A stretch of 64,000 bases of DNA from contig NZ_FUYR01000002.1 in NCBI RefSeq assembly GCF_900168015.1, positions 310,001 through 374,000 on the forward strand. The letters are read 5' to 3'. The notes beneath the pieces were generated by a model. That model saw only the letters and a list, made by a program, of their open reading frames with translations, made no database searches and had not been told where the DNA came from. This stretch comes from Daejeonella lutea. GTDB lineage: Bacteria; Bacteroidota; Bacteroidia; Sphingobacteriales; Sphingobacteriaceae. The position numbers were made by a program, and so were the translations under genes. This document shows positions 1 through 64,000 of the stretch, in pieces; position 1 is the stretch's first letter; every line of letters starts with the position of its first letter.

Positions 1-2589
1 GATACAGCGGTTGTAAGCCATCTGGTTCAAACCTTCTGATGAGTGAACGGTAGCAAGTACCGGACAAACAGTCTCACAAGGAGCATGATCGCAATGCTGA
101 CACAGCATTGGTTGGTGGATCACTGAAACGTTGTCCATGGTTTCCATGTCTTCCATTTCGTCTTCCTTCGTTACTTTACTGCCATTATCATTAACAGTGT
201 AGTAACGGTCGATACGCAGCCAGTGCATTTCACGACGCTTTCTAACCTCATCGCGTCCTACAACAGGGATGTTATTCTCTGCATTACAAGCTACAATACA
301 AGCTCCGCAACCCGTACATGCATTTAAATCGATCGCCATTACCCAATTGTGGCCTGGCATCTCATATTCGTTCCAAAGATCAACATGGTTAACATGACCG
401 TGGCCAGTACCGTGGTTTGGATCTTTTAAGTAATCTTTTAAAGTTGTTTCGCGGACGATATTTCTTCCCTCAATCGAGTGGTGAGTCTGCGTTTGAGCAA
501 GCTCATATATTCCGCCAGCTTTGCTGATAGTTGCAGCAGCATTTCCTTGCAAAGTACCGTTAACCAGTCTTAAGAAGGGATACGCATTTTTACCAACCTC
601 AACTGCTGCTTTTCCTGCCATCGTACGTCCGTAGCCAACAGCTATTGAAACAGTACCTGAAGCCTGACCCGGCTGGATTAATACTGGTAAAGTAACTTCG
701 TATTTATCAGTCTTGACAGTAACCATGTCATTCTCGCCAATGCCTAATTTCTCAGCATATTTAGGTCCGATAGCAGCATAGTTATCCCAGGTTACTTTAG
801 AAACCGCATCTGGCAACTCTTGCAACCAAGGGTTATTCGCCAGTTTACCATTTCCAATACCAGTACTTTCATAAATATGTAGCTCAACAGCATTGTCGCC
901 GCCTTTTGCTAGTGCATTGCTCTCAGCAACGATCGCAGATACTGCTGCAGCTACATTACCCGCTGATGAATAAGCACCTCCACCTTTAGCAGTCATTGTT
1001 ACAGATCCTTTTTGAAGAAGATCTTTCCAGCCAGTTGCACCCTGAGTTAAACCAGCCTTGCTCCAGTTATTCTGGATGTACTGGTAGTAATCCTGAACTG
1101 CGTTATCAGACCAGATCAAAAGACCTTGTTCTGCATTACGTGTATTGTAAACAGGATTGATGGTTGGTTGTGCAATAGTATAATAACCTTCTACCGGATT
1201 CGAGTCGCCCCATGATTCCAGGTAGTGGTGGTTAGGAGCAATAACCTGGCAAAGTGAAGCGGTTTCGTCTTTGCGATCAGCAAACGATACGCGAAGTGCC
1301 ACTTTTGCAAGTGCATCAGTGAATGCCTTCGGATCAGCATACTCGTAAGCCGGGTTACTATTAAGGAAGAACACCGCACCAACTGAACCGCTGTTCATCT
1401 CGCTTACCAAAGTCACGAAATCTGCATCGTTACCTGTGTACTGGTAAGATGGATTGTCAAGATCGACAGTGGTGCCATAATTCCCAAGAAGAGAGTTTAT
1501 AGCATTAACAACCGTTTGGGTTGCGATATCATTAGATCCTGATACTACAAGGCTTCTTCCTTTGGCCGCTGCCAGTTCCTTGGCAGCAAGCATAACTCCT
1601 GTTTCAGCTTTTTGGTTAGGTAATTTCTTACCGCCTGAAACAGCTCCGCCAAGGGCAGCATATAAATTTAGTAATGCAATACCTTCTTCAGATGGCTTCA
1701 ACGGAATACGTGCATCAGCATTTGTTCCGGTTAAGCTCATGCCGGTCTCAAACTGAATGTGACGAGACATCTTGCCGCCTTTCAGAGCAGCAGCATTTCT
1801 TTTAGAAGCGTATTGTGTATTGAATTCAATTGGCGAGATCCAGCTTCCAAGGAAATCGGCACCGAAGCTGACGATTACATCCGCGTTGTCGAAACGGTAT
1901 CTCGGAAGTACCGCTTTACCAAAGCTTGCTTCGTTAGCCTTAATTATACCTGTGTATGAAACTGCATCAACCTGTACATGCTTGGCTGATGGGTATTTTG
2001 CAATGAAATCAGCAATAACAGCTTTAGTAGAAGGACTGTTGACAGTAGAAGAAACGATACGGATGCTCTTACCACCTGTTTTAGACAATTCAGTTTTTAC
2101 AAACTGGTCGATCTTTTCCCATGAAGTATCTGCATCATTAAGAACTGGTCCTTTTAGTTTTGATACATCATATAAGTCAAGCACAGATGCCTGTCCTTTT
2201 GCATCTAAAGCTCCTTTGCTCAGGATACAATTAGGATTACCTTCAATCTTGATCGGACGGCCTTCACGGGTTTTAACCAGAATGCTGTGACCGTTAAAAG
2301 TTGAGGTGTAATAATTTGGAATACCTGGTACGATCTCTTCCGGCTTAACTAAGTAAGGAATTGATTTATGAACAGGAGTTTTCTGACAAGCAGCCAGGGT
2401 TACTGCACCTAAACCAAATCCCAGCGCCTTTAAGAAGTCGCGTCGTGGAGTTACGGTACTTAAGCCAGCTTCATTCAGAACCTCTTCCATAGGAAGCGAC
2501 TCAGCGAATTCGTTTTTGTTTTTCTCAACGAAGTCTTTAGTATTCTGCAGCTCTTCTAAACCTTTCCAGTATTTCTTATTGCTTTCCAT
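1..2589 (-). CDS. actB: Alternative complex III subunit ActB (Mo-oxidoreductase-like/4Fe-4S protein), partial
   Basis: Large periplasmic-side iron-sulfur subunit of alternative complex III, the quinol-oxidising complex that replaces bc1 in many Bacteroidota. The ATG is at 2589. The frame stays open to the left edge, so the C-terminus is missing. The N-terminal region holds a Tat-like motif (TPRRDFLKALG) followed by a hydrophobic stretch ending in LAAC. The middle is the molybdopterin-oxidoreductase-like domain, which in this family is known to lack the cofactor. Near the left edge are ferredoxin-type cysteine clusters CTGCGACIVAC and CQHCDHAPCETVCPV. It lies 46 nt downstream of the cytochrome subunit on the same strand, the usual act gene order, so actC and further subunits probably follow outside the window. 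Confidence 0.93.
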   Translation of the reverse strand, partial: MESNKKYWKGLEELQNTKDFVEKNKNEFAESLPMEEVLNEAGLSTVTPRRDFLKALGFGLGAVTLAACQKTPVHKSIPYLVKPEEIVPGIPNYYTSTFNGHSILVKTREGRPIKIEGNPNCILSKGALDAKGQASVLDLYDVSKLKGPVLNDADTSWEKIDQFVKTELSKTGGKSIRIVSSTVNSPSTKAVIADFIAKYPSAKHVQVDAVSYTGIIKANEASFGKAVLPRYRFDNADVIVSFGADFLGSWISPIEFNTQYASKRNAAALKGGKMSRHIQFETGMSLTGTNADARIPLKPSEEGIALLNLYAALGGAVSGGKKLPNQKAETGVMLAAKELAAAKGRSLVVSGSNDIATQTVVNAINSLLGNYGTTVDLDNPSYQYTGNDADFVTLVSEMNSGSVGAVFFLNSNPAYEYADPKAFTDALAKVALRVSFADRKDETASLCQVIAPNHHYLESWGDSNPVEGYYTIAQPTINPVYNTRNAEQGLLIWSDNAVQDYYQYIQNNWSKAGLTQGATGWKDLLQKGSVTMTAKGGGAYSSAGNVAAAVSAIVAESNALAKGGDNAVELHIYESTGIGNGKLANNPWLQELPDAVSKVTWDNYAAIGPKYAEKLGIGENDMVTVKTDKYEVTLPVLIQPGQASGTVSIAVGYGRTMAGKAAVEVGKNAYPFLRLVNGTLQGNAAATISKAGGIYELAQTQTHHSIEGRNIVRETTLKDYLKDPNHGTGHGHVNHVDLWNEYEMPGHNWVMAIDLNACTGCGACIVACNAENNIPVVGRDEVRKRREMHWLRIDRYYTVNDNGSKVTKEDEMEDMETMDNVSVIHQPMLCQHCDHAPCETVCPVLATVHSSEGLNQMAYNRCI

Positions 2590-2635
2590 TTAAGCTATAT
2601 AACTGTATACGTATGTTTTCTTTAAAATTCTATTC

Positions 2636-3907
2636 TTAGTAGTGGCACTTGCTACACTCTAAACCACCTAATACTGCCGCTGTAACCTTCTCACCTTTTT
2701 TCAACTTGTCGTGAGCAGCAATTAATCTATCGTAGTATGGATTATCTTTATGGTTCACCTCAGTTTCTTTGTGGCAGTTAACGCACCATTTCATTGTAAG
2801 CGGCGAGTACTGGTAAACCTCTTCCATAGTCTGGATCGGTCCGTGACATTTCTGGCACTCAATGCCGGCTACTGAAACGTGTTGTGAGTGATTGAAGTAA
2901 GCAAGATCAGGCAGGTTATGGATACGGATCCATTCAACCGGCTTTGTATTATTACCGTATTGCTTGGTCGTTTCATTATAATCTAATGCATGGTAGATCT
3001 TCTGAATCTCCGGAGAAGTCTTTCCATCGTATTTGTCTGATGCCGTTACGTAGTTATGGCAGTTCATACAAACATTTAATGATGGTATTGACGCATTCTT
3101 AGAAGTAAATGCACCGGTATGGCAGTACTGACAATCTATCTTATTAACACCTGCGTGAAGCTGGTGAGAGAACTTAATTGGCTGCACTGGCTGGTATCCT
3201 GTGTGAACACCTGTTTCCCACATGCCCATCCATCCTGCTGATCCAAGGAAAATAACAAGGAGCAGCACTACAAATAAGATGAATTTCTTGTTCTTGGTAA
3301 GCCTTTTCAGACCAGCTAATCTATCACCAGGGACAACTTCATCGTCTTCTACAAGCACACCTTGTTTCTGAAGCATCACGCGTTCCAAAGTACGGATCAC
3401 ACGGTTCAGAACTACGATAACGATGAAAGCAATGATAATCACAGCGATCAGTCCGAAGATCATAAAGTTACTGATCTCGCCAGAACCGCCTTCTGCAGAG
3501 GCACCGCCAGCAGCCTTTGGATCAGCAGCAGGTTTAGTCTCTTCGGCTTTTACGTAAGCAAGAATGTTTTTGACATCATCATCCGACAATTCAGGGAAAG
3601 CCGACATCGCAGCAGGTGAAAATGCTTCAACTTCTTTTGCTACAGGATCTCCTGAAGCAATTAAAGCAGGTGCGTTCTTGATCCACTTAAGCAACCATGC
3701 TTCTTCGCGGCGTTCAGTTACTCCCTTTAGATCAGGACCAACTACAACTTTTCCAACTGCGTGACAAGCCGTACACTTTTGCTTGAATATCGCTCCACCG
3801 GCAGCCACATCCTGTGCACTTGCTGAAGATACAGCAGCTACAGCCAGAAAAGAAACCAGTATCAGAGACTTCGTAACACTTCTAAAAAACAATGAGATGC
3901 TTCTCAT
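2636..3907 (-). CDS. actA: ActA-type multihaem cytochrome c with N-terminal monohaem domain
   Basis: 423-residue electron-transfer subunit of alternative complex III. A signal peptide (about residues 1-31) precedes a class I cytochrome c domain with haem motif CTACH at 45-49. Two hydrophobic segments follow (about 145-170 and 208-230), then a C-terminal domain with five CxxCH motifs (CQYCH, CMNCH, CQKCH, CVNCH, CSKCH), the last ending two residues before the stop. ActA of Rhodothermus marinus is described as pentahaem and the monohaem protein ActE as separate. Here a monohaem domain is fused in front, giving six haems. First gene of the operon; a good promoter box lies at 3987-3994. Confidence 0.92.
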   Translation of the reverse strand: MRSISLFFRSVTKSLILVSFLAVAAVSSASAQDVAAGGAIFKQKCTACHAVGKVVVGPDLKGVTERREEAWLLKWIKNAPALIASGDPVAKEVEAFSPAAMSAFPELSDDDVKNILAYVKAEETKPAADPKAAGGASAEGGSGEISNFMIFGLIAVIIIAFIVIVVLNRVIRTLERVMLQKQGVLVEDDEVVPGDRLAGLKRLTKNKKFILFVVLLLVIFLGSAGWMGMWETGVHTGYQPVQPIKFSHQLHAGVNKIDCQYCHTGAFTSKNASIPSLNVCMNCHNYVTASDKYDGKTSPEIQKIYHALDYNETTKQYGNNTKPVEWIRIHNLPDLAYFNHSQHVSVAGIECQKCHGPIQTMEEVYQYSPLTMKWCVNCHKETEVNHKDNPYYDRLIAAHDKLKKGEKVTAAVLGGLECSKCHY

Positions 3908-3986
3908 ATTGAGTATTTAATGCTAAAAAATTGAAATGTATGATAGAAAATACGCCTGGTATTAGGGAGGCACTTATTTTCGATGA

Positions 3987-3994
3987 CAAAAGTA
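3987..3994 (-). promoter_or_regulatory. Bacteroidota -7 box for the act operon
   Basis: On the minus strand the sequence reads TACTTTTG, a perfect match to the Bacteroidota TAnnTTTG element, 80 nt before the actA start codon. The 3908-4156 intergenic region is AT-rich and otherwise shows only this box. No clear -33 TTTG was found at standard spacing. Confidence 0.5.
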
Positions 3995-4156
3995 GGTTTT
4001 ATTCACTTAACCATGACATTAACGTGACTAATATTACTAATTTATAATCGTTCTAAATTGATGTTAAATTAGTTATCTATCAATTAGTTATGACAGAAAC
4101 CTTCGTTTACAAGTAGCTAGCTTAGGAAAAATAGTTGCTTGTATAAAAACAAATTA

Positions 4157-5137
4157 CTACTGCTTTAAAACCCACGCGAAAATTAATGGCGCCACAATAG
4201 TGGCATCAGATTCGACTATAAATTTTGGTGTATGAATATCCAGTTTTCCCCACGTAATCTTCTCATTAGGAACTGCACCAGAGTACGATCCGAAGGAAGT
4301 TGTTGAGTCTGAGATTTGGCAGAAATAGCTCCAGAAAGGAATGTTCTCCATCTCCATATCCTGGTAAAGCATAGGTACCACGCAAATTGGGAAATCTCCC
4401 GCAATACCGCCCCCTATCTGGAAAAAGCCCACACCTTTGCCACCTGAATTAGCAATATACCATTCGGCAAGCCAGCCCATATATTCAATTCCGCTTTTCA
4501 TTGTTGAAGCCTGAAGCTCTCTCTTCATCACGTAAGAAGCGAAAATATTCCCCATCGTTGAATCTTCCCATCCGGGAACTACAATTGGCAGGTTCTTCTC
4601 CGCAGCTGCCAGCATCCACGAGTTCTTTGGGTCAATCTCATAGTATTGCTCCAGGTCGCCGCTCAACAGCATTTTATACATGAACTCATGCGGAAAATAT
4701 CGCTCACCCGCGCTGTCGGCATCTTTCCAGATCTTGTGAATATGCTTTTGCAAACGCCTGAAAGCTTCTTCTTCAGGGATGCAGGTATCTGTTACGCGAT
4801 TGTAATGGTTCTCTAACAGGTCCCATTCGTCCTGCGGACTAAGATCTCTATAGTTTGGAACACGCTTATAATGGGAGTGTGCCACCAGGTTCATAATATC
4901 CTCTTCCAGGTTAGCTCCCGTACAGGAAATAATGGCAACCTTATCCTGGCGGATCATCTCCGCAAGGGAAATACCCAGCTCAGCAGTACTCATAGCGCCG
5001 GCAAGAGTGATCATCATCTTACCACCTTCATCCAGGTGAGTTTCGTAACCCTTAGCCGCATCCATTAATGCAGCAGAATTGAAATGCAGGTAATTTGTTT
5101 CGATAAAACGGGAGATCGGTCCTCTTTCAGCAGCCAT
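4157..5137 (-). CDS. Deoxyhypusine synthase-like protein
   Basis: 326 residues matching the deoxyhypusine synthase fold along its whole length. The motif TLAGAMSTAELG (NAD site) lies at about 44-55. The C-terminal block GAVPNEKITWGKLD keeps the catalytic lysine (Lys298, equivalent to human Lys329). Eukaryotic and archaeal enzymes transfer the aminobutyl group of spermidine to eIF5A/aIF5A. Bacteria lack that substrate, so bacterial homologues are thought to act in polyamine chemistry (for example homospermidine formation) or on unknown proteins. Monocistronic: 250 nt gap downstream and its own promoter box at 5157-5164. The family is certain; the substrate is unknown. Confidence 0.88.
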   Translation of the reverse strand: MAAERGPISRFIETNYLHFNSAALMDAAKGYETHLDEGGKMMITLAGAMSTAELGISLAEMIRQDKVAIISCTGANLEEDIMNLVAHSHYKRVPNYRDLSPQDEWDLLENHYNRVTDTCIPEEEAFRRLQKHIHKIWKDADSAGERYFPHEFMYKMLLSGDLEQYYEIDPKNSWMLAAAEKNLPIVVPGWEDSTMGNIFASYVMKRELQASTMKSGIEYMGWLAEWYIANSGGKGVGFFQIGGGIAGDFPICVVPMLYQDMEMENIPFWSYFCQISDSTTSFGSYSGAVPNEKITWGKLDIHTPKFIVESDATIVAPLIFAWVLKQ

Positions 5138-5156
5138 GATTATGATTTTTAGACCG

Positions 5157-5164
5157 CAAAATTA
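5157..5164 (-). promoter_or_regulatory. -7 box for the deoxyhypusine synthase-like gene
   Basis: TAATTTTG on the minus strand, a perfect TAnnTTTG match, 19 nt upstream of the ATG at 5137. Predicted leader is very short. Confidence 0.5.
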
Positions 5165-5253
5165 GGTTTCTTTAGGTTAGGAAACAAGGTAAGAAGTGCT
5201 GAAAACAACGCTTAGCAGTAAAACAGAAACCGCATTAACACTGATTTATAACA

Positions 5254-5766
5254 TTAGACCGGCACTAAATGAGGCTTGCCACGAACCGATTCGCGCAGAC
5301 GAATAAATTGAACGTGGTCTCGTAAAAAGGTCGTTTTGAGCCTCTCCGGAACCTTCAAAACCACCTTCACAGCCTCCTCATCCAACTTATACAGCTTGAC
5401 CGGCACTTTCCATCCCAGCGAGTTTGTGATGATGGAGCGGTCAAAACGGATCTTCTTCTTTTTCACGCCAAGCGGTTCAGCGCTCATAAATTCCGCGATT
5501 GCAAGGTTCCATGCCGAGCGAAAACCCAACAGAGAGGCTTTAACTGAATAAATATCCTTCAAACCCGGTTCTTTAATCACCACTCTGGCAAACGCAATGG
5601 CTTCAGAAAAACGCTTTTGGGCATGTTTCTGCCGCTCACTGTAAATAACCTTGCTCCGGTCGGGGAAACTACTCACTACGGTCCTGCCCCCACACTGCCT
5701 GAACAGCAGCTGGCGATTCACGCTTCCGCGAAAGCCTGCAAAAAGAGGGGAAGTTTGTATAGCCAA
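5254..5766 (-). CDS. Uncharacterised basic protein
   Basis: 170 residues, rich in Lys/Arg (about 30 basic residues), without signal peptide or membrane segment. The N-terminus MAIQTSPLFAGFRGSVNRQL and the central block with KHAQKRFSEAIAFAR look like a conserved soluble domain. I do not recognise a named family with certainty; it recalls DUF6266-like proteins found only in Bacteroidota. It is the only long frame in this stretch and its codon use resembles the neighbours. It stands alone, followed downstream (116 nt) by the deoxyhypusine synthase-like gene, whose own promoter lies between them. Function unknown. Confidence 0.6.
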   Translation of the reverse strand: MAIQTSPLFAGFRGSVNRQLLFRQCGGRTVVSSFPDRSKVIYSERQKHAQKRFSEAIAFARVVIKEPGLKDIYSVKASLLGFRSAWNLAIAEFMSAEPLGVKKKKIRFDRSIITNSLGWKVPVKLYKLDEEAVKVVLKVPERLKTTFLRDHVQFIRLRESVRGKPHLVPV

Positions 5767-5995
5767 TGCACTGATTATTAACTACACAAGATAATAAATG
5801 GTTCTGAATTAACCAAATAATTTAGCCACTTTTTGACTGAAATTATGTGAAATAAGTGAATTGACAACACCCTCTATTCACTTAGCAAGTGCTTAGTACT
5901 GGCTAAGCCATGTCTATGCCCTCACCTTTTTACGTTCAATTGTGTTTTAAACGCAGTTTATTACTTAAACACTGTTAGATCAACTCTAAGAAGCT

Positions 5996-6230
5996 TGGGG
6001 GTTTCCAGCTTTCGCTGGAATGACAAGATGTTATAAGTCAATTGGGAGATTCCAGCCTCCGCTGGAATCTGAGTTTAATCACGATTTTTAGTTTTGTCGC
6101 TTGCCATGAAGTTTAAAAACATCAACTGCCTTTGAGCGGTATTTTATTGGATTCCAGCGGAGGCTGGAATCTCCCAATATTTCCCCACTGCTGATTGTCA
6201 TTCCCGCGAAGGCGGGAACCTCCCAATAAT
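5996..6230. repeat. Cluster of four short palindromic intergenic repeats
   Basis: Within the 560-nt gap 5767-6329 four hairpin units occur: 6003-6020 (TTCCAGCtttcGCTGGAA), 6047-6070 (AGATTCCAGC + 4 nt + its complement), 6151-6170 and 6199-6216 (TTCCCGCgaagGCGGGAA). Three units have a TTGGGAG or CTCCCAA tag on one side. The segment 6041-6068 is an exact inverted copy of 6151-6178 (28 bp), so the pair could form a larger stem with an 82-nt loop. These look like REP/dRS3-style dispersed repeats. The rest of the gap shows no gene. Confidence 0.85.
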
Positions 6231-6329
6231 AATCAGTATTCTCATAATAGTTATATTAAAGGGCGTTTCCCTGCTAATGCTACACAGCAACAAAATTTCC
6301 TATCTTCATACATTCAAACCTAACCTGTT

Positions 6330-7991
6330 ATGAAAATGAAACTCTACCCCCTTGCCCTTGCGGCCATCGCATTACTTGGCGCCTGCAATCAGGACACAAA
6401 AAATACTTCCGCCGTTGATGAAGACGGCCTGGCTGCATTCAGCGCAGATAGCATGCGACTGCATGTTGCTCAGCTAGCAGATGATTCGCTCATGGGGCGC
6501 AAGCCATTTACCGAAGGCGAAACCAAGACTGTAGCGTACCTGCAAAAACAATTTAAACAGGCAGGCCTGGAGCCGGGAAATGGTGATAGTTATCTCCAGG
6601 AGGTTCCCATGGTAAATATTCAGACCAATGCCGACCCCTCCATGACTGTAAGCGCCCCTAAAGGCAATCTTTCTCTTAAAGGTTTTGACGATTATGTAAT
6701 CTGGACAGATAAAATTGCTGATAAGGTTAGCCTGAATAATGATGAGGTTGTGTTCGCTGGCTACGGCGTGGTTGCACCGGAACATAACTGGAACGATTAC
6801 GCGGGACTGGATGTGAAAGGAAAAGTTGTGCTCGTAATGGTAAATGATCCGGGTTTTGCTGCTAATGATTCAAGCTTGTTCAAAGGTAAAACAATGACCT
6901 ATTACGGTCGCTGGACCTACAAATTCGAAGAAGCAGCACGCCAGGGTGCAAAAGGCTGCTTAATAGTCCACACCACCGAAGGCGCCAGCTACCCTTTCTC
7001 TGTAGTGCAAAATAACTGGAATGCATCCAAGCTCCGGCTTGATGATCGCGCTAAACCAAAGCCATATACCGATATTAATGGTTGGGTTTCTCTGCCAGCA
7101 GCAAAGCGCCTCGTTGCAGCAGCAGGCATGGATAGCACCAGTTTCTTCGCTATGGCTGATAAACCTGGCTTCAAAGCACTGCCACTGAACCTTAAACTTT
7201 CTACCAGCATGAAAGTGACTACCACCTTCAACAAATCATATAATGTTGTTGGGAAAATCACTGGCACAAAGCGTCCGGATGAGGTTATCGTTTATTCCTC
7301 GCACTGGGATCATTTGGGTATCGGCAAAGCGGACGAAACCGGAGATTCCATTTACAATGGCGCACTGGATAACGCGACAGGTACTGCAGGGTTGCTGGAA
7401 TTGGCCCGTGCGTTTAAGAGCCTGAAAGTGCAACCGGAACGAACTATAATTATGCTGTCGGTTACTGCCGAAGAACAGGGACTTTGGGGATCGGCCTACT
7501 ACGCCCAGAATCCAATCTACCCGGTAAATAAAACTGTGGCAAACATCAATATTGATGGCATCAATCCGAATGAAAGCACCCGGGATATCATAACCATTGG
7601 TAAAGGACAGTCTGAGTTGGAGGACTACCTGAAGGAAGCAGCGGAAAAGGCAGGCAGAGTGCTCGCCTATGAAAATCATCCTGAAGCCGGATACTACTAC
7701 CGTTCTGATCACTTCAATTTCGCGAAGGTGGGTATTCCGGCACTATATACATCCAATGGAATGGAGGTTATAGGTAAAGAAGCAGGCTACGGGGCCAAGG
7801 CAGATTCGATCTACACCGAAAAACATTATCACCGACCTTCAGACGAATACGACCCGACTACATGGACCTTTGCCGGCGGTATAGATGATCTTAAATTGCT
7901 TTTCCTGGTAGGTAAACGCCTTGCTTTCGAAACAAAAATGCCTGTTTGGAAAGAGGGATCGGAGTTTAAAGCGATCAGAGAGGGCAAATGA
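6330..7991 (+). CDS. Secreted M28 family metallopeptidase with PA domain (lipoprotein)
   Basis: 553-residue zinc aminopeptidase-like lipoprotein. Signal peptide with lipobox LLGAC at about 15-19. The central insert (about 130-270, with VVFAGYGVVAPEHNWNDYAG) is a protease-associated domain. The M28 catalytic core follows. Di-zinc ligands and catalytic acid are visible: His325 (SSHWDHLG), Asp347 (GALDNATG), Glu381/Glu382 (TAEEQG), Asp409 (NINIDG) and His461 (RSDHFN). All are intact. Probably removes N-terminal residues from peptides at the outer membrane or periplasm. Converges with cinA across a heptamer hairpin that begins 9 nt after the stop codon. Confidence 0.93.
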   Translation: MKMKLYPLALAAIALLGACNQDTKNTSAVDEDGLAAFSADSMRLHVAQLADDSLMGRKPFTEGETKTVAYLQKQFKQAGLEPGNGDSYLQEVPMVNIQTNADPSMTVSAPKGNLSLKGFDDYVIWTDKIADKVSLNNDEVVFAGYGVVAPEHNWNDYAGLDVKGKVVLVMVNDPGFAANDSSLFKGKTMTYYGRWTYKFEEAARQGAKGCLIVHTTEGASYPFSVVQNNWNASKLRLDDRAKPKPYTDINGWVSLPAAKRLVAAAGMDSTSFFAMADKPGFKALPLNLKLSTSMKVTTTFNKSYNVVGKITGTKRPDEVIVYSSHWDHLGIGKADETGDSIYNGALDNATGTAGLLELARAFKSLKVQPERTIIMLSVTAEEQGLWGSAYYAQNPIYPVNKTVANINIDGINPNESTRDIITIGKGQSELEDYLKEAAEKAGRVLAYENHPEAGYYYRSDHFNFAKVGIPALYTSNGMEVIGKEAGYGAKADSIYTEKHYHRPSDEYDPTTWTFAGGIDDLKLLFLVGKRLAFETKMPVWKEGSEFKAIREGK

Positions 7992-8000
7992 GCTGAAAAG

Positions 8001-8096
8001 GGAGAGTGGAGAGTAGAGAATGAATTAAACGCTGCATTAAAATTAGTAGCGTCTTCTCTCTCCATTCTCAACCTTCCACTCTCAATTCTCAACTTT
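8001..8096. repeat. Heptamer-type inverted array between M28 gene and cinA
   Basis: Left arm 8001-8022 repeats GAGAGTGGAGAGTAGAGAA. Right arm 8053-8096 carries the complementary TCTCTCCATTCTCAACC and TCCACTCTCAATTCTCAAC series. The loop contains GCTGCATTAAAATTAGTAGC, itself partly self-complementary. The right arm overlaps the last codons of cinA. It probably acts as a bidirectional terminator for the two convergent genes. Confidence 0.75.
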
Positions 8097-8579
8097 CTTC
8101 ACATCACGTATTAAGTCCAATACCATCCTTGCCACTCTGTCTACAGCCTGTGCAATAATGTCCTCCGGCTTACCTCTATACACTTCCCTAAGCCCGAGGC
8201 TTTTTTCTTCCCAAATCATATGCATAAACATAGTGCCTACTGGCTTTTCTGGTGTTTCACTTCCGCCGGATGTGGTGAGTCCGGTGACAGCCACATACAC
8301 ATCAGCTTTTATTAGTTTCTTTAGCCTTCTGCTTAATTGTTCGGTAACCTCGGCCGACTCAGGAGTATATTTCTTGATAATTCCAGGCGGAATATGCAGA
8401 ATATGTTCTTTTAACACTGCATCATAACAGACAATCCCGCCTTTTAACACCTGACCTGATTGGGGTGCCATCGCGAACGCGGCACAAAGACTGCCGGCAG
8501 TCGCGCTCTCAGCAAAGGTTATGGTAAGATTATTTGCAGCAAGTGCTTTGCAACTTTCAAGGACTAGTGTAGATGGCAT
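8082..8579 (-). CDS. pncC: CinA/PncC family nicotinamide-nucleotide amidohydrolase
   Basis: 165 residues, the length of stand-alone PncC proteins. Motifs typical of the CinA C-terminal domain are present: FAESATAGSLCAAFA at about 22-36, GGIVCYDAVLKEHIL, and VAVTGLTTSGGSETPEKPVGTMF. The enzyme deamidates NMN to nicotinate mononucleotide in pyridine nucleotide recycling. No N-terminal MoaB-like domain is fused. The last codons (AAG AAA GTT GAG AAT TGA) lie inside the heptamer array, so the C-terminal KKVEN and the stop codon come from repeat sequence. Reads away from the Omp85-type gene. Confidence 0.9.
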   Translation of the reverse strand: MPSTLVLESCKALAANNLTITFAESATAGSLCAAFAMAPQSGQVLKGGIVCYDAVLKEHILHIPPGIIKKYTPESAEVTEQLSRRLKKLIKADVYVAVTGLTTSGGSETPEKPVGTMFMHMIWEEKSLGLREVYRGKPEDIIAQAVDRVARMVLDLIRDVKKVEN

Positions 8580-8710
8580 AGATATATTTTCCTGTATAAC
8601 TTTTGTCTGGATAATAAGTTTGTGGGCCTATAGGAAATTGAACCATTTGTCTTTAATTCTTATAGCGGCTCATCTGCTTGTGATATCATCTTCAACTGTG
8701 AACTTAATCC

Positions 8711-8718
8711 TATATTTG
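8711..8718 (+). promoter_or_regulatory. -7 box before the Omp85-type gene
   Basis: TATATTTG, a perfect TAnnTTTG match, only 6 nt before the ATG at 8725. The transcript would be nearly or fully leaderless, and this spacing helps decide the start. Confidence 0.5.
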
Positions 8719-8724
8719 CCGCTC

Positions 8725-9870
8725 ATGAAAAACTCTTATCTGCTTCCTGGACTAATTGCAGTGCTCTTTATATGCAATCTGGCTCCCGCTTCAGCACAAA
8801 AGAAACTAATCAAGAAGCTCTTTTCCAATGAAGCTGATACCACCCGATCCAGCAGCTTTCTCGCCCTTCCCGTGCTCGGATATTCACAGGAAACCGGTGT
8901 TGAATTCGGTGCAGTAAGCCTTTACTCATTCTATACCGATCGCAAAGATACACTGACTCGTGCATCTCGCTTAACAGGTGTCGCTACCTTCACCACCAAA
9001 AGCCAGAGTAATTTTCAGCTTAAAAGCGATATTTGGGCGCCAGGTAATACATACCATTATACTTCGGAGTTCAGATACAAGAACTTTCCGTTCAACTTCT
9101 ATGGAGTCGGCAACAAAACCTTTAAGGCAAATGAAGACCGCATCACTCAAAAGTTGTTCAGACTCAACGCCGGAGCAGAAAAGAAATTCGGAAAGATAAC
9201 CTACACTGGCCTAAATGTTAATTATGACAGATATCGCTTTACAGACAAAGCTGAAGTTGGGGTATTTACCACAGATCCTTTCCTGGTAGACCGTGATGGT
9301 GGTCAGGTGCTCTTCCTGGGCATCAGCCAGATCTTCGATAATCGAAACTCCAATACATACACAACCAAAGGGACGTACCTGAAATTAAACTATTCATATG
9401 CCCCTAAGCTGTTTGATGATACTGATTTTGACGGTGGAATGTTCAAAGCCGATCTTCGTACATTTAAGAGCCTGAGTAAAAAAGCCGTCCTGGGAATCAA
9501 TGGTATTTTTCAAACCATTGGTGATGGAAACACACCTTTCTACCTCCTGCCTCAGTTAGGAAACGATGAGATGTTGCGAGGGTATTACACCGGCCGCTTT
9601 CGCGATGAAAATCTGTTGGCCCTGCAGGCAGAACTTCGTTTAAGATTAAATCCGAAAATTGGCTTTGTAGGCTTCGCCGGTACAGGTACTGTATACGGCC
9701 ATAACAGTTTCAGAGTTGCTGATCTTAAACCAAGCGTTGGCGCAGGGTTTCGCTATTTCTTTGATGTTGAGAAAGGGTTGAGTATCCGCATGGACTACGC
9801 ATACGGTGAAAAGAGACCAGGAGAAGAACGGCAGAAGGGCTTTTATTTAAGTTTAGGCGAATCCTTTTAA
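8725..9870 (+). CDS. BamA/TamA (Omp85) family outer membrane beta-barrel protein
   Basis: 381 residues. A longer open frame exists upstream, but the ATG at 8725 gives a clean signal peptide (MKNSYLLPGLIAVLFICNLA to ASAQ) and sits just behind a promoter box. The remainder is beta-barrel sequence with alternating aromatic strands. The Omp85-like block DEMLRGYYTGRFRDENLLALQAEL lies about 110 residues from the end, and the chain ends in the classical C-terminal Phe (LSLGESF). No POTRA domains are present, so it is a barrel-only member like the bacterial surface antigen/PatA-like group. Probably an outer membrane translocation or assembly factor of unknown cargo. Confidence 0.85.
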   Translation: MKNSYLLPGLIAVLFICNLAPASAQKKLIKKLFSNEADTTRSSSFLALPVLGYSQETGVEFGAVSLYSFYTDRKDTLTRASRLTGVATFTTKSQSNFQLKSDIWAPGNTYHYTSEFRYKNFPFNFYGVGNKTFKANEDRITQKLFRLNAGAEKKFGKITYTGLNVNYDRYRFTDKAEVGVFTTDPFLVDRDGGQVLFLGISQIFDNRNSNTYTTKGTYLKLNYSYAPKLFDDTDFDGGMFKADLRTFKSLSKKAVLGINGIFQTIGDGNTPFYLLPQLGNDEMLRGYYTGRFRDENLLALQAELRLRLNPKIGFVGFAGTGTVYGHNSFRVADLKPSVGAGFRYFFDVEKGLSIRMDYAYGEKRPGEERQKGFYLSLGESF

Positions 9871-9933
9871 TCTTCCACTGGTAAATTTACTATTTTGCAT
9901 ACCATTAAGCTTTGCATTATAGAATCTACTGAA

Positions 9934-11223
9934 GTGAAAAGATTAAAACAACTCATACTCCTCGCGTCAATCCCGCTTATTATCTCCTGTTCTCAGGATA
10001 AAGAAGACAGTGCAAGCTCGCTAAATACAATCGCACAGGACTATGTCAGGCTGGGTTTATTCATTGGTCAATATGATACTGACTTTGTTGATGCCTATTA
10101 TGGCCCCGACTCATTAAAACCAAAGACTAAACCCGAGCTATTTCCTAAAGACAGCGTGCTTAGCGCTATTGCGGGCATGCGGAAACAACTGGATCAGCTG
10201 ATTGCCAGGGGCAATGATTCTACTTCCGTTCGGGCCAAATGGATGTCGGGTCAGTTAACAGCATTTACCCGGAGAGTGAAGATCTTTACAGGAGAATACG
10301 GAACTTTCGATGAAGAATCTACCGACCTGTTTGGTGTAAAGGCGCCTGAATATCCTGCTTCTCATTACGAAGCTCTGATTGATTCCCTGGATAAGACACT
10401 CCCAGGATCAGGCAGTGTTCAGGATCGATTTCAGGCACTGGCTAATCGCTTCATTATCCCTAAAGCTAAACTGGATACAGTGTTTAAAACCACGATAGCT
10501 GAGGCAAGAGCGCGAACTCTGGCGCACTATAAATTACCAGCGGAAGAAAAGTTTAGCCTGGAATATGTAACCAATAAATCATGGAGTGGCTATAACTGGT
10601 ACAAGGGCAATTACACGAGTGAGATCCAGATCAATACTGACATTCAAATATTTATTGAGCGTGCTATTGATGTAGGCAGTCACGAAAGCTATCCGGGTCA
10701 TCATGTGTATAATATGCTGCTGGAAAAAAATCTTTATCGTGACAAAGGTTGGGTTGAAATATCACTCTATCCCCTGTTCAGCCCACAGTCGTTTATTGCT
10801 GAGGGCAGTGCAAATTATGGTATTGAGCTGGCGTTCCCTGGTCAGGATAAGGTACGCTTCTCGAAAGAAGTCATTCTACCATTGGCAGGACTTGATACTG
10901 CTGGCATTGGCTTATACTTCAAAGCATTGTCCATCCGCGGCAAGCTCAATTATGCCCGTAATGAAGCTGGCCGTGGTATTGTAAATGCTACCATGAATGA
11001 TGAACAGGCTCTGGATTGGCTTAAGAAATACTGTCTTTATAATGAAGAGACTGCCTTGAAGTCCATCAGCTTTATTAAGAAATACCGCAGCTACGTAATC
11101 AATTATAATTACGGACAGGACGTGGTTAAAAGTTACATAGAGAAGGGGGCAGCCAATGGACATTGGGATGTATTCTCTAATCTGCTGAGTAACCCTGTAA
11201 GCCCGCGCGACCTCATAAAATAA
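9934..11223 (+). CDS. DUF885 family lipoprotein, putative metallopeptidase
   Basis: I chose the GTG at 9934 because it places KRLKQLILLASIPLIISC, a lipoprotein signal with lipobox, at the N-terminus. An in-frame start at 9895 would bury it. About 430 residues. The family signature HESYPGHHVYN is at residues 250-260; in DUF885 proteins this HExxxGHH helix is the presumed zinc site, and the acidic ligand may be in FIAEGSANYGIELAF further on. The fold is zincin-like and the substrate is not established for this branch. Stands 63 nt behind the Omp85-type gene and 27 nt before a serine hydrolase, so these may be co-transcribed. Confidence 0.85.
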   Translation: MKRLKQLILLASIPLIISCSQDKEDSASSLNTIAQDYVRLGLFIGQYDTDFVDAYYGPDSLKPKTKPELFPKDSVLSAIAGMRKQLDQLIARGNDSTSVRAKWMSGQLTAFTRRVKIFTGEYGTFDEESTDLFGVKAPEYPASHYEALIDSLDKTLPGSGSVQDRFQALANRFIIPKAKLDTVFKTTIAEARARTLAHYKLPAEEKFSLEYVTNKSWSGYNWYKGNYTSEIQINTDIQIFIERAIDVGSHESYPGHHVYNMLLEKNLYRDKGWVEISLYPLFSPQSFIAEGSANYGIELAFPGQDKVRFSKEVILPLAGLDTAGIGLYFKALSIRGKLNYARNEAGRGIVNATMNDEQALDWLKKYCLYNEETALKSISFIKKYRSYVINYNYGQDVVKSYIEKGAANGHWDVFSNLLSNPVSPRDLIK

Positions 11224-11250
11224 CCCTTCAAGCAATCCATAAATCAACTA

Positions 11251-12747
11251 ATGAAACGATTACTATTACTCCTACTGCTGCCACTATGTGTTTCGGCGCA
11301 GAGCACTGATTACTCAACCAAGTTCGGAACAATTGATGCCTACGCTAACGGCCTGCTTAAACAATGGAACATCCCGGGCATGGGAATATCAATTGTGCAT
11401 AAAGGCAAACTGATTTACAGTAAGGGGTATGGCCTGCGTGATATAGAAAAGAACCTTCCAGCCACAGAAACCACGCTATTTCCAATTGCATCTAATACTA
11501 AATTGTTTACGGCTGTTATCGCATCCCAACTGGCAGTTGAAGGAAAGTTAAACTTAGATAAACCCGTTCGCACGTATGTTCCGGCAATGACCTTCTACAA
11601 TGAGGAACTAACTGCAAAAGTAACCTTACGGGATATGCTTAGTCATCGCACCGGACTGCCAACCTATGATGGAATTTGGGTAAATGCCCCTTTCCCCAGA
11701 ACGGAAGCGCTGAGCAAGATTGCTTATATGAAGCCATCGCTGGGATTCCGTGAAGGTTATATCTATAATAACATGATGTTTATGGCATCAGGTTTAGTGA
11801 TAGAAAGTGTAACCGGTAAATCGTGGGAAGAGAATGTCCGTGAACGGATCTTTAAACCCCTTGCGATGAATTCCAGCGGATTTGCTGGCGTAGGCCAGAA
11901 GCCGGCAGAGCACTCGAAGTCATACTTCGATAATGAACAGGGTAAATTGGTTCCGCGTACATTCAGTTCACAATCCGAAACCCTCGGCCCCGCAGGCACT
12001 ATATATTCCAACATGAAAGATATGGGAAACTGGATGATCGCACTCGTTAATGGCGGTAAGTTTAATGGCAAACAAGCCATTCCTGCACGTGCAATCGCAG
12101 AAACGGCTATTCCGCAAAACCTTTCAGATAAGCGCGGACGATATGATGAACTGTCTAACTCTATTTATGCGCTCGGGCGAATTGTTCAAACTTACAAGGG
12201 AACAAAGATCATTGGACACACGGGCTCAATTGATGGGTTCTACTCCAACCTCACCTATCTGCCATTGGATAGCCTTGCCATCTTTACAGTACATAACTCC
12301 ACTGCCGCAGGTTCCCTCCGTTCTGTCATGAACCTCCCTGTTATAGATATCTTGCTTGGACGCGATGTTACAGACTGGAGCGGCCGCTACAGAAAAGACT
12401 ACCTGGATGGGGAAGCTAGAAGCAGACGCCAGATTGATTCTTTAAACGCGTCACGCGTAATGAATACTGCTCCATCGCACCAGATGGCCGCTTATATAGG
12501 AACTTTTAACCATCCGGTTTATGGTGATATTCAGATTACAGCTGAAAACAACGGGTTAAGACTTATGTATCGCAGCCTCAATGCGCCGCTAAATCACTGG
12601 CATTATGATCAGTTTACAACTATTGATGACGCTGTGGGCTATCCAGACATGCGGGTAAGCTTCCTTACAAACGACAAAGGGAATATCGATAAAATCAGTA
12701 CCAGGCCGTTTGGGGATCCGGTGACGGAGTTTGTGAGGGTTAAGTGA
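11251..12747 (+). CDS. Secreted serine hydrolase, class C beta-lactamase fold, with DUF3471 tail
   Basis: 498 residues with a signal peptide ending at VSAQ. The penicillin-binding/AmpC fold is shown by the SxxK motif SNTK (about residues 76-79), the Tyr motif YIYNN, and HTGS in place of KTG. The last 100 residues (from about 395) resemble the DUF3471 domain that often follows this fold in Bacteroidota. Such enzymes are D-stereospecific peptidases or esterases, and true beta-lactamase activity cannot be inferred. Follows the DUF885 gene by 27 nt; the stop codon is directly followed by a heptamer array holding an 18-bp palindrome. Confidence 0.9.
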   Translation: MKRLLLLLLLPLCVSAQSTDYSTKFGTIDAYANGLLKQWNIPGMGISIVHKGKLIYSKGYGLRDIEKNLPATETTLFPIASNTKLFTAVIASQLAVEGKLNLDKPVRTYVPAMTFYNEELTAKVTLRDMLSHRTGLPTYDGIWVNAPFPRTEALSKIAYMKPSLGFREGYIYNNMMFMASGLVIESVTGKSWEENVRERIFKPLAMNSSGFAGVGQKPAEHSKSYFDNEQGKLVPRTFSSQSETLGPAGTIYSNMKDMGNWMIALVNGGKFNGKQAIPARAIAETAIPQNLSDKRGRYDELSNSIYALGRIVQTYKGTKIIGHTGSIDGFYSNLTYLPLDSLAIFTVHNSTAAGSLRSVMNLPVIDILLGRDVTDWSGRYRKDYLDGEARSRRQIDSLNASRVMNTAPSHQMAAYIGTFNHPVYGDIQITAENNGLRLMYRSLNAPLNHWHYDQFTTIDDAVGYPDMRVSFLTNDKGNIDKISTRPFGDPVTEFVRVK

Positions 12748-12750
12748 TGA

Positions 12751-12802
12751 TTGAGTGGAGACCCGATAGCTATCGGGTGGAGAGTTGACCCTGAAAGGGT
12801 CA
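12751..12802. repeat. Heptamer array interrupted by the palindrome ACCCGATAGCTATCGGGT, plus hairpin
   Basis: TTGAGTGGAG and GGAGAGTTGAC flank a perfect 18-bp palindrome at 12761-12778. The same palindrome is at 52676-52693, again inside a heptamer array. A second hairpin TGACCCtgaaaGGGTCA spans 12786-12802, and an imperfect one with CGACCCCGAAGGTGGTCG lies near 12833-12850. Together they fill the gap between two serine hydrolase genes and may end transcription of the first. Confidence 0.8.
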
Positions 12803-12883
12803 GATATTTATAGAACTTTTACATTTCCCGAACGACCCCGAAGGTGGTCGCATATGATTAGAATACATTGTTGAATTAGAAAC

Positions 12884-14164
12884 ATGAAAAGAACATTCCT
12901 ATCCCTGTTATTTATTGCAGCGCTTCTAAGTACTGCCTTAGCTCAAACAATCACTACATCCACCCCTGAAGCAGCGGGATTTTCCTCTGAACGCCTTAAG
13001 CGCATTGACGTGGCGATGAACGATTGGGTAAATAAAGGTTATCTGAATGGAGCATCAGCATTGATCATCAGGAACGGCAAAGTAGCTTATTATAAAGCTG
13101 CCGGCTACGATGATCTGGATACGAAAGCTCCGCTGCCAAAGGATGGCATCTTCAGAATTGCATCTCAAAGCAAAGCGATAACCAGCGTTGCTATAATGAT
13201 CCTGTTCGAAGAAGGCAAATTATTGCTCAGTGATCCTGTTTCTCTTTACATCCCATCCTTCAAAGGACAGTCGGTACTTGCCCAGCTAAATGCTGCCGAT
13301 ACGACTTACACCACCGTTCCTGCCAGGCGGGAGATAACTATCAAAGATCTCCTTACACACACGTCCGGTGTAGGCTATGCTCAAATCGGCTCACGCGAAG
13401 CCAATATGATTTATGGTAAATCGAAACTGACCGCGGGTATTGGTGTGAGCCATGAAAGTTTGCAGACTGCCATGAGCCGCCTGGGAACCCTTCCTCTTAT
13501 GCACCAGCCGGGAGAACGCTGGACGTACGGCCTTAACAATGATGTCCTTGGCGCTATTGTGGAGGTTATTTCGGGGATGAGCCTGGATGATTTCTTCAGA
13601 ACCCGCATCTTCGAGCCGCTGGGAATGAAAGACACATACTTTAACGTTCCGCAGGCTAAAGCGAGTCGCCTGGTTAACCTCTATACAGAAAAACCTGATG
13701 GCACTCTGGCTAAAGCACAGGCAAACATGCTCAATAATGGTCCGGTCACCGCTGCTTATCCTTTAGTCAAAACCTCTTACTTTTCCGGTGGTGCAGGCTT
13801 AAGCTCCTCAATTTATGATTATGCAATCTTTCTCCAGATGCTTTTGAACAATGGGGAGTACAATGGAAAACGTATCCTTTCAAGGAACTCCGTTAGAATG
13901 ATGACCACCAACCAGGTCGGGGAAATTCCAATTTCTAATGAGGATAAGTTTGGATTGGGTTTCCAGATTGTGACTGATAAAAGCAGTGGCCGAACACCAG
14001 CACAGGCAGGTACGTTTGGCTGGGGTGGTGCTTTCGGAACATCCTATTGGGTCGACCCTAAAGAGAAAATGGTTCTCCTGATCTATCGTCAGATGCAGGC
14101 CCGCACTCATAACGAGGTGATCGAGAAATTCCGTGCGATGGCATATGGAGCATTGAGCGAGTGA
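12884..14164 (+). CDS. Secreted serine hydrolase, class C beta-lactamase fold
   Basis: 426 residues with a signal peptide (cleavage near ALAQ). Motifs: SQSK (SxxK, about residues 93-96), YGLNND as the Tyr element, and GWGGAFGT near the C-terminus in the position of the KTG triad. It is a paralogue of the preceding gene in fold, but it lacks the DUF3471 tail and the two share little sequence, so this is not a recent duplication. Likely an exported esterase or D-peptidase. The stop codon TGA is part of a GAGAAATGAGC array, the first of two arrays before the deacylase gene. Confidence 0.9.
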   Translation: MKRTFLSLLFIAALLSTALAQTITTSTPEAAGFSSERLKRIDVAMNDWVNKGYLNGASALIIRNGKVAYYKAAGYDDLDTKAPLPKDGIFRIASQSKAITSVAIMILFEEGKLLLSDPVSLYIPSFKGQSVLAQLNAADTTYTTVPARREITIKDLLTHTSGVGYAQIGSREANMIYGKSKLTAGIGVSHESLQTAMSRLGTLPLMHQPGERWTYGLNNDVLGAIVEVISGMSLDDFFRTRIFEPLGMKDTYFNVPQAKASRLVNLYTEKPDGTLAKAQANMLNNGPVTAAYPLVKTSYFSGGAGLSSSIYDYAIFLQMLLNNGEYNGKRILSRNSVRMMTTNQVGEIPISNEDKFGLGFQIVTDKSSGRTPAQAGTFGWGGAFGTSYWVDPKEKMVLLIYRQMQARTHNEVIEKFRAMAYGALSE

Positions 14165-14194
14165 GAAATGAGCATTGAGAAATGAGAAATGAGC
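14162..14194. repeat. Heptamer-like array (GAGAAATGAGC type)
   Basis: Tandem GAGAAATGAGCATTGAGAAATGAG units start on the stop codon of the serine hydrolase gene. Single arm; no clear complementary arm is seen before the next promoter. Confidence 0.65.
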
Positions 14195-14250
14195 TTGTTT
14201 GTGCTCTATTGGGAGGGTATATTGTTACTTCAACATTTCATCCAAAATTA

Positions 14251-14258
14251 TATATTTG
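14251..14258 (+). promoter_or_regulatory. -7 box for the D-aminoacylase-like gene
   Basis: TATATTTG, a perfect TAnnTTTG match, 81 nt before the ATG at 14340. The resulting leader contains the array at 14275-14330. Confidence 0.45.
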
Positions 14259-14274
14259 GTTTCAATATGCTAAA

Positions 14275-14330
14275 AGCCCAATGCCCATTGCCCACAGCCC
14301 ATTGCCCACAGCACACAGCACACAGCAAAC
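14275..14330. repeat. Array in 5' leader (CCCATTG / CCACAG type)
   Basis: The region repeats GCCCATTGCCCACA and then CACAGCACACAG units. It lies between the putative promoter at 14251 and the start codon at 14340, so it would be transcribed as an untranslated leader. Confidence 0.65.
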
Positions 14331-14339
14331 TTAATTACA

Positions 14340-15929
14340 ATGAAGAAACTTTTACTATCTATTGCCCTGTTAACTACTACTATAGTCGCTGCTGCTCAAA
14401 CCGCACAAACCATAGCAGACATTATTATTAAGAATGGAAAAATTCTGGATGGCACAGGCAATTCCTGGTTTTATGGAGATGTGGCTATCAAAGACGGCAA
14501 GATCTATAAAGTCGGTTACCTAGGAGATCTGCGGGCCTCGAAAGTGATTGATGGAAAAGGCCTCGTTGTTGCACCTGGATTTATCGATGTCCATGGTCAT
14601 ATAGAAAATGGTGTTGTCCGGACTCCAACAGCTGATAATTATATTCTTGATGGTGTAACTACGGTTATTACGGGTAATTGTGGGGGTTCTGAAGAGGATA
14701 TTCGCGGATACTTGCGACTGGTAGACAGCATCCGTCCGTCAATTAATATTGCCTCACTTATCGGCCATAATACTGTCCGCGCTCAGGTATTGCAGCGTGC
14801 AAACCGTGCTCCAAGCGCAGAGGAGCAAAAGCAAATGGATGAACTCGTAGCTAAAGCTATGCGTGATGGTGCGGTTGGACTTTCAACCGGGCTCATCTAC
14901 ATACCCGGCACATTCGCTAAAACTGAAGAAGTAGTAAGTCTGGCAAAGGCTGCCGCAAAATACCATGGTGTTTATGCATCGCACATTCGTGACGAGGAAA
15001 ATAATGTTGTGGATGCAATTAACGAAGCTATAAACATCGGAAAGGAAGCCAATATTCCTGTACAGATCTCGCACTTTAAAGTTGGCGGCAGGTCGAACTG
15101 GGGCAGGTCAAATGTTACCGTGGGACTGATTGAAAAGGCTCGCAGCGATGGCTGGGAAGTAACTATTGACCAGTATCCATATACCGCCAGCAGTACTAAT
15201 CTGGGAATCCGCCTACCGGACTGGACTTTCCAGGGAGGGAACGATTCGATGAAGATCCGGCTGACTGATCCTGAAACTCGTTCGAAAATAAAAAAGGAGA
15301 TGCTTCAGCAGCTAAAAGATTATGCGTTTCCGAATTATTCATACGCAGTAGTTGCTAGCTATGCCCCTGATAGTACCTATAACGGAAAGAATATTTCTGA
15401 GATAAATAAGCTATTGGGCAAAAAGTCAAATGCATCAAATGAGGCGGAAACTATAATGGATATGGTGCTTGCCGGTGGTGCACAGATGGTGTACAACAGC
15501 ATGAATGAGAACGATGTGAAATACATCATGAAATATCCATTCAGCATGTTCGGCGCAGATGCCGGAATCAGGGTCTTCGGTCAGGGAATGCCGCATCCAC
15601 GGGGTTATGGTACTAATGCCAGGGTTCTGGGAAAATATGTAAAAGATGAAAAGGTAATCTCTCTTGAGGAAGCTATTCGCCGGATGACATCGCTTCCGGC
15701 ACAGAAGTTTGGTCTCAACGACCGTGGCTATTTGCTTCCGAACTACGCCGCCGATCTGGTTGTGTTTAGTGAAGCAGAAGTTCAGGACCTTTCAACGTTC
15801 CAGCAACCCCACGCATATTCAAAAGGCTTTAAATATGTGGTTGTTAATGGCGAGCTGGTAGTTGAAAATGAAAAGCACCTCGGCACGAAGAGCGGGAGGG
15901 CCTTATATGGACAGGCCTACGTCAAATAG
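14340..15929 (+). CDS. Secreted N-acyl-D-amino-acid deacylase family amidohydrolase
   Basis: 529 residues with a signal peptide (VAAAQ). Amidohydrolase superfamily: the metal motif GFIDVHGH (HxH) is at about 82-89, then TVITGNCGGS, the family block ASHIRDEENNVVDAINEAI, QISHFKVGGRSNWG, and a C-terminal beta-sandwich segment (LPNYAADLVVF). Known relatives hydrolyse N-acyl-D-amino acids, or D-aminoacyl dipeptides, to free D-amino acids. Its place after two D-peptidase-type serine hydrolases suggests use of cell-wall or D-amino-acid peptides, which is inference from context. The stop TAG runs directly into a TTGACGG array shared with the convergent methyltransferase gene. Confidence 0.9.
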   Translation: MKKLLLSIALLTTTIVAAAQTAQTIADIIIKNGKILDGTGNSWFYGDVAIKDGKIYKVGYLGDLRASKVIDGKGLVVAPGFIDVHGHIENGVVRTPTADNYILDGVTTVITGNCGGSEEDIRGYLRLVDSIRPSINIASLIGHNTVRAQVLQRANRAPSAEEQKQMDELVAKAMRDGAVGLSTGLIYIPGTFAKTEEVVSLAKAAAKYHGVYASHIRDEENNVVDAINEAINIGKEANIPVQISHFKVGGRSNWGRSNVTVGLIEKARSDGWEVTIDQYPYTASSTNLGIRLPDWTFQGGNDSMKIRLTDPETRSKIKKEMLQQLKDYAFPNYSYAVVASYAPDSTYNGKNISEINKLLGKKSNASNEAETIMDMVLAGGAQMVYNSMNENDVKYIMKYPFSMFGADAGIRVFGQGMPHPRGYGTNARVLGKYVKDEKVISLEEAIRRMTSLPAQKFGLNDRGYLLPNYAADLVVFSEAEVQDLSTFQQPHAYSKGFKYVVVNGELVVENEKHLGTKSGRALYGQAYVK

Positions 15930-16018
15930 TTGACGGTTGACGGTTGACGCTTGACAGTGGAAAGTTATTGTGGCAGCGTTTAGTTCACTGTCAACTGTCC
16001 ACTGTCAACTGTCAACTC
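15928..16018. repeat. Heptamer inverted array (AGTTGAC type)
   Basis: Left arm 15928-15960 repeats GTTGACGGTTGACGGTTGAC. Right arm 15983-16018 repeats the complement, CACTGTCAACTGTCCACTGT. The loop (15961-15982) contains GGCAGCGTTTAG. The arms begin at the stop codon of the deacylase and end 1-2 nt before the stop codon of the methyltransferase. Likely a bidirectional terminator. Confidence 0.8.
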
Positions 16019-16019
16019 A

Positions 16020-16805
16020 TTAAAATTTTATCTTAAAGTCCTCCTTCGCCTGCCCTTTCCTCACATACACCAATCCTATCCAGAAAAGGTCAATTGTGAC
16101 CGTTACATCGGGGTGTGCTTTGATTTCGTTCCAGGCTTCTTTCATTCCTTTACTCCAGTAGATATCATCGAATATCATGATGGAGTTGTCGCTTAGCTTC
16201 GGCAAACACCATTTGAAATAGTTGAGAGTTGCCTCCTTTCGATGATTCCCGTCAATGAAGACAAAGTCGAGACTGGGAAACATGGCAATTACATCCGGCA
16301 AGATCTTGTCGAAGTTACCCACAAGAATTCCTGAATTCTTAATTCCCAGGGTAGCCAAATTTTCTTCAGCAACAGCAGCGGTCTCCGGACACCCTTCAAT
16401 GCTGACAACCTGAGCATCCGGTACTGCAGTTGCAAGGTAAGCGGTGGTTAGGCCGAGACAAGTCCCTAGTTCAATAATATTACCGGGAGCCTGATCGGCT
16501 GCAAGCCGGTGAATTAGCTGAGCAAGTTTTGCGGGCTTCAGTGCGTTCTTAGCAAGAATCTTTACCTGCTTTTGCCGATTGTTGTTAATATGCGATCCTG
16601 CACCAAGGTCTGTTATATTGATAATACGCTCATCCCTAAGAAGTTCAGACCGCAAATCTTCAATCCGATCATAGCCAGATTTGGCATGAAAATCGTAAAT
16701 AACTTTATCAACCAGCCGATATGCAAATGGTGAGTGGACCCCATGGCGGGTGTTTGACGTGAATCGATGTTTAAGGTAGTCGGCTGCTAACTGCAGATTT
16801 ATCAT
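16020..16805 (-). CDS. Class I SAM-dependent methyltransferase
   Basis: 261 residues from the ATG at 16805 (MINLQLAADYLKHRF). The frame is open further upstream, but that extension is repeat-derived and has no protein-like sequence. The Rossmann core is evident: motif I IIELGTCLGLTTAYLA, acidic post-I VVSIEGCPETAAVAEENL, and LDFVFIDGNHRKEATLNYF typical of the Methyltransf_24/catechol O-methyltransferase-like group. The substrate is unknown. The short N-terminal helix LKHRFTSNTRHGVHSPFAYRL is shared with Bacteroidota homologues. Convergent with the D-aminoacylase-like gene. Confidence 0.85.
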   Translation of the reverse strand: MINLQLAADYLKHRFTSNTRHGVHSPFAYRLVDKVIYDFHAKSGYDRIEDLRSELLRDERIINITDLGAGSHINNNRQKQVKILAKNALKPAKLAQLIHRLAADQAPGNIIELGTCLGLTTAYLATAVPDAQVVSIEGCPETAAVAEENLATLGIKNSGILVGNFDKILPDVIAMFPSLDFVFIDGNHRKEATLNYFKWCLPKLSDNSIMIFDDIYWSKGMKEAWNEIKAHPDVTVTIDLFWIGLVYVRKGQAKEDFKIKF

Positions 16806-16822
16806 AGAGCAAAGATAGTTAC

Positions 16823-16992
16823 GGGAGGCGAGAAACGAGAAGCGAGCAGCGAGAAAGGGCAAAGAGATATGAAAAGGAGATGCGAGAAAAGGAATTGAGA
16901 AACATGGGGCTGACTGTGAGACTACCACTTTAATAACAGACTTCCGTTAATTAAGAAATACGTCTCGTAACTCGTTTCCCGTATCTCGCTTA
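16823..16992. repeat. Degenerate inverted array (GCGAGAAAC type) upstream of the methyltransferase
   Basis: Left arm 16823-16862 repeats GGCGAGAAACGAGAAGCGAG and continues degenerately to about 16900. The opposite arm 16961-16992 reads CGTCTCGTAACTCGTTTCCC. It occupies the divergent gap between the methyltransferase and the transglutaminase-like gene, one of the few arrays on the start side of genes. Confidence 0.65.
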
Positions 16993-17020
16993 ATAACGTT
17001 TTAGTAAATTTGAATGCACA

Positions 17021-17905
17021 ATGAACGAAAAGGAAATAGAATCATTAATTAAACTACTTGACGATCCCGACATGGAAATAGCAAGCCATGTAGAAGAAAA
17101 GTTATTATCATATGGCAATGACGTTATTCATCATCTCGAAAATGCCTGGGGTCAATCCCTCGATTCCATCTTACAGGAGCGAATAGAAAACCTGGTGCAT
17201 AAGATCCAGTTCCAGAATGTGAAGAAAGAACTTGAACTATGGTACATAGGGGGCTCGTTTGATTTGCTACAGGGAATATTAATAATCAACAAATATCAAT
17301 ACCCGGATCTGGACGAACAAAAAGTGATCAATCAACTGGAAGATATCAAACGTGATATCTGGATGCAGATGATATATGATATGAGTGCGGTTGAAAAGGT
17401 TAAGCTGATAAATCACGTGCTGTATGGTGCTCATGGTTTCACCGGCAATACCACAAATCACCAGGACCCGCAAAACTCCTATATCAGTCAGGTGCTTGAA
17501 AGTAGGAAAGGAAATCAGATCTTACTGGCTGTGATCTATTCCATCATCGCACAAAAGCTGGATATTCCCATTTATGGCGTTAATCTTCCTCAACATTTTA
17601 TCCTTGCTTATGTTGACGAAACCCCGGCAGAAAGCATCATGGTGTCAGGTGATCTTTTTGAAGACAGGATCCTGTTCTATATAAACGCCTTCAATAAAGG
17701 CTTCATATTTGGACGAAAGGATGTTGATGCGTTCTTAAAACAGCTTAACCTCAAACCAAATGAGCATTTCTATGAACCCTGCACGAATGTAGACATCATA
17801 CAACGTGTCCTGCGCAACCTTATCAGTGCTTACGAAAAGTTGTCGGCATTAGATAAAGTAAAAGAGCTTGAGGAATTGCTGGCACTGTTTCCGGAACCGA
17901 GGTAA
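17021..17905 (+). CDS. Transglutaminase-like SirB1-type protein
   Basis: 294 residues, cytoplasmic, no signal peptide. The N-terminal half is helical and HEAT/TPR-like. The middle carries the SirB1/transglutaminase-like block ESRKGNQILLAVIYSIIAQK followed by LDIPIYGVNLPQHFILAY. In related proteins this block contains the pseudo-catalytic site; the usual Cys is not evident here, so enzymatic activity is doubtful. C-terminal helices (ISAYEKLSALDKVKELEELL) look like a TPR. The role of this widespread family is poorly known. Convergent with prfB; the array between them starts on the nucleotide after this stop codon. Confidence 0.8.
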   Translation: MNEKEIESLIKLLDDPDMEIASHVEEKLLSYGNDVIHHLENAWGQSLDSILQERIENLVHKIQFQNVKKELELWYIGGSFDLLQGILIINKYQYPDLDEQKVINQLEDIKRDIWMQMIYDMSAVEKVKLINHVLYGAHGFTGNTTNHQDPQNSYISQVLESRKGNQILLAVIYSIIAQKLDIPIYGVNLPQHFILAYVDETPAESIMVSGDLFEDRILFYINAFNKGFIFGRKDVDAFLKQLNLKPNEHFYEPCTNVDIIQRVLRNLISAYEKLSALDKVKELEELLALFPEPR

Positions 17906-18054
17906 GTATGAAGAAGGAAGTATCAAGTATCAAGATGGAAGCGTACCTATGCGCCTAGCTCAAGCGGTTATAAGAATCAAGACATTCCATTCTTGCATAT
18001 ACCATGCGGTTACCACGACTGAGTCTTGATTCTTGATACCTGATACTTGATTCT
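17906..18054. repeat. Heptamer inverted array (AAGTATC type) between transglutaminase-like gene and prfB
   Basis: Left arm 17906-17938 has GGAAGTATCAAGTATCAAG. Right arm 18021-18054 has the complement, TTGATTCTTGATACCTGATA. The 80-nt centre starts with GCGTACCTA (17941-17949), a nonamer also found at 40842 and 52609, and contains GCGCCTAGC. The right arm ends 4 nt before the prfB stop. Confidence 0.75.
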
Positions 18055-18058
18055 CCTT

Positions 18059-19136
18059 TTAGAATTCCATCAAATACGACTTCAAAAACTCGTCTAAATC
18101 ACCATCCAATACGGCCTGCGCATTAGACGTTTCATGATTAGTTCTTAAATCCTTTACCAGCTTATATGGATGAAGAACATAGTTGCGGATCTGTGATCCC
18201 CATTCTATCTTCTTCTTATTTCCTTCAATACTCGCCGAAGCCTCCCTGCGCTTGCGCATCTCAATTTCATAAAGCTGCGACTTCAAAAGGCGGATAGCGT
18301 TCTCTTTATTCTGTAACTGGGATCGTGATTCCTGATTTTTGATAATAATACCGGAGGGCTTATGATATAACCTGACGGCCGTTTCTACCTTATTTACGTT
18401 CTGTCCCCCAGCCCCGCCTGAACGGAATGTTTCAAATTCTATATCCGATGGATTAACATCAATCTCAATGGTGTCATCCACTAAAGGATAGACATACACG
18501 GAAGCAAACGACGTGTGGCGTTTAGCGTTTGAATCAAACGGAGAGATCCTTACAAGACGGTGAACACCATTTTCGCCTTTGAGATATCCGTATGCAAAGT
18601 TTCCTTCAAGCTGAATAGTTACAGTCTTTATACCTGCAACATCACCTTCCTGGTAGTCCTGTTCGGTTACTTTGAAGCCATGCTTTTCTCCCCACATCAC
18701 ATACATCCGCAATAGCATAGACGCCCAGTCGCAGCTTTCGGTACCACCGGCACCTGCAGTAATCTGCATAACCGCGTTCAACTGGTCTTCTTCAGAACTG
18801 AGCATGTTCTTAAACTCGAGCTCTTCTACTTTCTTTAAAGAAAGGTCATATTGCTCTTTAAGGTCAGCTTCCGTCGCATCTCCCGACTGGAAAAAGTCGA
18901 GCATGACGGCAGCATCTTCCACTGAAGCTTCCGCTTCCTGGAATTCATCAGTCCATTTCTTTTTGGTATTTATCGAATGAAGAGCCTTCTCGGCCTCTTT
19001 GGGGTCGTCCCAGAAATCGGGCCGGAGTGCTATGTCCTGCTCGTTCTTGAGATCATCTAACTTCTTGTCGATGTCAAAGATGCCTCCTCAGGGACGTTAT
19101 CCTGTCCCTTAAATCCGTAATGTTTTCTTTGGTCAT
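18059..19136 (-). CDS. prfB: Peptide chain release factor 2, with programmed +1 frameshift
   Basis: RF2 terminates translation at UGA and UAA. The gene starts at the ATG at 19136, reads 20 codons ([20 protein letters not shown]) and meets an in-frame TGA at 19074-19076. A +1 shift on CTTTGAC continues as [24 protein letters not shown] to the end, 358 residues in total. The recognition motif SPF ([15 protein letters not shown]) and the catalytic GGQ at residues 243-245 are intact. The internal GTG at 18922 is not the start. The frameshift gives autoregulation by RF2 level. Confidence 0.96.
19073..19088 (-). promoter_or_regulatory. prfB programmed +1 frameshift site
   Basis: Minus-strand sequence AGGAGGCATCTTTGAC: an internal Shine-Dalgarno-like AGGAGG, three bases, then the slippery CTT followed by TGA C. 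This is the same layout as the E. coli prfB site. Ribosomes pausing at UGA when RF2 is scarce slip to GAC. Confidence 0.95.
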
Positions 19137-19187
19137 AATGCAAAAATATAAAATTTCGCATCTTTGAAGAGACTAAAATGCCTGCCT

Positions 19188-19946
19188 ATGAAAACTTACA
19201 TTCTGATTGTCGTTACCGCAGTTATTTTACAGTCGTGCAGCAGCCCCCAGCAAAAGGTTGAATTGACAGACACAACAACAATTGTCGATTCAAATACCCC
19301 AGCTGATTCTGTCGCTGTTGAAAAAACTAATAGCCCGATAGTGTTTAAAGGTTTGTATACTTTTGGCAACGAAGTACGAACCTTTCGTGATTGCAGTGGT
19401 AATAAAACTGTATACTGGGTTGTAGACAGCAGTGCAAATCTGCAGGCCCGATATGAGAAAACTAACCGCTTTCCTGCCTACCCATACGAAAGTGTGTACG
19501 CCGAAGTGAAGGGATACTTAACTGGCAAATCAACCATGGGCTACGCATCAGAATATGAGAATGTGCTTGTGGTGACCGACATAATCAAAGTAGAGCCGAA
19601 GAACTTCAAAACTGAATGTTATAATTATGAATTCATAGCTTTAGGGAATGAGCCATTCTGGTCAGTGGATATTATTCCTGATGAGAAACGCATCGTTTTC
19701 AAGAATGTAGGTCAGGAAAAAGCACTTGAATTCATCCACAAGCCAGCAACAGTCTCTGCAGGAGTTTACCGTTATGAAGCAACAAGTCCGGGCAACAAGA
19801 AAATCGTCGTTATCATCCGCAAAGAAAAGTGCAGCGATGGGATGTCAGACAGGGAATATAACTACTCTGCTGAAGTGATTATTGACGGAACTACATTTAA
19901 AGGTTGTGCAATAAAAAAGGGCGATCAATTTAATGATCAGTCCTGA
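19188..19946 (+). CDS. NlpE-like/COG3650-like lipoprotein
   Basis: 252 residues from the ATG at 19188, which gives a lipoprotein signal (lipobox LQSCSS). An upstream in-frame start at 19164 would add eight residues and is less likely. The first domain (about 50-145; FKGLYTFGNEVRTFRDC) resembles the C-terminal domain of copper-response lipoprotein NlpE. The second (about 155-250) carries YEFIALGNEPFWSVDI and a late Cys, as in COG3650 periplasmic proteins. Both assignments are by motif resemblance. A role in envelope stress or metal response is possible but unproven. Divergent from prfB; converges on the M16 pair with no hairpin array. Confidence 0.65.
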   Translation: MKTYILIVVTAVILQSCSSPQQKVELTDTTTIVDSNTPADSVAVEKTNSPIVFKGLYTFGNEVRTFRDCSGNKTVYWVVDSSANLQARYEKTNRFPAYPYESVYAEVKGYLTGKSTMGYASEYENVLVVTDIIKVEPKNFKTECYNYEFIALGNEPFWSVDIIPDEKRIVFKNVGQEKALEFIHKPATVSAGVYRYEATSPGNKKIVVIIRKEKCSDGMSDREYNYSAEVIIDGTTFKGCAIKKGDQFNDQS

Positions 19947-20002
19947 TTTTGCTGTAACATACTGGCTGGCGTAAGGAAGGTGTTTAACTTACAATATATA
20001 AC

Positions 20003-21406
20003 TCAAAACCCGTCCGCTTTGATCTCCTTAGTAACCACCGGGCCGTATTTCTCTGCGATCTTCTTGATCTCTTCAGATTTTCCGATTACTACAAACTGAA
20101 GTTTATCTTTGGGGAAGTATTTATTAATTATCTCCCGTGACTTCGTTGCAGTCAGGCCATCCACGTTCTTTTCAAAGTTATTGATGAACGACTCATCAAA
20201 GCCATACCAGAACATTTGAGTTAATAAACCTGCGAGCTGACCTGCGGTTTCATATCTCGGTGGGAACTGGCCTTTCACATAGTTCTTCGCCGAAGCAAGA
20301 GTCTTATCATCAAAACCTTTTTTATGAAGACTATCAAGAACCTGGAGCGCTTTATCTATGGTAGCTTCTGTGGTTTTATTGGCAGTAAAGGTTGAAATTG
20401 CAAAAGTACCCGCGTTTTTTAAAGGAGTGAAGCGACTATTGGCTCCGTATGTTAAACCTGAATTGACACGAAGCTCGTCATTCAGCCAGGAAGTAAAACG
20501 CCCGCCGAATACAGTATTAACAACTTCTATGGCAACAAAGTCCGGATTATCCCTGCGAATTCCTAAACCTCCTATCAGAAAAGTAGTTTCGCGTGCATCA
20601 TCCTTATTAACCAGCAGTATTCGTGCTGATGTTGGTGCCGGAACGTTCTGCGCTGCCAGGTTTTGCTGCCCTGAAGCATTAGACTTCCACCCACCAAACA
20701 ATTTCTCCAGACGAGCCTTCATGTCTTTGGCATTGAAATCTCCCGCAACAGCAATTGCTGAGCCTTTAGGGGAGTAATTCGCGGCATAAAAAGCTTTCAG
20801 GTCATCGATACTGAATTTACCTACAGTAGCCTGACTTCCAGTTAGGGAATTACCGTACACATGATCGCCATAAATAAACTTATCCCAATACGAAGAGATT
20901 ACATTTCTCGGGCTTTGCTTTGCCTGATCTAAATTGGTCAGCACCCTTTTTCGTTCTTTCTCGAATTCCTCTTTATCAAATATCGGATCCACAAGAACTT
21001 CTTTCAGGATGGGCATAACCTTATCAACATCCTTTGCAGCAAACTTAGAAGATAAGCCCGCCGACTCTTTGCTTGCATAAGTGTTCAAGCTGGCACCGAT
21101 GAAATCAAGTTCTTCTTCTATCTTGGTTTTCGAATAACTCTTCGTTCCATATTGAAGACCTGATGCAGTAAGCGACGCCAGTCCGGATTTTGAACCGTCA
21201 TAGATAGCACCTGCTGGCAGGATTGCCGAAACGCTGATAACCGGCACTTCATGCTGTTCCATCAAATAAACAGTTAACCCATTCGGCAAGGTAAATTTCT
21301 CATAAGCTGGTACCTTGAATGCCGCCTGCTTGGTTTGTGCATTAACTGACAGAGAAAGCGCAAAAAGCGCCAATGCAGAAAATATATAGCTAGTGATCTT
21401 CTTCAT
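20003..21406 (-). CDS. M16 family (pitrilysin-like) protein, catalytically inactive partner
   Basis: About 467 residues from the ATG at 21406 (signal peptide MKKITSYIFSALALFALSLS to VNAQ). It has the two-lobed M16 architecture, but the zinc motif HxxEH is missing: the position reads SGLASLTASGLQYGT. The C-terminal substrate-binding lobe block (TYGANSRFTPLKNAG) is kept. In M16B systems such an inactive subunit pairs with an active one, which is encoded immediately upstream. The two genes are separated by only 4 nt, so they are co-translated and probably form a periplasmic heterodimer that degrades peptides. Confidence 0.9.
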   Translation of the reverse strand: MKKITSYIFSALALFALSLSVNAQTKQAAFKVPAYEKFTLPNGLTVYLMEQHEVPVISVSAILPAGAIYDGSKSGLASLTASGLQYGTKSYSKTKIEEELDFIGASLNTYASKESAGLSSKFAAKDVDKVMPILKEVLVDPIFDKEEFEKERKRVLTNLDQAKQSPRNVISSYWDKFIYGDHVYGNSLTGSQATVGKFSIDDLKAFYAANYSPKGSAIAVAGDFNAKDMKARLEKLFGGWKSNASGQQNLAAQNVPAPTSARILLVNKDDARETTFLIGGLGIRRDNPDFVAIEVVNTVFGGRFTSWLNDELRVNSGLTYGANSRFTPLKNAGTFAISTFTANKTTEATIDKALQVLDSLHKKGFDDKTLASAKNYVKGQFPPRYETAGQLAGLLTQMFWYGFDESFINNFEKNVDGLTATKSREIINKYFPKDKLQFVVIGKSEEIKKIAEKYGPVVTKEIKADGF

Positions 21407-21410
21407 CTTC

Positions 21411-22724
21411 TTAATCCTCAACATTAGTTTTTAAAACACCGACGGTACGGTTAGATTTCTTGAAATATTCGTTTGCAACCCGCTTTACATCGTCTGCAGT
21501 AACTTTGGAGTATTCAGCCGGTGCGTCGAACATTTTCCGGTAATCTCCGAAGAAGACCTCATATGTTCCTATATTATTAGATTTTCCGTTGATAGTTTCC
21601 AACTGAGCATAAAATTCCATCAGCTTTTGATTCTTTATCTTTTGAAGTTCCTGAGCAGTTATACCATCTTTCTTGATTTTCTCGATCTCTTCATAAACTG
21701 CATTTTCCAGGTCAGCCTCTTTCACATTTTCTGCGCTTTCCAGGTAGAACTGAAACAGGTTTGGATCGAAGCTTTCACTGAAATCAGTGAAAACGGAGGT
21801 GGCGAGTTGCTTTTTATCCACTAAGGAGGAATATAACCGTGAGGAATTCCCATTGCTGAGAATTGAGTTCAGGATGCTCAATGCATAATAATCTTTGTGT
21901 TTTGCCTCCGGGGTATGATATCCAATCATCATGTAGGGCGTTGGCACCTCCTTCTGAACTGTAACGCGGCGCTCTCCGGTTTGTGGAGGTTCTACCAGAT
22001 GTACTGGTTTAGGAGCCGGTCCGTTAGGAATATTTGCCAGGTATTTTTCAGCAAGTTGTTTCACCTGGTCAACTCTGACATTTCCTGAAACTACGACAAC
22101 ACAATTATTCGGACTATAATAGGTCTTAAAATACCTTTCCAGGTCTTCTTTTGTCCAATTCTTGATATCGTTCTCATAACCTATGACGGTCCAGTGATAA
22201 GGATGTTCCTGAAAGGCGGTGGCATTCACTGCATCGCCGAGCATACTCCATGGAGAATTTTCAAGCGAAGTACTTCTTTCAGACAGAACCACTCCACGTT
22301 CACTCTCAACCATCTTAGGATCGATGGCCAGGCTGGAGATCCTGTCGGCTTCCAGATCAAAAATTGTTTCCATGGCACTTACCGGAAACCAGTTTGTGTA
22401 AACCGTGACATTCTGTGTTGTATACGCGTTATTCGCCCCACCGTTAAACTCCATCGTCTGGTCGAACATCTTTGGACCATATTTTTTTGCTCCGTTAAAC
22501 ATCATATGTTCGAAGAAATGTGATAAACCTGTAATACCAGGATATTCGTTCCTCGATCCAACTTTGTAAAACAGATACATGTTTGCGTTAGGAATAGAAC
22601 TATCCTCGACTACCAGGAATTTCATACCGTTTTTCAATGTGAAGGTCTTCACATCGTCGGCTTTGGTCTGCGCAAACATTGGGATGCAGCAGCCCATCAG
22701 TAAGATGGTTAATAATTTCTTCAT
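21411..22724 (-). CDS. M16 family zinc metallopeptidase, active subunit
   Basis: About 437 residues from the ATG at 22724 (signal peptide MKKLLTILLMGCCIPMFAQ). The inverted zinc motif HFFEH is at residues 69-73 (GLSHFFEHMMF), and the downstream glutamate lies in VESERGVVLSERST at about 145-158, so the catalytic site is complete. The C-terminal lobe contains TPYMMIGYHTPEAKHKD. Probably forms a dimer with the inactive subunit encoded next. Divergent from pgi; the 150-nt gap between them has no perfect promoter box, though TTAATTTG is close. Confidence 0.92.
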   Translation of the reverse strand: MKKLLTILLMGCCIPMFAQTKADDVKTFTLKNGMKFLVVEDSSIPNANMYLFYKVGSRNEYPGITGLSHFFEHMMFNGAKKYGPKMFDQTMEFNGGANNAYTTQNVTVYTNWFPVSAMETIFDLEADRISSLAIDPKMVESERGVVLSERSTSLENSPWSMLGDAVNATAFQEHPYHWTVIGYENDIKNWTKEDLERYFKTYYSPNNCVVVVSGNVRVDQVKQLAEKYLANIPNGPAPKPVHLVEPPQTGERRVTVQKEVPTPYMMIGYHTPEAKHKDYYALSILNSILSNGNSSRLYSSLVDKKQLATSVFTDFSESFDPNLFQFYLESAENVKEADLENAVYEEIEKIKKDGITAQELQKIKNQKLMEFYAQLETINGKSNNIGTYEVFFGDYRKMFDAPAEYSKVTADDVKRVANEYFKKSNRTVGVLKTNVED

Positions 22725-22874
22725 TAATAATAATTGATTGGTCAGGAATAAGTTCAAATTAATGGATATATATCTAATTTTACAATTATTTACACCAGAT
22801 TTGCCTGAAAACCGTTTAATTTTAAGTTTCCCGCCTCAAACTTATTACTTACAACGTAAAACGTATAACTCACT

Positions 22875-24518
22875 ATGCTTCCACGCCAGAAATTCACATC
22901 CTCACATGCCTTCAAAGCCTTAGGAAAACATTACGATCAGATTAAGAAACATCATCTAAGAGATCTTTTTCATGATAAGTCAAGGTTTGATAAGTTCTCA
23001 ATTAAGTTTGAAGATATCCTGTTTGACTATTCCAAAAACCGGATAAACGATGAAACACTTAAATTACTTCTGGAACTAGCAGAGGAATGTGGAGTGAAAG
23101 AAGCGATTGAGTCGATGTTTACAGGTGAAAGAATTAATGAAACCGAGGACAGGGCTGTATTGCACACCGCGCTGCGTGATCCAAAAAGGGAGGGTTTTAT
23201 TGTAGATGAGAAAGATATATCAGCAGATATTCATCGGGTTTTGGATAAAATGGAATCTTTCTCTGCAAAGGTGATCAACGGCGATTGGAAAGGTTATAGC
23301 GGGAAGCCTGTCGAACATATCGTAAACATAGGCATTGGAGGCTCTGATCTTGGTCCCGTTATGGTAACAGAGGCTTTAAAGCCGTACAGTAACCACCTCA
23401 AGCTTCATTTCGTTTCCAATGTTGATGGTTCCCACATTGCTGAAACGCTGAAGAAAGTTGATCCTGAAACGACATTATTTATGATTGCCTCCAAAACGTT
23501 TACCACACAGGAAACGATGGCTAACGCATATTCTGCCCGCGACTGGTTCCTGAATAATGGAGGGACTAAAGATGAAGTGGCAAAGCATTTTGTGGCAATC
23601 TCAACAAATGAAAAAGGGGTGTCAGAATTCGGAATTGATACCGAGAACATGTTCGAGTTCTGGGATTGGGTTGGCGGCCGGTATTCGCTATGGAGTGCCA
23701 TAGGTTTGAGCATCGCCTGCGGAATAGGATTTACGAACTTTAGGTTACTGTTAGACGGTGCCCATGAAGCAGACAAGCATTTCAGGAATACAGAATTTAA
23801 AGAAAATATTCCTGTTGTAATGGCTTTGCTTGGAATCTGGTATACGAATTTCTTCGAAGCACAAAGTCAGGCGATTTTGCCCTACGACCAGTACATGCAT
23901 CGTTTCGCTGCATACTTCCAGCAAGGCGATATGGAAAGTAATGGAAAATCAACTGATCGCGACGGAGATGTAATAGATTATCAAACTGGTCCGGTTATTT
24001 GGGGAGAGCCCGGCACTAACGGACAACATGCATTCTATCAACTGATACATCAGGGCACAAAACTAATTCCATGTGATTTTATCGCACCTGCACAAAGTCA
24101 TAATCCAATTGGTAATCATCACCAGTTATTACTTTCTAATTTCTTCGCCCAGACGGAGGCCCTCATGAATGGAAAAACGAGAATTGAAGTCGAAGCAGAG
24201 CTTAAAGCATCCGGCAAAAAAGCCAGGGAGATTGTAGAACTCGCTCCATTTAAGGTGTTTGACGGAGATAAGCCTACAAATTCAATACTGGTTAAAAAGA
24301 TCACGCCCTTTACCTTTGGGTCGCTGATCGCGATTTACGAACACAAGATATTTGTTCAGGGTGTAATATGGAATATATTTAGTTTCGATCAATGGGGTGT
24401 GGAGCTCGGGAAGCAGCTTGCCGGCCAAATTCTTCCAGAATTGAAGACTGATGCTAAAGTGGATAACCACGACTCTTCGACGAATGGACTTATCAATCAG
24501 TATAAAGCTTGGAAGTAA
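22875..24518 (+). CDS. pgi: Glucose-6-phosphate isomerase
   Basis: 547 residues, the usual length of the long bacterial PGI. It interconverts glucose 6-phosphate and fructose 6-phosphate in the cytoplasm. Signatures: [16 protein letters not shown] at about 155-170, [10 protein letters not shown], the family block [17 protein letters not shown], active-site [18 protein letters not shown], and the C-terminal Lys motif [11 protein letters not shown]. Monocistronic. The short leader contains TTACAACGTAAAACGTATAAC, which looks like a trace of a heptamer array. Confidence 0.97.
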
Positions 24519-24606
24519 CGTTGAACTGCAAAGATGAATTAGTTATATGTTAAGACCACTACGGGGATGCGCCTAACACTGTGTCATTACGCGAGCAGCT
24601 GACAAT

Positions 24607-25695
24607 CTATTTCAGCGTAATTGCTGTTCCTACCTCGTGCCCTGCTGCAGATCTAAAATCTAAACCCAGTAGTTCTGAAAAAGTCTGCGCGAGCTGTTTA
24701 TGATAAATAGTGGATTGCGTTTTTACTTCCCCCTTTGCAGGGATGTCTGGTCCCATAACGGCAAACCAAACCTGCTCCGCGCCATCGATCTTTTCGCCAT
24801 GGCTGCGCCAGGTATCCAGGGGAATTGTCCCTCTGCCATGATCACAGGTAATAACGAGAGTTGTCTGATCTTTATAAAACGGGTCAGATTGCAGGTACTT
24901 CCAAAGGTCGGCAAGCATGGCGTCGGTTTTATTTGCCTGCTGCAAATATGCCTTGTAGTTGCCCTGATGTGCCAGATCATCGGTCTCATCAAAACCCAGA
25001 TATAACACCCTTGGCTTCTTATCGATCATATACTGCTTACCAAATTGATAGGTGATCGCGTCAAGCCTCATTTCTTCGCTCACAAACCCAGGCGCCTGAT
25101 GCTGCAGCTCATTCAAAAGTTTAAGGCGATCACTCATTCCTGGAACCTTTAGATCCATCAAACCTGAATTGACTACAAATCCTGACCTCTTATCATTCAA
25201 GATTGAAGGAAATACATCCCAGGAAGTAAATGCTATAACCTTTCCTTCGAAGCCCTTTTGCTTGTTAATGTATTCAAGGACATTTGTATTTGGGTTGGCG
25301 ACCTTATCATTTGAATTTACCCTCGGATCAGGAAACCCCGTAAATAATTCACTGTAGCCTGGGTAAGAAAACTTAAAGGTATTAGCTACTTCAGCCTTAT
25401 TTCCTAAGTCCCTATTGCCATAAATCTGACCTTTCTGAACAACCGTGGACCAAAAGAATGGCATTAGTATTTTCCTGCGATCTGCGGGTGATTCCCGGAT
25501 AAACCTTTGAGTAAGCCCTTTTCTATCTGAGTTATACTCTTTCATGTTAACCAAAACCGAGTCTCCTCCTCTGAAGACCTCCTGCCACCTAAGCCCGTCG
25601 AGAGTTACAACAATTAAATTCTTGGTCTTATTTTGAGCAATTGCAAAGGATCCGAAAAGGAATAATGCGGCAATCAACAAGGATCTTCTCATCAT
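24607..25695 (-). CDS. Secreted alkaline phosphatase superfamily protein (phosphodiesterase/nucleotide pyrophosphatase-like)
   Basis: 362 residues with a signal peptide (cleavage near AIAQ). Metal-site motifs of the alkaline phosphatase superfamily: VTLDGLRWQEVF at about 29-40, YLGFDETDDLAHQGNYKAYL, and ITCDHGRG near the C-terminus. The nucleophile Thr/Ser is not obvious; VANTFKFSYPGYSELFTGF (about 120-138) is the likely place. Could hydrolyse phosphodiesters or phosphonates in the periplasm. Its start overlaps the preceding glutaminyl cyclase stop by 4 nt, so the two are translationally coupled. Converges with pgi, without a heptamer array. Confidence 0.85.
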   Translation of the reverse strand: MMRRSLLIAALFLFGSFAIAQNKTKNLIVVTLDGLRWQEVFRGGDSVLVNMKEYNSDRKGLTQRFIRESPADRRKILMPFFWSTVVQKGQIYGNRDLGNKAEVANTFKFSYPGYSELFTGFPDPRVNSNDKVANPNTNVLEYINKQKGFEGKVIAFTSWDVFPSILNDKRSGFVVNSGLMDLKVPGMSDRLKLLNELQHQAPGFVSEEMRLDAITYQFGKQYMIDKKPRVLYLGFDETDDLAHQGNYKAYLQQANKTDAMLADLWKYLQSDPFYKDQTTLVITCDHGRGTIPLDTWRSHGEKIDGAEQVWFAVMGPDIPAKGEVKTQSTIYHKQLAQTFSELLGLDFRSAAGHEVGTAITLK

Positions 25696-26747
25696 AATGC
25701 AGTTAAAGGACTTAGTTTAATCTGAAACAATTTATCCCACTTCTTGCCAGTCACAAACAGTCTTTTCCCCTGCGCATCCCATGCGATACCGTTAAGAACG
25801 AGATCTAAGTCTCGTGAAGGATCTGGATAAAGGGTTGAAAGGTCAATATCAGCTATAACCTGACCATTTGCAGGATTAATAACTACAATCCGGTTTGATT
25901 CATAAATATTCGCATAAATCATCCCATCGATAAACTCTAATTCGTTCAATGAATCAACCGGGCCATTGTTATCATAAACTTCTATATAGCCTTCTTCCTG
26001 GTATGTGTCTTTATTAAGAATATGTATGACATTCGACCCATCTGAGTTATAGATCTTGTTCCCATCATTACATAATCCCCAGCCCTGCCTGTTATAATTC
26101 GGTGTCCATTGGCGAATCAGCTTCAAAGTATTTAGGTCATATTCCAACAACTGATTCTCCGTGTAAGTTAGCATTAGGATTTTGTCACCAACAATTGTCA
26201 TTCCCTCAGCAAAAAGATCATGGACGGGTGTTACTTGTAATACCTTTCCAGTAGAGGGTTCTACCTTCCGAATAGAAGATTCTCCGGCAAGGCCGTCGCT
26301 TTCATAGAAAAACCCATTATGGAATTCCAATCCCTGTGTATAGGATTCTATATCGTGCTTAAATTCCTGAACCACTGAATAGGTTAATCGCTGCGGCACC
26401 AACGAGGATTTTAAAACTATACTTGTGGTGATCTCTTCCGGCTCCGATCCATTTCTATAGATTTTAGCCGTGATTGCCTTCGTACCTAGCTGTAATTTAG
26501 CGGTAGGGACGCTCACCGGCTTTTCGTCTGCAGAATGTGACAAGCGCTCTCCGTCGGCGAAATACACCACGGAATCTGCCTTGTCTGTTAATTGCACCTG
26601 AAGGTTAACCGTGTCTCCGATATTAATGTTCTTACCCGCTTCCGGACTGATAAAACGCGATGTATCGGAAGTTTTCTTATCGTCATCCACGCATCGGGAT
26701 AGCAGCAGAACCGCAGAGAGTGAAACATAAATCAATTTTAGACGCAT
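25692..26747 (-). CDS. Glutaminyl-peptide cyclotransferase (type I) lipoprotein
   Basis: 351 residues; lipobox LLLSRC gives a lipoprotein anchor. An N-terminal Ig-like segment (about 30-120, INIGDTVNLQVQLTDKADSVVYF) precedes a five-bladed propeller of the plant-type glutaminyl cyclase family: HDIESYTQGLEFHNGFFYES, GEGMTI-like EGMTIVGDKILMLTYTEN, and ELEFIDGMIYANIY. Converts N-terminal Gln to pyroglutamate, probably on exported proteins. Type I glutaminyl cyclases are known in Bacteroidota. Coupled to the phosphatase gene (4-nt overlap) and 24 nt downstream of yraN. Confidence 0.9.
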   Translation of the reverse strand: MRLKLIYVSLSAVLLLSRCVDDDKKTSDTSRFISPEAGKNINIGDTVNLQVQLTDKADSVVYFADGERLSHSADEKPVSVPTAKLQLGTKAITAKIYRNGSEPEEITTSIVLKSSLVPQRLTYSVVQEFKHDIESYTQGLEFHNGFFYESDGLAGESSIRKVEPSTGKVLQVTPVHDLFAEGMTIVGDKILMLTYTENQLLEYDLNTLKLIRQWTPNYNRQGWGLCNDGNKIYNSDGSNVIHILNKDTYQEEGYIEVYDNNGPVDSLNELEFIDGMIYANIYESNRIVVINPANGQVIADIDLSTLYPDPSRDLDLVLNGIAWDAQGKRLFVTGKKWDKLFQIKLSPLTAL

Positions 26748-26771
26748 GGTATTTAAGTTAAAAGGCGGACG

Positions 26772-27137
26772 CTATGACCCTGGCCAAAATGCGTCTTCAA
26801 TATGGTTAACATTGTAATGATCAAATTTATCAAACAGTATTGATATAATGTCAAATCTGATCTCATCATTATGGCTGGTTTTGTAAATATATTCCTCGGC
26901 GGCCAGGGTCATTAAGTCCTGCTTTGCGTAGGTTACAAAGTCTTCAGGCTCCCCATAAAAATTGCCAGTTCGGGTTTTTACCTCAGCGAAGATTAAGGTT
27001 GAATCTTTAGAAGCGATAAGATCAACTTCTGCCCGCCGGTAACGCCAGTTGACTTCGAGAATTTGATATCCTTTGTCTTCGAGATGCTTTCTGGCGATAG
27101 CTTCTCCCCTGGTGCCGGTATCATTATGGGCAGCCAT
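26772..27137 (-). CDS. YraN family (UPF0102) nuclease-like protein
   Basis: 121 residues, standard size. It has the PD-(D/E)xK-type core: GEAIARKHLEDKGYQILEVNWRYRRAEVDLIA followed by LIFAEVKTR, the E-x-K catalytic pair. Function in bacteria is unclear, although the family looks like a Holliday-junction-resolvase fold and is often near replication genes. The first base of its start codon and the last base of the dnaG stop codon coincide (27137), so it is translationally coupled to dnaG. Confidence 0.93.
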   Translation of the reverse strand: MAAHNDTGTRGEAIARKHLEDKGYQILEVNWRYRRAEVDLIASKDSTLIFAEVKTRTGNFYGEPEDFVTYAKQDLMTLAAEEYIYKTSHNDEIRFDIISILFDKFDHYNVNHIEDAFWPGS

Positions 27138-29053
27138 TATTTCACAATAACAGATCCCAGAAAAGCAGAGATTCCCTTTTCAACTTCTTTAACCTGCAAA
27201 TATTTTTTCATCAGGATCGCCTGATTGTCGGTATCGTCCTCGGTCTGGATCTCGTCCCGGATCTTCTTCAGAATCCTGTCAACTTTCCGCTTTTTCAAGT
27301 GAAAGATGCCGCCCAGAATTGTCGACCTCAGATTCTCACTTTCATTTTTAACATAGATCTTCCTCTTGGCGTACCAGTTTTCGCTCAGTATATAGGGTGA
27401 AGAAACCATAGAAATAGCCAGGTCGGCTATTTCATGATCCGGATGCTTGATAAAATCCTGCTCAGAAGGCAATTCTCCTTCCTCGAGCTGCTTCTTATAC
27501 TCTTCAATGACCCTGATGCATAAGGGATGTTCGAATGTAACATCTGTCAGGTTTCCAATTACATAAGGGGCAATATACGTGTCGGTGATACCATCCCAGT
27601 GAACAAGTTCATGTCCGTAATTAAGCAGCAAACGTACAATCTCCTTTTCCTGCGTTTCGTCAGTGTCTGAAGAACTTGTTTGCAATTCTGCGAAATCAGG
27701 CTCGGGCGGATACTCGCTGGGTACGGGAGGCTGATATGAACCTTTATTCTTTGCTGCCCGGATTTTATTTAACTCGGAAATCAACACCCGCTCTTCGATC
27801 TGTAAGAGCGAGCTACATTCTCTGACGAAAACTGAAGCTTTAATACCATCCGGGATCTTTGCGATGCTTTCCACCACTTCCCGGATTATCCCAGCACGTT
27901 TAATCGGGTCTTTACCGGCATCCTTTAACAGGACACCGGTCTTAAATAGTATAAAGTCTTTCTTGCTTTGCTCTATATGAGTTTTGAATGCAGCACTTCC
28001 GAACTTCTGGACATAAGAATCAGGGTCATCACCATCAGGAAAAAGCACGACTTTCACATTAAGGCCCTCCTCCAGGATCATGTCTAATCCTCTTAGCGAT
28101 GCCTTAATTCCGGCGTCGTCACCATCATAAAGAATTGTAACGTTTTCCGTAAAGCGTTTGATCAGACGGATCTGGTCAACAGTAAGCGAGGTTCCCGAAG
28201 AAGCAACCACGTTCTCTATACCGGCCTGGTGGACCGATAGAACATCTGCGTAACCCTCAACTAAATAACAATTGTCCAGGTCCCGGATCGCCTTTTTTGC
28301 AAACGACAAACCATAAAGCACATTAGATTTATGGTAAATATCACTCTCCGGAGAGTTTACATATTTGGGGACGGCCTTATCTGTCTTTAGTGTTCGGCCG
28401 CCAAAGCCTATAACCCGCCCGGTAAAGCTGTGAATAGGGAACATAACCCGGCCACGAAACCGATCGTAGAATTTGTCATTATCTTTACGGATAGTCAAAC
28501 CCGTTTCTTCAAGAAATTGAATATTATATCCTTCAGAAGTGGCGGCTGTTGTCAGTGAATCCCAAACATCCGGGGAGTAGCCGAGCTCGAATTTCTTTAT
28601 AATATCATCGCGAAACCCCCGTTCCTTGAAATAACTGAGCCCTATGCTTTTACCTTCATCGGTTTCAAACATCTGCTGCTGGAAGAATTTCGAAGCAAAT
28701 CCTGAAACAATATACAGACTTTCCCGCCGGTCATTTATTGCCTGCTCCTCAGGTGTATTTTCAACTTCAGCAATTTCAATACTGTATTTATTAGCCAGGT
28801 ATCGAAGTGCTTCAGGGTAGGTAGCCTTTTCATGGTCCATAACGAACCGTACAGAGTCTCCACCTTTACCGCATCCAAAACATTTGTAGATCCCCTTGCT
28901 AACTGAAACGTGGAATGAGGGCGTCTTTTCATTGTGAAAAGGACATAACCCGATCATGCTCGTTCCCCGTCGCTTTAATGACACAAAATCACCTACTACA
29001 TCCTCAATTCTGGATGTCTCAATAATTTTATCAACGGTTTCTTTAGGGATCAA
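27137..29053 (-). CDS. dnaG: DNA primase
   Basis: 638 residues. Domain order: CHC2 zinc finger at the N-terminus (Cys37, His40, Cys58, Cys61 in CPFHNEKTPSF and IYKCFGCG), RNA polymerase core (YFKERGFRDDIIKKFELGYS, PIHSFTGRVIGFGGR), Toprim (YLVEGYADVLSVHQAG and ILYDGDDAGIKASLRGLDM), and a helical C-terminal region for DnaB binding. Makes RNA primers at the replication fork. The C-terminal linker (about 435-470) is Pro/Glu/Ser-rich. No macromolecular synthesis operon context with rpoD or rpsU; instead it is followed by yraN. Confidence 0.97.
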   Translation of the reverse strand: MIPKETVDKIIETSRIEDVVGDFVSLKRRGTSMIGLCPFHNEKTPSFHVSVSKGIYKCFGCGKGGDSVRFVMDHEKATYPEALRYLANKYSIEIAEVENTPEEQAINDRRESLYIVSGFASKFFQQQMFETDEGKSIGLSYFKERGFRDDIIKKFELGYSPDVWDSLTTAATSEGYNIQFLEETGLTIRKDNDKFYDRFRGRVMFPIHSFTGRVIGFGGRTLKTDKAVPKYVNSPESDIYHKSNVLYGLSFAKKAIRDLDNCYLVEGYADVLSVHQAGIENVVASSGTSLTVDQIRLIKRFTENVTILYDGDDAGIKASLRGLDMILEEGLNVKVVLFPDGDDPDSYVQKFGSAAFKTHIEQSKKDFILFKTGVLLKDAGKDPIKRAGIIREVVESIAKIPDGIKASVFVRECSSLLQIEERVLISELNKIRAAKNKGSYQPPVPSEYPPEPDFAELQTSSSDTDETQEKEIVRLLLNYGHELVHWDGITDTYIAPYVIGNLTDVTFEHPLCIRVIEEYKKQLEEGELPSEQDFIKHPDHEIADLAISMVSSPYILSENWYAKRKIYVKNESENLRSTILGGIFHLKKRKVDRILKKIRDEIQTEDDTDNQAILMKKYLQVKEVEKGISAFLGSVIVK

Positions 29054-29184
29054 GACTAATTTAGCTGGGATTTAAAATTAAGGAAAAATTTGTCTCGCCG
29101 GATTATCGGGGGAAATTATTTATGGAATGGAAAGGCGTGTTGCACTGCGAACAGGCAAGGTCGACAACGAAGATTTACAATTTC

Positions 29185-30126
29185 CTAATTACCCAATTTA
29201 TATCCCTTATGGAGGATAAGAAAACTCGCTCGCTCTTCTCTCTTGAGCGGAATATCCCAGTTCCCCTGGTAACTAATTTTTGTAGGCAGCAAAGTTGCAT
29301 CCTCACCAAAATAGCTCAACTCAATGTTCATTTTCACATCAAAATCGAAAGCCAGGTTGCCATACTTCATATCAACCGAGCGACCAAGAATCTGAAAGTT
29401 ACGCATATCGAAAGTTGTAACAAGCTCCTTGATCATAATCCCGTCTTGGGTCCAGTTAGACAAGCCCGGCTTCATTTTTACTTTGAAAATATATACCGGA
29501 ATTGAGTCGAGATAAGTTCCCCGAAAAAAGGAATAATCATAATACTGGCGCATGTTCGGTGTGAAGATCGCTGTCTTGTTGCTAATAAAAGGAATGCCTT
29601 TTACAGGTCGCCCAGGACTAAATATCAGTGTCTTTAATTTGTTCTTATAGGATTCGTTGCTCTCTTTGGTACCCCCCAGATCTTCGGAAGGAGTGAAATC
29701 GGAGTTGTAAGCATTCATGAAAATATAATCGAACATCTCTACCGTGTACAAAGAATACTTGCCATTCTTCTTGTAAACTTTTCCCTTATCTCGCTTTTCA
29801 AGGATCTGCATTTTATACGGACCATTGTTATTATGGAATATCCTTCTGTAAATGCTTCCTTCTACCTTATTCTTTTTGTCATAGGTATATACATTGTTTT
29901 CAGCCGTGAAGGAATATTTCTTCATATTCCTAAATGCTTTATAAAAGCTGGTATCATTCATTACTTCATTAATGAATGTTTCGACGGTAAGACGGGTTGA
30001 CTGTACGGTTATTGCTGAATCAATGTTAATAGTCCAAACCGTATCAGGATTGAAGCGCGGAATATCTTGCGCAAAAGAAAAAATACTGGAAAGTAATACG
30101 GCAACAAATAGAATAAGCTTCTTCAT
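29185..30126 (-). CDS. Periplasmic protein of unknown function
   Basis: About 313 residues from the ATG at 30126, giving the signal peptide MKKLILFVAVLLSSIFSFAQ. An upstream alternative at 30144 adds six residues. No named domain is recognised with certainty. The chain is rich in aromatic and basic residues with beta-type segments and contains FSPGRPVKGIPFISNKTAIF and DMRNFQILGRSVDMKYGNLA. It starts 26 nt after the amidohydrolase stop and ends the apparent secA - SPOR - amidohydrolase run. Possibly cell-envelope associated; function unknown. Confidence 0.8.
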   Translation of the reverse strand: MKKLILFVAVLLSSIFSFAQDIPRFNPDTVWTINIDSAITVQSTRLTVETFINEVMNDTSFYKAFRNMKKYSFTAENNVYTYDKKNKVEGSIYRRIFHNNNGPYKMQILEKRDKGKVYKKNGKYSLYTVEMFDYIFMNAYNSDFTPSEDLGGTKESNESYKNKLKTLIFSPGRPVKGIPFISNKTAIFTPNMRQYYDYSFFRGTYLDSIPVYIFKVKMKPGLSNWTQDGIMIKELVTTFDMRNFQILGRSVDMKYGNLAFDFDVKMNIELSYFGEDATLLPTKISYQGNWDIPLKREERASFLILHKGYKLGN

Positions 30127-30151
30127 AGTTCTAGTTACAGTCATGCTGCAT

Positions 30152-31336
30152 TTAATTGCCCAATTGCTTTAGAGCAATATAGGTCATAAGGCCTGTGCTT
30201 AACTTTAGCGAGTCCTCATCTACATCAAACGTTGGAGTGTGAACTGATGATGTGATGCCCCGCGACTCATTACCAGTCCCGAGCCGGTAAAAGCAAGCAT
30301 CCGACACCTGAGAATAATATGCGAAATCTTCTGCGGCCATCCAGATGTCAAGATCCAGAACGTTTTCTTTGCCTAAATATTCTTCTGCATGAGCGCGAGT
30401 ATTAGCAGTAAGCTTTTCTTCATTGATCAGAAATGGGTATCCTCTCATAATATTAAACTCACAACGGCCGCCCATTGCTTCGGCAATACCCTCGGCCATT
30501 TTCTTCATTTTCTCGTGAGCGACACCTCTCCATTCCTCATCCATAGTTCTGAAAGTGCCTTCAAGTTTTACCTCGTTGGGGATGACGTTCGTAGCTCCAT
30601 TGGCAATCACTTTCCCGAAAGACAGCACTGACGGCATCTTAGGATCTGCTACACGGCTAACAATTTGCTGCAGAGCGATGATGATATGGGACGTGATTAA
30701 AACTGGATCAATGTTTTGTTGCGGCTGCGCACCGTGCCCGCCTTTACCATGTACTGTCACGTAAATTTCGTCAGTTGACGCCATGTACTTACCTGCCCGG
30801 AAGCCAACCTTGCCTGACTCAATCAGCGGCATTACATGCTGGCCAATTACGGCTTGAGGTTTAGGATTTTCAAGAACACCCTCTTTGATCATGAGGTTAG
30901 CTCCTCCGGGTAATCTCTCTTCTGCCGGCTGGAATATTAGTTTAACCGTACCTGCAAACTCATCTTTTAACTGGGTCAGAATCTTTGCGGTGCCTAATAG
31001 CGATGAAGTATGCACATCGTGCCCGCACGCATGCATTACACCCGGTTTGGTCGACTTATACGGCACGTCATTAGCCTCAAGAATAGGCAACGCATCCATA
31101 TCTGCGCGCAGAGCAACAACAGCGTCTGACGGCTTAGAGCCTGTTATTAACGCAACAATCCCCGTGTCGGCCATGTTTTGATACGTTATTCCCAGCTCGT
31201 CCAGTTTAGACTTTACAAATGCTGAAGTCTCATATTCTTCAAACGACAACTCTGGATTAGCGTGCATGTGCCTGCGGTTTCCGACAACTTCCTGATGGAT
31301 GTCGTGCGCCAGCTGGCTTATTTTATCTTTAAGCAT
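30152..31336 (-). CDS. M20 family metallo-amidohydrolase
   Basis: 394 residues, cytoplasmic, typical of the M20D aminoacylase/IAA-amino acid hydrolase/hippurate hydrolase group. Motifs: MHACGHDVHTSSLLG (metal ligands Cys and His at about 101-109), FQPAEERLPGGANLMI with catalytic Glu-Glu, GKGGHGAQPQQNIDP in the dimerisation lid, and AAEDFAYYSQ near the C-terminus. Removes acyl groups from N-acyl amino acids; the exact substrate cannot be told. Its start codon shares a base with the stop of the SPOR gene upstream, so translation is coupled. Confidence 0.93.
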   Translation of the reverse strand: MLKDKISQLAHDIHQEVVGNRRHMHANPELSFEEYETSAFVKSKLDELGITYQNMADTGIVALITGSKPSDAVVALRADMDALPILEANDVPYKSTKPGVMHACGHDVHTSSLLGTAKILTQLKDEFAGTVKLIFQPAEERLPGGANLMIKEGVLENPKPQAVIGQHVMPLIESGKVGFRAGKYMASTDEIYVTVHGKGGHGAQPQQNIDPVLITSHIIIALQQIVSRVADPKMPSVLSFGKVIANGATNVIPNEVKLEGTFRTMDEEWRGVAHEKMKKMAEGIAEAMGGRCEFNIMRGYPFLINEEKLTANTRAHAEEYLGKENVLDLDIWMAAEDFAYYSQVSDACFYRLGTGNESRGITSSVHTPTFDVDEDSLKLSTGLMTYIALKQLGN

Positions 31337-31743
31337 TATTTGGGATTTATCTTTTCGGCAAAAATGAAGAGGGAAGAGTAATTCTTTTTCAGATCGTTAA
31401 CAAACTTCTGTGCTTCAAGCTTTGTTCGAAAATCTCCTACTCTCACCCTGTAATTGGGCTGGGTATAACTAACATAGCTTGCAACTCCCGGGAAAAGGGC
31501 TCTGAATTTACTTTGCTCCGCATAGGCGTCATCACGGCCAAGGCCGGAATAGATCTGAACCCTGAAACCAAGAGTTGTGACTTTGTTACCTGTGCTGCCC
31601 GCACGGCTCAGGGCCAGCCTTTTGGCTATCAAGCTATCTATCTGGGGATCTTTTATCACAACCACTTTGCCCTCCTGAGCTGAAGCAGCTTGCGCTAAAA
31701 AGACACTCAAAAATAACCCTATGACCAGCTTCCTGTACATCAA
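31336..31743 (-). CDS. Secreted SPOR domain protein
   Basis: 135 residues with a signal peptide (MYRKLVIGLFLSVFLAQAAS). The C-terminal 75 residues form a SPOR fold: VTTLGFRVQIYSGLGRDDAY then YVSYTQPNYRVRVGDFRTKLEAQKFV. SPOR domains bind glycan strands lacking stem peptides, usually at division sites. It abuts the secA stop codon with no gap and is coupled to the amidohydrolase downstream. Confidence 0.88.
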   Translation of the reverse strand: MMYRKLVIGLFLSVFLAQAASAQEGKVVVIKDPQIDSLIAKRLALSRAGSTGNKVTTLGFRVQIYSGLGRDDAYAEQSKFRALFPGVASYVSYTQPNYRVRVGDFRTKLEAQKFVNDLKKNYSSLFIFAEKINPK

Positions 31744-34700
31744 TTAATCCAATCCTACTCCGTGACAGTTCTTATATTTCTTGCCGCTTCCGCAAGGGCA
31801 TTGATCATTTCTACCGATCTTTTGCTCTACACGAATTGGCTGTGTTTTTTGTAATTCCCGGGTATCGTCTACCGGAACACCATTGGCAGATTGGGCAAGC
31901 TCAGGCTTTGAAACCTTCAGTTTGCTCATGTCCTGTCGCGGCTGAGGGCGAGCTTCACGAACCTGCTCAGGTTCCTGTGAGGGAATATTTCCTCTGAACA
32001 AGAAGTTTACGATATCCTTGTTCACAGTTGCAAGCATCTGCTTAAACATGTTAAAGGCTTCCATTTTATAGACAATCAATGGATCCTTTTGTTCGTAAAC
32101 AGCATTTTGAACGGATTGCTTCAACTCATCCATTTCACGTAAGTGCTCTTTCCAGGCCTCATCTATCAGAGCAAGAACCACGGTTTTTTCAAACGCTTTA
32201 AATACTTCGTAACCACCAGTATCAACAGCTTTCTTCAAATTGGTTGATACCTGCACCTGCCGAACACCATCCGAGAATGGAACGATAATATTTTCGATGT
32301 GATCACCCCGTTCGCGCAGCACGTCTGTTAACACCGGAAGAGTTTGCTGTGCAACTGCTTCAAGCTTGCGGTGATAGAAATCATCGATCTTCGCAAAGAC
32401 AGTATCGGTAAGCTTGTGGGCATTCAGTTCTGCAAATTGCTTTTCAGAAACCTCAGGGTCTACCGAGAATATTCTGATGATCTCCATCTGGAAACCTTCA
32501 TAATTATTGTCTTCCTTGTATTCTGTAGCGATATCTTCAACAACGTCAAAAATGGTATTGTTCAAATCCACATCCAGACGTTCGCCGAATAAAGCGTTCT
32601 TACGCTTGGCGTAGATCACAGACCGCTGAGAGTTCATCACGTCATCGTACTCCAGCAAACGCTTACGAACACCGAAGTTATTTTCCTCTACTTTACGTTG
32701 TGCACGTTCGATGGACTTGGTGATCATTGAATGCTGGATCACTTCCCCTTCTTCGATTCCCATTCTCAGCATGATATTCGAAATCCTTTCAGATCCAAAC
32801 AAACGCATCAAGTTATCCTCCAATGAAACGAAGAACTGACTTGAACCCGGGTCACCCTGGCGACCAGCACGTCCGCGCAACTGCCTGTCCACACGTCGGG
32901 ATTCATGACGTTCCGTACCAACAATTGCTAAACCTCCTGCTTCTTTAACTCCTGCACCAAGTTTAATATCTGTACCACGACCTGCCATGTTGGTAGCAAT
33001 GGTTACCGTGCCCGCCTGTCCAGCTTCAGCAACGATATCTGCTTCTTTTTGGTGAAGCTTCGCATTCAATACATTGTGTTTAATGCCTCGTAATTTCAGC
33101 ATACGGCTTAACAGCTCCGAGATCTCAACGGAAGTTGTACCCACCAGCACCGGCCGGCCAGCCTGAGTTAACTTGGTAATTTCATCCGCGACGGCGTTGT
33201 ATTTCTCACGAACAGTACGGTAAACCATATCCTCGTGATCCTTACGCTGTGCCTTAACGTTTGTAGGAATCTCAACAACGTCGAGTTTGTAGATCTGCCA
33301 AAGCTCACCGGCTTCGGTAGTTGCTGTACCGGTCATACCGCACAGCTTATGATACATTCTGAAGAAGTTTTGAAGGGTAATTGTTGCGTAGGTTTGAGTG
33401 GCATCCTCAACTTTAACATTCTCCTTCGCCTCGATAGCCTGATGCAGTCCGTCTGAGTAACGACGACCATCCATGATACGACCAGTCTGCTCATCAACAA
33501 GCTTAATCTTGCCTTCATCTACAATATATTCAACATCAATCTCAAATAAGGTATAAGCCTTAAGCAATTGATTTATTGAGTGGATCCGCTCAGATTTGAT
33601 CGAGAAATCACGCATCAGCGCATCTTTCTTAGCAATCTTCTCTTCGGTCGAAAGATTTGACTTTTCCAGCTCGGCTATTTCTGTACCTACATCCGGCATT
33701 ACAAAGAAATTAGGGTCTTCGCCTGAAGTAGTGATCAGCTCAATTCCCTTCTCCGTCAATTCAACCTGATTGTTTTTCTCATCGATCACAAAGAATAGCT
33801 CCGCATCAACGGTTGGCATTTCCTTGTTCTGGTTTTCCATGTAGTGGTGCTCAGACTTGGTGAGCACCTGTTTCATGCCTGGCTCACTTAGGAACTTGAT
33901 CAGGGCCTTGCTTTTAGGTAAACCACGATAGGCACGAAGTAAGGCTAAACCTCCATCCTGCGGACCAGATTGACCGGCATTGATAGATCGTTTTGCCTGA
34001 TTAAGTACGTCGACAATAAAATTCTTCTGAGCAGTTACCAACCTTTCGATCCGTGGTTTCAACTCATAGAATTCATGCTCATCGCCACGCGGGATGGGAC
34101 CTGATATGATAAGCGGAGTACGTGCGTCATCGATCAAAACCGAATCTACCTCATCCACCATTGCGAAATGCAGTTTGCGCTGAACCAGACTTTCCGGGTT
34201 CAGTGTCATATTGTCACGCAGGTAATCGAAACCAAATTCGTTGTTCGTACCAAAGGTTATATCAGCGCCATAAGCACGGCGGCGATCTTCAGAATTGGGC
34301 TGGTGTTTATCAATACAATCAACTGTTAAGCCATGGAATTCAAACAAGGGACCATTCCATTCCGAGTCACGACGTGCCAGGTAATCATTCACCGTAACGA
34401 TGTGTACCCCTTGTCCCGAAAGTGCATTCAAGTATGCAGGAAGAGTACCCACAAGCGTCTTACCCTCACCTGTAGCCATCTCAGATATTTTACCCTGGTG
34501 AAGGACAATACCACCTATCAGCTGAACATCGTAATGGATCATATTCCAGGTTACTTCTGTTCCGGCAGCCAGCCATGTATTATGGTGAATTGCTTTGTCG
34601 CCTTGTATAACAACATTCTGCTTGCGTGCAGCAAGTTCCCTGTCGGCTTGCGTAGCAGTAACCTCAAGTGTTTTATTTTCAGTAAACCTGCGGGCAGTAT

Positions 34701-35046
34701 CTTTCATTACGGCGAAAGCCTCTGGAAGGATATCCATTAGCACTTTCTCAAGTTCCTTATCCCTGTCCTTTTGCAGTTTATCCAGCTCATCATAAATAGC
34801 TGTTTTCTCGTTGATTGGAAGTTCCGGAGCTTCAGCTTTTTGTTTCACCTCAGCAATTTCCTTATCAATAGTAGTAAGGTATTCTGCAATACGTGCTTTG
34901 AAGTCAATTGTCTTTTGCCTTAACTCATCATTGCTCAATGCAGCTAATTTGGCATACTCTTCCTTTGTCTTCTCAACAATAGGGAGAATTATTTTTATAT
35001 CACGATCAGATTTGCTTCCGAAAAGCTTACTTAAAATACCTAACAT
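31744..35046 (-). CDS. secA: Preprotein translocase ATPase SecA
   Basis: About 1100 residues from the ATG at 35046 ([16 protein letters not shown]); the in-frame ATG at 35082 is a less likely start. The motor that drives proteins through SecYEG. Walker A is in [24 protein letters not shown]-like [20 protein letters not shown], the motif [26 protein letters not shown], and a C-terminal zinc SEC-C motif [13 protein letters not shown]. Longer than the E. coli protein by about 200 residues, as in other Bacteroidota, with insertions around residues 40-90 and 350-420. Promoter box at 35128-35135. Confidence 0.97.
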
Positions 35047-35127
35047 ATATTTTGTACTATTGAAATCAAGGTTACACAACAACTAAGCCATTGCAATTTG
35101 AAAGTCAGAATGGCATAAATTGGAGTG

Positions 35128-35135
35128 CAAAATTA
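35128..35135 (-). promoter_or_regulatory. -7 box for secA
   Basis: TAATTTTG on the minus strand, a perfect TAnnTTTG match, 82 nt upstream of the secA start. Confidence 0.45.
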
Positions 35136-35164
35136 CGATTTAATTATGATTTAAGGATTGTCTG

Positions 35165-35200
35165 AAATAGGATTCATAGGATGATAGGATTCATAAGATG
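35165..35200. repeat. Array of AGGATTCATA units upstream of secA
   Basis: The stretch reads as near-tandem copies of ATAGGATTCATAGGATGATA. A closely similar sequence occurs inside the galK coding region at 41381-41413. Single-armed here; the nearby TTTTGAATCCC at about 35238 could be a short partner. Confidence 0.7.
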
Positions 35201-35309
35201 CTAAACGCCTATGACATAATCTGGGCAAACCATCCTTTTGAATCCCAACAGTTCGAAATTAACTTACATAGCGGATGTCTATGAAAGTCCGGCGAAGCCA
35301 CACCGCTGC

Positions 35310-36737
35310 TTAAACCTTTACAGGTGTATTTCCACCTTTTGTTAGACTTATGTCTACGGGCTTGTTCTTGTTCCATGATCCTCCCGTAAAATCAGGTATA
35401 TCAACAGAATTCGAACGATTGTTAACAGACCATTCGCTCAATGGGAATATTGAACTCCAGGACGCGGCGTCGTATACATCCTGATCGAACGGCAGACCGT
35501 TTCGAAGACAATCGATTGTTCGCCAATCCATCAAAAAATCCATGCCTCCATGACCGCCCACCTGCTTGGCGAGTTCGCCGACCTTCTTTACAATGGTCGG
35601 TGTATACTTTTGCTCAAGGGACTTGAATTCCAATTCAGAAATCCATCCTTCATGGCTGGTAGAGATGCGGCCTGGCAAAGGATATTTCTGCGCCGTGCCC
35701 TTGGTGCCGCTTACCAAATGAAGTCTGGAGTATGGCCGTGGGGAAGTTACATCATGCTGAACCATCATTGTTTTGCCTTTGGCAGTACGAATGGTGGTGG
35801 TATTCATATTACCATTGAAGGACTTATCTGCGAATTGCTTATAGAAGTTATCATTGGCCGCAAGTTTCTTCGCATTCTGTGCCATCATGAAATCATTTGA
35901 GGAAACAGAAACCAGGAAATCCATCTTATCCCCCCGGTTGATATCCATGATCTGACATATTGGTCCGAGCCCGTGCGTTGGGTAAAGGTTGCCCTTTCTG
36001 CTCGCGTCCATCCGAAGTCGCCAGTTATTATAATATTTCTCCCTAGAAAAGTCGCCTTCAAGAAGGTCGTGGATATACGCCCCCTCAGCATGAACAATCT
36101 CACCAAAGAAACCCTGTCTGGCCATATTCAGAGTAAGCAGCTCAAAAAAATCATAGCAGCAATTTTCCAGCATCATGCAATGCTTGCGTGTCCGTTCAGA
36201 AGTTTCTACCAGCTGCCAGCATTCCTCAACTGTCGTGGCTGCGGGAACCTCGACACATACATGCTTACCATGATTCATTGCATAAACGGCCATCGGTGTG
36301 TGCAGGTCCCATGGAGTGGCAATGTAAATCAGATCCACATCTTCGCGCTCGCACACCTTTTTCCACTCCTCCGGGTTTCCGCTATAGATCATTGGATCCT
36401 GGCCTGAAGCCTTCACACTCTTTTTAGCCGCCTCGGCCTTTTCAGGTCGCAAATCAGCTATTGCTTTTATCTGTACACCGCCTATCTTACTCATGCGGAC
36501 TACTGCTGCACTACCACGGTTCCCGGTTCCAATAAAACCGATTCGCACTGTTTCCAGCTTTGGGGCAGCAAAGCCTGACATGTTGAAGGTTTGAACATGA
36601 CTCTTGCCTTTGTTATATCCCGGGTAGATCTCGCTCTTATTATCCGACCCTGCGAACGCAGGAACTATCCCCGCTCCGGTTACACCTAAACCAGCTATTC
36701 CGGCAAGTTTTATAAAGTCTCTGCGATTCTTCTCCAT
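35310..36737 (-). CDS. Gfo/Idh/MocA family oxidoreductase, probable GH109 glycosidase
   Basis: 475 residues. Tat signal (KNRRDFIKLAGIAGLGVTGAG) points to export of a folded, cofactor-loaded protein. NAD(P)-binding motif RIGFIGTGNRGSAAV at about 67-81, then KHVCVEVPAATTVEECW, LENCCYDFFELLTLNMARQG and LYPTHGLGPICQIM, which are hallmarks of the GH109 family (NAD-dependent alpha-N-acetylgalactosaminidases first described in Elizabethkingia). A GH109 assignment is likely but specificity is unproven. It follows another Tat-exported enzyme gene by 63 nt on the same strand, so they may form one operon for glycan degradation. Confidence 0.88.
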   Translation of the reverse strand: MEKNRRDFIKLAGIAGLGVTGAGIVPAFAGSDNKSEIYPGYNKGKSHVQTFNMSGFAAPKLETVRIGFIGTGNRGSAAVVRMSKIGGVQIKAIADLRPEKAEAAKKSVKASGQDPMIYSGNPEEWKKVCEREDVDLIYIATPWDLHTPMAVYAMNHGKHVCVEVPAATTVEECWQLVETSERTRKHCMMLENCCYDFFELLTLNMARQGFFGEIVHAEGAYIHDLLEGDFSREKYYNNWRLRMDASRKGNLYPTHGLGPICQIMDINRGDKMDFLVSVSSNDFMMAQNAKKLAANDNFYKQFADKSFNGNMNTTTIRTAKGKTMMVQHDVTSPRPYSRLHLVSGTKGTAQKYPLPGRISTSHEGWISELEFKSLEQKYTPTIVKKVGELAKQVGGHGGMDFLMDWRTIDCLRNGLPFDQDVYDAASWSSIFPLSEWSVNNRSNSVDIPDFTGGSWNKNKPVDISLTKGGNTPVKV

Positions 36738-36800
36738 GTATTCTTATTTGTTAATTGAAAATAGATATATCATTCGTCTTAATGCTAAATTGAAGCTGCC

Positions 36801-38090
36801 TTAGCCTTTAAGCCATTGATCGAACCAATCGAATGCTTCCTTCTGCATAGGTTTATCAAACTTGTGAATACCCGGATGAAAGGTGCATTTGTAGTTCTTT
36901 TCTGCTCCCGCCTTTTTATATACTGCAGCGAGTATTTCATCCGACTCCCGCATTTCAGATAGCGTGAACAATCCATCCTCAATATTATTCAATACAAGAG
37001 TGGGTAAGGGTGCCCGCAGTCCAAGAATTTCAGGGAAGTCCAGGTCATTAGGAGTTGACGGAACAAAGCTCATCCAGGTATGAGTATATGATTTATGCAG
37101 AATTAAATCCTTCCAGGTAGTCATAAATCCCATACAAACGGCGCACTTAATTCTCGGATCAACACCTCCCATGAACACCGTGCGGATGCCGCCTCCGGAT
37201 AGCCCGCCACACCCGATACGGCTAGCATCTACATCAGGGCGGGCGCACAAAACATCCAGAGCTTTCTGATCTTCGGCAAGAAACACTCCCGGCCATGTTG
37301 TCCCTGCACTGAACAGTGATTTAGCCATCACGTGTTCATGTTCGGCAGCCCAGATATTGTAGGATTTAATGTTGTTGGGATCTTCAGGATTACTATCATC
37401 GAGGCCCTTCCTCAATTGAGGCGGCACATCCTCCAAAAGCACTCTGCGGCTTGAAAACAGAAATGCATCAGCAACCAAAACCACATAGCCACGTTTGGCA
37501 ATCTCATTTGCCCAGGCAAGATCAGCATAGTATTCCTTCTGGTGGTCTTCAATCACCGGGTGACGGCTGGCTGAAGTCCTTGTAATTTTTTGCCTTCCGA
37601 AATACTTATTACCTCCATGATCATGAAAGGCAAGAATTGCAGGTAAGCGTCCGCTGGCGTTTTCTGGCTTTAGCAATATTGCGTCAGTTGGACGTCCATA
37701 TGGAAGTTGCCAGCTTAGTTCTTCAATGTGCAAGCCATCATAAGTGTATGTCTTTTTAAGCGTCACTTTGGGCACACCGCCAATATCAGGGATCGCTAAT
37801 TGTTCAAGCAAGCGCTGCTTCGCAGCCTTTTTCCATTTGCCTACTTTTTGCCACTTCTCATGCCGGAATGAGAAAGCAGGTATTTTATTCTCGTTCAGAG
37901 ATGCGGCCCAGGGTCCATACAGTCCAATGATACTTTGACTATTATCAGTTATTGGCTGAGGATCAGCAGCAGGCTCCGGTTCAGAAGCAGGTTGAGGTAC
38001 ATTTGCAAGGCTGCTAAGTATTCCCGCCCCAGCTACCCCAATCCCTGTTATACCTGCAACCTTCAGAAAATTCCGGCGATTATTTTTCAC
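36801..38090 (-). CDS. Tat-exported alpha/beta hydrolase (Abhydrolase_7/acetyl xylan esterase-like)
   Basis: 429 residues with Tat signal NRRNFLKVAGITGIGVAGAG. The alpha/beta-hydrolase nucleophile elbow is GGLSGGGIRTVFMGG (Ser in G-L-S-G-G). The oxyanion/early block is PAILAFHDHGGNKYFGRQK, and the C-terminal His is in HPGIHKFDKPMQKEAFDWFD. A Pro/Ala/Glu-rich linker (QPASEPEPAADPQP) follows the signal. Such enzymes are carbohydrate esterases or dienelactone-hydrolase relatives; the gene pairs with the GH109-type gene downstream, which suits glycan deacylation. Divergent from purD. Confidence 0.85.
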   Translation of the reverse strand: MKNNRRNFLKVAGITGIGVAGAGILSSLANVPQPASEPEPAADPQPITDNSQSIIGLYGPWAASLNENKIPAFSFRHEKWQKVGKWKKAAKQRLLEQLAIPDIGGVPKVTLKKTYTYDGLHIEELSWQLPYGRPTDAILLKPENASGRLPAILAFHDHGGNKYFGRQKITRTSASRHPVIEDHQKEYYADLAWANEIAKRGYVVLVADAFLFSSRRVLLEDVPPQLRKGLDDSNPEDPNNIKSYNIWAAEHEHVMAKSLFSAGTTWPGVFLAEDQKALDVLCARPDVDASRIGCGGLSGGGIRTVFMGGVDPRIKCAVCMGFMTTWKDLILHKSYTHTWMSFVPSTPNDLDFPEILGLRAPLPTLVLNNIEDGLFTLSEMRESDEILAAVYKKAGAEKNYKCTFHPGIHKFDKPMQKEAFDWFDQWLKG

Positions 38091-38246
38091 TTTCTGAGGG
38101 TTTTATAAATTGTTACAGCAATATAGCAACAATAGCCTTTGTTTATAATGCTTAGATGCTAATAAAATTCACGCAGTTAGTACGACTTCTGACCCTAGCC
38201 GATTCGCGTTTTCTCTATTTTGCTAATCCCTAATTCTCTAATTTGC

Positions 38247-38254
38247 TATCTTCG
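38247..38254 (+). promoter_or_regulatory. Near-consensus -7 box for purD
   Basis: TATCTTCG, close to TAnnTTTG, with only 4 nt before the ATG at 38259; the transcript may be leaderless. It is preceded by a degenerate repeat with TCTCTATTTTGCTAATCCC and TAATTCTCTAATTTGCTA. Confidence 0.35.
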
Positions 38255-38258
38255 CATT

Positions 38259-39545
38259 ATGAACATCCTCCTCCTCGGCTCCGGCGGGCGTGAAAGCGCA
38301 TTCGCATCGAAAATGGCTCAAAGCCCATTATTGTCGCAGTTATACATCGCTCCTGGTAACGGCGGAACGGGCGCTTATGGAAAGAACGTGAACCTTAAAG
38401 CGACAGATTTCGGCGCTCTGGCCGAATTTGTACTTAAGAATAACATTGGGATGGTAGTGGTTGGGCCTGAAGAGCCACTTGTTAAAGGCATTCATGATTA
38501 TTTCCTCGATCGGGCAGATCTGGCCCATATCCCGGTTATCGGGCCGCAGCAGGAAGGTGCTCAACTCGAAGGAAGCAAGGACTTTTCAAAGCAATTTATG
38601 ATCAGGCACGGCATTCCAACAGCTGCGTTTAAATCTTTTACCGTAGAAACTTTACAAGAAGGTTTAGCCTACCTTGATACTCAGAAACTGCCGATCGTTC
38701 TGAAAGCTGACGGTCTGGCGGCCGGTAAAGGCGTACTTATTTGTGAAACCCTTGATGAAGCAAAGCTTGAACTGAAAGCGATGCTTGCCGACGCGAAGTT
38801 TGGCGAAGCGAGCAGCACGGTTGTTGTTGAGGAGTTCCTGACAGGGATAGAACTATCTGTCTTCGTGCTAACTGATGGGAAATCATATAAGATCCTTCCG
38901 GAGGCTAAAGACTACAAGCGCATTGGCGAAGGTGATACAGGCTTAAATACTGGCGGGATGGGATCTGTTTCTCCGGTTCCTTTTGCTGACGCACAGTTCA
39001 TGAAGAAAGTAGAAGAACGTATTATCATTCCAACCATCGAGGGCTTAAAAAAGGATAATATTCCTTACAAAGGCTTCATATTTATAGGTCTGATGGCCTC
39101 ACATACTCCTGAAGGCAAAGATCCATATGTGATTGAATATAACGTACGCATGGGCGATCCGGAAACGGAGAGTGTTATCCCGAGAATTGAAAGCGATCTT
39201 ATAGAATTGTTCAAGGGGGTTGCTGATGAGAATCTTGCAGACAAAGAACTGAAGATATCTTCTAAGATTGCGGCTACTATCATGTTGGTTGCCGGCGGTT
39301 ATCCAGGGGAATATCTTAAAGGCAAGACCATTACCGGCATCGAAAATCTAAGACATTCTGTTGCTTTCCATGCAGGAACTGAACTTGAAAACGGGATTGT
39401 TAAATCGAACGGAGGAAGAGTAATTGCGATTACCTCCCTACAGGATAACATATTTGATGCTGTGCAGAAAGCTACTGCCGATGCTGGCCGGATTTATTTC
39501 GATGGCAGGTATTTCAGGGCTGATATCGGGGCGGATCTCATGTAG
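38259..39545 (+). CDS. purD: Phosphoribosylamine-glycine ligase
   Basis: 428 residues from the ATG at 38259 (MNILLLGSGGRESAFASKM). The upstream in-frame ATG at 38220 would cover the promoter and repeats. Catalyses the second step of de novo purine synthesis. ATP-grasp signature blocks: PIVLKADGLAAGKGVLI, VVVEEFLTGIELSVFVLTDG, GLNTGGMGSVSPVPF, IGLMASHTPEGKDPYVIEYNVRMGDPETE. Complete. The stop codon TAG merges into a hairpin array shared with the TlpA gene on the other strand. Confidence 0.97.
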   Translation: MNILLLGSGGRESAFASKMAQSPLLSQLYIAPGNGGTGAYGKNVNLKATDFGALAEFVLKNNIGMVVVGPEEPLVKGIHDYFLDRADLAHIPVIGPQQEGAQLEGSKDFSKQFMIRHGIPTAAFKSFTVETLQEGLAYLDTQKLPIVLKADGLAAGKGVLICETLDEAKLELKAMLADAKFGEASSTVVVEEFLTGIELSVFVLTDGKSYKILPEAKDYKRIGEGDTGLNTGGMGSVSPVPFADAQFMKKVEERIIIPTIEGLKKDNIPYKGFIFIGLMASHTPEGKDPYVIEYNVRMGDPETESVIPRIESDLIELFKGVADENLADKELKISSKIAATIMLVAGGYPGEYLKGKTITGIENLRHSVAFHAGTELENGIVKSNGGRVIAITSLQDNIFDAVQKATADAGRIYFDGRYFRADIGADLM

Positions 39546-39634
39546 AGTAAAGAGCAAGGAACAAAGAGCAAAGACCTAGGCGCATATTTCACGCTTAGCA
39601 GTCTTTATTCCTTGTTCCTTGTTGTTTGTTCCCT
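39544..39634. repeat. Heptamer inverted array (GAACAAAGAGCAAAG type) between purD and the TlpA gene
   Basis: Left arm 39544-39575 contains AGAGCAAGGAACAAAGAGC. Right arm 39601-39634 contains the complement, TTCCTTGTTCCTTGTTGTTT. The loop includes CCTAGGCGCATATTTCACGC. It begins on the purD stop codon and reaches 28 nt into the TlpA coding region. Confidence 0.8.
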
Positions 39635-40762
39635 AAAAACTTCTTCCAGTTTCTCAATCAGATCCGGGCCTCTCAGATCCCGCGCAATGATCTTCCCAGT
39701 TGGATCAAGCAAAAAATTCCTCGGAATGCTGTTTATCCCATAAAGCACAGCCGTTGGGCTTTGAAAATGCTTGAGTTCAGAAACGTGGGTCCAGGTTAAT
39801 TTATCATCCCGTAAACCCTTAAGCCAGTCTTTCCGATCGCGGTCGAGCGACACACCTAAAACAGTAAATCCTTTGTCCTTATACTTTTGAAAAGCACGAA
39901 CCACATTCGGGTTCTCCTGGCGGCAAGGGCCGCACCAGGCTGCCCAGAAATCGAGCAGAATATATTTTCCTTTTAGGGATGACAACGCAACTACTTTACC
40001 GGCGGTATCAGCTGCAGCGAATTCGGGAGCAAAGGCTCCCACAGAGGTCTTTTTTTCCTTTGTAATGTAGTCGATGATTGCTTTACCCGTCGGGCTCAGT
40101 CTTACCGTTGCATCGAGCTTATTAAAGGAAGCCTCCGCTTCAAAGAAATTATTGGTAGTCCGGGTGACTTCGGGAAGCATCAGAGCAGAAATGAATGCGG
40201 ATGGATTCTTCTCTATGTAATTCATTTGATAAGCAATAAGCTCTTTTCCAGCCTCTTTCAGGGAGGGAGAATACATTTTGATAATTGTATCCAGTGGAAC
40301 CCCCATTTGGGATTGCCGCTCAGCTGCTTCATTTAGTGCACTTAGCTTTGCCATGTATGGCGACTGGCCGGCAGTATATTTGACAACTTCGTCATTGGCC
40401 TTCGAACCCGAAATAGCCGCAGTTGCAAGCTTTCCTTTTACCACAATCGAAATATTTCCCTTATCGAGTACGAACTGCTTAAACTCTGACGGATCTTTTG
40501 GTTTGAGATTTTCAGCCAGCGATAAAAACCCCGGACTGGGCTCCGGTATATTACCGGTAATTATAAATTGACCGTTTTGAACCGGCACCTTTTTTATCTG
40601 CGGCGCCTGATTGCTTACAAATGATCCCTGGCCAAAATAGATAGTGGAGATCTTAAGGGATGTATCGATACTTCCTTTGATCGTATAGGGCTGCTGCTGG
40701 GCAATAGCTGGAACAATACTGATGATCAGTAAGAACGAAAGTAGAAGATTGAAATGCTTCAT
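39605..40762 (-). CDS. Secreted TlpA-type thiol-disulfide oxidoreductase with DUF4369 domain
   Basis: 385 residues with a signal peptide (PAIAQQ). N-terminal DUF4369 domain (about 25-130), helical middle, then an AhpC/TSA-TlpA thioredoxin fold with active site FWAAWCGPCRQENPNVV at about 272-288 and the cis-Pro region SIPRNFLLD. Works in the periplasm in disulfide reduction or isomerisation, possibly cytochrome maturation. The last residues (REQTTRNKE and stop) are encoded by repeat-array sequence, so the C-terminal tail is likely not conserved. Confidence 0.9.
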   Translation of the reverse strand: MKHFNLLLSFLLIISIVPAIAQQQPYTIKGSIDTSLKISTIYFGQGSFVSNQAPQIKKVPVQNGQFIITGNIPEPSPGFLSLAENLKPKDPSEFKQFVLDKGNISIVVKGKLATAAISGSKANDEVVKYTAGQSPYMAKLSALNEAAERQSQMGVPLDTIIKMYSPSLKEAGKELIAYQMNYIEKNPSAFISALMLPEVTRTTNNFFEAEASFNKLDATVRLSPTGKAIIDYITKEKKTSVGAFAPEFAAADTAGKVVALSSLKGKYILLDFWAAWCGPCRQENPNVVRAFQKYKDKGFTVLGVSLDRDRKDWLKGLRDDKLTWTHVSELKHFQSPTAVLYGINSIPRNFLLDPTGKIIARDLRGPDLIEKLEEVFREQTTRNKE

Positions 40763-40934
40763 TGTAAGATGTAAGAGCTAAAATTAGCTAGAAAATTCGG
40801 AATTACTCCAACGCGTTAATCTGGGAATTATTTCATAAAGGGCGTACCTAAACAAAAATAGCGGAGATCGAAAACAACATGCATAGGTTGATGATTCTAC
40901 GCTTTAAAAATAACGCCTTGATAAAGTACCTTTC

Positions 40935-40967
40935 AACGGCAAATGAACGGCAAATGAACGGCAAATG
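40935..40967. repeat. Three perfect tandem copies of AACGGCAAATG
   Basis: 11-bp unit repeated three times without mismatch in the 305-nt divergent region between the TlpA gene and galK. The same gap has the GCGTACCTA nonamer at 40842-40850 and no gene. The repeats could be regulator sites for galK, which is inference. Confidence 0.85.
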
Positions 40968-41068
40968 CAGGGGCTGTAAAGAGCCCTTAAAACCACACAT
41001 CACGAACCATTATTAATCAAGTTTGAATAAATCGCAATAAAAAGCCAAGTTTGGGGAAATATCTATAT

Positions 41069-42427
41069 ATGGCAGCCGAAATCACAGATTACCCTTTAGC
41101 TATCCGATCAAAGTTCCGCGAGGTCTTCTCTCAGGAGCCGCTCATTATTCGCTCCCCCGGACGCATTAACCTTATCGGCGAGCACACAGATTATAATATG
41201 GGATTTGTCTTGCCGGCAGCTATAGATAAAGCAGTATATCTGGGAATTCAAAAACGGACGGATGATGAGATACATATACATTCTTTGGATTATAATGATG
41301 ATCATAAGACGGCCGTGGCTGAGATTGTGAGATCGGGGAAGTTGTGGCCTGATTACATATTAGGAGTGGTGAATGAGCTTAGGATGCATAGGATTATTAG
41401 GATACATAAAATGCGTGACGGAGAGGGGAATAGGATGCATAAGGTGGAAGAAGGACAGAGGAATGGGATTGATAAGATACGAGGCGGAGAAGATCTCAGT
41501 GCGATTCGATGGCCGCAAACTGGGTTTAATATTGTGTTTGGCGGGGATATTCCTCCCGGAGCAGGCCTTTCCTCATCTGCTGCATTAGAGTGTGCCACTG
41601 CATATGCGCTCAATGAGCTTTTTGAACTTGAAATAGAGAAAACGGATCTCGTTAAGATCTCACAGGCTGCAGAGAATAACTTTGTGGGGATGAAGTGCGG
41701 TATTATGGATCAGTTTGCGAGTATGTTCGGCAAAAAGGATCACCTGATCAGGCTTGATTGCCAAAGCCTGGAGTATGTATATATTCCGTTTCGTTTGGGA
41801 GGGGTTACCGCGGTCCTGTTTGATACCAGGGTTAAGCATTCGCTGGCATCTTCGGCATATAATGAAAGGAGAGAACAGTGTGAGGAGGGGGTGCGGCTAG
41901 TTCAGGTAGGATTGAAGTCGGAGACCGGAGGACTGAAGTCGGAGACCGGAGGTCGGAGGTCTGAAGCAAAACGTCTCAAACAAGACGTTAGAAGTCTGCG
42001 GGACGTAACTGAGGAGATGTTGTTAGAGTTTGTGAAACCGGTAAACGAATTGGTTTACCAGCGCTGTTCCTTTGTAGTTGCCGAAAGCAACAGGCTTCTT
42101 GCGGGATGCAAAGACCTGGAAAACAATGACGTTGCTGCATTTGGAATGAAGATGTTTGAAACCCATGACGGGTTGAGCAAGCTTTATGAAGTCAGTTGTA
42201 AAGAACTCGATCTGCTGGTCGACATTGTCATAGACAATCCAAATGTTTTAGGCGCCAGAATGATGGGAGGCGGCTTTGGAGGCTGTACTATTAACCTGAT
42301 CAAACACGAAGCCGTACCCGACCTTATTAAGAAAGTTTCAGAGGTGTATAAAAAAGAGACTGGTGTTGAGATGCTGGTTTACAGGGTTGGGGTCGAGAAT
42401 GGAACTGAAGTTGTCAAGTTAGATTAA
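41069..42427 (+). CDS. galK: Galactokinase with two in-frame repeat insertions
   Basis: 452 residues from the ATG at 41069, about 65 more than the usual 385. Phosphorylates galactose for the Leloir pathway. All GHMP-kinase motifs are intact: SPGRINLIGEHTDYN (about 30-44), GDIPPGAGLSSSAALE, catalytic base in KCGIMDQFASMFGKKDH, and GARMMGGGFGGCTIN. The extra length lies in two low-complexity stretches: residues about 104-150 (41381-41515, MHRIIRIHKMRDGEGNRMHK) and about 280-306 (41905-41990, repeated LKSETGG). Both have DNA resembling intergenic arrays in this window. Both sit in loops between core elements, so activity may be kept. Not linked to galT or galM here. Confidence 0.93.
   Translation: MAAEITDYPLAIRSKFREVFSQEPLIIRSPGRINLIGEHTDYNMGFVLPAAIDKAVYLGIQKRTDDEIHIHSLDYNDDHKTAVAEIVRSGKLWPDYILGVVNELRMHRIIRIHKMRDGEGNRMHKVEEGQRNGIDKIRGGEDLSAIRWPQTGFNIVFGGDIPPGAGLSSSAALECATAYALNELFELEIEKTDLVKISQAAENNFVGMKCGIMDQFASMFGKKDHLIRLDCQSLEYVYIPFRLGGVTAVLFDTRVKHSLASSAYNERREQCEEGVRLVQVGLKSETGGLKSETGGRRSEAKRLKQDVRSLRDVTEEMLLEFVKPVNELVYQRCSFVVAESNRLLAGCKDLENNDVAAFGMKMFETHDGLSKLYEVSCKELDLLVDIVIDNPNVLGARMMGGGFGGCTINLIKHEAVPDLIKKVSEVYKKETGVEMLVYRVGVENGTEVVKLD
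41381..41515 (+). repeat. Repeat insertion inside galK (AGGATGCATA type)
   Basis: 41381-41413 reads AGGATGCATAGGATTATTAG and on, matching the array upstream of secA (35169-35200). AATAGGATGCATAAGG recurs at 41429-41444. It is translated in frame into residues about 104-150 of GalK, a region that is a short linker in ordinary galactokinases. Confidence 0.75.
41911..41966 (+). repeat. Repeat insertion inside galK (TGAAGTCGGAGACCGGAGG, 21-bp period)
   Basis: Two perfect 19-nt copies at 41913-41931 and 41934-41952 with period 21 (three heptamers, seven codons), plus a degenerate third copy. Translated as LKSETGG LKSETGG RRSEAKR. A short hairpin AACGTCTcaaacAAGACGTT follows at about 41970-41989. 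Confidence 0.85.
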
Positions 42428-42456
42428 CAGGTGTAATCAACTTTAAGCTTCGGCAA

Positions 42457-43788
42457 TTACAACCACCTGTTCACCAAATTCTCCAGCAGCTCCTGCTTAC
42501 CGCTCCTCACCTCAGGTTCACCTTTTTCGATAGCATAAGCTCTCAGGTCTTCCAAAGTAAGCTTCCTGGCAGCATAATCCATTCCCTTACCGGAATCAAA
42601 TGAGGCGTAGCGCTCTTCGCGTATTTTCCTGTAGTCTGATTTATTAAGAATATTATCAGCGGCTATTAAGGCGCGCGCGAATGTATCCATACCACCTATG
42701 TGAGCATAGAACAGATCAGCCGGGTCAGTAGAATTTCGGCGGATCTTAGCATCGAAGTTGATACCTCCACCCTGGAATCCCCCGGCCTCAACGATAACCA
42801 GCATGGCTTCTGTCAGCTCGTTTATATTATTAGGGAATTGGTCTGTGTCCCAGCCATTCTGTACATCACCACGGTTTGCGTCAATAGATCCCAGAAGGCC
42901 AGCATCAGCCGACACCTGCAGTTCATGCTGGAACGTATGGCCTGCCAGGGTAGCATGGTTTACTTCAATATTCAGTTTAAAATCTTCCATCAAATCGTAC
43001 TGGCGAAGGAAGCTGATAACCGTTGCCGCATCGTAATCGTACTGATGCTTTGTAGGTTCGCAGGGTTTAGGTTCGATAAAGAACGTTCCTTTAAATCCTT
43101 GTCTGCGCGCATAGTCCTTTGCCATGTGAAGGAACCGGGCGAAGTTCTCCTGCTCGCGTTTCATATTTGTATTCAGCAAGCTCATGTACCCTTCGCGCCC
43201 GCCCCAGAAGACATAGTTTTCTCCGCCAAGACTAATGGTCGCGTCAAGCGCAGCTTTTACCTGTGCTCCAGCATGACTTAACACGTGAAAATCAGGATTA
43301 GTAGCTGCTCCATTCATATAACGGCGATGAGAAAATAAGTTGGCTGTTCCCCATAAAAGCTTTACCCCACTAACCTGTTGTTTTTGCTTTGCATACTCTG
43401 TAATGGTTTGCAAGCGTCTCTCATTCTCCACGATGTCATTGCCATAATCCACCACATCGACATCATGGAAGCAATAGTAAGGTAAATTCATTTTTGTGAT
43501 GAATTCGAAAGCCGCATCCATTTTATCTTTCGCACGTTCCACCGGGTCAGACTTCTCATCCCATGGAAAGATGTGGGTTGGCTCACCGAAAGGATCAGCT
43601 CCATTTCCGACAAAGGAATGCCAGTAAGCACAAGCAAAACGTAGGGTCTCTTTCATGGTCTTACCACCGACGATCTTATCCTCGTCGTACCAGCGAAATG
43701 CTAATGGATTATCAGATTGCAGGCCTTCATATTTTATTTGAGAGATGCCTTTGAAGAATTCCTTATTGCCCAGGGTTATAGATGACAT
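42457..43788 (-). CDS. xylA: Xylose isomerase
   Basis: 443 residues, the class II size. Converts D-xylose to D-xylulose. Catalytic and metal residues are visible: [10 protein letters not shown] (His, Asp) at about 98-107, [41 protein letters not shown] (metal Glu), [17 protein letters not shown] and [20 protein letters not shown]. All intact. In the same direction as xylB but separated from it by the divergently read CE15 gene, so the two xyl genes are not one transcript. The 90-nt gap upstream is shared with the CE15 gene. Confidence 0.97.
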
Positions 43789-43878
43789 AGCTTTTATTTA
43801 GATTTCTAATTTATAGAATTTAGTTGAAAGTGGGTGATTAGCCTTCGTTTTCATATTTTGCGTAAAAATCAGATCAGT

Positions 43879-45078
43879 ATGAAGGCATCGGTATTAGCAC
43901 TTATCTTTTTCCTGGCAACGCTTTCTGTAAAAGCGCAGGATCATAAAGAATCCAATTACGATGAGGCTAAAGTGCCGGCCTATACCTTGCCTGCAATGCT
44001 TAAAACACAATCCGGCAAACTGGTAACGAATAAAGCCCAGTGGGAGCAATCCCGCAGACCGGAAATACTAAGGCTTTTTGAAGATAATATTTACGGGCAG
44101 GTTCCCAAAGATTACGATAGTATCCGGTACTCCCTGAGCAACGAAGATAAGAATGCCATGAATGGGAAGGCACATCTTAAAGAGGTTTTAATTGAAGTAT
44201 TCAGGCAAAACAAGAGTGTAAAAATTAACCTGGTTCTCTTTATTCCTAACCATGTTCAGAAGCCTGCGCCGGCTTTTCTTCTCATTAATAACAGGGCAAA
44301 AGATCAAACTGATCCTACTAGAACAGTAAAGAGTGATTTTTGGCCTGCGGAAGAGGGAATCGCAGCTGGTTATACTATGGCTGCATTTCATAATGCTGAT
44401 CTGGCTCCGGATGATCCGAAGCTTTTCATGAATGGGGTACTGCAATTGTATCCTGAACAGCTTGCAGCAGATAATGGTATGCGAGCTATTGGTGCCTGGG
44501 CTTGGGGCGCAAGCCGGGTGATGGACTATTTTCAAAATGAAGCGCTGGTAGACAAGGATAAAGTAGCCATTGTTGGGCAGTCACGCGGCGGTAAAGCCTC
44601 CTTATGGACTGCCGCTCAGGACCAGCGTTTTGCACTTTGTGTGAGCAACTGTTCGGGAAGTACCGGAGCGAAGCTGGCACGAAGAGAGTTTGGGGAAAGG
44701 ATCAGAAGAATTAACACGTCTTTCCCTCACTGGTTCAATACGAATTATAAAAAATTTAATGATAAGGAAAGCCTCCTTCCTGTTGACCAGCATATGCTGA
44801 TCGGACTTGTGGCGCCACGGCCGGTATACGCGACGAATGCAACAGAAGACTTATGGGCAGATCCGAAAGGGACATTCCTTGCATTAAAGCATGCAGAACC
44901 AGTTTATAGTTTATACAGTCTGAAGACAGGTTTAGGAGCTGAAGCCCCTGTTCCAAATACGGCGGTAATTCAATCGCCGTTGGGTTATCATAATCGTATT
45001 GGAGTACACAATATGACGGGGTTCGACTGGGCTAACTTTTTCAGGTTTGCTGTTTATCACTTTAAACAGAAGCCTTAG
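43879..45078 (+). CDS. Secreted CE15-type glucuronoyl esterase
   Basis: 399 residues from the ATG at 43879 (signal peptide MKASVLALIFFLATLSVKAQ). Alpha/beta hydrolase with nucleophile motif VAIVGQSRGGKASLWTAAQD (Ser in GQSRGGK, like GCSRxGKGA of CE15). The block SNCSGSTGAKLARREFGERI is diagnostic for bacterial CE15, and a C-terminal His is in SPLGYHNRIGVHNMTGFDW. CE15 enzymes cut ester links between 4-O-methyl-glucuronate of xylan and lignin. Location between xylA and xylB fits xylan use: the esterase acts outside the cytoplasm and the kinase and isomerase act on released xylose. Confidence 0.87.
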   Translation: MKASVLALIFFLATLSVKAQDHKESNYDEAKVPAYTLPAMLKTQSGKLVTNKAQWEQSRRPEILRLFEDNIYGQVPKDYDSIRYSLSNEDKNAMNGKAHLKEVLIEVFRQNKSVKINLVLFIPNHVQKPAPAFLLINNRAKDQTDPTRTVKSDFWPAEEGIAAGYTMAAFHNADLAPDDPKLFMNGVLQLYPEQLAADNGMRAIGAWAWGASRVMDYFQNEALVDKDKVAIVGQSRGGKASLWTAAQDQRFALCVSNCSGSTGAKLARREFGERIRRINTSFPHWFNTNYKKFNDKESLLPVDQHMLIGLVAPRPVYATNATEDLWADPKGTFLALKHAEPVYSLYSLKTGLGAEAPVPNTAVIQSPLGYHNRIGVHNMTGFDWANFFRFAVYHFKQKP

Positions 45079-45108
45079 CCTGTCTTTGTGAGAGAAGCGA
45101 AACAATCT

Positions 45109-46599
45109 CTATGCGTCATGAATCATTTCCAACCGGGCGGTTAACAACTCCTTCCACTCCTGGTAGAAAACTTCATGGTCATGCGTTGCATCCGGCTCCA
45201 CAATTTTAAGAGCTTTAACATTACTAAAGGCATTCTCCAACGTAAGCTCTCCAACTCCGATTCCCGCTCCGATGGCAGCGCCCACACTTCCATCGTTCTC
45301 GTATAGCTCTACGGGTACGCCGCAGGCATTTACAAATGATTCAGTGAACACCTTGCTTGAAAACATATTAGTCTTACCAGCTCGGATAACGGTAGGGCTC
45401 ATTCCATTTTCACGCATGATATCCAGCCCGTAACGAAAAGAGAAAGCAATCCCTTCCTGCACAGCCCGGAAAATATCAGCTGGCTTGTGAACATTCAGAT
45501 CAAGGTTGTGAAAATGTGCTCCCACAGTTTTATTATTCAGCATGCGCTCTGCCCCGTTGCCAAATGGGATAATGCGGATTCCATTGCTTCCCGATTCAAC
45601 TGTAGCGGCCTCAGCATTCATCTTGTCATAGGTTGTTTCCGGAGCAAAGGTGTTTTTAACCCAGCGGTTAAGGATACCCGTTCCGTTAATGCATAAAAGA
45701 ACACCGAGATGTTTCTGTTGAGGGGTATAATTAACGTGTGCAAAGGTGTTGATGCGCGACTGATTATCATATGTCAGCTGATCTGAAACCCCATAAACAA
45801 CTCCGGATGTCCCGGCGTTAGCAGCAACTTCGCCCGGTTTGAGCACATTCAGTGATAAGGCATTATTTGGCTGGTCGCCTGCCTTGTAAGTGACCGCTAT
45901 GTTAGGGCTGAGTCCGAGCGCAGTGGCTATTTCAGCTTTCACTTTCCCATGTTCTGAAAATACTGGTTGGATATCAGGGATGAGATGGGGGTCAAAGCCA
46001 TAATAATTTTTTACCTCCCCTGATAATTGATCCTCTTTAAAATTCCAAAATACCCCTTCAGAAAGAGCTGAAATACTTGTTGTGATTTCTCCAGTAAGTT
46101 TCATCGCAATAAAATCGCCTGGTAGCATGACCTTATCTATTTTATGGTAGATATCAGGCTCATTTGCCTTTACCCATGCAAGCTTAGATGCGGTGAAATT
46201 ACCTGGGGAATTAAGCAGTTCTTTCAAACATTTATCAGCGCCGATAGCCTTAAAAGCATTGTTGCCAATTTCTACCGCACGACTGTCACACCAGATGATA
46301 GAATTTCGAAGGACGTTCTGATCCTTATCCACCACAACCAATCCATGCATCTGGTATGCAATCCCTACGGCTTTAATATCACGCGGATCATATAGCTTCT
46401 TGGAGTTACAAATCAAAATAGCCTGCTGGACATGCTCCCACCATATTTCCGGCGATTGCTCTGCCCAGCCGGTCTTAAGCGCAATTATCTCAGACTCGGT
46501 TTCCGGATACTGCGCACTTGCAATACATTTCTGGGTCTGTGAATCCGTTACAGAAACCTTTATTGAAGAAGTACCAAGGTCGATGCCGAGTAGGAGCAT
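45109..46599 (-). CDS. xylB: Xylulokinase
   Basis: 496 residues of the FGGY kinase family. ATP/phosphate motif LLLGIDLGTSSIKVSV at residues 1-16; substrate region QMHGLVVVDK and IIWCDSRAVEIG; second domain with GDQPNNALSLNVLKPGEVAANAGTSG and NGSVGAAIGAGIGVGE. Phosphorylates D-xylulose to enter the pentose phosphate pathway. Length and motifs are complete. Converges tightly (30 nt) with the CE15 gene with no hairpin array in between. Near-consensus TATCTTCA lies upstream. Confidence 0.95.
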   Translation of the reverse strand: MLLLGIDLGTSSIKVSVTDSQTQKCIASAQYPETESEIIALKTGWAEQSPEIWWEHVQQAILICNSKKLYDPRDIKAVGIAYQMHGLVVVDKDQNVLRNSIIWCDSRAVEIGNNAFKAIGADKCLKELLNSPGNFTASKLAWVKANEPDIYHKIDKVMLPGDFIAMKLTGEITTSISALSEGVFWNFKEDQLSGEVKNYYGFDPHLIPDIQPVFSEHGKVKAEIATALGLSPNIAVTYKAGDQPNNALSLNVLKPGEVAANAGTSGVVYGVSDQLTYDNQSRINTFAHVNYTPQQKHLGVLLCINGTGILNRWVKNTFAPETTYDKMNAEAATVESGSNGIRIIPFGNGAERMLNNKTVGAHFHNLDLNVHKPADIFRAVQEGIAFSFRYGLDIMRENGMSPTVIRAGKTNMFSSKVFTESFVNACGVPVELYENDGSVGAAIGAGIGVGELTLENAFSNVKALKIVEPDATHDHEVFYQEWKELLTARLEMIHDA

Positions 46600-46715
46600 T
46601 CAGTGTTGTCTAGCTTGGTTTTGAAGATATAGAATTCTTTTTACACTACGATCAGCAAAGCAGTTAATCAGTGATAAGTTCATCTAATTGCAATGCTGAG
46701 TGTTCCCTGTCCGTT

Positions 46716-46752
46716 CAGCAACTGTCAACTGTCAACTCTTCACTGTCAACTT
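46716..46752. repeat. Heptamer array (CTGTCAA type) at the arginase-like stop codon
   Basis: Repeats CAACTGTCAACTGTCAACTC and CACTGTCAACTTA; the last unit overlaps the stop codon of the arginase-family gene. No full complementary arm is seen nearby. Part of the 150-nt gap after xylB. Confidence 0.7.
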
Positions 46753-47926
46753 AAATAAGTTTCTGATAAGTCCGCCACCACAAATCCGGCATTTCACCGG
46801 CATTCGCCATTTGATAATCCTCATATCTGCAAGGAACCAGGTGGTGGCGTTCGTTCTTTGACAGACCACTAGGATATGGTACCTGCATCCACCATCGGTC
46901 AGATTTTTTGCTTTTAACAAAAACAAGTTCGTGAGAACCGTCCTTCAGGCTCGCGCGGTATGTAATGTACTGTGATTTCGGCAGCAGCGGGTATTCCTTT
47001 TTACGATTATAAAATCCATCCACAAAGTACCAGACCATCTGCGCCAGTAGCAATGCCGTCTGTCCATTCTGGTCGTATGCGGGATTAAACTCATAAAACC
47101 CGATAGACGTCAGCTTATCATTCATACCTGCATATCGGCAGATTTGGCAAGCTTCTTCGCCATAAAACCCATTTGGTGTAGCATTGGCATTTGCACAAGC
47201 ATCCGATGAGCGAATTGCAGCCAGATCGAAACTGATCATGTTGGCATTGCGAATAATTGGTTCTGAAATGGTTATGGAGTTAGCAAAATCACCAAGCCGG
47301 TGGATATCAAAATAAAGCTTATCCATTACCTTAAGGCTGTCTTGATTGACAAAATAAGTCTGGTAACCAATATTGCTAAAATTGAAGAGATAATTGGGCT
47401 GGTGCAAAAGGATTCTGTTTAGATAAGATTGAGATGTGGTGCCGTCTACACCTTCTGAATCATCGTCCAGATCAAAATGTGAGTCAACTACCAAAAGATC
47501 AATTTTCTGTTCCAGGTCTTCGTAAGCAAGGAACTGCGGATATGTCAGATCCTGGCCACCTCCGATAATCACCGGAAGAATATTAATTTTCATTAATTCA
47601 GACACAACCAGCTTGACCGCGACGTATGTATCAGAAACACTATGACCGGCCTTGATATTCCCCAGGTCTACAATCCTGGTTGTATAATTACCTTCGTTTA
47701 AAGCATAAAATTTCTCGCGAAAATGGTCAGCAGCAAGGGCAGTACCTGAGTTATTAATCGCATTACGATCTTCCTGAACGCCAATAATTGCTATATCGTA
47801 AGTATTTTCTTCAAGAACGGGAAAATCAGAAGTATAAATTTCCAGTTTGGAGCCTAAATGACTGTTGTAAAAACCATTTTTCGGTGATACATAGCTAACA
47901 GGGGAAAGAAAATCGGATAAAGACAT
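46751..47926 (-). CDS. Arginase/formimidoylglutamase family protein with altered metal site
   Basis: 391 residues with the ureohydrolase fold. Usual arginase metal ligands are partly replaced: GGGQDLTYPQF has Gln in place of the first His, DSHFDLDDD keeps D-x-H-x-D, and SFDLAAIRSSDA has Ala where the second Asp of SxDxD is expected. The C-terminal extension (from about 290) with SPLPSGLSKNERHHLVPCRY-like sequence is typical of the Bacteroidota formimidoylglutamase-annotated group. Either a mononuclear enzyme or a non-enzymatic relative. A perfect palindrome ATCGATTAATCGAT at 47944-47957 lies just upstream. Confidence 0.8.
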   Translation of the reverse strand: MSLSDFLSPVSYVSPKNGFYNSHLGSKLEIYTSDFPVLEENTYDIAIIGVQEDRNAINNSGTALAADHFREKFYALNEGNYTTRIVDLGNIKAGHSVSDTYVAVKLVVSELMKINILPVIIGGGQDLTYPQFLAYEDLEQKIDLLVVDSHFDLDDDSEGVDGTTSQSYLNRILLHQPNYLFNFSNIGYQTYFVNQDSLKVMDKLYFDIHRLGDFANSITISEPIIRNANMISFDLAAIRSSDACANANATPNGFYGEEACQICRYAGMNDKLTSIGFYEFNPAYDQNGQTALLLAQMVWYFVDGFYNRKKEYPLLPKSQYITYRASLKDGSHELVFVKSKKSDRWWMQVPYPSGLSKNERHHLVPCRYEDYQMANAGEMPDLWWRTYQKLI

Positions 47927-47943
47927 AAGAAATTAGTTCTGAG

Positions 47944-47957
47944 ATCGATTAATCGAT
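47944..47957. promoter_or_regulatory. 14-bp perfect palindrome, candidate operator
   Basis: ATCGATTAATCGAT lies 18 nt upstream of the arginase-like start codon, in the divergent gap shared with the SDR gene. Size and position suit a dimeric repressor site, but no regulator is nearby, so the role is inferred. Confidence 0.3.
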
Positions 47958-48061
47958 GGGCCCCGTTAAACAATTCAGTCGGACGCCAGGATTGTGACAA
48001 CAGACTAAAAGCAAATATCAGTTTATTCAAGTACTTTTGAAAGCAATAAAAAAAACATTCC

Positions 48062-49033
48062 ATGGTATTAGTCACCGGCGCCACCGGTTTTTTAGGTTCC
48101 GAACTAGTTAGTCAGCTCTTGTTAAAAGGCGAAAAGGTCCGTGCCATCAAACGATCGTCTTCAATCATTCCTCTCATCATAAAAAATGAACATAATATCG
48201 AGTGGGTGGATGCAGACCTTTTGGATTACTTCAGTCTGGATGAGGCTTTGGTGGGAATTAAAAATGTTTACCATTGTGCCGCGCTGGTGTCTTTCGCACA
48301 AAAAGACAAAAAGCAAATGATGAAGGTGAATGTGGAAGGGACGTCTAATTTACTAAATGCTAGTGTAGCTCACAATGTCGATAAATTGCTGCATGTTAGC
48401 TCAGTCGCCGCCGTAGGAGACAGTAAACATAACGACCTGATAACCGAAAAAAACCATTGGGAATTCGGAGCAGGACAAAGCAGTTATTCCGTGTCCAAAT
48501 ACGAAAGTGAGATGGAAGTTTTTCGCGCTGCTGCTGAAGGTTTAAATACGGTGATCGTCAATCCATCAATAATTATTGGCAGGAATGCTGGCAGTGAAGG
48601 TAGCGGGCAGCTATTTGAAGCGATAAGAAAAGGCTTGCCGTATTACCCAGGAGGAAGTTTCGGGTATGTTGATGTGACTGATGTGGCATCAGCAATGATA
48701 AGATTAATGGAAAGTGATATTTCGAACGAACGTTTCATAATTAGTGCTGAAAATTGGTCGTACAGGGATTTGTTTTCGGAAATAGCAACCGGCTTAAACA
48801 AGAAACAGCCTGCTATTGCTTTGCAGCCCTGGATGCTTAATGTGGCAAGATATGGTAAAGGAATTTTGTCGGCTCTGTCTGGAAAACCCAATAGCCTAAA
48901 TAAGGATACCGTCCGTACTGCCTTCAAAAAGCAGAATTATTCCAATGAAAAAATTAAAAAGGCTCTAAATTTGGAGTTCAGATCTGTCAGGGAAACCATT
49001 GCAGAGATCTGTAAGAATTACAACACGAATTAA
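48062..49033 (+). CDS. NAD-dependent epimerase/dehydratase (extended SDR)
   Basis: 323 residues. Nucleotide-binding motif VTGATGFLGSELVSQLL at the N-terminus (GxxGxxG), VYHCAALVSFAQKDKKQMMKVNVEGT, Ser in LLHVSSVAAVGD and catalytic YSVSKYESEM (YxxxK). Similar proteins are annotated as dihydroflavonol reductase-like or nucleoside-diphosphate-sugar epimerases; the substrate is unknown. The stop codon is 10 nt before the likely start of the phosphoserine phosphatase fusion, so co-transcription is likely. Confidence 0.87.
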   Translation: MVLVTGATGFLGSELVSQLLLKGEKVRAIKRSSSIIPLIIKNEHNIEWVDADLLDYFSLDEALVGIKNVYHCAALVSFAQKDKKQMMKVNVEGTSNLLNASVAHNVDKLLHVSSVAAVGDSKHNDLITEKNHWEFGAGQSSYSVSKYESEMEVFRAAAEGLNTVIVNPSIIIGRNAGSEGSGQLFEAIRKGLPYYPGGSFGYVDVTDVASAMIRLMESDISNERFIISAENWSYRDLFSEIATGLNKKQPAIALQPWMLNVARYGKGILSALSGKPNSLNKDTVRTAFKKQNYSNEKIKKALNLEFRSVRETIAEICKNYNTN

Positions 49034-49043
49034 TACCAATAGA

Positions 49044-50336
49044 TTGAAGCAGTTTTATATTATTGATTTCGACAGCACTTTTACTCAGGTAGAAGCGCTC
49101 GACGAACTGGCAAGAATTTCCTTAAAAGACCACCCGAATCGTGAAGGCATTTATCAGAAAATCGAAGATCTGACAAATGCGGCTATGGAAGGAAAGATGT
49201 CCTTTCGTGAGAGTCTGACTGCACGGGTTCAATTACTCGATGCAGATAAAGAACATTTAAAGCAACTAATCTCTCATCTGAAAACGAAAGTGTCGGCGTC
49301 ATTCTCGCGGAATAAGACATTCTTTAAAAAACATGCCGACGACGTGCTAATTGTTTCGGGTGGATTTAAAGAATTTATCATTCCCGTTGTTTCATCTTAT
49401 CATATATCAAAAGAGAATATTTACGCTAATACGTTTGTTTTCGACAATTCGGGAAAGATCATCGGTTATGATGAAACCAATCCGCTATCCAACGAAGGTG
49501 GTAAAGTAACTCTACTAAAGGATCTCAAACTGCAAGGAGATATTTACGGCATTGGCGACGGTCATTCAGACTTTCAGCTAAAGGAGTTTGGTATGATCAG
49601 AAAGTTTTACGCCTTTACTGAGAATATAGAACGTAAAACTGTGGCTGAAAAGGCGGATCATGTTACGCCAAGTTTCGATGAGTTCTTATATGTGAATAAT
49701 TTGCCGCGGGCAATCTCATATCCAAAAAATAGAATTTTATGTCTCGTTATTGGAGACGTGCCTGCCCTCGCAATACAAACGTTGAAAAAAGATGGCTTCT
49801 CAATCCGACATAAAACAAGTTTTGAGGAAAAATATGTTCCCGATGTTGGGATGATGCTGCTTGCAAATGGAGAAGTTCTGGAAGACGAAAAGCTCAAGCG
49901 TGCAGTAAAACTTAAGACCATTGGGTACCTTGGAAACAGTCGGTTAATCTTGTCGAAAGATATCTGTACTGATATGGGTATTGTGGTTTTTGATGACCCG
50001 AAAAACAATGCAGGTAATACTGAATTTATTGCCAAGCGCATGATTAATTTCATCAATCACGGGCATACGTACAGGAGTTTAAATTTCCCTAATCTACAGC
50101 TTCCCCGCATCGCCGGTGCTCACAGGCTGATTCATATTCACCATAATGTTCCGGGTGTGATGGCGAGCATAAACCAGGTATTCGCAGATCATGACATTAA
50201 TATCGTTGGACAATACCTAATGACTAATACAGATATCGGCTATGTCATTACTGATGTAAGTGACCATTATGATAAACGAGTTTTGAAAGATCTCAAGCAG
50301 ATTGACCACACCATAAAATTCAGGATACTTTATTAA
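49044..50336 (+). CDS. serB: Phosphoserine phosphatase fused to a SerA remnant lacking its NAD domain
   Basis: About 430 residues. I favour the TTG at 49044, because conserved sequence starts there as LKQFYIIDFDSTF; the other option, a TTG at 48999, overlaps the SDR gene and adds non-conserved residues. HAD core at 1-215: FDST (motif I), LIVSGGF (II), GGKVTLLKDL (III), GIGDGHSDFQL (IV), all intact. About 225-310 resembles the SerA substrate-binding segment (ILCLVIGDVPALAIQTLKKDG). The NAD-binding lobe is absent. The end (NFPNLQLP, RLIHIHHNVPGVMASINQVF, IRFRILY-like) is a SerA-type ACT domain. So it is a SerB enzyme with a likely serine-sensing tail. Confidence 0.85.
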   Translation: MKQFYIIDFDSTFTQVEALDELARISLKDHPNREGIYQKIEDLTNAAMEGKMSFRESLTARVQLLDADKEHLKQLISHLKTKVSASFSRNKTFFKKHADDVLIVSGGFKEFIIPVVSSYHISKENIYANTFVFDNSGKIIGYDETNPLSNEGGKVTLLKDLKLQGDIYGIGDGHSDFQLKEFGMIRKFYAFTENIERKTVAEKADHVTPSFDEFLYVNNLPRAISYPKNRILCLVIGDVPALAIQTLKKDGFSIRHKTSFEEKYVPDVGMMLLANGEVLEDEKLKRAVKLKTIGYLGNSRLILSKDICTDMGIVVFDDPKNNAGNTEFIAKRMINFINHGHTYRSLNFPNLQLPRIAGAHRLIHIHHNVPGVMASINQVFADHDINIVGQYLMTNTDIGYVITDVSDHYDKRVLKDLKQIDHTIKFRILY

Positions 50337-50481
50337 TTTAATTCTGTGGAGATCAAGTCGATGTGAGCTACACTACCACTGATACTTAGCACTACTATTG
50401 CTGGACGAAGTGACACTTCCTAAGTAGCTATACACTAAAAAACAAAGTGTATGGAAACAAATCAAGAAACTGGGCTCAAGT

Positions 50482-50655
50482 ATGAGCGCGCAAACAAGAG
50501 TGATCGCTATCCCCGGGGAAGTAATTCAGGAAGCAGTCCGACTAGTCGAATCTGGTATAATGTTAAAATACGTTTGCTTAATGTATGGAATGAGCGGAAA
50601 TACGCTCTATAAGTGGCTCACCTGTTTTCGAGAGGGGAAGTGGTGCACCAAATAG
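50482..50655 (+). pseudogene. Remnant of an IS3-family OrfA (transposase helix-turn-helix)
   Basis: A 57-codon frame that reads as MSAQTRVIAIPGEVIQEAVR and continues into LKYVCLMYGMSGNTLYKWLT, the HTH of IS3/IS-911-type OrfA. It stops soon after the helix, with no OrfB nearby. Just upstream, a 7-bp stem ATACACT/AGTGTAT lies at 50430-50452. It fills the 400-nt gap 50337-50741, in which nothing else is seen besides a heptamer array at the end. Decayed insertion. Confidence 0.55.
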
Positions 50656-50718
50656 TAAAGCCAAGCCCCTAGAGCTTAAAAACAATTGTAAAAAAGGCAC
50701 GTAATCAACGCTAAATTA

Positions 50719-50744
50719 TCTCAACTTTCAACTCTCAACTTTTA
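50719..50744. repeat. Heptamer array (CTCAACT type) on the small lipoprotein stop codon
   Basis: TCTCAACTTTCAACTCTCAA units end on the stop codon of the minus-strand gene at 50742. Single arm. Confidence 0.65.
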
Positions 50745-50954
50745 GTGTGTTCTCTCAATCGTCGTATCCCCCACACCAATATTAGTAGAATCACGAACCA
50801 CTACCGTACTATCCGGAGCCCTTCCCTGGATGGTTTCCTGATCATGGTTGGTGGTATGGTCTGGTTCCTGGCCGGCGTGATAGCAATAGTGATTTGGATC
50901 ACCGCAGGAAGCGAGGGCAAAAAGAATTGCGCTTAGGAAAAGATATTTTTTCAT
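50742..50954 (-). CDS. Small lipoprotein of unknown function
   Basis: 70 residues from the ATG at 50954 (an in-frame start at 50981 is too far from the signal). MKKYLFLSAILFALASC is a lipoprotein signal, followed by a His/Asp/Thr-rich mature part (NHYCYHAGQEPDHTTNHDQE and repeated DST/DTT). No known domain. Downstream of the DUF3109 gene by 58 nt on the same strand. Confidence 0.7.
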   Translation of the reverse strand: MKKYLFLSAILFALASCGDPNHYCYHAGQEPDHTTNHDQETIQGRAPDSTVVVRDSTNIGVGDTTIERTH

Positions 50955-51012
50955 GACAAGGTTATTGAATGGTGTAAACACCTTTACAACAATCCCCGCC
51001 CCGGTTTAGTTT

Positions 51013-51579
51013 TTAATAAACCTCACCTGCCTTCTCGCGAAGTTCGTCGTACCACTCTGCACCATACTTCCTGATCAGCGGCTCTTTCAAAAATTCATAA
51101 ACCGAAACTTTCAGTTCCTTGCCAAACGAACAAGCATCGCTGCAGATATTCCAGCGATCATAATGCAGCACATCAAACTCGGGATAATTGGTTATGCGGA
51201 TCGGGTAAAGGTGACATGAGATGGGTTTTTTCCAGGCAATCGCACCTTGTTCGTATGCCTTTTCAATTGCACATTTGCTGATGCCGTTTTCCCAGGTCAC
51301 ATAAGCACATTCTTTGTTTGTATCTATACAGGGTGTCGTATAATCACCTTCAAAGTCCTTTACGTAAGTTCCGAATTCTTCGATGACAGCAATGCCTTTT
51401 TCCGTCATATAGGGCTTGACCTTCGCATAGATATCATCCAGCACAGCCAGTTCAAAACGTTCAAGCGGTGCGCCCGAATCGCCTTCGATGCAACATGCAC
51501 CCTGGCATTTGTTGAGGTTGCAGACGAAGTTTTCTTTGATTATGTCTTCGTGAACTAGGGTGTTTTGTACCTGGATCAT
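51013..51579 (-). CDS. DUF3109 family protein (YkgJ-like cysteine cluster)
   Basis: 188 residues, cytoplasmic. Conserved cysteines in NFVCNLNKCQGACCIEGDSG (about 17-36), TPCIDTNKECAYV, KCAIE, ISCHLYPIRI and CSDAC, consistent with an Fe-S or zinc cluster as in CxxCxxxxC YkgJ-like proteins. DUF3109 is common in Bacteroidota, function not established. A GACAGTTGACAGTGG array begins 7 nt upstream of the start codon. Confidence 0.88.
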   Translation of the reverse strand: MIQVQNTLVHEDIIKENFVCNLNKCQGACCIEGDSGAPLERFELAVLDDIYAKVKPYMTEKGIAVIEEFGTYVKDFEGDYTTPCIDTNKECAYVTWENGISKCAIEKAYEQGAIAWKKPISCHLYPIRITNYPEFDVLHYDRWNICSDACSFGKELKVSVYEFLKEPLIRKYGAEWYDELREKAGEVY

Positions 51580-51586
51580 TTCAATG

Positions 51587-51620
51587 AGTGGACAGTTGAC
51601 AGTGGACAGTTGACAGTTGG
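51587..51620. repeat. Heptamer array (AGTGGACAGTTGAC, 14-bp period)
   Basis: Two copies of AGTGGACAGTTGAC followed by AGTTGG, directly upstream of the DUF3109 start codon. A start-side example of the array family. Confidence 0.75.
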
Positions 51621-51748
51621 ATGCATCTTAATTCAATGTGGCGACTAAAATTTAAATTATATCGAAAATTAATGAACCGACAATGGATATTTTGGCGTTG
51701 GACGACATAAGTCTGGGCAAATATCTTAATGGTACGCTTTGTGGAAAT

Positions 51749-51779
51749 CTTGATTCTTGGTTCTTGGTTCCTGGTTCTA
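51749..51779. repeat. Heptamer array (TTCTTGG type) at the DUF3108 stop codon
   Basis: TGATTCTTGGTTCTTGGTTC and CTGGTTC, ending 4 nt before the stop codon of the DUF3108 gene on the minus strand. Confidence 0.7.
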
Positions 51780-51783
51780 ATTA

Positions 51784-52560
51784 CTATTTTTTCAACGCCG
51801 TCAACGGATACTTCAAGCCACTCGCCGAAGCAAGCTCCAGAGTAACTGAACCCACCAATATCTCTACTTGTGCCTTTACAGGAATCCGGTTCCCATCATC
51901 GGTTATCCAAAGATATAACTTGCTGTCTTTTCGGAAAATTCTCCCGGGCTGGATTGACGGGCTGAATTTCAGACAGTTAAAATAACCTAAAGCGGTTTTG
52001 ACCCGCTCTTTACCGACGTACTGAATGGTTAACTTCGTAACCCCATCATCCAGGAAATAATCCATACTGAACTTAGATCCGACGCTCAGTTTGGTGATAT
52101 CCAGGCTTCGGGCAAAATAATATGCCGAAAGTACATCAAAGGTTTGGCCGTCGCCCTTGAAGGTTCCTTTATTAGAAACAATTTTCTTCTCATCCTGGTA
52201 AAATCGGGCCCTGTCGGAACGCCGGTAATTCGCTTCACGAATACTTTCCGTATACAGATAAGGACTTAGATCCTTCTGATCTATATAAGAATCATAGCGG
52301 TTCCTAACCTTGTAAAAAACATCAAATGAACCGGCCGTCTTGCCCTCAGCAACGAGATGAAAAACAGGTTTACCTTCAAATTTGGTATCGGTACTTTCTA
52401 CACGGATATTAGCCTCAGCAGCCGTAATAAAACCATATCTCAGCTTATAGCGCAATTTCTCCCCCACCTGGAATACCGGCTCCTGCACGCTGCGGAGTTC
52501 CTGGGACGAGGCCTTCGCAACGGAGATTAGTAGTATAAATATGAGTAGTTTATAATTCAT
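51784..52560 (-). CDS. Secreted DUF3108 protein
   Basis: 258 residues with a signal peptide (LISVAKASSQ). Matches DUF3108: FQVGEKLRYKLRYGFITAAEANI at about 30-52, AYYFARSLDITKLSVGSKF and the closing NRIPVKAQVEILVGSVTLEL. A predicted beta-barrel or lipocalin-like periplasmic protein of unknown role. Followed within 4 nt of its stop by a TTCTTGG array. Upstream of its start lies a mixed repeat block (52571-52742) that separates it from the DUF2480 gene. Confidence 0.85.
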   Translation of the reverse strand: MNYKLLIFILLISVAKASSQELRSVQEPVFQVGEKLRYKLRYGFITAAEANIRVESTDTKFEGKPVFHLVAEGKTAGSFDVFYKVRNRYDSYIDQKDLSPYLYTESIREANYRRSDRARFYQDEKKIVSNKGTFKGDGQTFDVLSAYYFARSLDITKLSVGSKFSMDYFLDDGVTKLTIQYVGKERVKTALGYFNCLKFSPSIQPGRIFRKDSKLYLWITDDGNRIPVKAQVEILVGSVTLELASASGLKYPLTALKK

Positions 52561-52570
52561 TTTTGCTGGG

Positions 52571-52744
52571 CTATGAGCTAACAGGTATCAGCTATCAGCA
52601 TCTTGCAGGCGTACCTATCGTAATGCAATGTTTTCAATCCGTCGATCCTTTTCGACTTTCCATTCTCAACTCTACACCCGATAGCTATCGGGTCTCAATT
52701 CTCCACTCTCAACTCTCCACCGTCAACCGTCAACCGTCAACTTA
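52571..52744. repeat. Compound repeat block: arrays, GCGTACCTA, and the ACCCGATAGCTATCGGGT palindrome
   Basis: 52571-52599 has GGTATCAGCTATCAGC units. GCGTACCTA is at 52609-52617. 52651-52744 has CATTCTCAACTCT, the palindrome (52676-52693), then TCTCAATTCTCCACTCTCAA and CCGTCAACCGTCAACCGTCAA. It ends 1 nt before the DUF2480 stop codon. It fills the gap between two minus-strand genes and may terminate transcription. Confidence 0.8.
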
Positions 52745-52745
52745 T

Positions 52746-53261
52746 TCAGTCTTTCCTCTTATAAATAGGAACGGTAGAACACGGCTCTCCGTACATTATG
52801 CTTTTAGAAACTCCTGTGAGGCGTACTGTCAGGTCAATAAAAGCGGATTCAGGTATGGCGATCTCGCCGCAGCCTTTGATCACAATTCGCTGATCCCGGT
52901 ATTTTTCGAGGTCTAGTTTCTCCAGCTGTCTTTCGAAAAGAATCGTTTCCAGCAATTCGAGATTTCCAAACACAACGGTCTGTGCAACGGGTGCGAGACG
53001 ATTCGCCAAAAGCATATAAGCCCAGGTGGGAACTATTGCATCGGCACTGCATGTGATTGCAACGTGCTTACCGGTGTACTGCTCCCAGTTGTGCTCTTTG
53101 ATGAATTCCCTGAAATCTTTCTCCCGCAGCATCAGGCCGTGGAAAAGGTTATCTTTTATATCATATAGAATACGCTCGCCCTGCGGATAAAGCTCTGCAA
53201 GGTCGAAGCTTAGAAGGCCGCTTTGGGCGACTTTGTTGATGATGTTTTCTTGTATTTCCAT
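52746..53261 (-). CDS. DUF2480 family protein
   Basis: 171 residues from the ATG at 53261 (MEIQENIINKVAQSGLLSFD); the TTG at 53267 is unlikely. Family of Bacteroidota cytoplasmic proteins with unknown function. Conserved blocks: SFDLAELYPQGERILYDIKD, HVAITCSADAIVPTWAYMLL and IKGCGEIAIPESAFIDLT. No catalytic motif known. The gene is flanked by repeat arrays on both sides and preceded by a terminator, so it is likely transcribed alone. Confidence 0.87.
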   Translation of the reverse strand: MEIQENIINKVAQSGLLSFDLAELYPQGERILYDIKDNLFHGLMLREKDFREFIKEHNWEQYTGKHVAITCSADAIVPTWAYMLLANRLAPVAQTVVFGNLELLETILFERQLEKLDLEKYRDQRIVIKGCGEIAIPESAFIDLTVRLTGVSKSIMYGEPCSTVPIYKRKD

Positions 53262-53275
53262 AACCAAAAGATTTT

Positions 53276-53366
53276 ACCGCAGAGTACGCAGAGTTTTTCG
53301 CCGAGAGCGCAGAGTCTAAGCGTGCAATCTCTGCGCTCTCGGCGTGTACTTTGCGCACTCTGCAGT
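53276..53366. repeat. Inverted array of GCAGAG type
   Basis: Tandem CCGCAGAGTACGCAGAG, with a perfect 16-bp inverted pair CGCCGAGAGCGCAGAG (53299-53314) and its complement (53329-53344) around a 14-nt loop. The outer CGCAGAG units (53278-53293) also pair with GCGCACTCTGC (53353-53363). Lies upstream of the DUF2480 start. Confidence 0.85.
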
Positions 53367-53406
53367 TAATAAATTTTGTGAGTGCCGTAAGGCACCACCT
53401 CTAAAC

Positions 53407-53442
53407 AAAAAACCGGGAACGATATCAATCCTTCCCGGTTAC
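53407..53442 (-). terminator. Rho-independent terminator of ppiD
   Basis: On the minus strand AACCGGGAA, a 12-nt loop, TTCCCGGTT, then T-rich sequence (TTTTTGTTTAG). It is 20 nt after the ppiD stop codon. A classical single terminator, unlike the array hairpins. Confidence 0.85.
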
Positions 53443-53462
53443 AAAGTTAAGCAATTAGCTGC

Positions 53463-55574
53463 TTAAAAGAACTTCACGCGATTGTCTTTGATGTCCGCTT
53501 TGTCGCGCAGGACTTTAAATGCTTCGCCTGGTGCACGCTGTACAAGCGCCTGAGACACCTGAACCTTTTGTTTAAACACATTGGTGAGGGGTGCAGGACT
53601 TGAAAAGCCATTTACCACGAAAACGTAGATGCCGTTATCACCTTCGATCACTTCAGATAATTTACCTGGCTGTGACCCAAATATTGTTCCTACGAGCTTA
53701 TTTTCCTGAGCAATTCCAGGAATTACCGGGTTAGCAAAGACTATATTTTGAACTGGTGTAACCGGTCTGCCTGCTTTTTGTGCTACCTGCTCAATTGACG
53801 AAGCACCATTACGTGCTGCTGTCAACTTTTCAGTTAGCATACGTGCTTTTACCTTATTGCGAACTGCTGTCTCAATTTGCTTTTTAACCTGCTCAAGCGG
53901 AAGTGTTCCTTTTTCGAAGACATCAACAACTTTTGCTACTGCAAACTTATTGCCCATCTCGAATACTTGCTCTGAAACATCGCCTTTATCAGCTCCGAAA
54001 GCCCAGCGGATCATTTCTCTAGGATTATCAAGACCCGGAATAGAGGACTGGGTAGCTACTACATTTTCTGCAATCAGCTTAGAATAACCCGATTTTTGGG
54101 CACTTGCATCGAAAGACTCACCATCTTTGGCAGTGCTTAAAAAAGACGTCGCTTTCGAATAAGCTAGCTGCTGAGTTTTGCTGCTGCTTGCAAGAGACTT
54201 ATCTACCATCGCTATTTTAGCAACTCTTGAGCTTCCCACCTGGCCAGTGATCTTTATCACATGCACTCCAAATTGAGTTGTTACTACTTTAACATCACCA
54301 GTTTTACCATTGAAAACAACCTCTTCGAACGCCGGGATCATTGCACCCCGTGCGAAAGTTCCTAAATCTCCACCTTTATCTTTAGAAGCGTCCGTACCGA
54401 ATTTAGTCGCAAGTTCTGAAAAGCTTGCACCTTTAGCGATAAGTCCTGCAATAGAATCAGCTTTTGCCTTCGCTTTATCTACGCCACCTTCAGTTGCCGG
54501 GTTTATAAGAATATGACTTGCCTTTACCGAGTCTGGGCTTGATTTAATGTTAAGCACCTTAACCATTTTGTACTGGCCGTTGGAAAAGATTGGGCCAATG
54601 AATGCACCATTAGACGATGCGAAAACCGCCGAATCTAAAGCAGCCTCGAGTTGCCCTTTACGAACATAACTAACAGGCATTTTCGTCTCAGAGTTGATAC
54701 TCACGAAAAGGGAATCATTTGTTGCAGCACGGAAATCAGCCGCAGTTTTGTCAACAATAGCTTTAGTGTCTGCAGTGTCTGTCTTTGTTGGGTTAGCATC
54801 AAAAACAACATATTCAAATGTTCTTGTTTCCTGCAGGTTTTTGAAACGGTATTTGTTTTCGTTATAGTAATCTTTATAATCCTGGTCGGTGATTTTAGCC
54901 TGGTTATCCGGGATAGAAGCATATTCAAGATTTACGTACTTGAAGTTGGCCAGTCTGTTCCGCTGATTGTAATCTTCTTTAGCCTCAAGTGATGTAACAT
55001 ATAAACTGTTCTTCACCAGATTATTGTATTTCTGGGCAAGCTTGTTCTCACGAATGTTTAACAGAAATGAAGTCCACTGAATGCTCACCGGGCTTTTTGC
55101 ATCCTGAGTTTTAATATTATCCAGGAAGGAATTTAATTGAACCCTGTTCAGCTGGCCAGTTTGCGGATCGCCAAAGTTTTGCAGGATCTGCGGATCAGGA
55201 TTTTTACCGGTAATAAGATCATTCAGCTCATTTTTGCTCACCTGCAATCCCAGACGGTTTATTTCTTTATCCATCAAGATCTTAGAAACTTGCTGATTCC
55301 AGGTATTCTCGATGATATAGGAAGTCATTTGAGGATCCAAATTGCTTTGGCCCATCTGCTGTTTGAAGTTATTGGTATTCAATTCGACCTGCTCATTAAA
55401 CTTAAGCACAGAAATTGCTTCTCCATCAACCTCACCAACTTCCGTTTGATTTGAATTCATTAACGATCCGCCCATCTGAACCGCATCACTAACTAAAAAT
55501 GCAACTATTGCAAAACCAATCGCTCCAACGATGATAATCCCGGCACGGTTCCGCAAAAAACTCATTATTCCCAT
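53463..55574 (-). CDS. ppiD: PpiD/SurA-type periplasmic peptidyl-prolyl isomerase
   Basis: 703 residues. N-terminal membrane anchor (AGIIIVGAIGFAIVAFLVSDA) followed by a SurA-like chaperone domain (about 60-260), a parvulin domain at about 345-445 (VKASHILINPATEGG to TTQFGVHVIKITGQVGSSR), and a further SurA-like C-terminal region. Assists folding of outer membrane and periplasmic proteins at the Sec exit. End gene of the cluster purQ-coaX-OMP-lptC-ppiD, but separated from lptC by a repeat block. Confidence 0.93.
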   Translation of the reverse strand: MGIMSFLRNRAGIIIVGAIGFAIVAFLVSDAVQMGGSLMNSNQTEVGEVDGEAISVLKFNEQVELNTNNFKQQMGQSNLDPQMTSYIIENTWNQQVSKILMDKEINRLGLQVSKNELNDLITGKNPDPQILQNFGDPQTGQLNRVQLNSFLDNIKTQDAKSPVSIQWTSFLLNIRENKLAQKYNNLVKNSLYVTSLEAKEDYNQRNRLANFKYVNLEYASIPDNQAKITDQDYKDYYNENKYRFKNLQETRTFEYVVFDANPTKTDTADTKAIVDKTAADFRAATNDSLFVSINSETKMPVSYVRKGQLEAALDSAVFASSNGAFIGPIFSNGQYKMVKVLNIKSSPDSVKASHILINPATEGGVDKAKAKADSIAGLIAKGASFSELATKFGTDASKDKGGDLGTFARGAMIPAFEEVVFNGKTGDVKVVTTQFGVHVIKITGQVGSSRVAKIAMVDKSLASSSKTQQLAYSKATSFLSTAKDGESFDASAQKSGYSKLIAENVVATQSSIPGLDNPREMIRWAFGADKGDVSEQVFEMGNKFAVAKVVDVFEKGTLPLEQVKKQIETAVRNKVKARMLTEKLTAARNGASSIEQVAQKAGRPVTPVQNIVFANPVIPGIAQENKLVGTIFGSQPGKLSEVIEGDNGIYVFVVNGFSSPAPLTNVFKQKVQVSQALVQRAPGEAFKVLRDKADIKDNRVKFF

Positions 55575-55656
55575 ATCAATATTCTATTATAATTTTTAAA
55601 AGAGGGCGCAAGATACAAAAAATGGATAAAGTTTAATAAAAATGTAACAGCTTAAA

Positions 55657-55808
55657 AGAGTGGAGAATGGAGAGTGGAGAGTGGAGAATTCACGGGATAG
55701 TTTCACATTCTCAGTTCTCAATTTTTAACTCTCAACTGGCAACGCTGTGTTATCCGATTTCCAACTGTCAACCATCAACCGTCAACTGTCAACCATCAAC
55801 TGTCAACT
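55657..55808. repeat. Heptamer block with two repeat types between ppiD and lptC
   Basis: Left arm 55657-55690 (GAGAATGGAGAGTGGAGAG). Partner 55707-55738 (ATTCTCAGTTCTCAATTTTT and ACTCTCAACT). A separate CAACTGTCAACCATCAACCG series at 55759-55808 without a complementary arm. GGCAACGCTGTGTTATCCG lies between. The last unit is 2 nt from the lptC stop codon. Confidence 0.75.
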
Positions 55809-55810
55809 CC

Positions 55811-56398
55811 CTAAAATCCCTGTTTCTCCGTTAAGCTCAAATCCCCTGAAGCCTGCTCAATTTCATAGTATGAAAAATCCTGGGTGGCCCAAAAGTTCTT
55901 TCCGTACATGATATTTCCGGGAGTAGTAACACTTACCAGCTGATTGGAGAAAAACCTTCCTTTAGTTTCATCCCAAATAAGTTCCTCTGATTTAAAAGTC
56001 TCACCTTTATTATTGGTAACAACAACGTTTTTTCTCAACTCTACAACCTTTTCATTTTCACGTCTGATCGCATAATCCGATGTCACGCGGCTGGTCTCCT
56101 GCTGTCGGGTATCATAAAAAATGACAGTCACTCCCTTCTTCATCTCGATATAGGGCTTCTCCGTTTTATAATGAAGATACTCGGGGGTGATCATTTTGGC
56201 TTTGACGAAAGCCGAATCGCTGTATAGTACTGTTACTCCTGTAGATTTGTCCACTGGCACAGAAAGCTTTTTAGCAGAAATTTGCTCTACGTCTTTAAGG
56301 TTATTCTCGCAGCCGGTAATTAACAGGAGGCAAAGCACTGTAAGAATGGCACCGGTTATGCCCGCCGGCGGGCAGGATATAATACGGTGAATCCTCAT
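55811..56398 (-). CDS. lptC: LPS export periplasmic protein LptC (lipoprotein-type)
   Basis: 195 residues. LLLITGC is a lipobox, so it is lipid-anchored rather than TM-anchored. The LptC/OstA-like beta-jellyroll is shown by VTVLYSDSAFVKAKMITPEYLHY, MKKGVTVIFYDTRQQETSRVTSDYAI and SEELIWDETKGRFFSNQLVSV. Bridges LptB2FG to LptA in lipopolysaccharide transport. The N-terminal codons contain the perfect 16-bp palindrome TGCCCGCCGGCGGGCA (56359-56374), encoding CPPAG, which looks like an inserted repeat. 3 nt downstream of the OMP gene. Confidence 0.85.
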   Translation of the reverse strand: MRIHRIISCPPAGITGAILTVLCLLLITGCENNLKDVEQISAKKLSVPVDKSTGVTVLYSDSAFVKAKMITPEYLHYKTEKPYIEMKKGVTVIFYDTRQQETSRVTSDYAIRRENEKVVELRKNVVVTNNKGETFKSEELIWDETKGRFFSNQLVSVTTPGNIMYGKNFWATQDFSYYEIEQASGDLSLTEKQGF

Positions 56399-56401
56399 TA
56401 T

Positions 56402-57715
56402 CTATTCAATATAAGTTTTCTGGAACCACTTGTCATTGAGCGTAAACCCGAGATGAACATTGACGTATTTGTCGCTGACAAGATTATTTTTCTCCGTCCC
56501 TCTCTTGCCGATTTCGGTCGAAAGATTTATACGGTAGAAGGAAGAGCGGCTGCTTGGTAGCGGGAAGCCAAAACCAAACGTCAGTCCATATTGCTTAATA
56601 TCGTTTCCACCTATATTAATAAAGGTACGGTCGTACTTCATCCCCAGGCGATAATCAACCAGCTTCCAGTAGTTGTTGATTGAACTGGCATCAGGAGTTA
56701 CCTGACCACCAACAGCGACACCTAAACTATTGTTCAAGCCTCCGTTTACCGATCCTTCGCTATAGTCCGACCATTTGCCGTAAGACACATCCGCACCGAA
56801 CAACCAGGAATTGTTATTTTCAAAAGCAAAACCAACAGTATGAGTTAATGGCATGTTGATCTTGGTTTTACCACCCTTCAGGTAGTAGGTGCTATCAATA
56901 ACCCCCTGATCGTCGCCTTTCAGATTTCTTCTGTATCGGGTGGTGACTATATCATTTCGTGAATTAATTTTATTTCCCGTATTACTTGCGTAGCCCAGGA
57001 TCAATTTCGTCTTATCGCTTATATTCGCCTCATATTGAAGTCCTATGTCGAAGCTGAAGCCCCCAATTGAATGCTGGAACTGCGTACGTGAATTTAAGGT
57101 AGTTACATCATACCCACCTTCCTGTTTTGAGTCAAGGAAATCGATGGAGCGATTTTCTTTCAGGCTACCAAACAAGTACCCGATGTTAAATCCTAAGCTC
57201 AGATTTTTCCCGATCTTGAAACCATAGCCGGCATAAGCTTTAGACACACCTCCTTCACCGCCATATACGTATTCAACGTCATTGGTATCCAGGACTCCTG
57301 TATTCTTAAATTGATAGCCCAGGTCACTATATGGTACTAGTCCGAAACTAATTGCTGAAGTTCTGTTTACAGGAATACCAAAGTTGATATGGCTTAATGT
57401 CGAATTGAATTGGCTTTTACCAGTTACACCAGCTTTACTAAGGCTCCGAAGGTCCATGGACGCCCCAACTTCGAAAGCGGTCAGAGACAAAGTTGAATAG
57501 GAAGCTGGATTTGCCATGTTGATGTTATCATAGACACCAGGCTTACGAATACCCATACTGATACCACCCATACCCCGGGTTTGCGGTAAAAGTGAACCTT
57601 TAAGATCGCCGAGACCGAATTGAGAATACGGCGAGCTTGAAGTGGTCTGCGCTGCAGCGGATACACTGGCAGCAAGAATGGTAACAAAAAATATATTTTT
57701 AAAAATCTTTATCAT
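56402..57715 (-). CDS. Outer membrane beta-barrel protein (OmpP1/FadL-like)
   Basis: 437 residues with a signal peptide (VSAAAQ). Starts TTSSSPYSQFGLGDLKGSLLPQTRGMGGISMG, typical of FadL-like porins of Bacteroidota, then alternating strands with many Gly/Asn turns. The end (VHLGFTLNDKWFQKTYIE) follows a typical last strand. The role may be transport of hydrophobic compounds; not known. Overlaps coaX by 4 nt and is 3 nt before lptC, so it is in the same operon. Confidence 0.85.
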   Translation of the reverse strand: MIKIFKNIFFVTILAASVSAAAQTTSSSPYSQFGLGDLKGSLLPQTRGMGGISMGIRKPGVYDNINMANPASYSTLSLTAFEVGASMDLRSLSKAGVTGKSQFNSTLSHINFGIPVNRTSAISFGLVPYSDLGYQFKNTGVLDTNDVEYVYGGEGGVSKAYAGYGFKIGKNLSLGFNIGYLFGSLKENRSIDFLDSKQEGGYDVTTLNSRTQFQHSIGGFSFDIGLQYEANISDKTKLILGYASNTGNKINSRNDIVTTRYRRNLKGDDQGVIDSTYYLKGGKTKINMPLTHTVGFAFENNNSWLFGADVSYGKWSDYSEGSVNGGLNNSLGVAVGGQVTPDASSINNYWKLVDYRLGMKYDRTFINIGGNDIKQYGLTFGFGFPLPSSRSSFYRINLSTEIGKRGTEKNNLVSDKYVNVHLGFTLNDKWFQKTYIE

Positions 57716-58443
57716 TGTTGATTAATAACTTCGTTTAAACCAATAAGTACCAGATCAGGCTCGGTTTTCAAAGTGTGCGCAAAGATGCTATTTTTAAACC
57801 TGGTATCAAAAAAATTCGCATCCCCTCCACACAGTATAACCTGCAATTCAGCATATTGAGATCTATACCGCTCAATAAATCCGGCAATCTCCAAATAGGT
57901 ACCATTTACCACTCCCGAAAGCATAGAAGTTTCAGTATCATTTCCCTCCAGACCGTCGAACTCTTTCAGCGGAACCAAGGGAAGTCTCCCGGTAAAGTCG
58001 TGCATTGCACGAAGCCTCATTTTTAAACCCGCTGAAATACTCCCACCACGATAGACATTATCTTTGTCGATCGCATCATAAGTAATACAGGTACCTAAAT
58101 CAATCACCAGACAATTCTTCCCGGGATTTAACGCTTTAGCTCCAACCACGCCAGCCAGACGGTCAAGACCAAGTGTCTGGGGAGTTTTGTATTGATTATC
58201 TATCCCTGCATTTGCGGCTGAAAAGCGGATGTAATCGGTCTGCCCGACAAGTACTTTTTCTAAGTCCTCTATTCCATCTTTAACTGATGAAATAATACTT
58301 TGTTGTACAGGTGTTTCTTTTAAATACGATTGCAGCTTATCCTCGCTGAGTTCTTCAAGAACATTAAGGCTGACAAGTTTCTGATCATCAAAAGTGGCAA
58401 TCTTTGTACGTGAATTGCCAATGTCAATAACCAGTCGCGACAT
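57712..58443 (-). CDS. coaX: Type III pantothenate kinase
   Basis: 243 residues. First step of coenzyme A synthesis. Motifs: RLVIDIGNSRTKIATF (phosphate 1) at residues 3-18, LGLDRLAGVVGAK, CLVIDLGTCITYDAI (phosphate 2, with Asp) and GGSISAGLKMR. Complete. The last base of purQ and its first base coincide at 58443; the OMP gene overlaps it at the other end. Confidence 0.95.
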   Translation of the reverse strand: MSRLVIDIGNSRTKIATFDDQKLVSLNVLEELSEDKLQSYLKETPVQQSIISSVKDGIEDLEKVLVGQTDYIRFSAANAGIDNQYKTPQTLGLDRLAGVVGAKALNPGKNCLVIDLGTCITYDAIDKDNVYRGGSISAGLKMRLRAMHDFTGRLPLVPLKEFDGLEGNDTETSMLSGVVNGTYLEIAGFIERYRSQYAELQVILCGGDANFFDTRFKNSIFAHTLKTEPDLVLIGLNEVINQQ

Positions 58444-59135
58444 TACGCGTGTGCGATATTTAGGATAGACTCAAAGATGCCCAAACCGTCCTGATTGCCC
58501 AATATAGCATCAGCAGCACGCTCAGGATGTGGCATCAGTCCAAATACATTCCTGTTTACATTACATACACCGGCTATATTATTCAGGGAACCATTTGGAT
58601 TTGAAGCCGCAGAAACATTTCCATTTTCATCACAGTAATGAAACAGCACCTGATCATTATCCTGAATTTTCTTCAGAGAATCCGCATCAGCGAAATAGTT
58701 ACCCTCGCCGTGTGCTATCGGTATTTTCAATGCTTTCGCAGGATCAAGCAGGGATGTCATTAAGCTATTAGAAGTTGCCGGTTTCAGAAAGACATTTCTA
58801 CAGATGAATTTTCTGCTGGTATTGTGAAGCAAAGCTCCCGGCACCAAACCAGCTTCCGCAAGGATCTGGAAACCGTTGCAAATCCCGAGTACATATCCAC
58901 CCTTATTTGCAAATTGAATGATCTCCTGCATTAAAGGAGAATACTTCGCAATAGCACCTGAACGGAGATAGTCGCCGAAAGAAAATCCACCCGGCAAAAC
59001 AACAAAATCCACACCTTGCAGATTATGATCCTTATGCCACAAACGAATAACTTCCTGTCCCATTACCTGTTCCAGGACATAGATTATGTCTTCGTCACAG
59101 TTTGATCCAGGGAAAATTACAACTCCAAATTTCAT
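58443..59135 (-). CDS. purQ: Phosphoribosylformylglycinamidine synthase subunit I (glutaminase)
   Basis: 230 residues, class I glutamine amidotransferase domain delivering ammonia to PurL. Nucleophile Cys86 in VLGICNGFQILAEAG; His-x-Glu in LMPHPERAADAILG near the C-terminus. GFSFGDYLRSGAIA is family typical. First gene of the cluster, with no purL beside it. The region upstream (59136-60008) has no gene. Confidence 0.95.
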   Translation of the reverse strand: MKFGVVIFPGSNCDEDIIYVLEQVMGQEVIRLWHKDHNLQGVDFVVLPGGFSFGDYLRSGAIAKYSPLMQEIIQFANKGGYVLGICNGFQILAEAGLVPGALLHNTSRKFICRNVFLKPATSNSLMTSLLDPAKALKIPIAHGEGNYFADADSLKKIQDNDQVLFHYCDENGNVSAASNPNGSLNNIAGVCNVNRNVFGLMPHPERAADAILGNQDGLGIFESILNIAHA

Positions 59136-59334
59136 TATGATAAATTTTTATTTAGACCTGCACGAATCGAATCGAACCGGTTTATGCTACAAATCTATTC
59201 AAAATTTGAGACTGGTGAGGGGTTTTAGTGTTAAAAAAGGTTAAAAGGGCGCTTTCGCGCGCCAAATAATATTTATCCTCGCCTCATGGCCGAAGTTCAC
59301 ATACTTTATGTATTGGGTACAGTTTGCATTTTTT

Positions 59335-59950
59335 CCGCCTCGTGCCGGCGGACTGGCACTTACTTTTCCCTGCAGCTGGAAAAGTAAGCAAAAGAGCCGC
59401 CGCTGCGCCTGGCGCTATTAAAGCTTGTGCTGAGGCTACACCTGAAGTTGCCGCACCAGCCAATGCGGAATGACGGTGAACGGAGATTCAGTGCTTTGGC
59501 CAGAGAAGCGTACACATAGCTTAGCTGGTGTAGAGAGGCGTCCGCCTAAGGCGAACGCAGGCAAACGTACATGACGTGATGGAGGATCGGTGGGTACGCT
59601 GGGTAGCTGATATTAATAGTTCTTCTATCTCTGCAGGTTGCAGAACACGCCCTCCTAAGATTTGGCGGTAAAGGCGCGTTTTAGACCCAAATGTTTCTGT
59701 TAAAGTTTACCAGCAATTCAAGCAATGCAGAAGTGTTGCAGTCAAACTCAATTCTTGCACAAACATTCACACGGCTTGGATTGCGACATGGGGCTAAAAC
59801 GTGGATTTACAACAAATATTAGGCAGGCGCGGGCTGTTACTCGTTTTTGTTTATTGTTTATTAAGGCACTCGTGGTCTCCCGTTGGTCGGCATGCCTACT
59901 TTTTTGCCTGCAGAAAAAAGTAGGTGCTCTTCCGCCGGCACGAGGCGGGA
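59335..59950. mobile_element. 616-bp inverted-repeat-bounded non-coding element
   Basis: Both ends carry CCGCCTCGTGCCGGCGG (left 59335-59351, right inverted at 59932-59948) followed inward by an 11-bp hairpin with an 8-nt loop containing CTGCAG. Left hairpin: CTTACTTTTCC (59359-59369) with GGAAAAGTAAG (59378-59388). Right: CCTACTTTTTT (59895-59905) with AAAAAAGTAGG (59914-59924). Three stem pairs differ by compensatory changes. The 500-bp interior has no convincing gene; it holds GCGTCCGCCTAAGGCGAACGC (59538-59558) and TCTGCAGGTTGCAGA (59630-59644). Could be a MITE or a structured element. The remaining gap (59136-59334 and 59951-60008) shows only a GGGCGCTTTCGCGCGCC hairpin near 59249. Confidence 0.6.
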
Positions 59951-60008
59951 TCAATTTTGACCTAAAGCAACAGAATTAGTCCGGCCTGGGCGGACATGAG
60001 CGGGAACA

Positions 60009-60986
60009 TTAAAAAATTTGAAAATATACTATCCCTCCAACCAACACCAAAAACATACTTTCATAAAGCCAGACTTTCCCAGCATGAACAAAATAATACG
60101 CCATTAATACTGCTGCGGGGGGTGCGCATAAAAGAAAATGGTATAATCTGAGGTCTTCTTTCAGGTAGAATGACACCAGACCGATAATGAACATAAAAAA
60201 TAGTAGCTGAAACGATTTGCGAAGGTGAACCACGCTTCGGAAAAAATTCTTTTGCAGCTGGAAAAATCCCAGTACCAAAATAGCGGCAACAGGCAGGAGG
60301 ACAAGGGTATCGTAAAAATTAATCCGAAGGTTGGTGGGAAATTTTGATGTCAGTGGCAGCCAGATCCTATAGAACTGGTCCAGAGAGTCGTTCCAATAAT
60401 AAAAAACACCCAGGAAAAAGAAGATTGTTATGAAACCAGTGATCACGGCAAGCCACTCTCTCCAGTTAAAGGGCCGGAAAATAATGAGGCTGATCCAGAG
60501 AAGCGGAAGCATTGCAATAAAGGGAAAGTATATGAGCGTGCCTAATGCAACGATCATTCCCAGGTCATACATAACAGATCGAACTTCATCTCTTTTGTAA
60601 ATACTGAGGAAACGCTCCAACATCCACAATAAAAGGAAATTACAAAACAGGGCAGGACTTAATATCAGGAATGGGGTAAATAAACTCCCTGCAGAAATGT
60701 ATAGTAAGGCTGGCAGATACGTTGATTTCCCCAGAAGGTTATACGAATTTACGATCCAGTTGAAAAGCAAGGCTTGTACAAAAATCAAAAACGCCGCAAC
60801 ATAAATATTCGTTAGTGTTGGAAGTGAGTTTTCCGGAATTGGAACAAGCAACCTCGCAAAAGGCTCGATAAAATCAACACTGACCTGCTCAGGAAGATGC
60901 ATAAAAATACCGGCTCTCAGCAAAAGCGTGATAACCGCAAGGAAAAGGATATTTACAGGATTAATACTGCGGAACTGCTTGATCAT
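60009..60986 (-). CDS. Multipass inner membrane protein (DUF6427-like)
   Basis: 325 residues with about nine hydrophobic segments spread along the chain, starting with INPVNILFLAVITLLLRAGIF and ending with ESMFLVLVGGIVYFQIF. A charged loop LERFLSIYKRDEVRSVMYD and the motif FRPFNWREWLAVITGF are conserved-looking. Similar to the DUF6427 proteins of Bacteroidota, an assignment by resemblance. Function unknown. Stands alone. Confidence 0.75.
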   Translation of the reverse strand: MIKQFRSINPVNILFLAVITLLLRAGIFMHLPEQVSVDFIEPFARLLVPIPENSLPTLTNIYVAAFLIFVQALLFNWIVNSYNLLGKSTYLPALLYISAGSLFTPFLILSPALFCNFLLLWMLERFLSIYKRDEVRSVMYDLGMIVALGTLIYFPFIAMLPLLWISLIIFRPFNWREWLAVITGFITIFFFLGVFYYWNDSLDQFYRIWLPLTSKFPTNLRINFYDTLVLLPVAAILVLGFFQLQKNFFRSVVHLRKSFQLLFFMFIIGLVSFYLKEDLRLYHFLLCAPPAAVLMAYYFVHAGKVWLYESMFLVLVGGIVYFQIF

Positions 60987-61020
60987 ACATCGGCATTTGC
61001 TACAATATTAAGATAAAAGA

Positions 61021-61049
61021 GGGGAAAGGTGAAAGGTGAAAGGTGAAAC
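61021..61049. repeat. Short AAAGGTG array
   Basis: Three copies of AAAGGTG (GGAAAGGTGAAAGGTGAAAG) upstream of the membrane protein gene. The same heptamer recurs 230 nt on, in the DinB array. Confidence 0.7.
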
Positions 61050-61142
61050 AAAGCCCCGGAAGTCTCCCCAGCGATTTAAAGTTTAACGTTTCCTTAACAA
61101 TCTCCTCATTCCCGATTACGTAATTAGTATAAAATCTTTAAC

Positions 61143-61247
61143 ATGACCACAGAATTCATTATTCAGATCATACTACTTTTGATAATTGTTATCGTGGGGA
61201 TTTGGCTAAGTCCGTATGATGTGGGGTTTGAGGAGGAAGAACTTTGA
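61143..61247 (+). CDS. Small single-pass membrane protein (34 residues)
   Basis: ATG at 61143 to TGA at 61245-61247. It reads MTTEFIIQIILLLIIVIVGI followed by WLSPYDVGFEEEEL: one hydrophobic helix with an acidic tail. TATAAAATCTTTAAC just upstream looks promoter-like. Downstream it converges with the DinB gene through a heptamer hairpin that begins 3 nt after this stop codon, the position seen for real genes. Whether it is translated is unproven. Confidence 0.5.
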   Translation: MTTEFIIQIILLLIIVIVGIWLSPYDVGFEEEEL

Positions 61248-61250
61248 TTA

Positions 61251-61336
61251 GTTGAAAGAGGAAAGGTGAAAGAGGAAAGTTAAAGGGTCGATTATCCGTG
61301 TCGCACTTTTCACCTTTCACCTTTCACCTTTCAACT
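61251..61336. repeat. Heptamer inverted array (AAAGGTG type) between small membrane gene and dinB-like gene
   Basis: Left arm 61251-61281 (GTTGAAAGAGGAAAGGTGAA and on). Right arm 61304-61336 (TTTTCACCTTTCACCTTTCA). The loop holds TCGATTATCCGTGTCG. The right arm overlaps the last 20 nt of the DinB gene, including its stop codon. Confidence 0.8.
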
Positions 61337-61844
61337 GACGTGAAATTCTCTCAAGCTGCCGTGTATGGTGTTTCGTATGGATTTCGATAAACCTCCACCA
61401 TTGCTTTGCATTTAAGAGTCCCAGGCGGGGGTGCTTGATCATTTGATCCCTGTCGGCTTTATCCACTTTATCTTTGAGTTCTGAGAGACGCTTTCGAAAT
61501 TTAACAATCAAATTTGATGCTTCTTCTTTGCTTATGATCTTCACCATTGAGGCGATGCGCTCGGGTGCTTTGAATTTCCCTGGTGGGAGTCTACCAAAGA
61601 AAAGTATAGCCAAAACCTGCCAGGGGGTGCCCTTTTTATTAATGATTCCCGTTTTGAGAAAACACTTCTCAACAGCTATTAATGAAGCCAAATTTGATTG
61701 AAAGATATGAGAAAAGGTTTCAGAGTATGACCATTGTCCTTCTGCCGGACTTTGGGTAAATACTTCTTCCGATACCTCCTGTAAAAGGGTTTCATATTGG
61801 CCTACGGCTTCAATCATCGACTTGAAATGGCTGTTTACGCTCAC
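61317..61844 (-). CDS. DinB family protein
   Basis: 175 residues, DinB/YfiT-like four-helix bundle with the metal-binding histidines in QWSYSETFSHIFQSNLA (His at about 46) and RFIEIHTKHHTRQLERI (His-x3-His near 155-160). Members include metal-dependent thiol transferases and hydrolases; the substrate is unknown. The C-terminal QLKGER and stop codon TGA are encoded by the AAAGGTG array. Overlaps the YjjG-type gene by 4 nt, so the two are coupled. Confidence 0.85.
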   Translation of the reverse strand: MSVNSHFKSMIEAVGQYETLLQEVSEEVFTQSPAEGQWSYSETFSHIFQSNLASLIAVEKCFLKTGIINKKGTPWQVLAILFFGRLPPGKFKAPERIASMVKIISKEEASNLIVKFRKRLSELKDKVDKADRDQMIKHPRLGLLNAKQWWRFIEIHTKHHTRQLERISRQLKGER

Positions 61845-62542
61845 AGTATCTGTACTAATTCACTAAGGCAATAAATCTCATGTACCACATCTTCGGGCTT
61901 TTCTTTGCGTCCGGGGTTGAAAAAGATCGCTTTCATCCCGTAAGCCTGTGCGCCTCTGATATCAGCCTCAACGCTGTCCCCGATCATCAGGCTTTCTGCG
62001 ACTGATGCAGTGGTCGTATTTAAGGCATGATCAAATATAGCTTTATCAGGTTTGTTAAATCCTATTATTTCTGAAATGAAAATGGTGCTAAAATATTTTG
62101 CAAGGTCGGTATTCCCGATTTTTAGCTCTGTAGATTCTTTGAACCCGTTGGATATGATGTGAAGAGTGTACTTGCTTCGAAGATACTCCAGCGTATCGTG
62201 AGCATGCGGAAAAAGGTTTGTTTTTGTAGGACAGATAGTAACATAATCGTTCTCAAAATTGATTGGTATTCTATCAGGCGACAACCCCAGTTCAATAAAA
62301 GTCTTTGAGAATCTTGTTGAACGCAATACCTCTTTGCTGATCTTGCCAATATGATAATCTGCCCAAAGCTGATGGTTGTTTTTAGTGTACGTCTCGATAA
62401 AGGCATCAGGAGAGTGCAAACCCAGGTCCTTCAGCCCGTAAGTATGATATAGTTCATGGAGCGTCTCTTCAGCATTCTTGTCGAAATCCCAAATGGTGTG
62501 ATCAAGGTCGAAGAAGAGGTGTTTGTAGATGGAGGGGGTCAT
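61841..62542 (-). CDS. yjjG: YjjG family noncanonical pyrimidine nucleotidase
   Basis: 233 residues of the HAD superfamily. Motif I FFDLDHTIWDFDKNAEETL at about 10-28, motif II IISNGF, motif III region GFNKPDKAIF, motif IV MIGDSVEADIRGAQAYGMKA. Hydrolyses noncanonical pyrimidine nucleotides (house-cleaning). Its stop overlaps the dinB-like start by 4 nt. Divergent from uvrB, from which it is separated by a repeat hairpin. Confidence 0.93.
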   Translation of the reverse strand: MTPSIYKHLFFDLDHTIWDFDKNAEETLHELYHTYGLKDLGLHSPDAFIETYTKNNHQLWADYHIGKISKEVLRSTRFSKTFIELGLSPDRIPINFENDYVTICPTKTNLFPHAHDTLEYLRSKYTLHIISNGFKESTELKIGNTDLAKYFSTIFISEIIGFNKPDKAIFDHALNTTTASVAESLMIGDSVEADIRGAQAYGMKAIFFNPGRKEKPEDVVHEIYCLSELVQIL

Positions 62543-62592
62543 GTGAGATATAGCTGGTTTAGTGATAGAAACGAGTCACATTGAACAAACAT

Positions 62593-62715
62593 GAGTTATA
62601 AGTTGTAAGTTATAAGTCAAAAATGCGCAGACATACCGACAACTACGCTTATCCGGATCGCTGCACAAACCTAAAACTTATTACTTACAACTTACGACTT
62701 ACGACTTACAACTTT
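62593..62715. repeat. Heptamer inverted array (ACTTACA type) in the uvrB promoter region
   Basis: Left arm 62593-62618 (TTATAAGTTGTAAGTTATAA). Right arm 62673-62715 (ATTACTTACAACTTACGACT and on). The loop holds GCGCAGACATACCGACAACT and CCGGATCG. The right arm runs up to the -7 box of uvrB, so this hairpin is in a divergent promoter rather than a terminator position. Confidence 0.75.
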
Positions 62716-62723
62716 TACCTTTG
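62716..62723 (+). promoter_or_regulatory. -7 box for uvrB
   Basis: TACCTTTG, a perfect TAnnTTTG match, 8 nt before the ATG; the transcript is probably leaderless or nearly so. It directly follows a heptamer array. Confidence 0.5.
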
Positions 62724-62731
62724 CAGGGCAT

Positions 62732-64000
62732 ATGGAATTTAAGCTAACATCTGAATATAAGCCAACCGGCGATCAGCCTGAGGCGATCCGTCAATTGGTT
62801 GAAGGCGTTAATAGTGGCGAACATTATCAGACGCTTTTAGGGGTTACAGGCTCCGGAAAAACCTTTACCATAGCGAATGTTGTGCAGGAGACGCAAAAGC
62901 CGATGTTGGTCCTCAGCCATAACAAGACGCTTGCGGCACAGCTCTATGGAGAATTTAAACAGTTCTTCCCGGATAACGCGGTTAATTATTTTGTTTCCTA
63001 CTACGACTACTATCAGCCTGAGGCTTATATCGCTTCATCGAACACTTATATTGAGAAAGACCTCCAGATCAATGAGGAGATTGAAAAGTTGCGTTTGCGT
63101 ACCACTTCGGCATTAATGTCCGGCAGGCGTGACGTGATCGTCGTTTCATCAATTTCCTGCATTTACGGTATGGGAAACCCCGAGGATTTTTCAAACTCGG
63201 TTTTTCGATTTGCAGTAGGGACAAAGATCAGCAGGAATGCATTTTTGCATCGCCTTGTTGAGATCCTATACTCACGTACAACTGCCGATTTCAGAAGGGG
63301 AACATTCCGGGTTAAGGGAGACACGGTCGATATATATCCTGCGTACATGGATTATGCCTACCGGGTTTCTTTCTTTGGAGATGATATTGAAGAGCTGACC
63401 ACGATAGATCCTGCGTCGGGAAAGACAATGGAGAAAATGACACATATGGCCATCTTTCCCGCCAATCTGTTCGTAACACCTAAGGATCGATTCAATAAGT
63501 CGGTTTGGTCTATCCAGGAGGAACTTGAAAGCCGCAAGCAGCAATTTATTGACGAAAAGCGGTTCCTGGAGGCTAAACGGCTGGAAGAACGGGTAAATTA
63601 CGACCTGGAGATGATGCGTGAGCTTGGCTATTGCAGCGGTATTGAAAATTACTCGAGGTTCTTTGACGGCAGAACTCCGGGAATGCGCCCCTTCTGTCTC
63701 CTGGATTATTTTCCAGAAGATTATCTTATGGTGATCGATGAAAGCCATGTTACAGTGCCGCAGATCCGGGCAATGTACGGCGGCGACCGCTCAAGGAAAC
63801 TTTCTCTTGTTGATTATGGCTTCCGCCTCCCCGCTGCACTCGATAACAGGCCTTTAAATTTTAATGAATTTGAGAAACTTGCACCGCAAACAATTTATGT
63901 CAGCGCAACGCCGGGAGATTATGAGCTGGAACAGACGGAGGGGGTTTTCGTTGAACAGGTAATCCGCCCAACGGGACTCCTTGATCCGGTGATAGAGATC
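62732..64000 (+). CDS. uvrB: Excinuclease ABC subunit B, partial
   Basis: Nucleotide excision repair helicase-like subunit; the first 423 codons are present and the frame is open at the right edge. ATG at 62732 (MEFKLTSEYKPTGDQPEAI). Walker A GVTGSGKT at residues 37-44. The beta-hairpin is present (YYDYYQPEAYIASSNTYIEKD). SSISCIYGMGNPEDF and LMVIDESHVTVPQIRAMYGGD (Walker B) are intact. C-terminal helicase motifs and the UVR domain lie beyond the window. Confidence 0.97.
   Translation, partial: MEFKLTSEYKPTGDQPEAIRQLVEGVNSGEHYQTLLGVTGSGKTFTIANVVQETQKPMLVLSHNKTLAAQLYGEFKQFFPDNAVNYFVSYYDYYQPEAYIASSNTYIEKDLQINEEIEKLRLRTTSALMSGRRDVIVVSSISCIYGMGNPEDFSNSVFRFAVGTKISRNAFLHRLVEILYSRTTADFRRGTFRVKGDTVDIYPAYMDYAYRVSFFGDDIEELTTIDPASGKTMEKMTHMAIFPANLFVTPKDRFNKSVWSIQEELESRKQQFIDEKRFLEAKRLEERVNYDLEMMRELGYCSGIENYSRFFDGRTPGMRPFCLLDYFPEDYLMVIDESHVTVPQIRAMYGGDRSRKLSLVDYGFRLPAALDNRPLNFNEFEKLAPQTIYVSATPGDYELEQTEGVFVEQVIRPTGLLDPVIEI

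Follow-up and report, generated by a model that had tools for sequence, protein, structure and literature searches.

Period-7 arrays at gene 3′ ends of Daejeonella lutea: words that change between species and predicted hairpins that often persist

The intergenic regions of a 64,000-nt stretch of the Daejeonella lutea genome (the window) carry short degenerate arrays of about 7-bp units, some of them followed by an inverted counterpart, which raises the question of whether it is the sequence or the shape of these elements that is kept. The arrays listed in an earlier note were found to be present, and on an ORF-based gene map 14 intergenic regions of the window contain a period-7 array with a score of at least 8. 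When positions 1–854,000 of contig C8 of the same genome were scanned with a score of at least 14, 58 of the 65 period-7 arrays were intergenic and 7 coding. All the remaining periods between 3 and 15, with the exception of the multiple 14, gave 0–6 intergenic arrays, and dinucleotide-shuffled intergenic DNA gave no period-7 arrays at all. The heptamer arrays are real and form one class. They lie at 48 of 435 gene 3′ ends versus 14 of 477 5′ ends, and at 43 of the 48 array-bearing 3′ ends the array is purine-rich in the sense of the gene. Their density is highest between convergent genes (1.65 per kb, versus 0.42 between divergent genes), and they are sparser between tandem genes than between convergent ones.

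The 113 intergenic arrays of this genome use 41 distinct units. The claim that units differ between loci was too strong, as some units recur (AATCAGT in 13 arrays, AGAGTTG and ACAGTTG in 10 each, AAGTATC in 9). Three consecutive G do not occur in the frequent units, and a G-quadruplex reading was dropped on this ground. No Rfam match was found in the window at gathering thresholds. An assembly artefact is unlikely, because independent genomes have different units at the orthologous sites.

Table 1. Array loci of the window. Shuffles as good, number of 2,000 dinucleotide shuffles of the arms per locus that matched as well as the arms themselves; fold z, score of the predicted RNA fold.
Positions	Feature	Arms or arrays	Shuffles as good (of 2,000)	Fold z
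8001–8097	GGAGAGT array with a weakly matching right arm	GGAGAGT 8001–8019; CTCTCAAT-type 8058–8097	50	-4.98
14148–14327	Tandem-gene gap; partial, weak match	TGAGAAA-type 14148–14194; GCCCATT-type 14276–14327	9	
15929–16017	Site A, paired array, predicted hairpin between convergent genes	left GTTGACG-type 15929–15955; right ACTGTCA-type 15987–16017	0	-7.19
17906–18054	Site B, convergent gap between a transglutaminase-like gene and prfB	left AAGTATC 17918–17934; right TGATTCT-type 18020–18051	0	-2.92
39544–39632	Site D, predicted hairpin behind a GARS (purD-like) gene	left 39544–39574; right 39608–39632	0	-6.88
46719–46751	Site C, single array adjoining the stop codon of a minus-strand gene	CAACTGT	1,357	
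51587–51778	Two unrelated arrays in one gap; arms mismatch	AGTTGAC 51587–51619; TCTTGGT 51748–51778	2,000	
52570–52742	Two arrays in one gap; arms mismatch	GCTATCA; TCTCCAC/ACCGTCA	1,787	
55657–55808	Two arrays; arms mismatch	AGAGTGG 55657–55687; CAACTGT 55762–55808	1,246 and 1,178 (two candidate partners)	
61020–61331	AAAGGTG arrays; both left arrays match the one right array	61020–61048, 61253–61279; complementary 61304–61331	0 (each left array)	-4.82
62594–62714	Paired AGTTATA / AACTTAC arrays	62594–62617; 62676–62714	0	-7.30

We then examined the pairing of the arms in the window (Table 1). The earlier note held that the second arm of a two-armed locus is the reverse complement of that locus's own unit. 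This is so at 15928, 17906, 39544, 61251 and 62593, it is weak at 8001 and 14148, and it does not apply at 51587 and 55657; at 51587, the AGTTGAC array is followed by the TCTTGGT array and not by its own complement. No partner arm was found at site C in this genome, and the match at 16829 is unconvincing (117 of 2,000 shuffles as good). The GCAGAG locus at 53276 has a strong predicted hairpin (z -10.15; 0 of 2,000 shuffles as good), but its copies are spaced 9 and 21 bases apart, so it is not the heptamer array it had been taken for.

Within this genome, the arm match is locus-specific at the convergent array loci (n = 15; 1 of 20,000 permutations). Nine of these loci are paired, and at the better loci shuffled sequence does not match as well as the arms themselves, as expected in the earlier note. 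The remaining six convergent loci and about two thirds of the 28 tandem array loci show no clear pairing. At ten chosen loci, the predicted RNA fold had z values from -2.92 to -10.15. Whole-gap fold energies (gaps of 50–220 nt, 25 shuffles each) gave, for convergent gaps, a median z of -3.99 with at least two arrays (n = 5), -1.41 with one (n = 10) and -1.07 with none (n = 42). The corresponding medians for minus-strand tandem gaps were -2.36, -2.54 and -0.57, and in plus-strand tandem gaps the fold z was no different with or without arrays.

Seven sites (A–G), picked for their arrays in D. lutea, whose own rows are therefore ascertained, were compared with the same gene ends in relatives. Rows without a conserved neighbour were left out, and those kept were 7 of 16 examined at site A, 15 of 18 at B, 13 of 19 at C, 15 of 19 at D, 15 of 19 at E, 14 of 19 at F and 15 of 17 at G. 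Arrays were present at the same 3′ ends in 38 of 79 rows from 13 other array-rich genomes, compared to 0 of 37 rows from six array-poor genomes. At site B, nine relatives have orthologous arrays, giving ten genomes with arrays in all, and at site C relatives carry arrays with other units. In 58 rows (rows beyond 40–420 nt and the tandem site C left out), arms from one genome matched better than arms taken from different genomes at one and the same site (0 of 20,000 permutations). The same frequency, 0 of 20,000, was obtained for the 28 array-bearing rows, so that the heptamer differs between species and the two arms still match; in this test site D is uninformative because its right arm lies within the reading frame of the convergent neighbour.

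The expectation that the arms change together in sister genomes was therefore confirmed at many sites, but not throughout. In 14 of 24 rows, among them D. lutea and one relative (G003) at all four of sites A, B, E and F, the two arms of a genome resembled each other more than they did their orthologous counterparts. In the other 10 of the 24 array-bearing rows the outer arms were no closer mutually than to the orthologous arms, and the mean arm match was nearly equal overall (12.9 within genomes versus 12.3 between orthologous arms). Compound loci, which decay into mixed units, do not show the closer match within a genome, and at site F several relatives have kept the right arm and changed the left. 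Both of these results are of the kind that the earlier note named as refuting its view. At sites A and E almost every unit, in the left arm and in the right, is different in D. lutea and G003: site A has another paired unit in each genome (AGTTGAC versus AACTGAA), and site E is of the CAAG type in one and of the AAAG type in the other. Two close Mucilaginibacter genomes have identical arms and different spacers, so the spacer changes as well, and the spacer motif CTAAACGCTGCCAC of site A resembles, by eye and after the fact, the inverted spacer of G003. Since the nearest relative compared is ~75% identical in DNA, no one-step template-switch event was seen among these genomes.

We also compared the arrays with classic terminators. 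Predicted classic terminators are more frequent at these 3′ ends in array-poor relatives, with 12 of 37 rows versus 8 of 86 (p = 0.0028, a value that ignores kinship). In D. lutea, a simple predictor (stem of at least 6, loop of 3–9, T-run) gave T-run terminators in 2 of the 15 convergent array gaps, in 6 of the 38 tandem ones, and in 22 of all 77 convergent gaps; mutual exclusivity of arrays and classic terminators was not significant in this genome (p = 0.21 and 0.52; also p = 0.14). In four relatives, 5 of 12 convergent array gaps had both. The arrays may explain why predicted T-run terminators are scarce between convergent genes in these genomes.

The reading that we prefer, to which we give about even chances, is that the arrays form predicted terminator-like 3′-end hairpins, alike on both strands, in which the letters are free, the pairing is kept and the arms are homogenised by slippage and template switching. 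A purine-rich heptamer array would begin at or just past the stop codon, a short spacer would form the loop, and the pyrimidine-rich reverse-complement array would supply the second side of the stem. Between convergent genes, one such hairpin, alike on both strands, would be a terminator or 3′-end barrier for both transcripts, and it may halt either transcription or RNA decay. Period, arm polarity and pairing would be kept, and the letters would not. Each arm is a tandem repeat and also the inverse of the other arm, so both slippage and template switching could act on them: replication slippage would alter the copy number of an array and template switching would copy units from arm to arm, so that a locus could shift to a new heptamer and yet remain paired, with some copying of units between loci as well. 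We suggest that template switching, and not selection alone, couples the arms. A wider proposal, which we put forward tentatively as something possible but doubtful, is that these are letter-free gene-end signals, predicted both-strand hairpins whose only fixed properties are self-complementarity, the polarity of the arms and a period of 7. In part of Daejeonella they would occupy the places of the classic terminators of relatives, and concerted evolution among the tandem and inverted copies would renew their words, leaving species dialects at conserved sites.

The arrays could instead be a mutational by-product without function, produced by slippage and hairpin template switching on small palindromes everywhere and accumulating past stop codons, where they would cause little damage. 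This would fit the many single or unpaired arrays, the mixed units of compound loci and the free variation of units among species. SbcD, a component of a nuclease acting on long hairpins by cleavage, was undetected in 18 of 20 genomes of the genus, D. lutea included, which would provide a permissive background. However, its absence is not linked to array richness: of the 14 array-rich genomes 13 had no detected SbcD (TIGR00619), as had 5 of the 6 array-poor ones, so that it was found in one genome of each kind, and loss of SbcCD was rejected as the cause. Site and pairing are also retained as the letters change, and array density is higher between convergent than between tandem genes, so that we consider a by-product rather unlikely.

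A dispersed mobile or copied palindrome with a conserved apex, reaching gene ends like REPINs or MITEs with both arms together and leaving dialects by recent copying, is suggested by a 20-nt apex that is common, with one change, to C8:388329 of D. lutea and C2:355041 of G003 (stretch position 195041), where the flanking genes are non-orthologous and the arm units differ, as well as by the units found at many loci, such as AATCAGT. The apex occurs in few loci, though, and a single common spacer marking a mobile family was rejected for the same reason. A loose apex scan (at most 6 changes) gave 6 hits near arrays versus 0–6 for permuted cores, most spacers of D. lutea have no detectable sequence in common, and the sites are orthologous across species and not scattered insertions, all of which makes this origin improbable. 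The site E element, the one element searched for plasmid spread, had no match in a plasmid collection. A purely selective account, in which compensatory substitutions, one at a time, maintain RNA pairing and nothing is copied from arm to arm, would explain paired arms at conserved sites. It is very improbable, since new letters in nearly all units of both arms between D. lutea and G003 would then need many parallel changes.

The same gene ends can be aligned in several species, and there the word changes and the stem often stays. These sites thus offer a natural experiment on two questions: whether selection acts on the shape or on the sequence of a hairpin, and whether the arms of hairpins in bacteria are coupled through template switching. 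Like intrinsic terminators, the arrays place a predicted RNA stem-loop behind the stop codon, although not all loci pair; their stems are long and repetitive, their spacers often exceed a terminator loop, and array gaps usually lack a predicted T-run terminator. REP and REPIN elements are many copies of one conserved palindrome, whereas the units and most spacers of Daejeonella differ by locus. Maintenance of stems by template switching has been reported for RNA genes and yeast coding genes (PMC8794818, PMC8604942), with a similar homogenisation of inverted-repeat arms, several compensatory changes together and possible spacer inversion; in Daejeonella, the setting is the ends of bacterial genes, the arms consist of tandem heptamers as well, and the comparison showed no change in a single step.

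The earlier note regarded the paired, unit-switching form as unusual in Bacteroidota, a view of its rarity that has to be narrowed, since heptamer arrays between genes have been described before, in Bacteroidetes as well. TAACTGA repeats, which are likewise intergenic heptamer direct repeats, occur in Beggiatoaceae, cyanobacteria and five Bacteroidetes, where most of them directly precede a start codon (MacGregor 2015, PMC4679880); they have one unit on the start-codon side, in contrast to the many units, stop-codon preference and poorer 5′ ends seen here. In period, intergenic position, proximity to stop codons and lower number between divergent genes, the arrays resemble the GGGAATC and GGGGA(C/T)T heptamers described in Xanthomonas and Nostoc (Rehm et al. 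2015, PMC4692102). According to that report, these lie near the upstream gene's stop codon, are fewer between divergent genes, are in some cases tandemly inverted, often share their positions between two species although length and sequence vary, and have no function found for them. Each of those groups has one G-rich, quadruplex-capable unit, whereas Daejeonella has dozens of units without G runs. Heptamer arrays by stop codons were thus already known; the new part, compared with what that source describes, is the paired, unit-switching form, in which one site has different units in different species and the arms match within a genome.

The first 854000 positions of the contig that holds the window (C8:310001-374000; the D. 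lutea genome comprises 4.03 Mb in 10 contigs) contained 65 arrays of period 7 at a score of at least 14, 58 of them intergenic, and 48 intergenic arrays of period 14, a multiple of 7. All other periods from 3 to 15 gave 0-6 intergenic arrays each, and shuffled intergenic DNA from the same region gave no period-7 array at this score. The earlier note had reported short arrays of 7-bp units in about 16 places, and the period-7 excess, together with the absence of arrays from the shuffles, bears these out. On a simple longest-ORF gene map (742 genes, 89% coding, small genes missed), array density at a score of at least 11 was 1.65 per kb in convergent gaps, 1.05 and 0.87 in tandem gaps and 0.42 in divergent gaps. 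Of 435 gene 3′ ends, 48 had an array no more than 25 nt away, against 14 of the 477 5′ ends (p 1e-6); 43 of the 48 stop-side arrays were purine-rich in the gene sense.

The second arm had been described as complementary to the unit of its own locus, which is the case at five window loci and at 9 of 15 convergent loci of the genome (score at least 9.5), but not, or not convincingly, at five further window loci (see table). A stricter control scores each left arm against right arms from elsewhere in the same genome and so discounts genome-common units. The 15 convergent D. lutea loci then scored 11.10 within and 7.22 between loci (1 of 20,000 permutations as good), and at 4 of the 15 the own partner outscored every other right arm. 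Tandem loci (n = 28) gave 8.45 versus 6.89 (218/20,000), and the three divergent loci showed no effect in this within- versus between-locus test. The same test gave 87/20,000 in G003 (n = 15) and 368/20,000 in another relative, G010 (n = 7); in a separate arm-match test on 24 two-array regions (88/20,000), about half did not match. RNA-fold z-scores at ten chosen loci ranged from -2.92 to -10.15, the strongest belonging to the GCAGAG-type hairpin at 53276. This hairpin is not a heptamer array: its copies are 9 and 21 bases apart, which rules out its earlier listing as one. Similar GCAGAG strings lie behind a gene in G013 (L221).

Coordinates of arrays and neighbouring features (window positions unless stated)
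Feature	Position	Observation
Array, site A (locus 15928)	15929-16017	arms outscore 2,000/2,000 shuffles
Array, site B	17906-18054	arms outscore 2,000/2,000 shuffles
Array, site D	39544-39632	arms outscore 2,000/2,000 shuffles
Array	61251 (also 61020)	arms outscore 2,000/2,000 shuffles
Array	62593	arms outscore 2,000/2,000 shuffles
Arrays	8001; 14148	arm match weak versus shuffles
Array, site C	46719-46751	arm match not, or not convincingly, above chance (2,000 shuffles)
Arrays	51587; 55657; 52570; 16829	arm match not, or not convincingly, above chance (2,000 shuffles)
GCAGAG-type hairpin	53274-53370	
Array right arm in neighbour's frame	39600-39640	
Palindrome ACCCGATAGCTATCGGGT	12761-12778	directly behind gene end
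Palindrome ACCCGATAGCTATCGGGT	about 52676-52693	inside heptamer array gap
Shared 20-nt apex	C8:388329	
Inverted repeat GGACAGGTCGCGACCTGTCC in G001	L312 3010, 3056; L285 1220	at gene ends

In one protein compared, Daejeonella and other Sphingobacteriaceae were the closest named relatives. The nearest genome compared, G003, has 92% identity in this protein and about 75% in DNA (20 conserved pieces), so that the comparisons are between species and not at strain level; 400 kb of it held 13 intergenic period-7 arrays. Gene gaps common to both genomes had arrays in both in 4 cases, in D. lutea only in 1 and in neither in 9, and fewer D. lutea array gaps had one in more distant relatives (G010 2/6, G007 1/4, G019 1/5, G004 0/4). 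Seven array-bearing D. lutea gene ends, A-D in the window and E-G elsewhere on C8, were traced through the genus. At site A, the unit is AGTTGAC-type in D. lutea versus AACTGAA in G003, in both arms; at site E, it is ATCAAGA versus AAAGAAC; and at site B it is AAGTATC-type in D. lutea, CAAGAAC-type in G007, AAGGAGC-type in G010 and TGAGATG-type in G001. When each genome's left arm was scored against every genome's right arm at that site, 0 of 20,000 combined permutations did as well over six sites (58 rows, including some ordinary hairpins without arrays), and likewise 0 of 20,000 in a stricter set of 28 rows (array score at least 9, gaps up to 240 nt), the own partner being best in 14 of 28. 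In a harder test, the two arms of one genome resembled each other more than they did the orthologous arms in 14 of 24 rows (overall means nearly equal, 12.9 vs 12.3), D. lutea and G003 at A, B, E and F among them. All ten failing rows come from compound loci, at E (G002, G009, G010, G017, G019) and at F (G008, G010, G012, G018, G019), and at F several relatives have a common right arm and different left arms. Hence, the proposed drift of the unit under maintained pairing agrees with the stricter set but not with these ten rows or the one-arm change at F: co-change of the arms is common, not universal, and arm coupling has clear exceptions.

Each array had also been credited with its own unit; the 113 intergenic D. 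lutea arrays indeed have 41 distinct units, but four of these recur at 9-13 arrays each. The leading unit in G003 is AAAACTG (6/30 arrays), and AATCAGT, the commonest in D. lutea, is absent among those 30. Three units are common to D. lutea and Mucilaginibacter (letter-permuted control, 0). With such recurrence and genome preferences, units belong in part to the locus and in part to the genome. One D. lutea and one G003 locus have a 20-nt apex in common apart from a single change; their arm units differ and their flanking genes are not orthologues (one pair has 25% identity and lies on the opposite side), so that copying between loci has occurred to some extent. Separately, the palindrome ACCCGATAGCTATCGGGT also occurs in array gaps of several relatives, and whole array-plus-spacer modules lie in longer direct duplications (L245 and L246 at site B; G012, G018 and G008 at E and F). 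A spacer near CTAATTTGAAATTTACAGTATTT recurs in duplicated modules of some relatives; a core scan for the recurrent spacer in six genomes found no match near arrays. In G001, GGACAGGTCGCGACCTGTCC stands where relatives carry heptamer arrays. No SbcD was detected in 18 of the 20 genomes of the genus, D. lutea included.

The best-supported reading takes the arrays for 3′-end hairpins of putative activity. In the 150 nt that follow each of the seven gene ends, arrays scoring at least 9 were present in 45/86 rows of 14 array-rich genomes (38/79 excluding D. lutea) and in 0/37 rows of six array-poor genomes (G005, G006, G013, G014, G015, which is only 68% complete, and G016), defined by having no AGTTGAC-type array in a family-wide triplet scan. 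Classic terminators (simple predictor: stem at least 6, loop 3-9, T-run) were found in 8/86 versus 12/37 rows (p 0.0028, by a statistic that ignores kinship); inside the array-rich genomes, exclusion between array and classic terminator was not significant (p 0.14). Convergent gaps of 25-450 nt had a classic terminator in 22/77 cases in D. lutea, 5/25 in G003, 26/67 in four other relatives, and 36/62 in Mucilaginibacter and 22/28 in Sphingobacterium-type genomes, the last two sampled from one orthologous neighbourhood in many species; the predictor is also positive in 4-25% of shuffled convergent gaps. Terminator and array occurred together in 5/12 gaps of the four other relatives. At 39600-39640, the right arm of the array lies within the ORF of the convergent gene next to it; the stop codon of that gene is inside the array, which thus seems to have reset this protein's end.

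AGTTGAC-type triplets (up to 3 mismatches) occurred in 43/201 family genomes and 10/25 genera, and a strict GTTGACN triplet in 15/395 phylum genomes. Mucilaginibacter gossypii and SMC90 share a paired heptamer hairpin. The left arms agree fully and the right arms almost so; the spacers differ, the arms being 19 and 24 bases apart. No published account of paired, unit-switching heptamer arms in Bacteroidota was found in a search thin on subscription journals. STRR repeats are known from cyanobacteria. MacGregor 2015 (PMC4679880), which treats TAACTGA repeats, cites an earlier survey that ranked heptamers first among long repeats in the majority of genomes rich in them. For Xanthomonas and Nostoc, Rehm et al. 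2015 (PMC4692102) places heptamer repeats near stop codons and more rarely between divergent genes, mostly at the same gene pairs in two species with varying length and sequence; quadruplex-capable repeats are found more often than the rest at points where transcripts begin or end, and no function was found there. Template switching is treated in PMC8794818 and PMC8604942; further literature includes PMC4666352 and PMC4060949. The arrays are a real, unusual class related to known heptamer repeats, of which they are a new variant.
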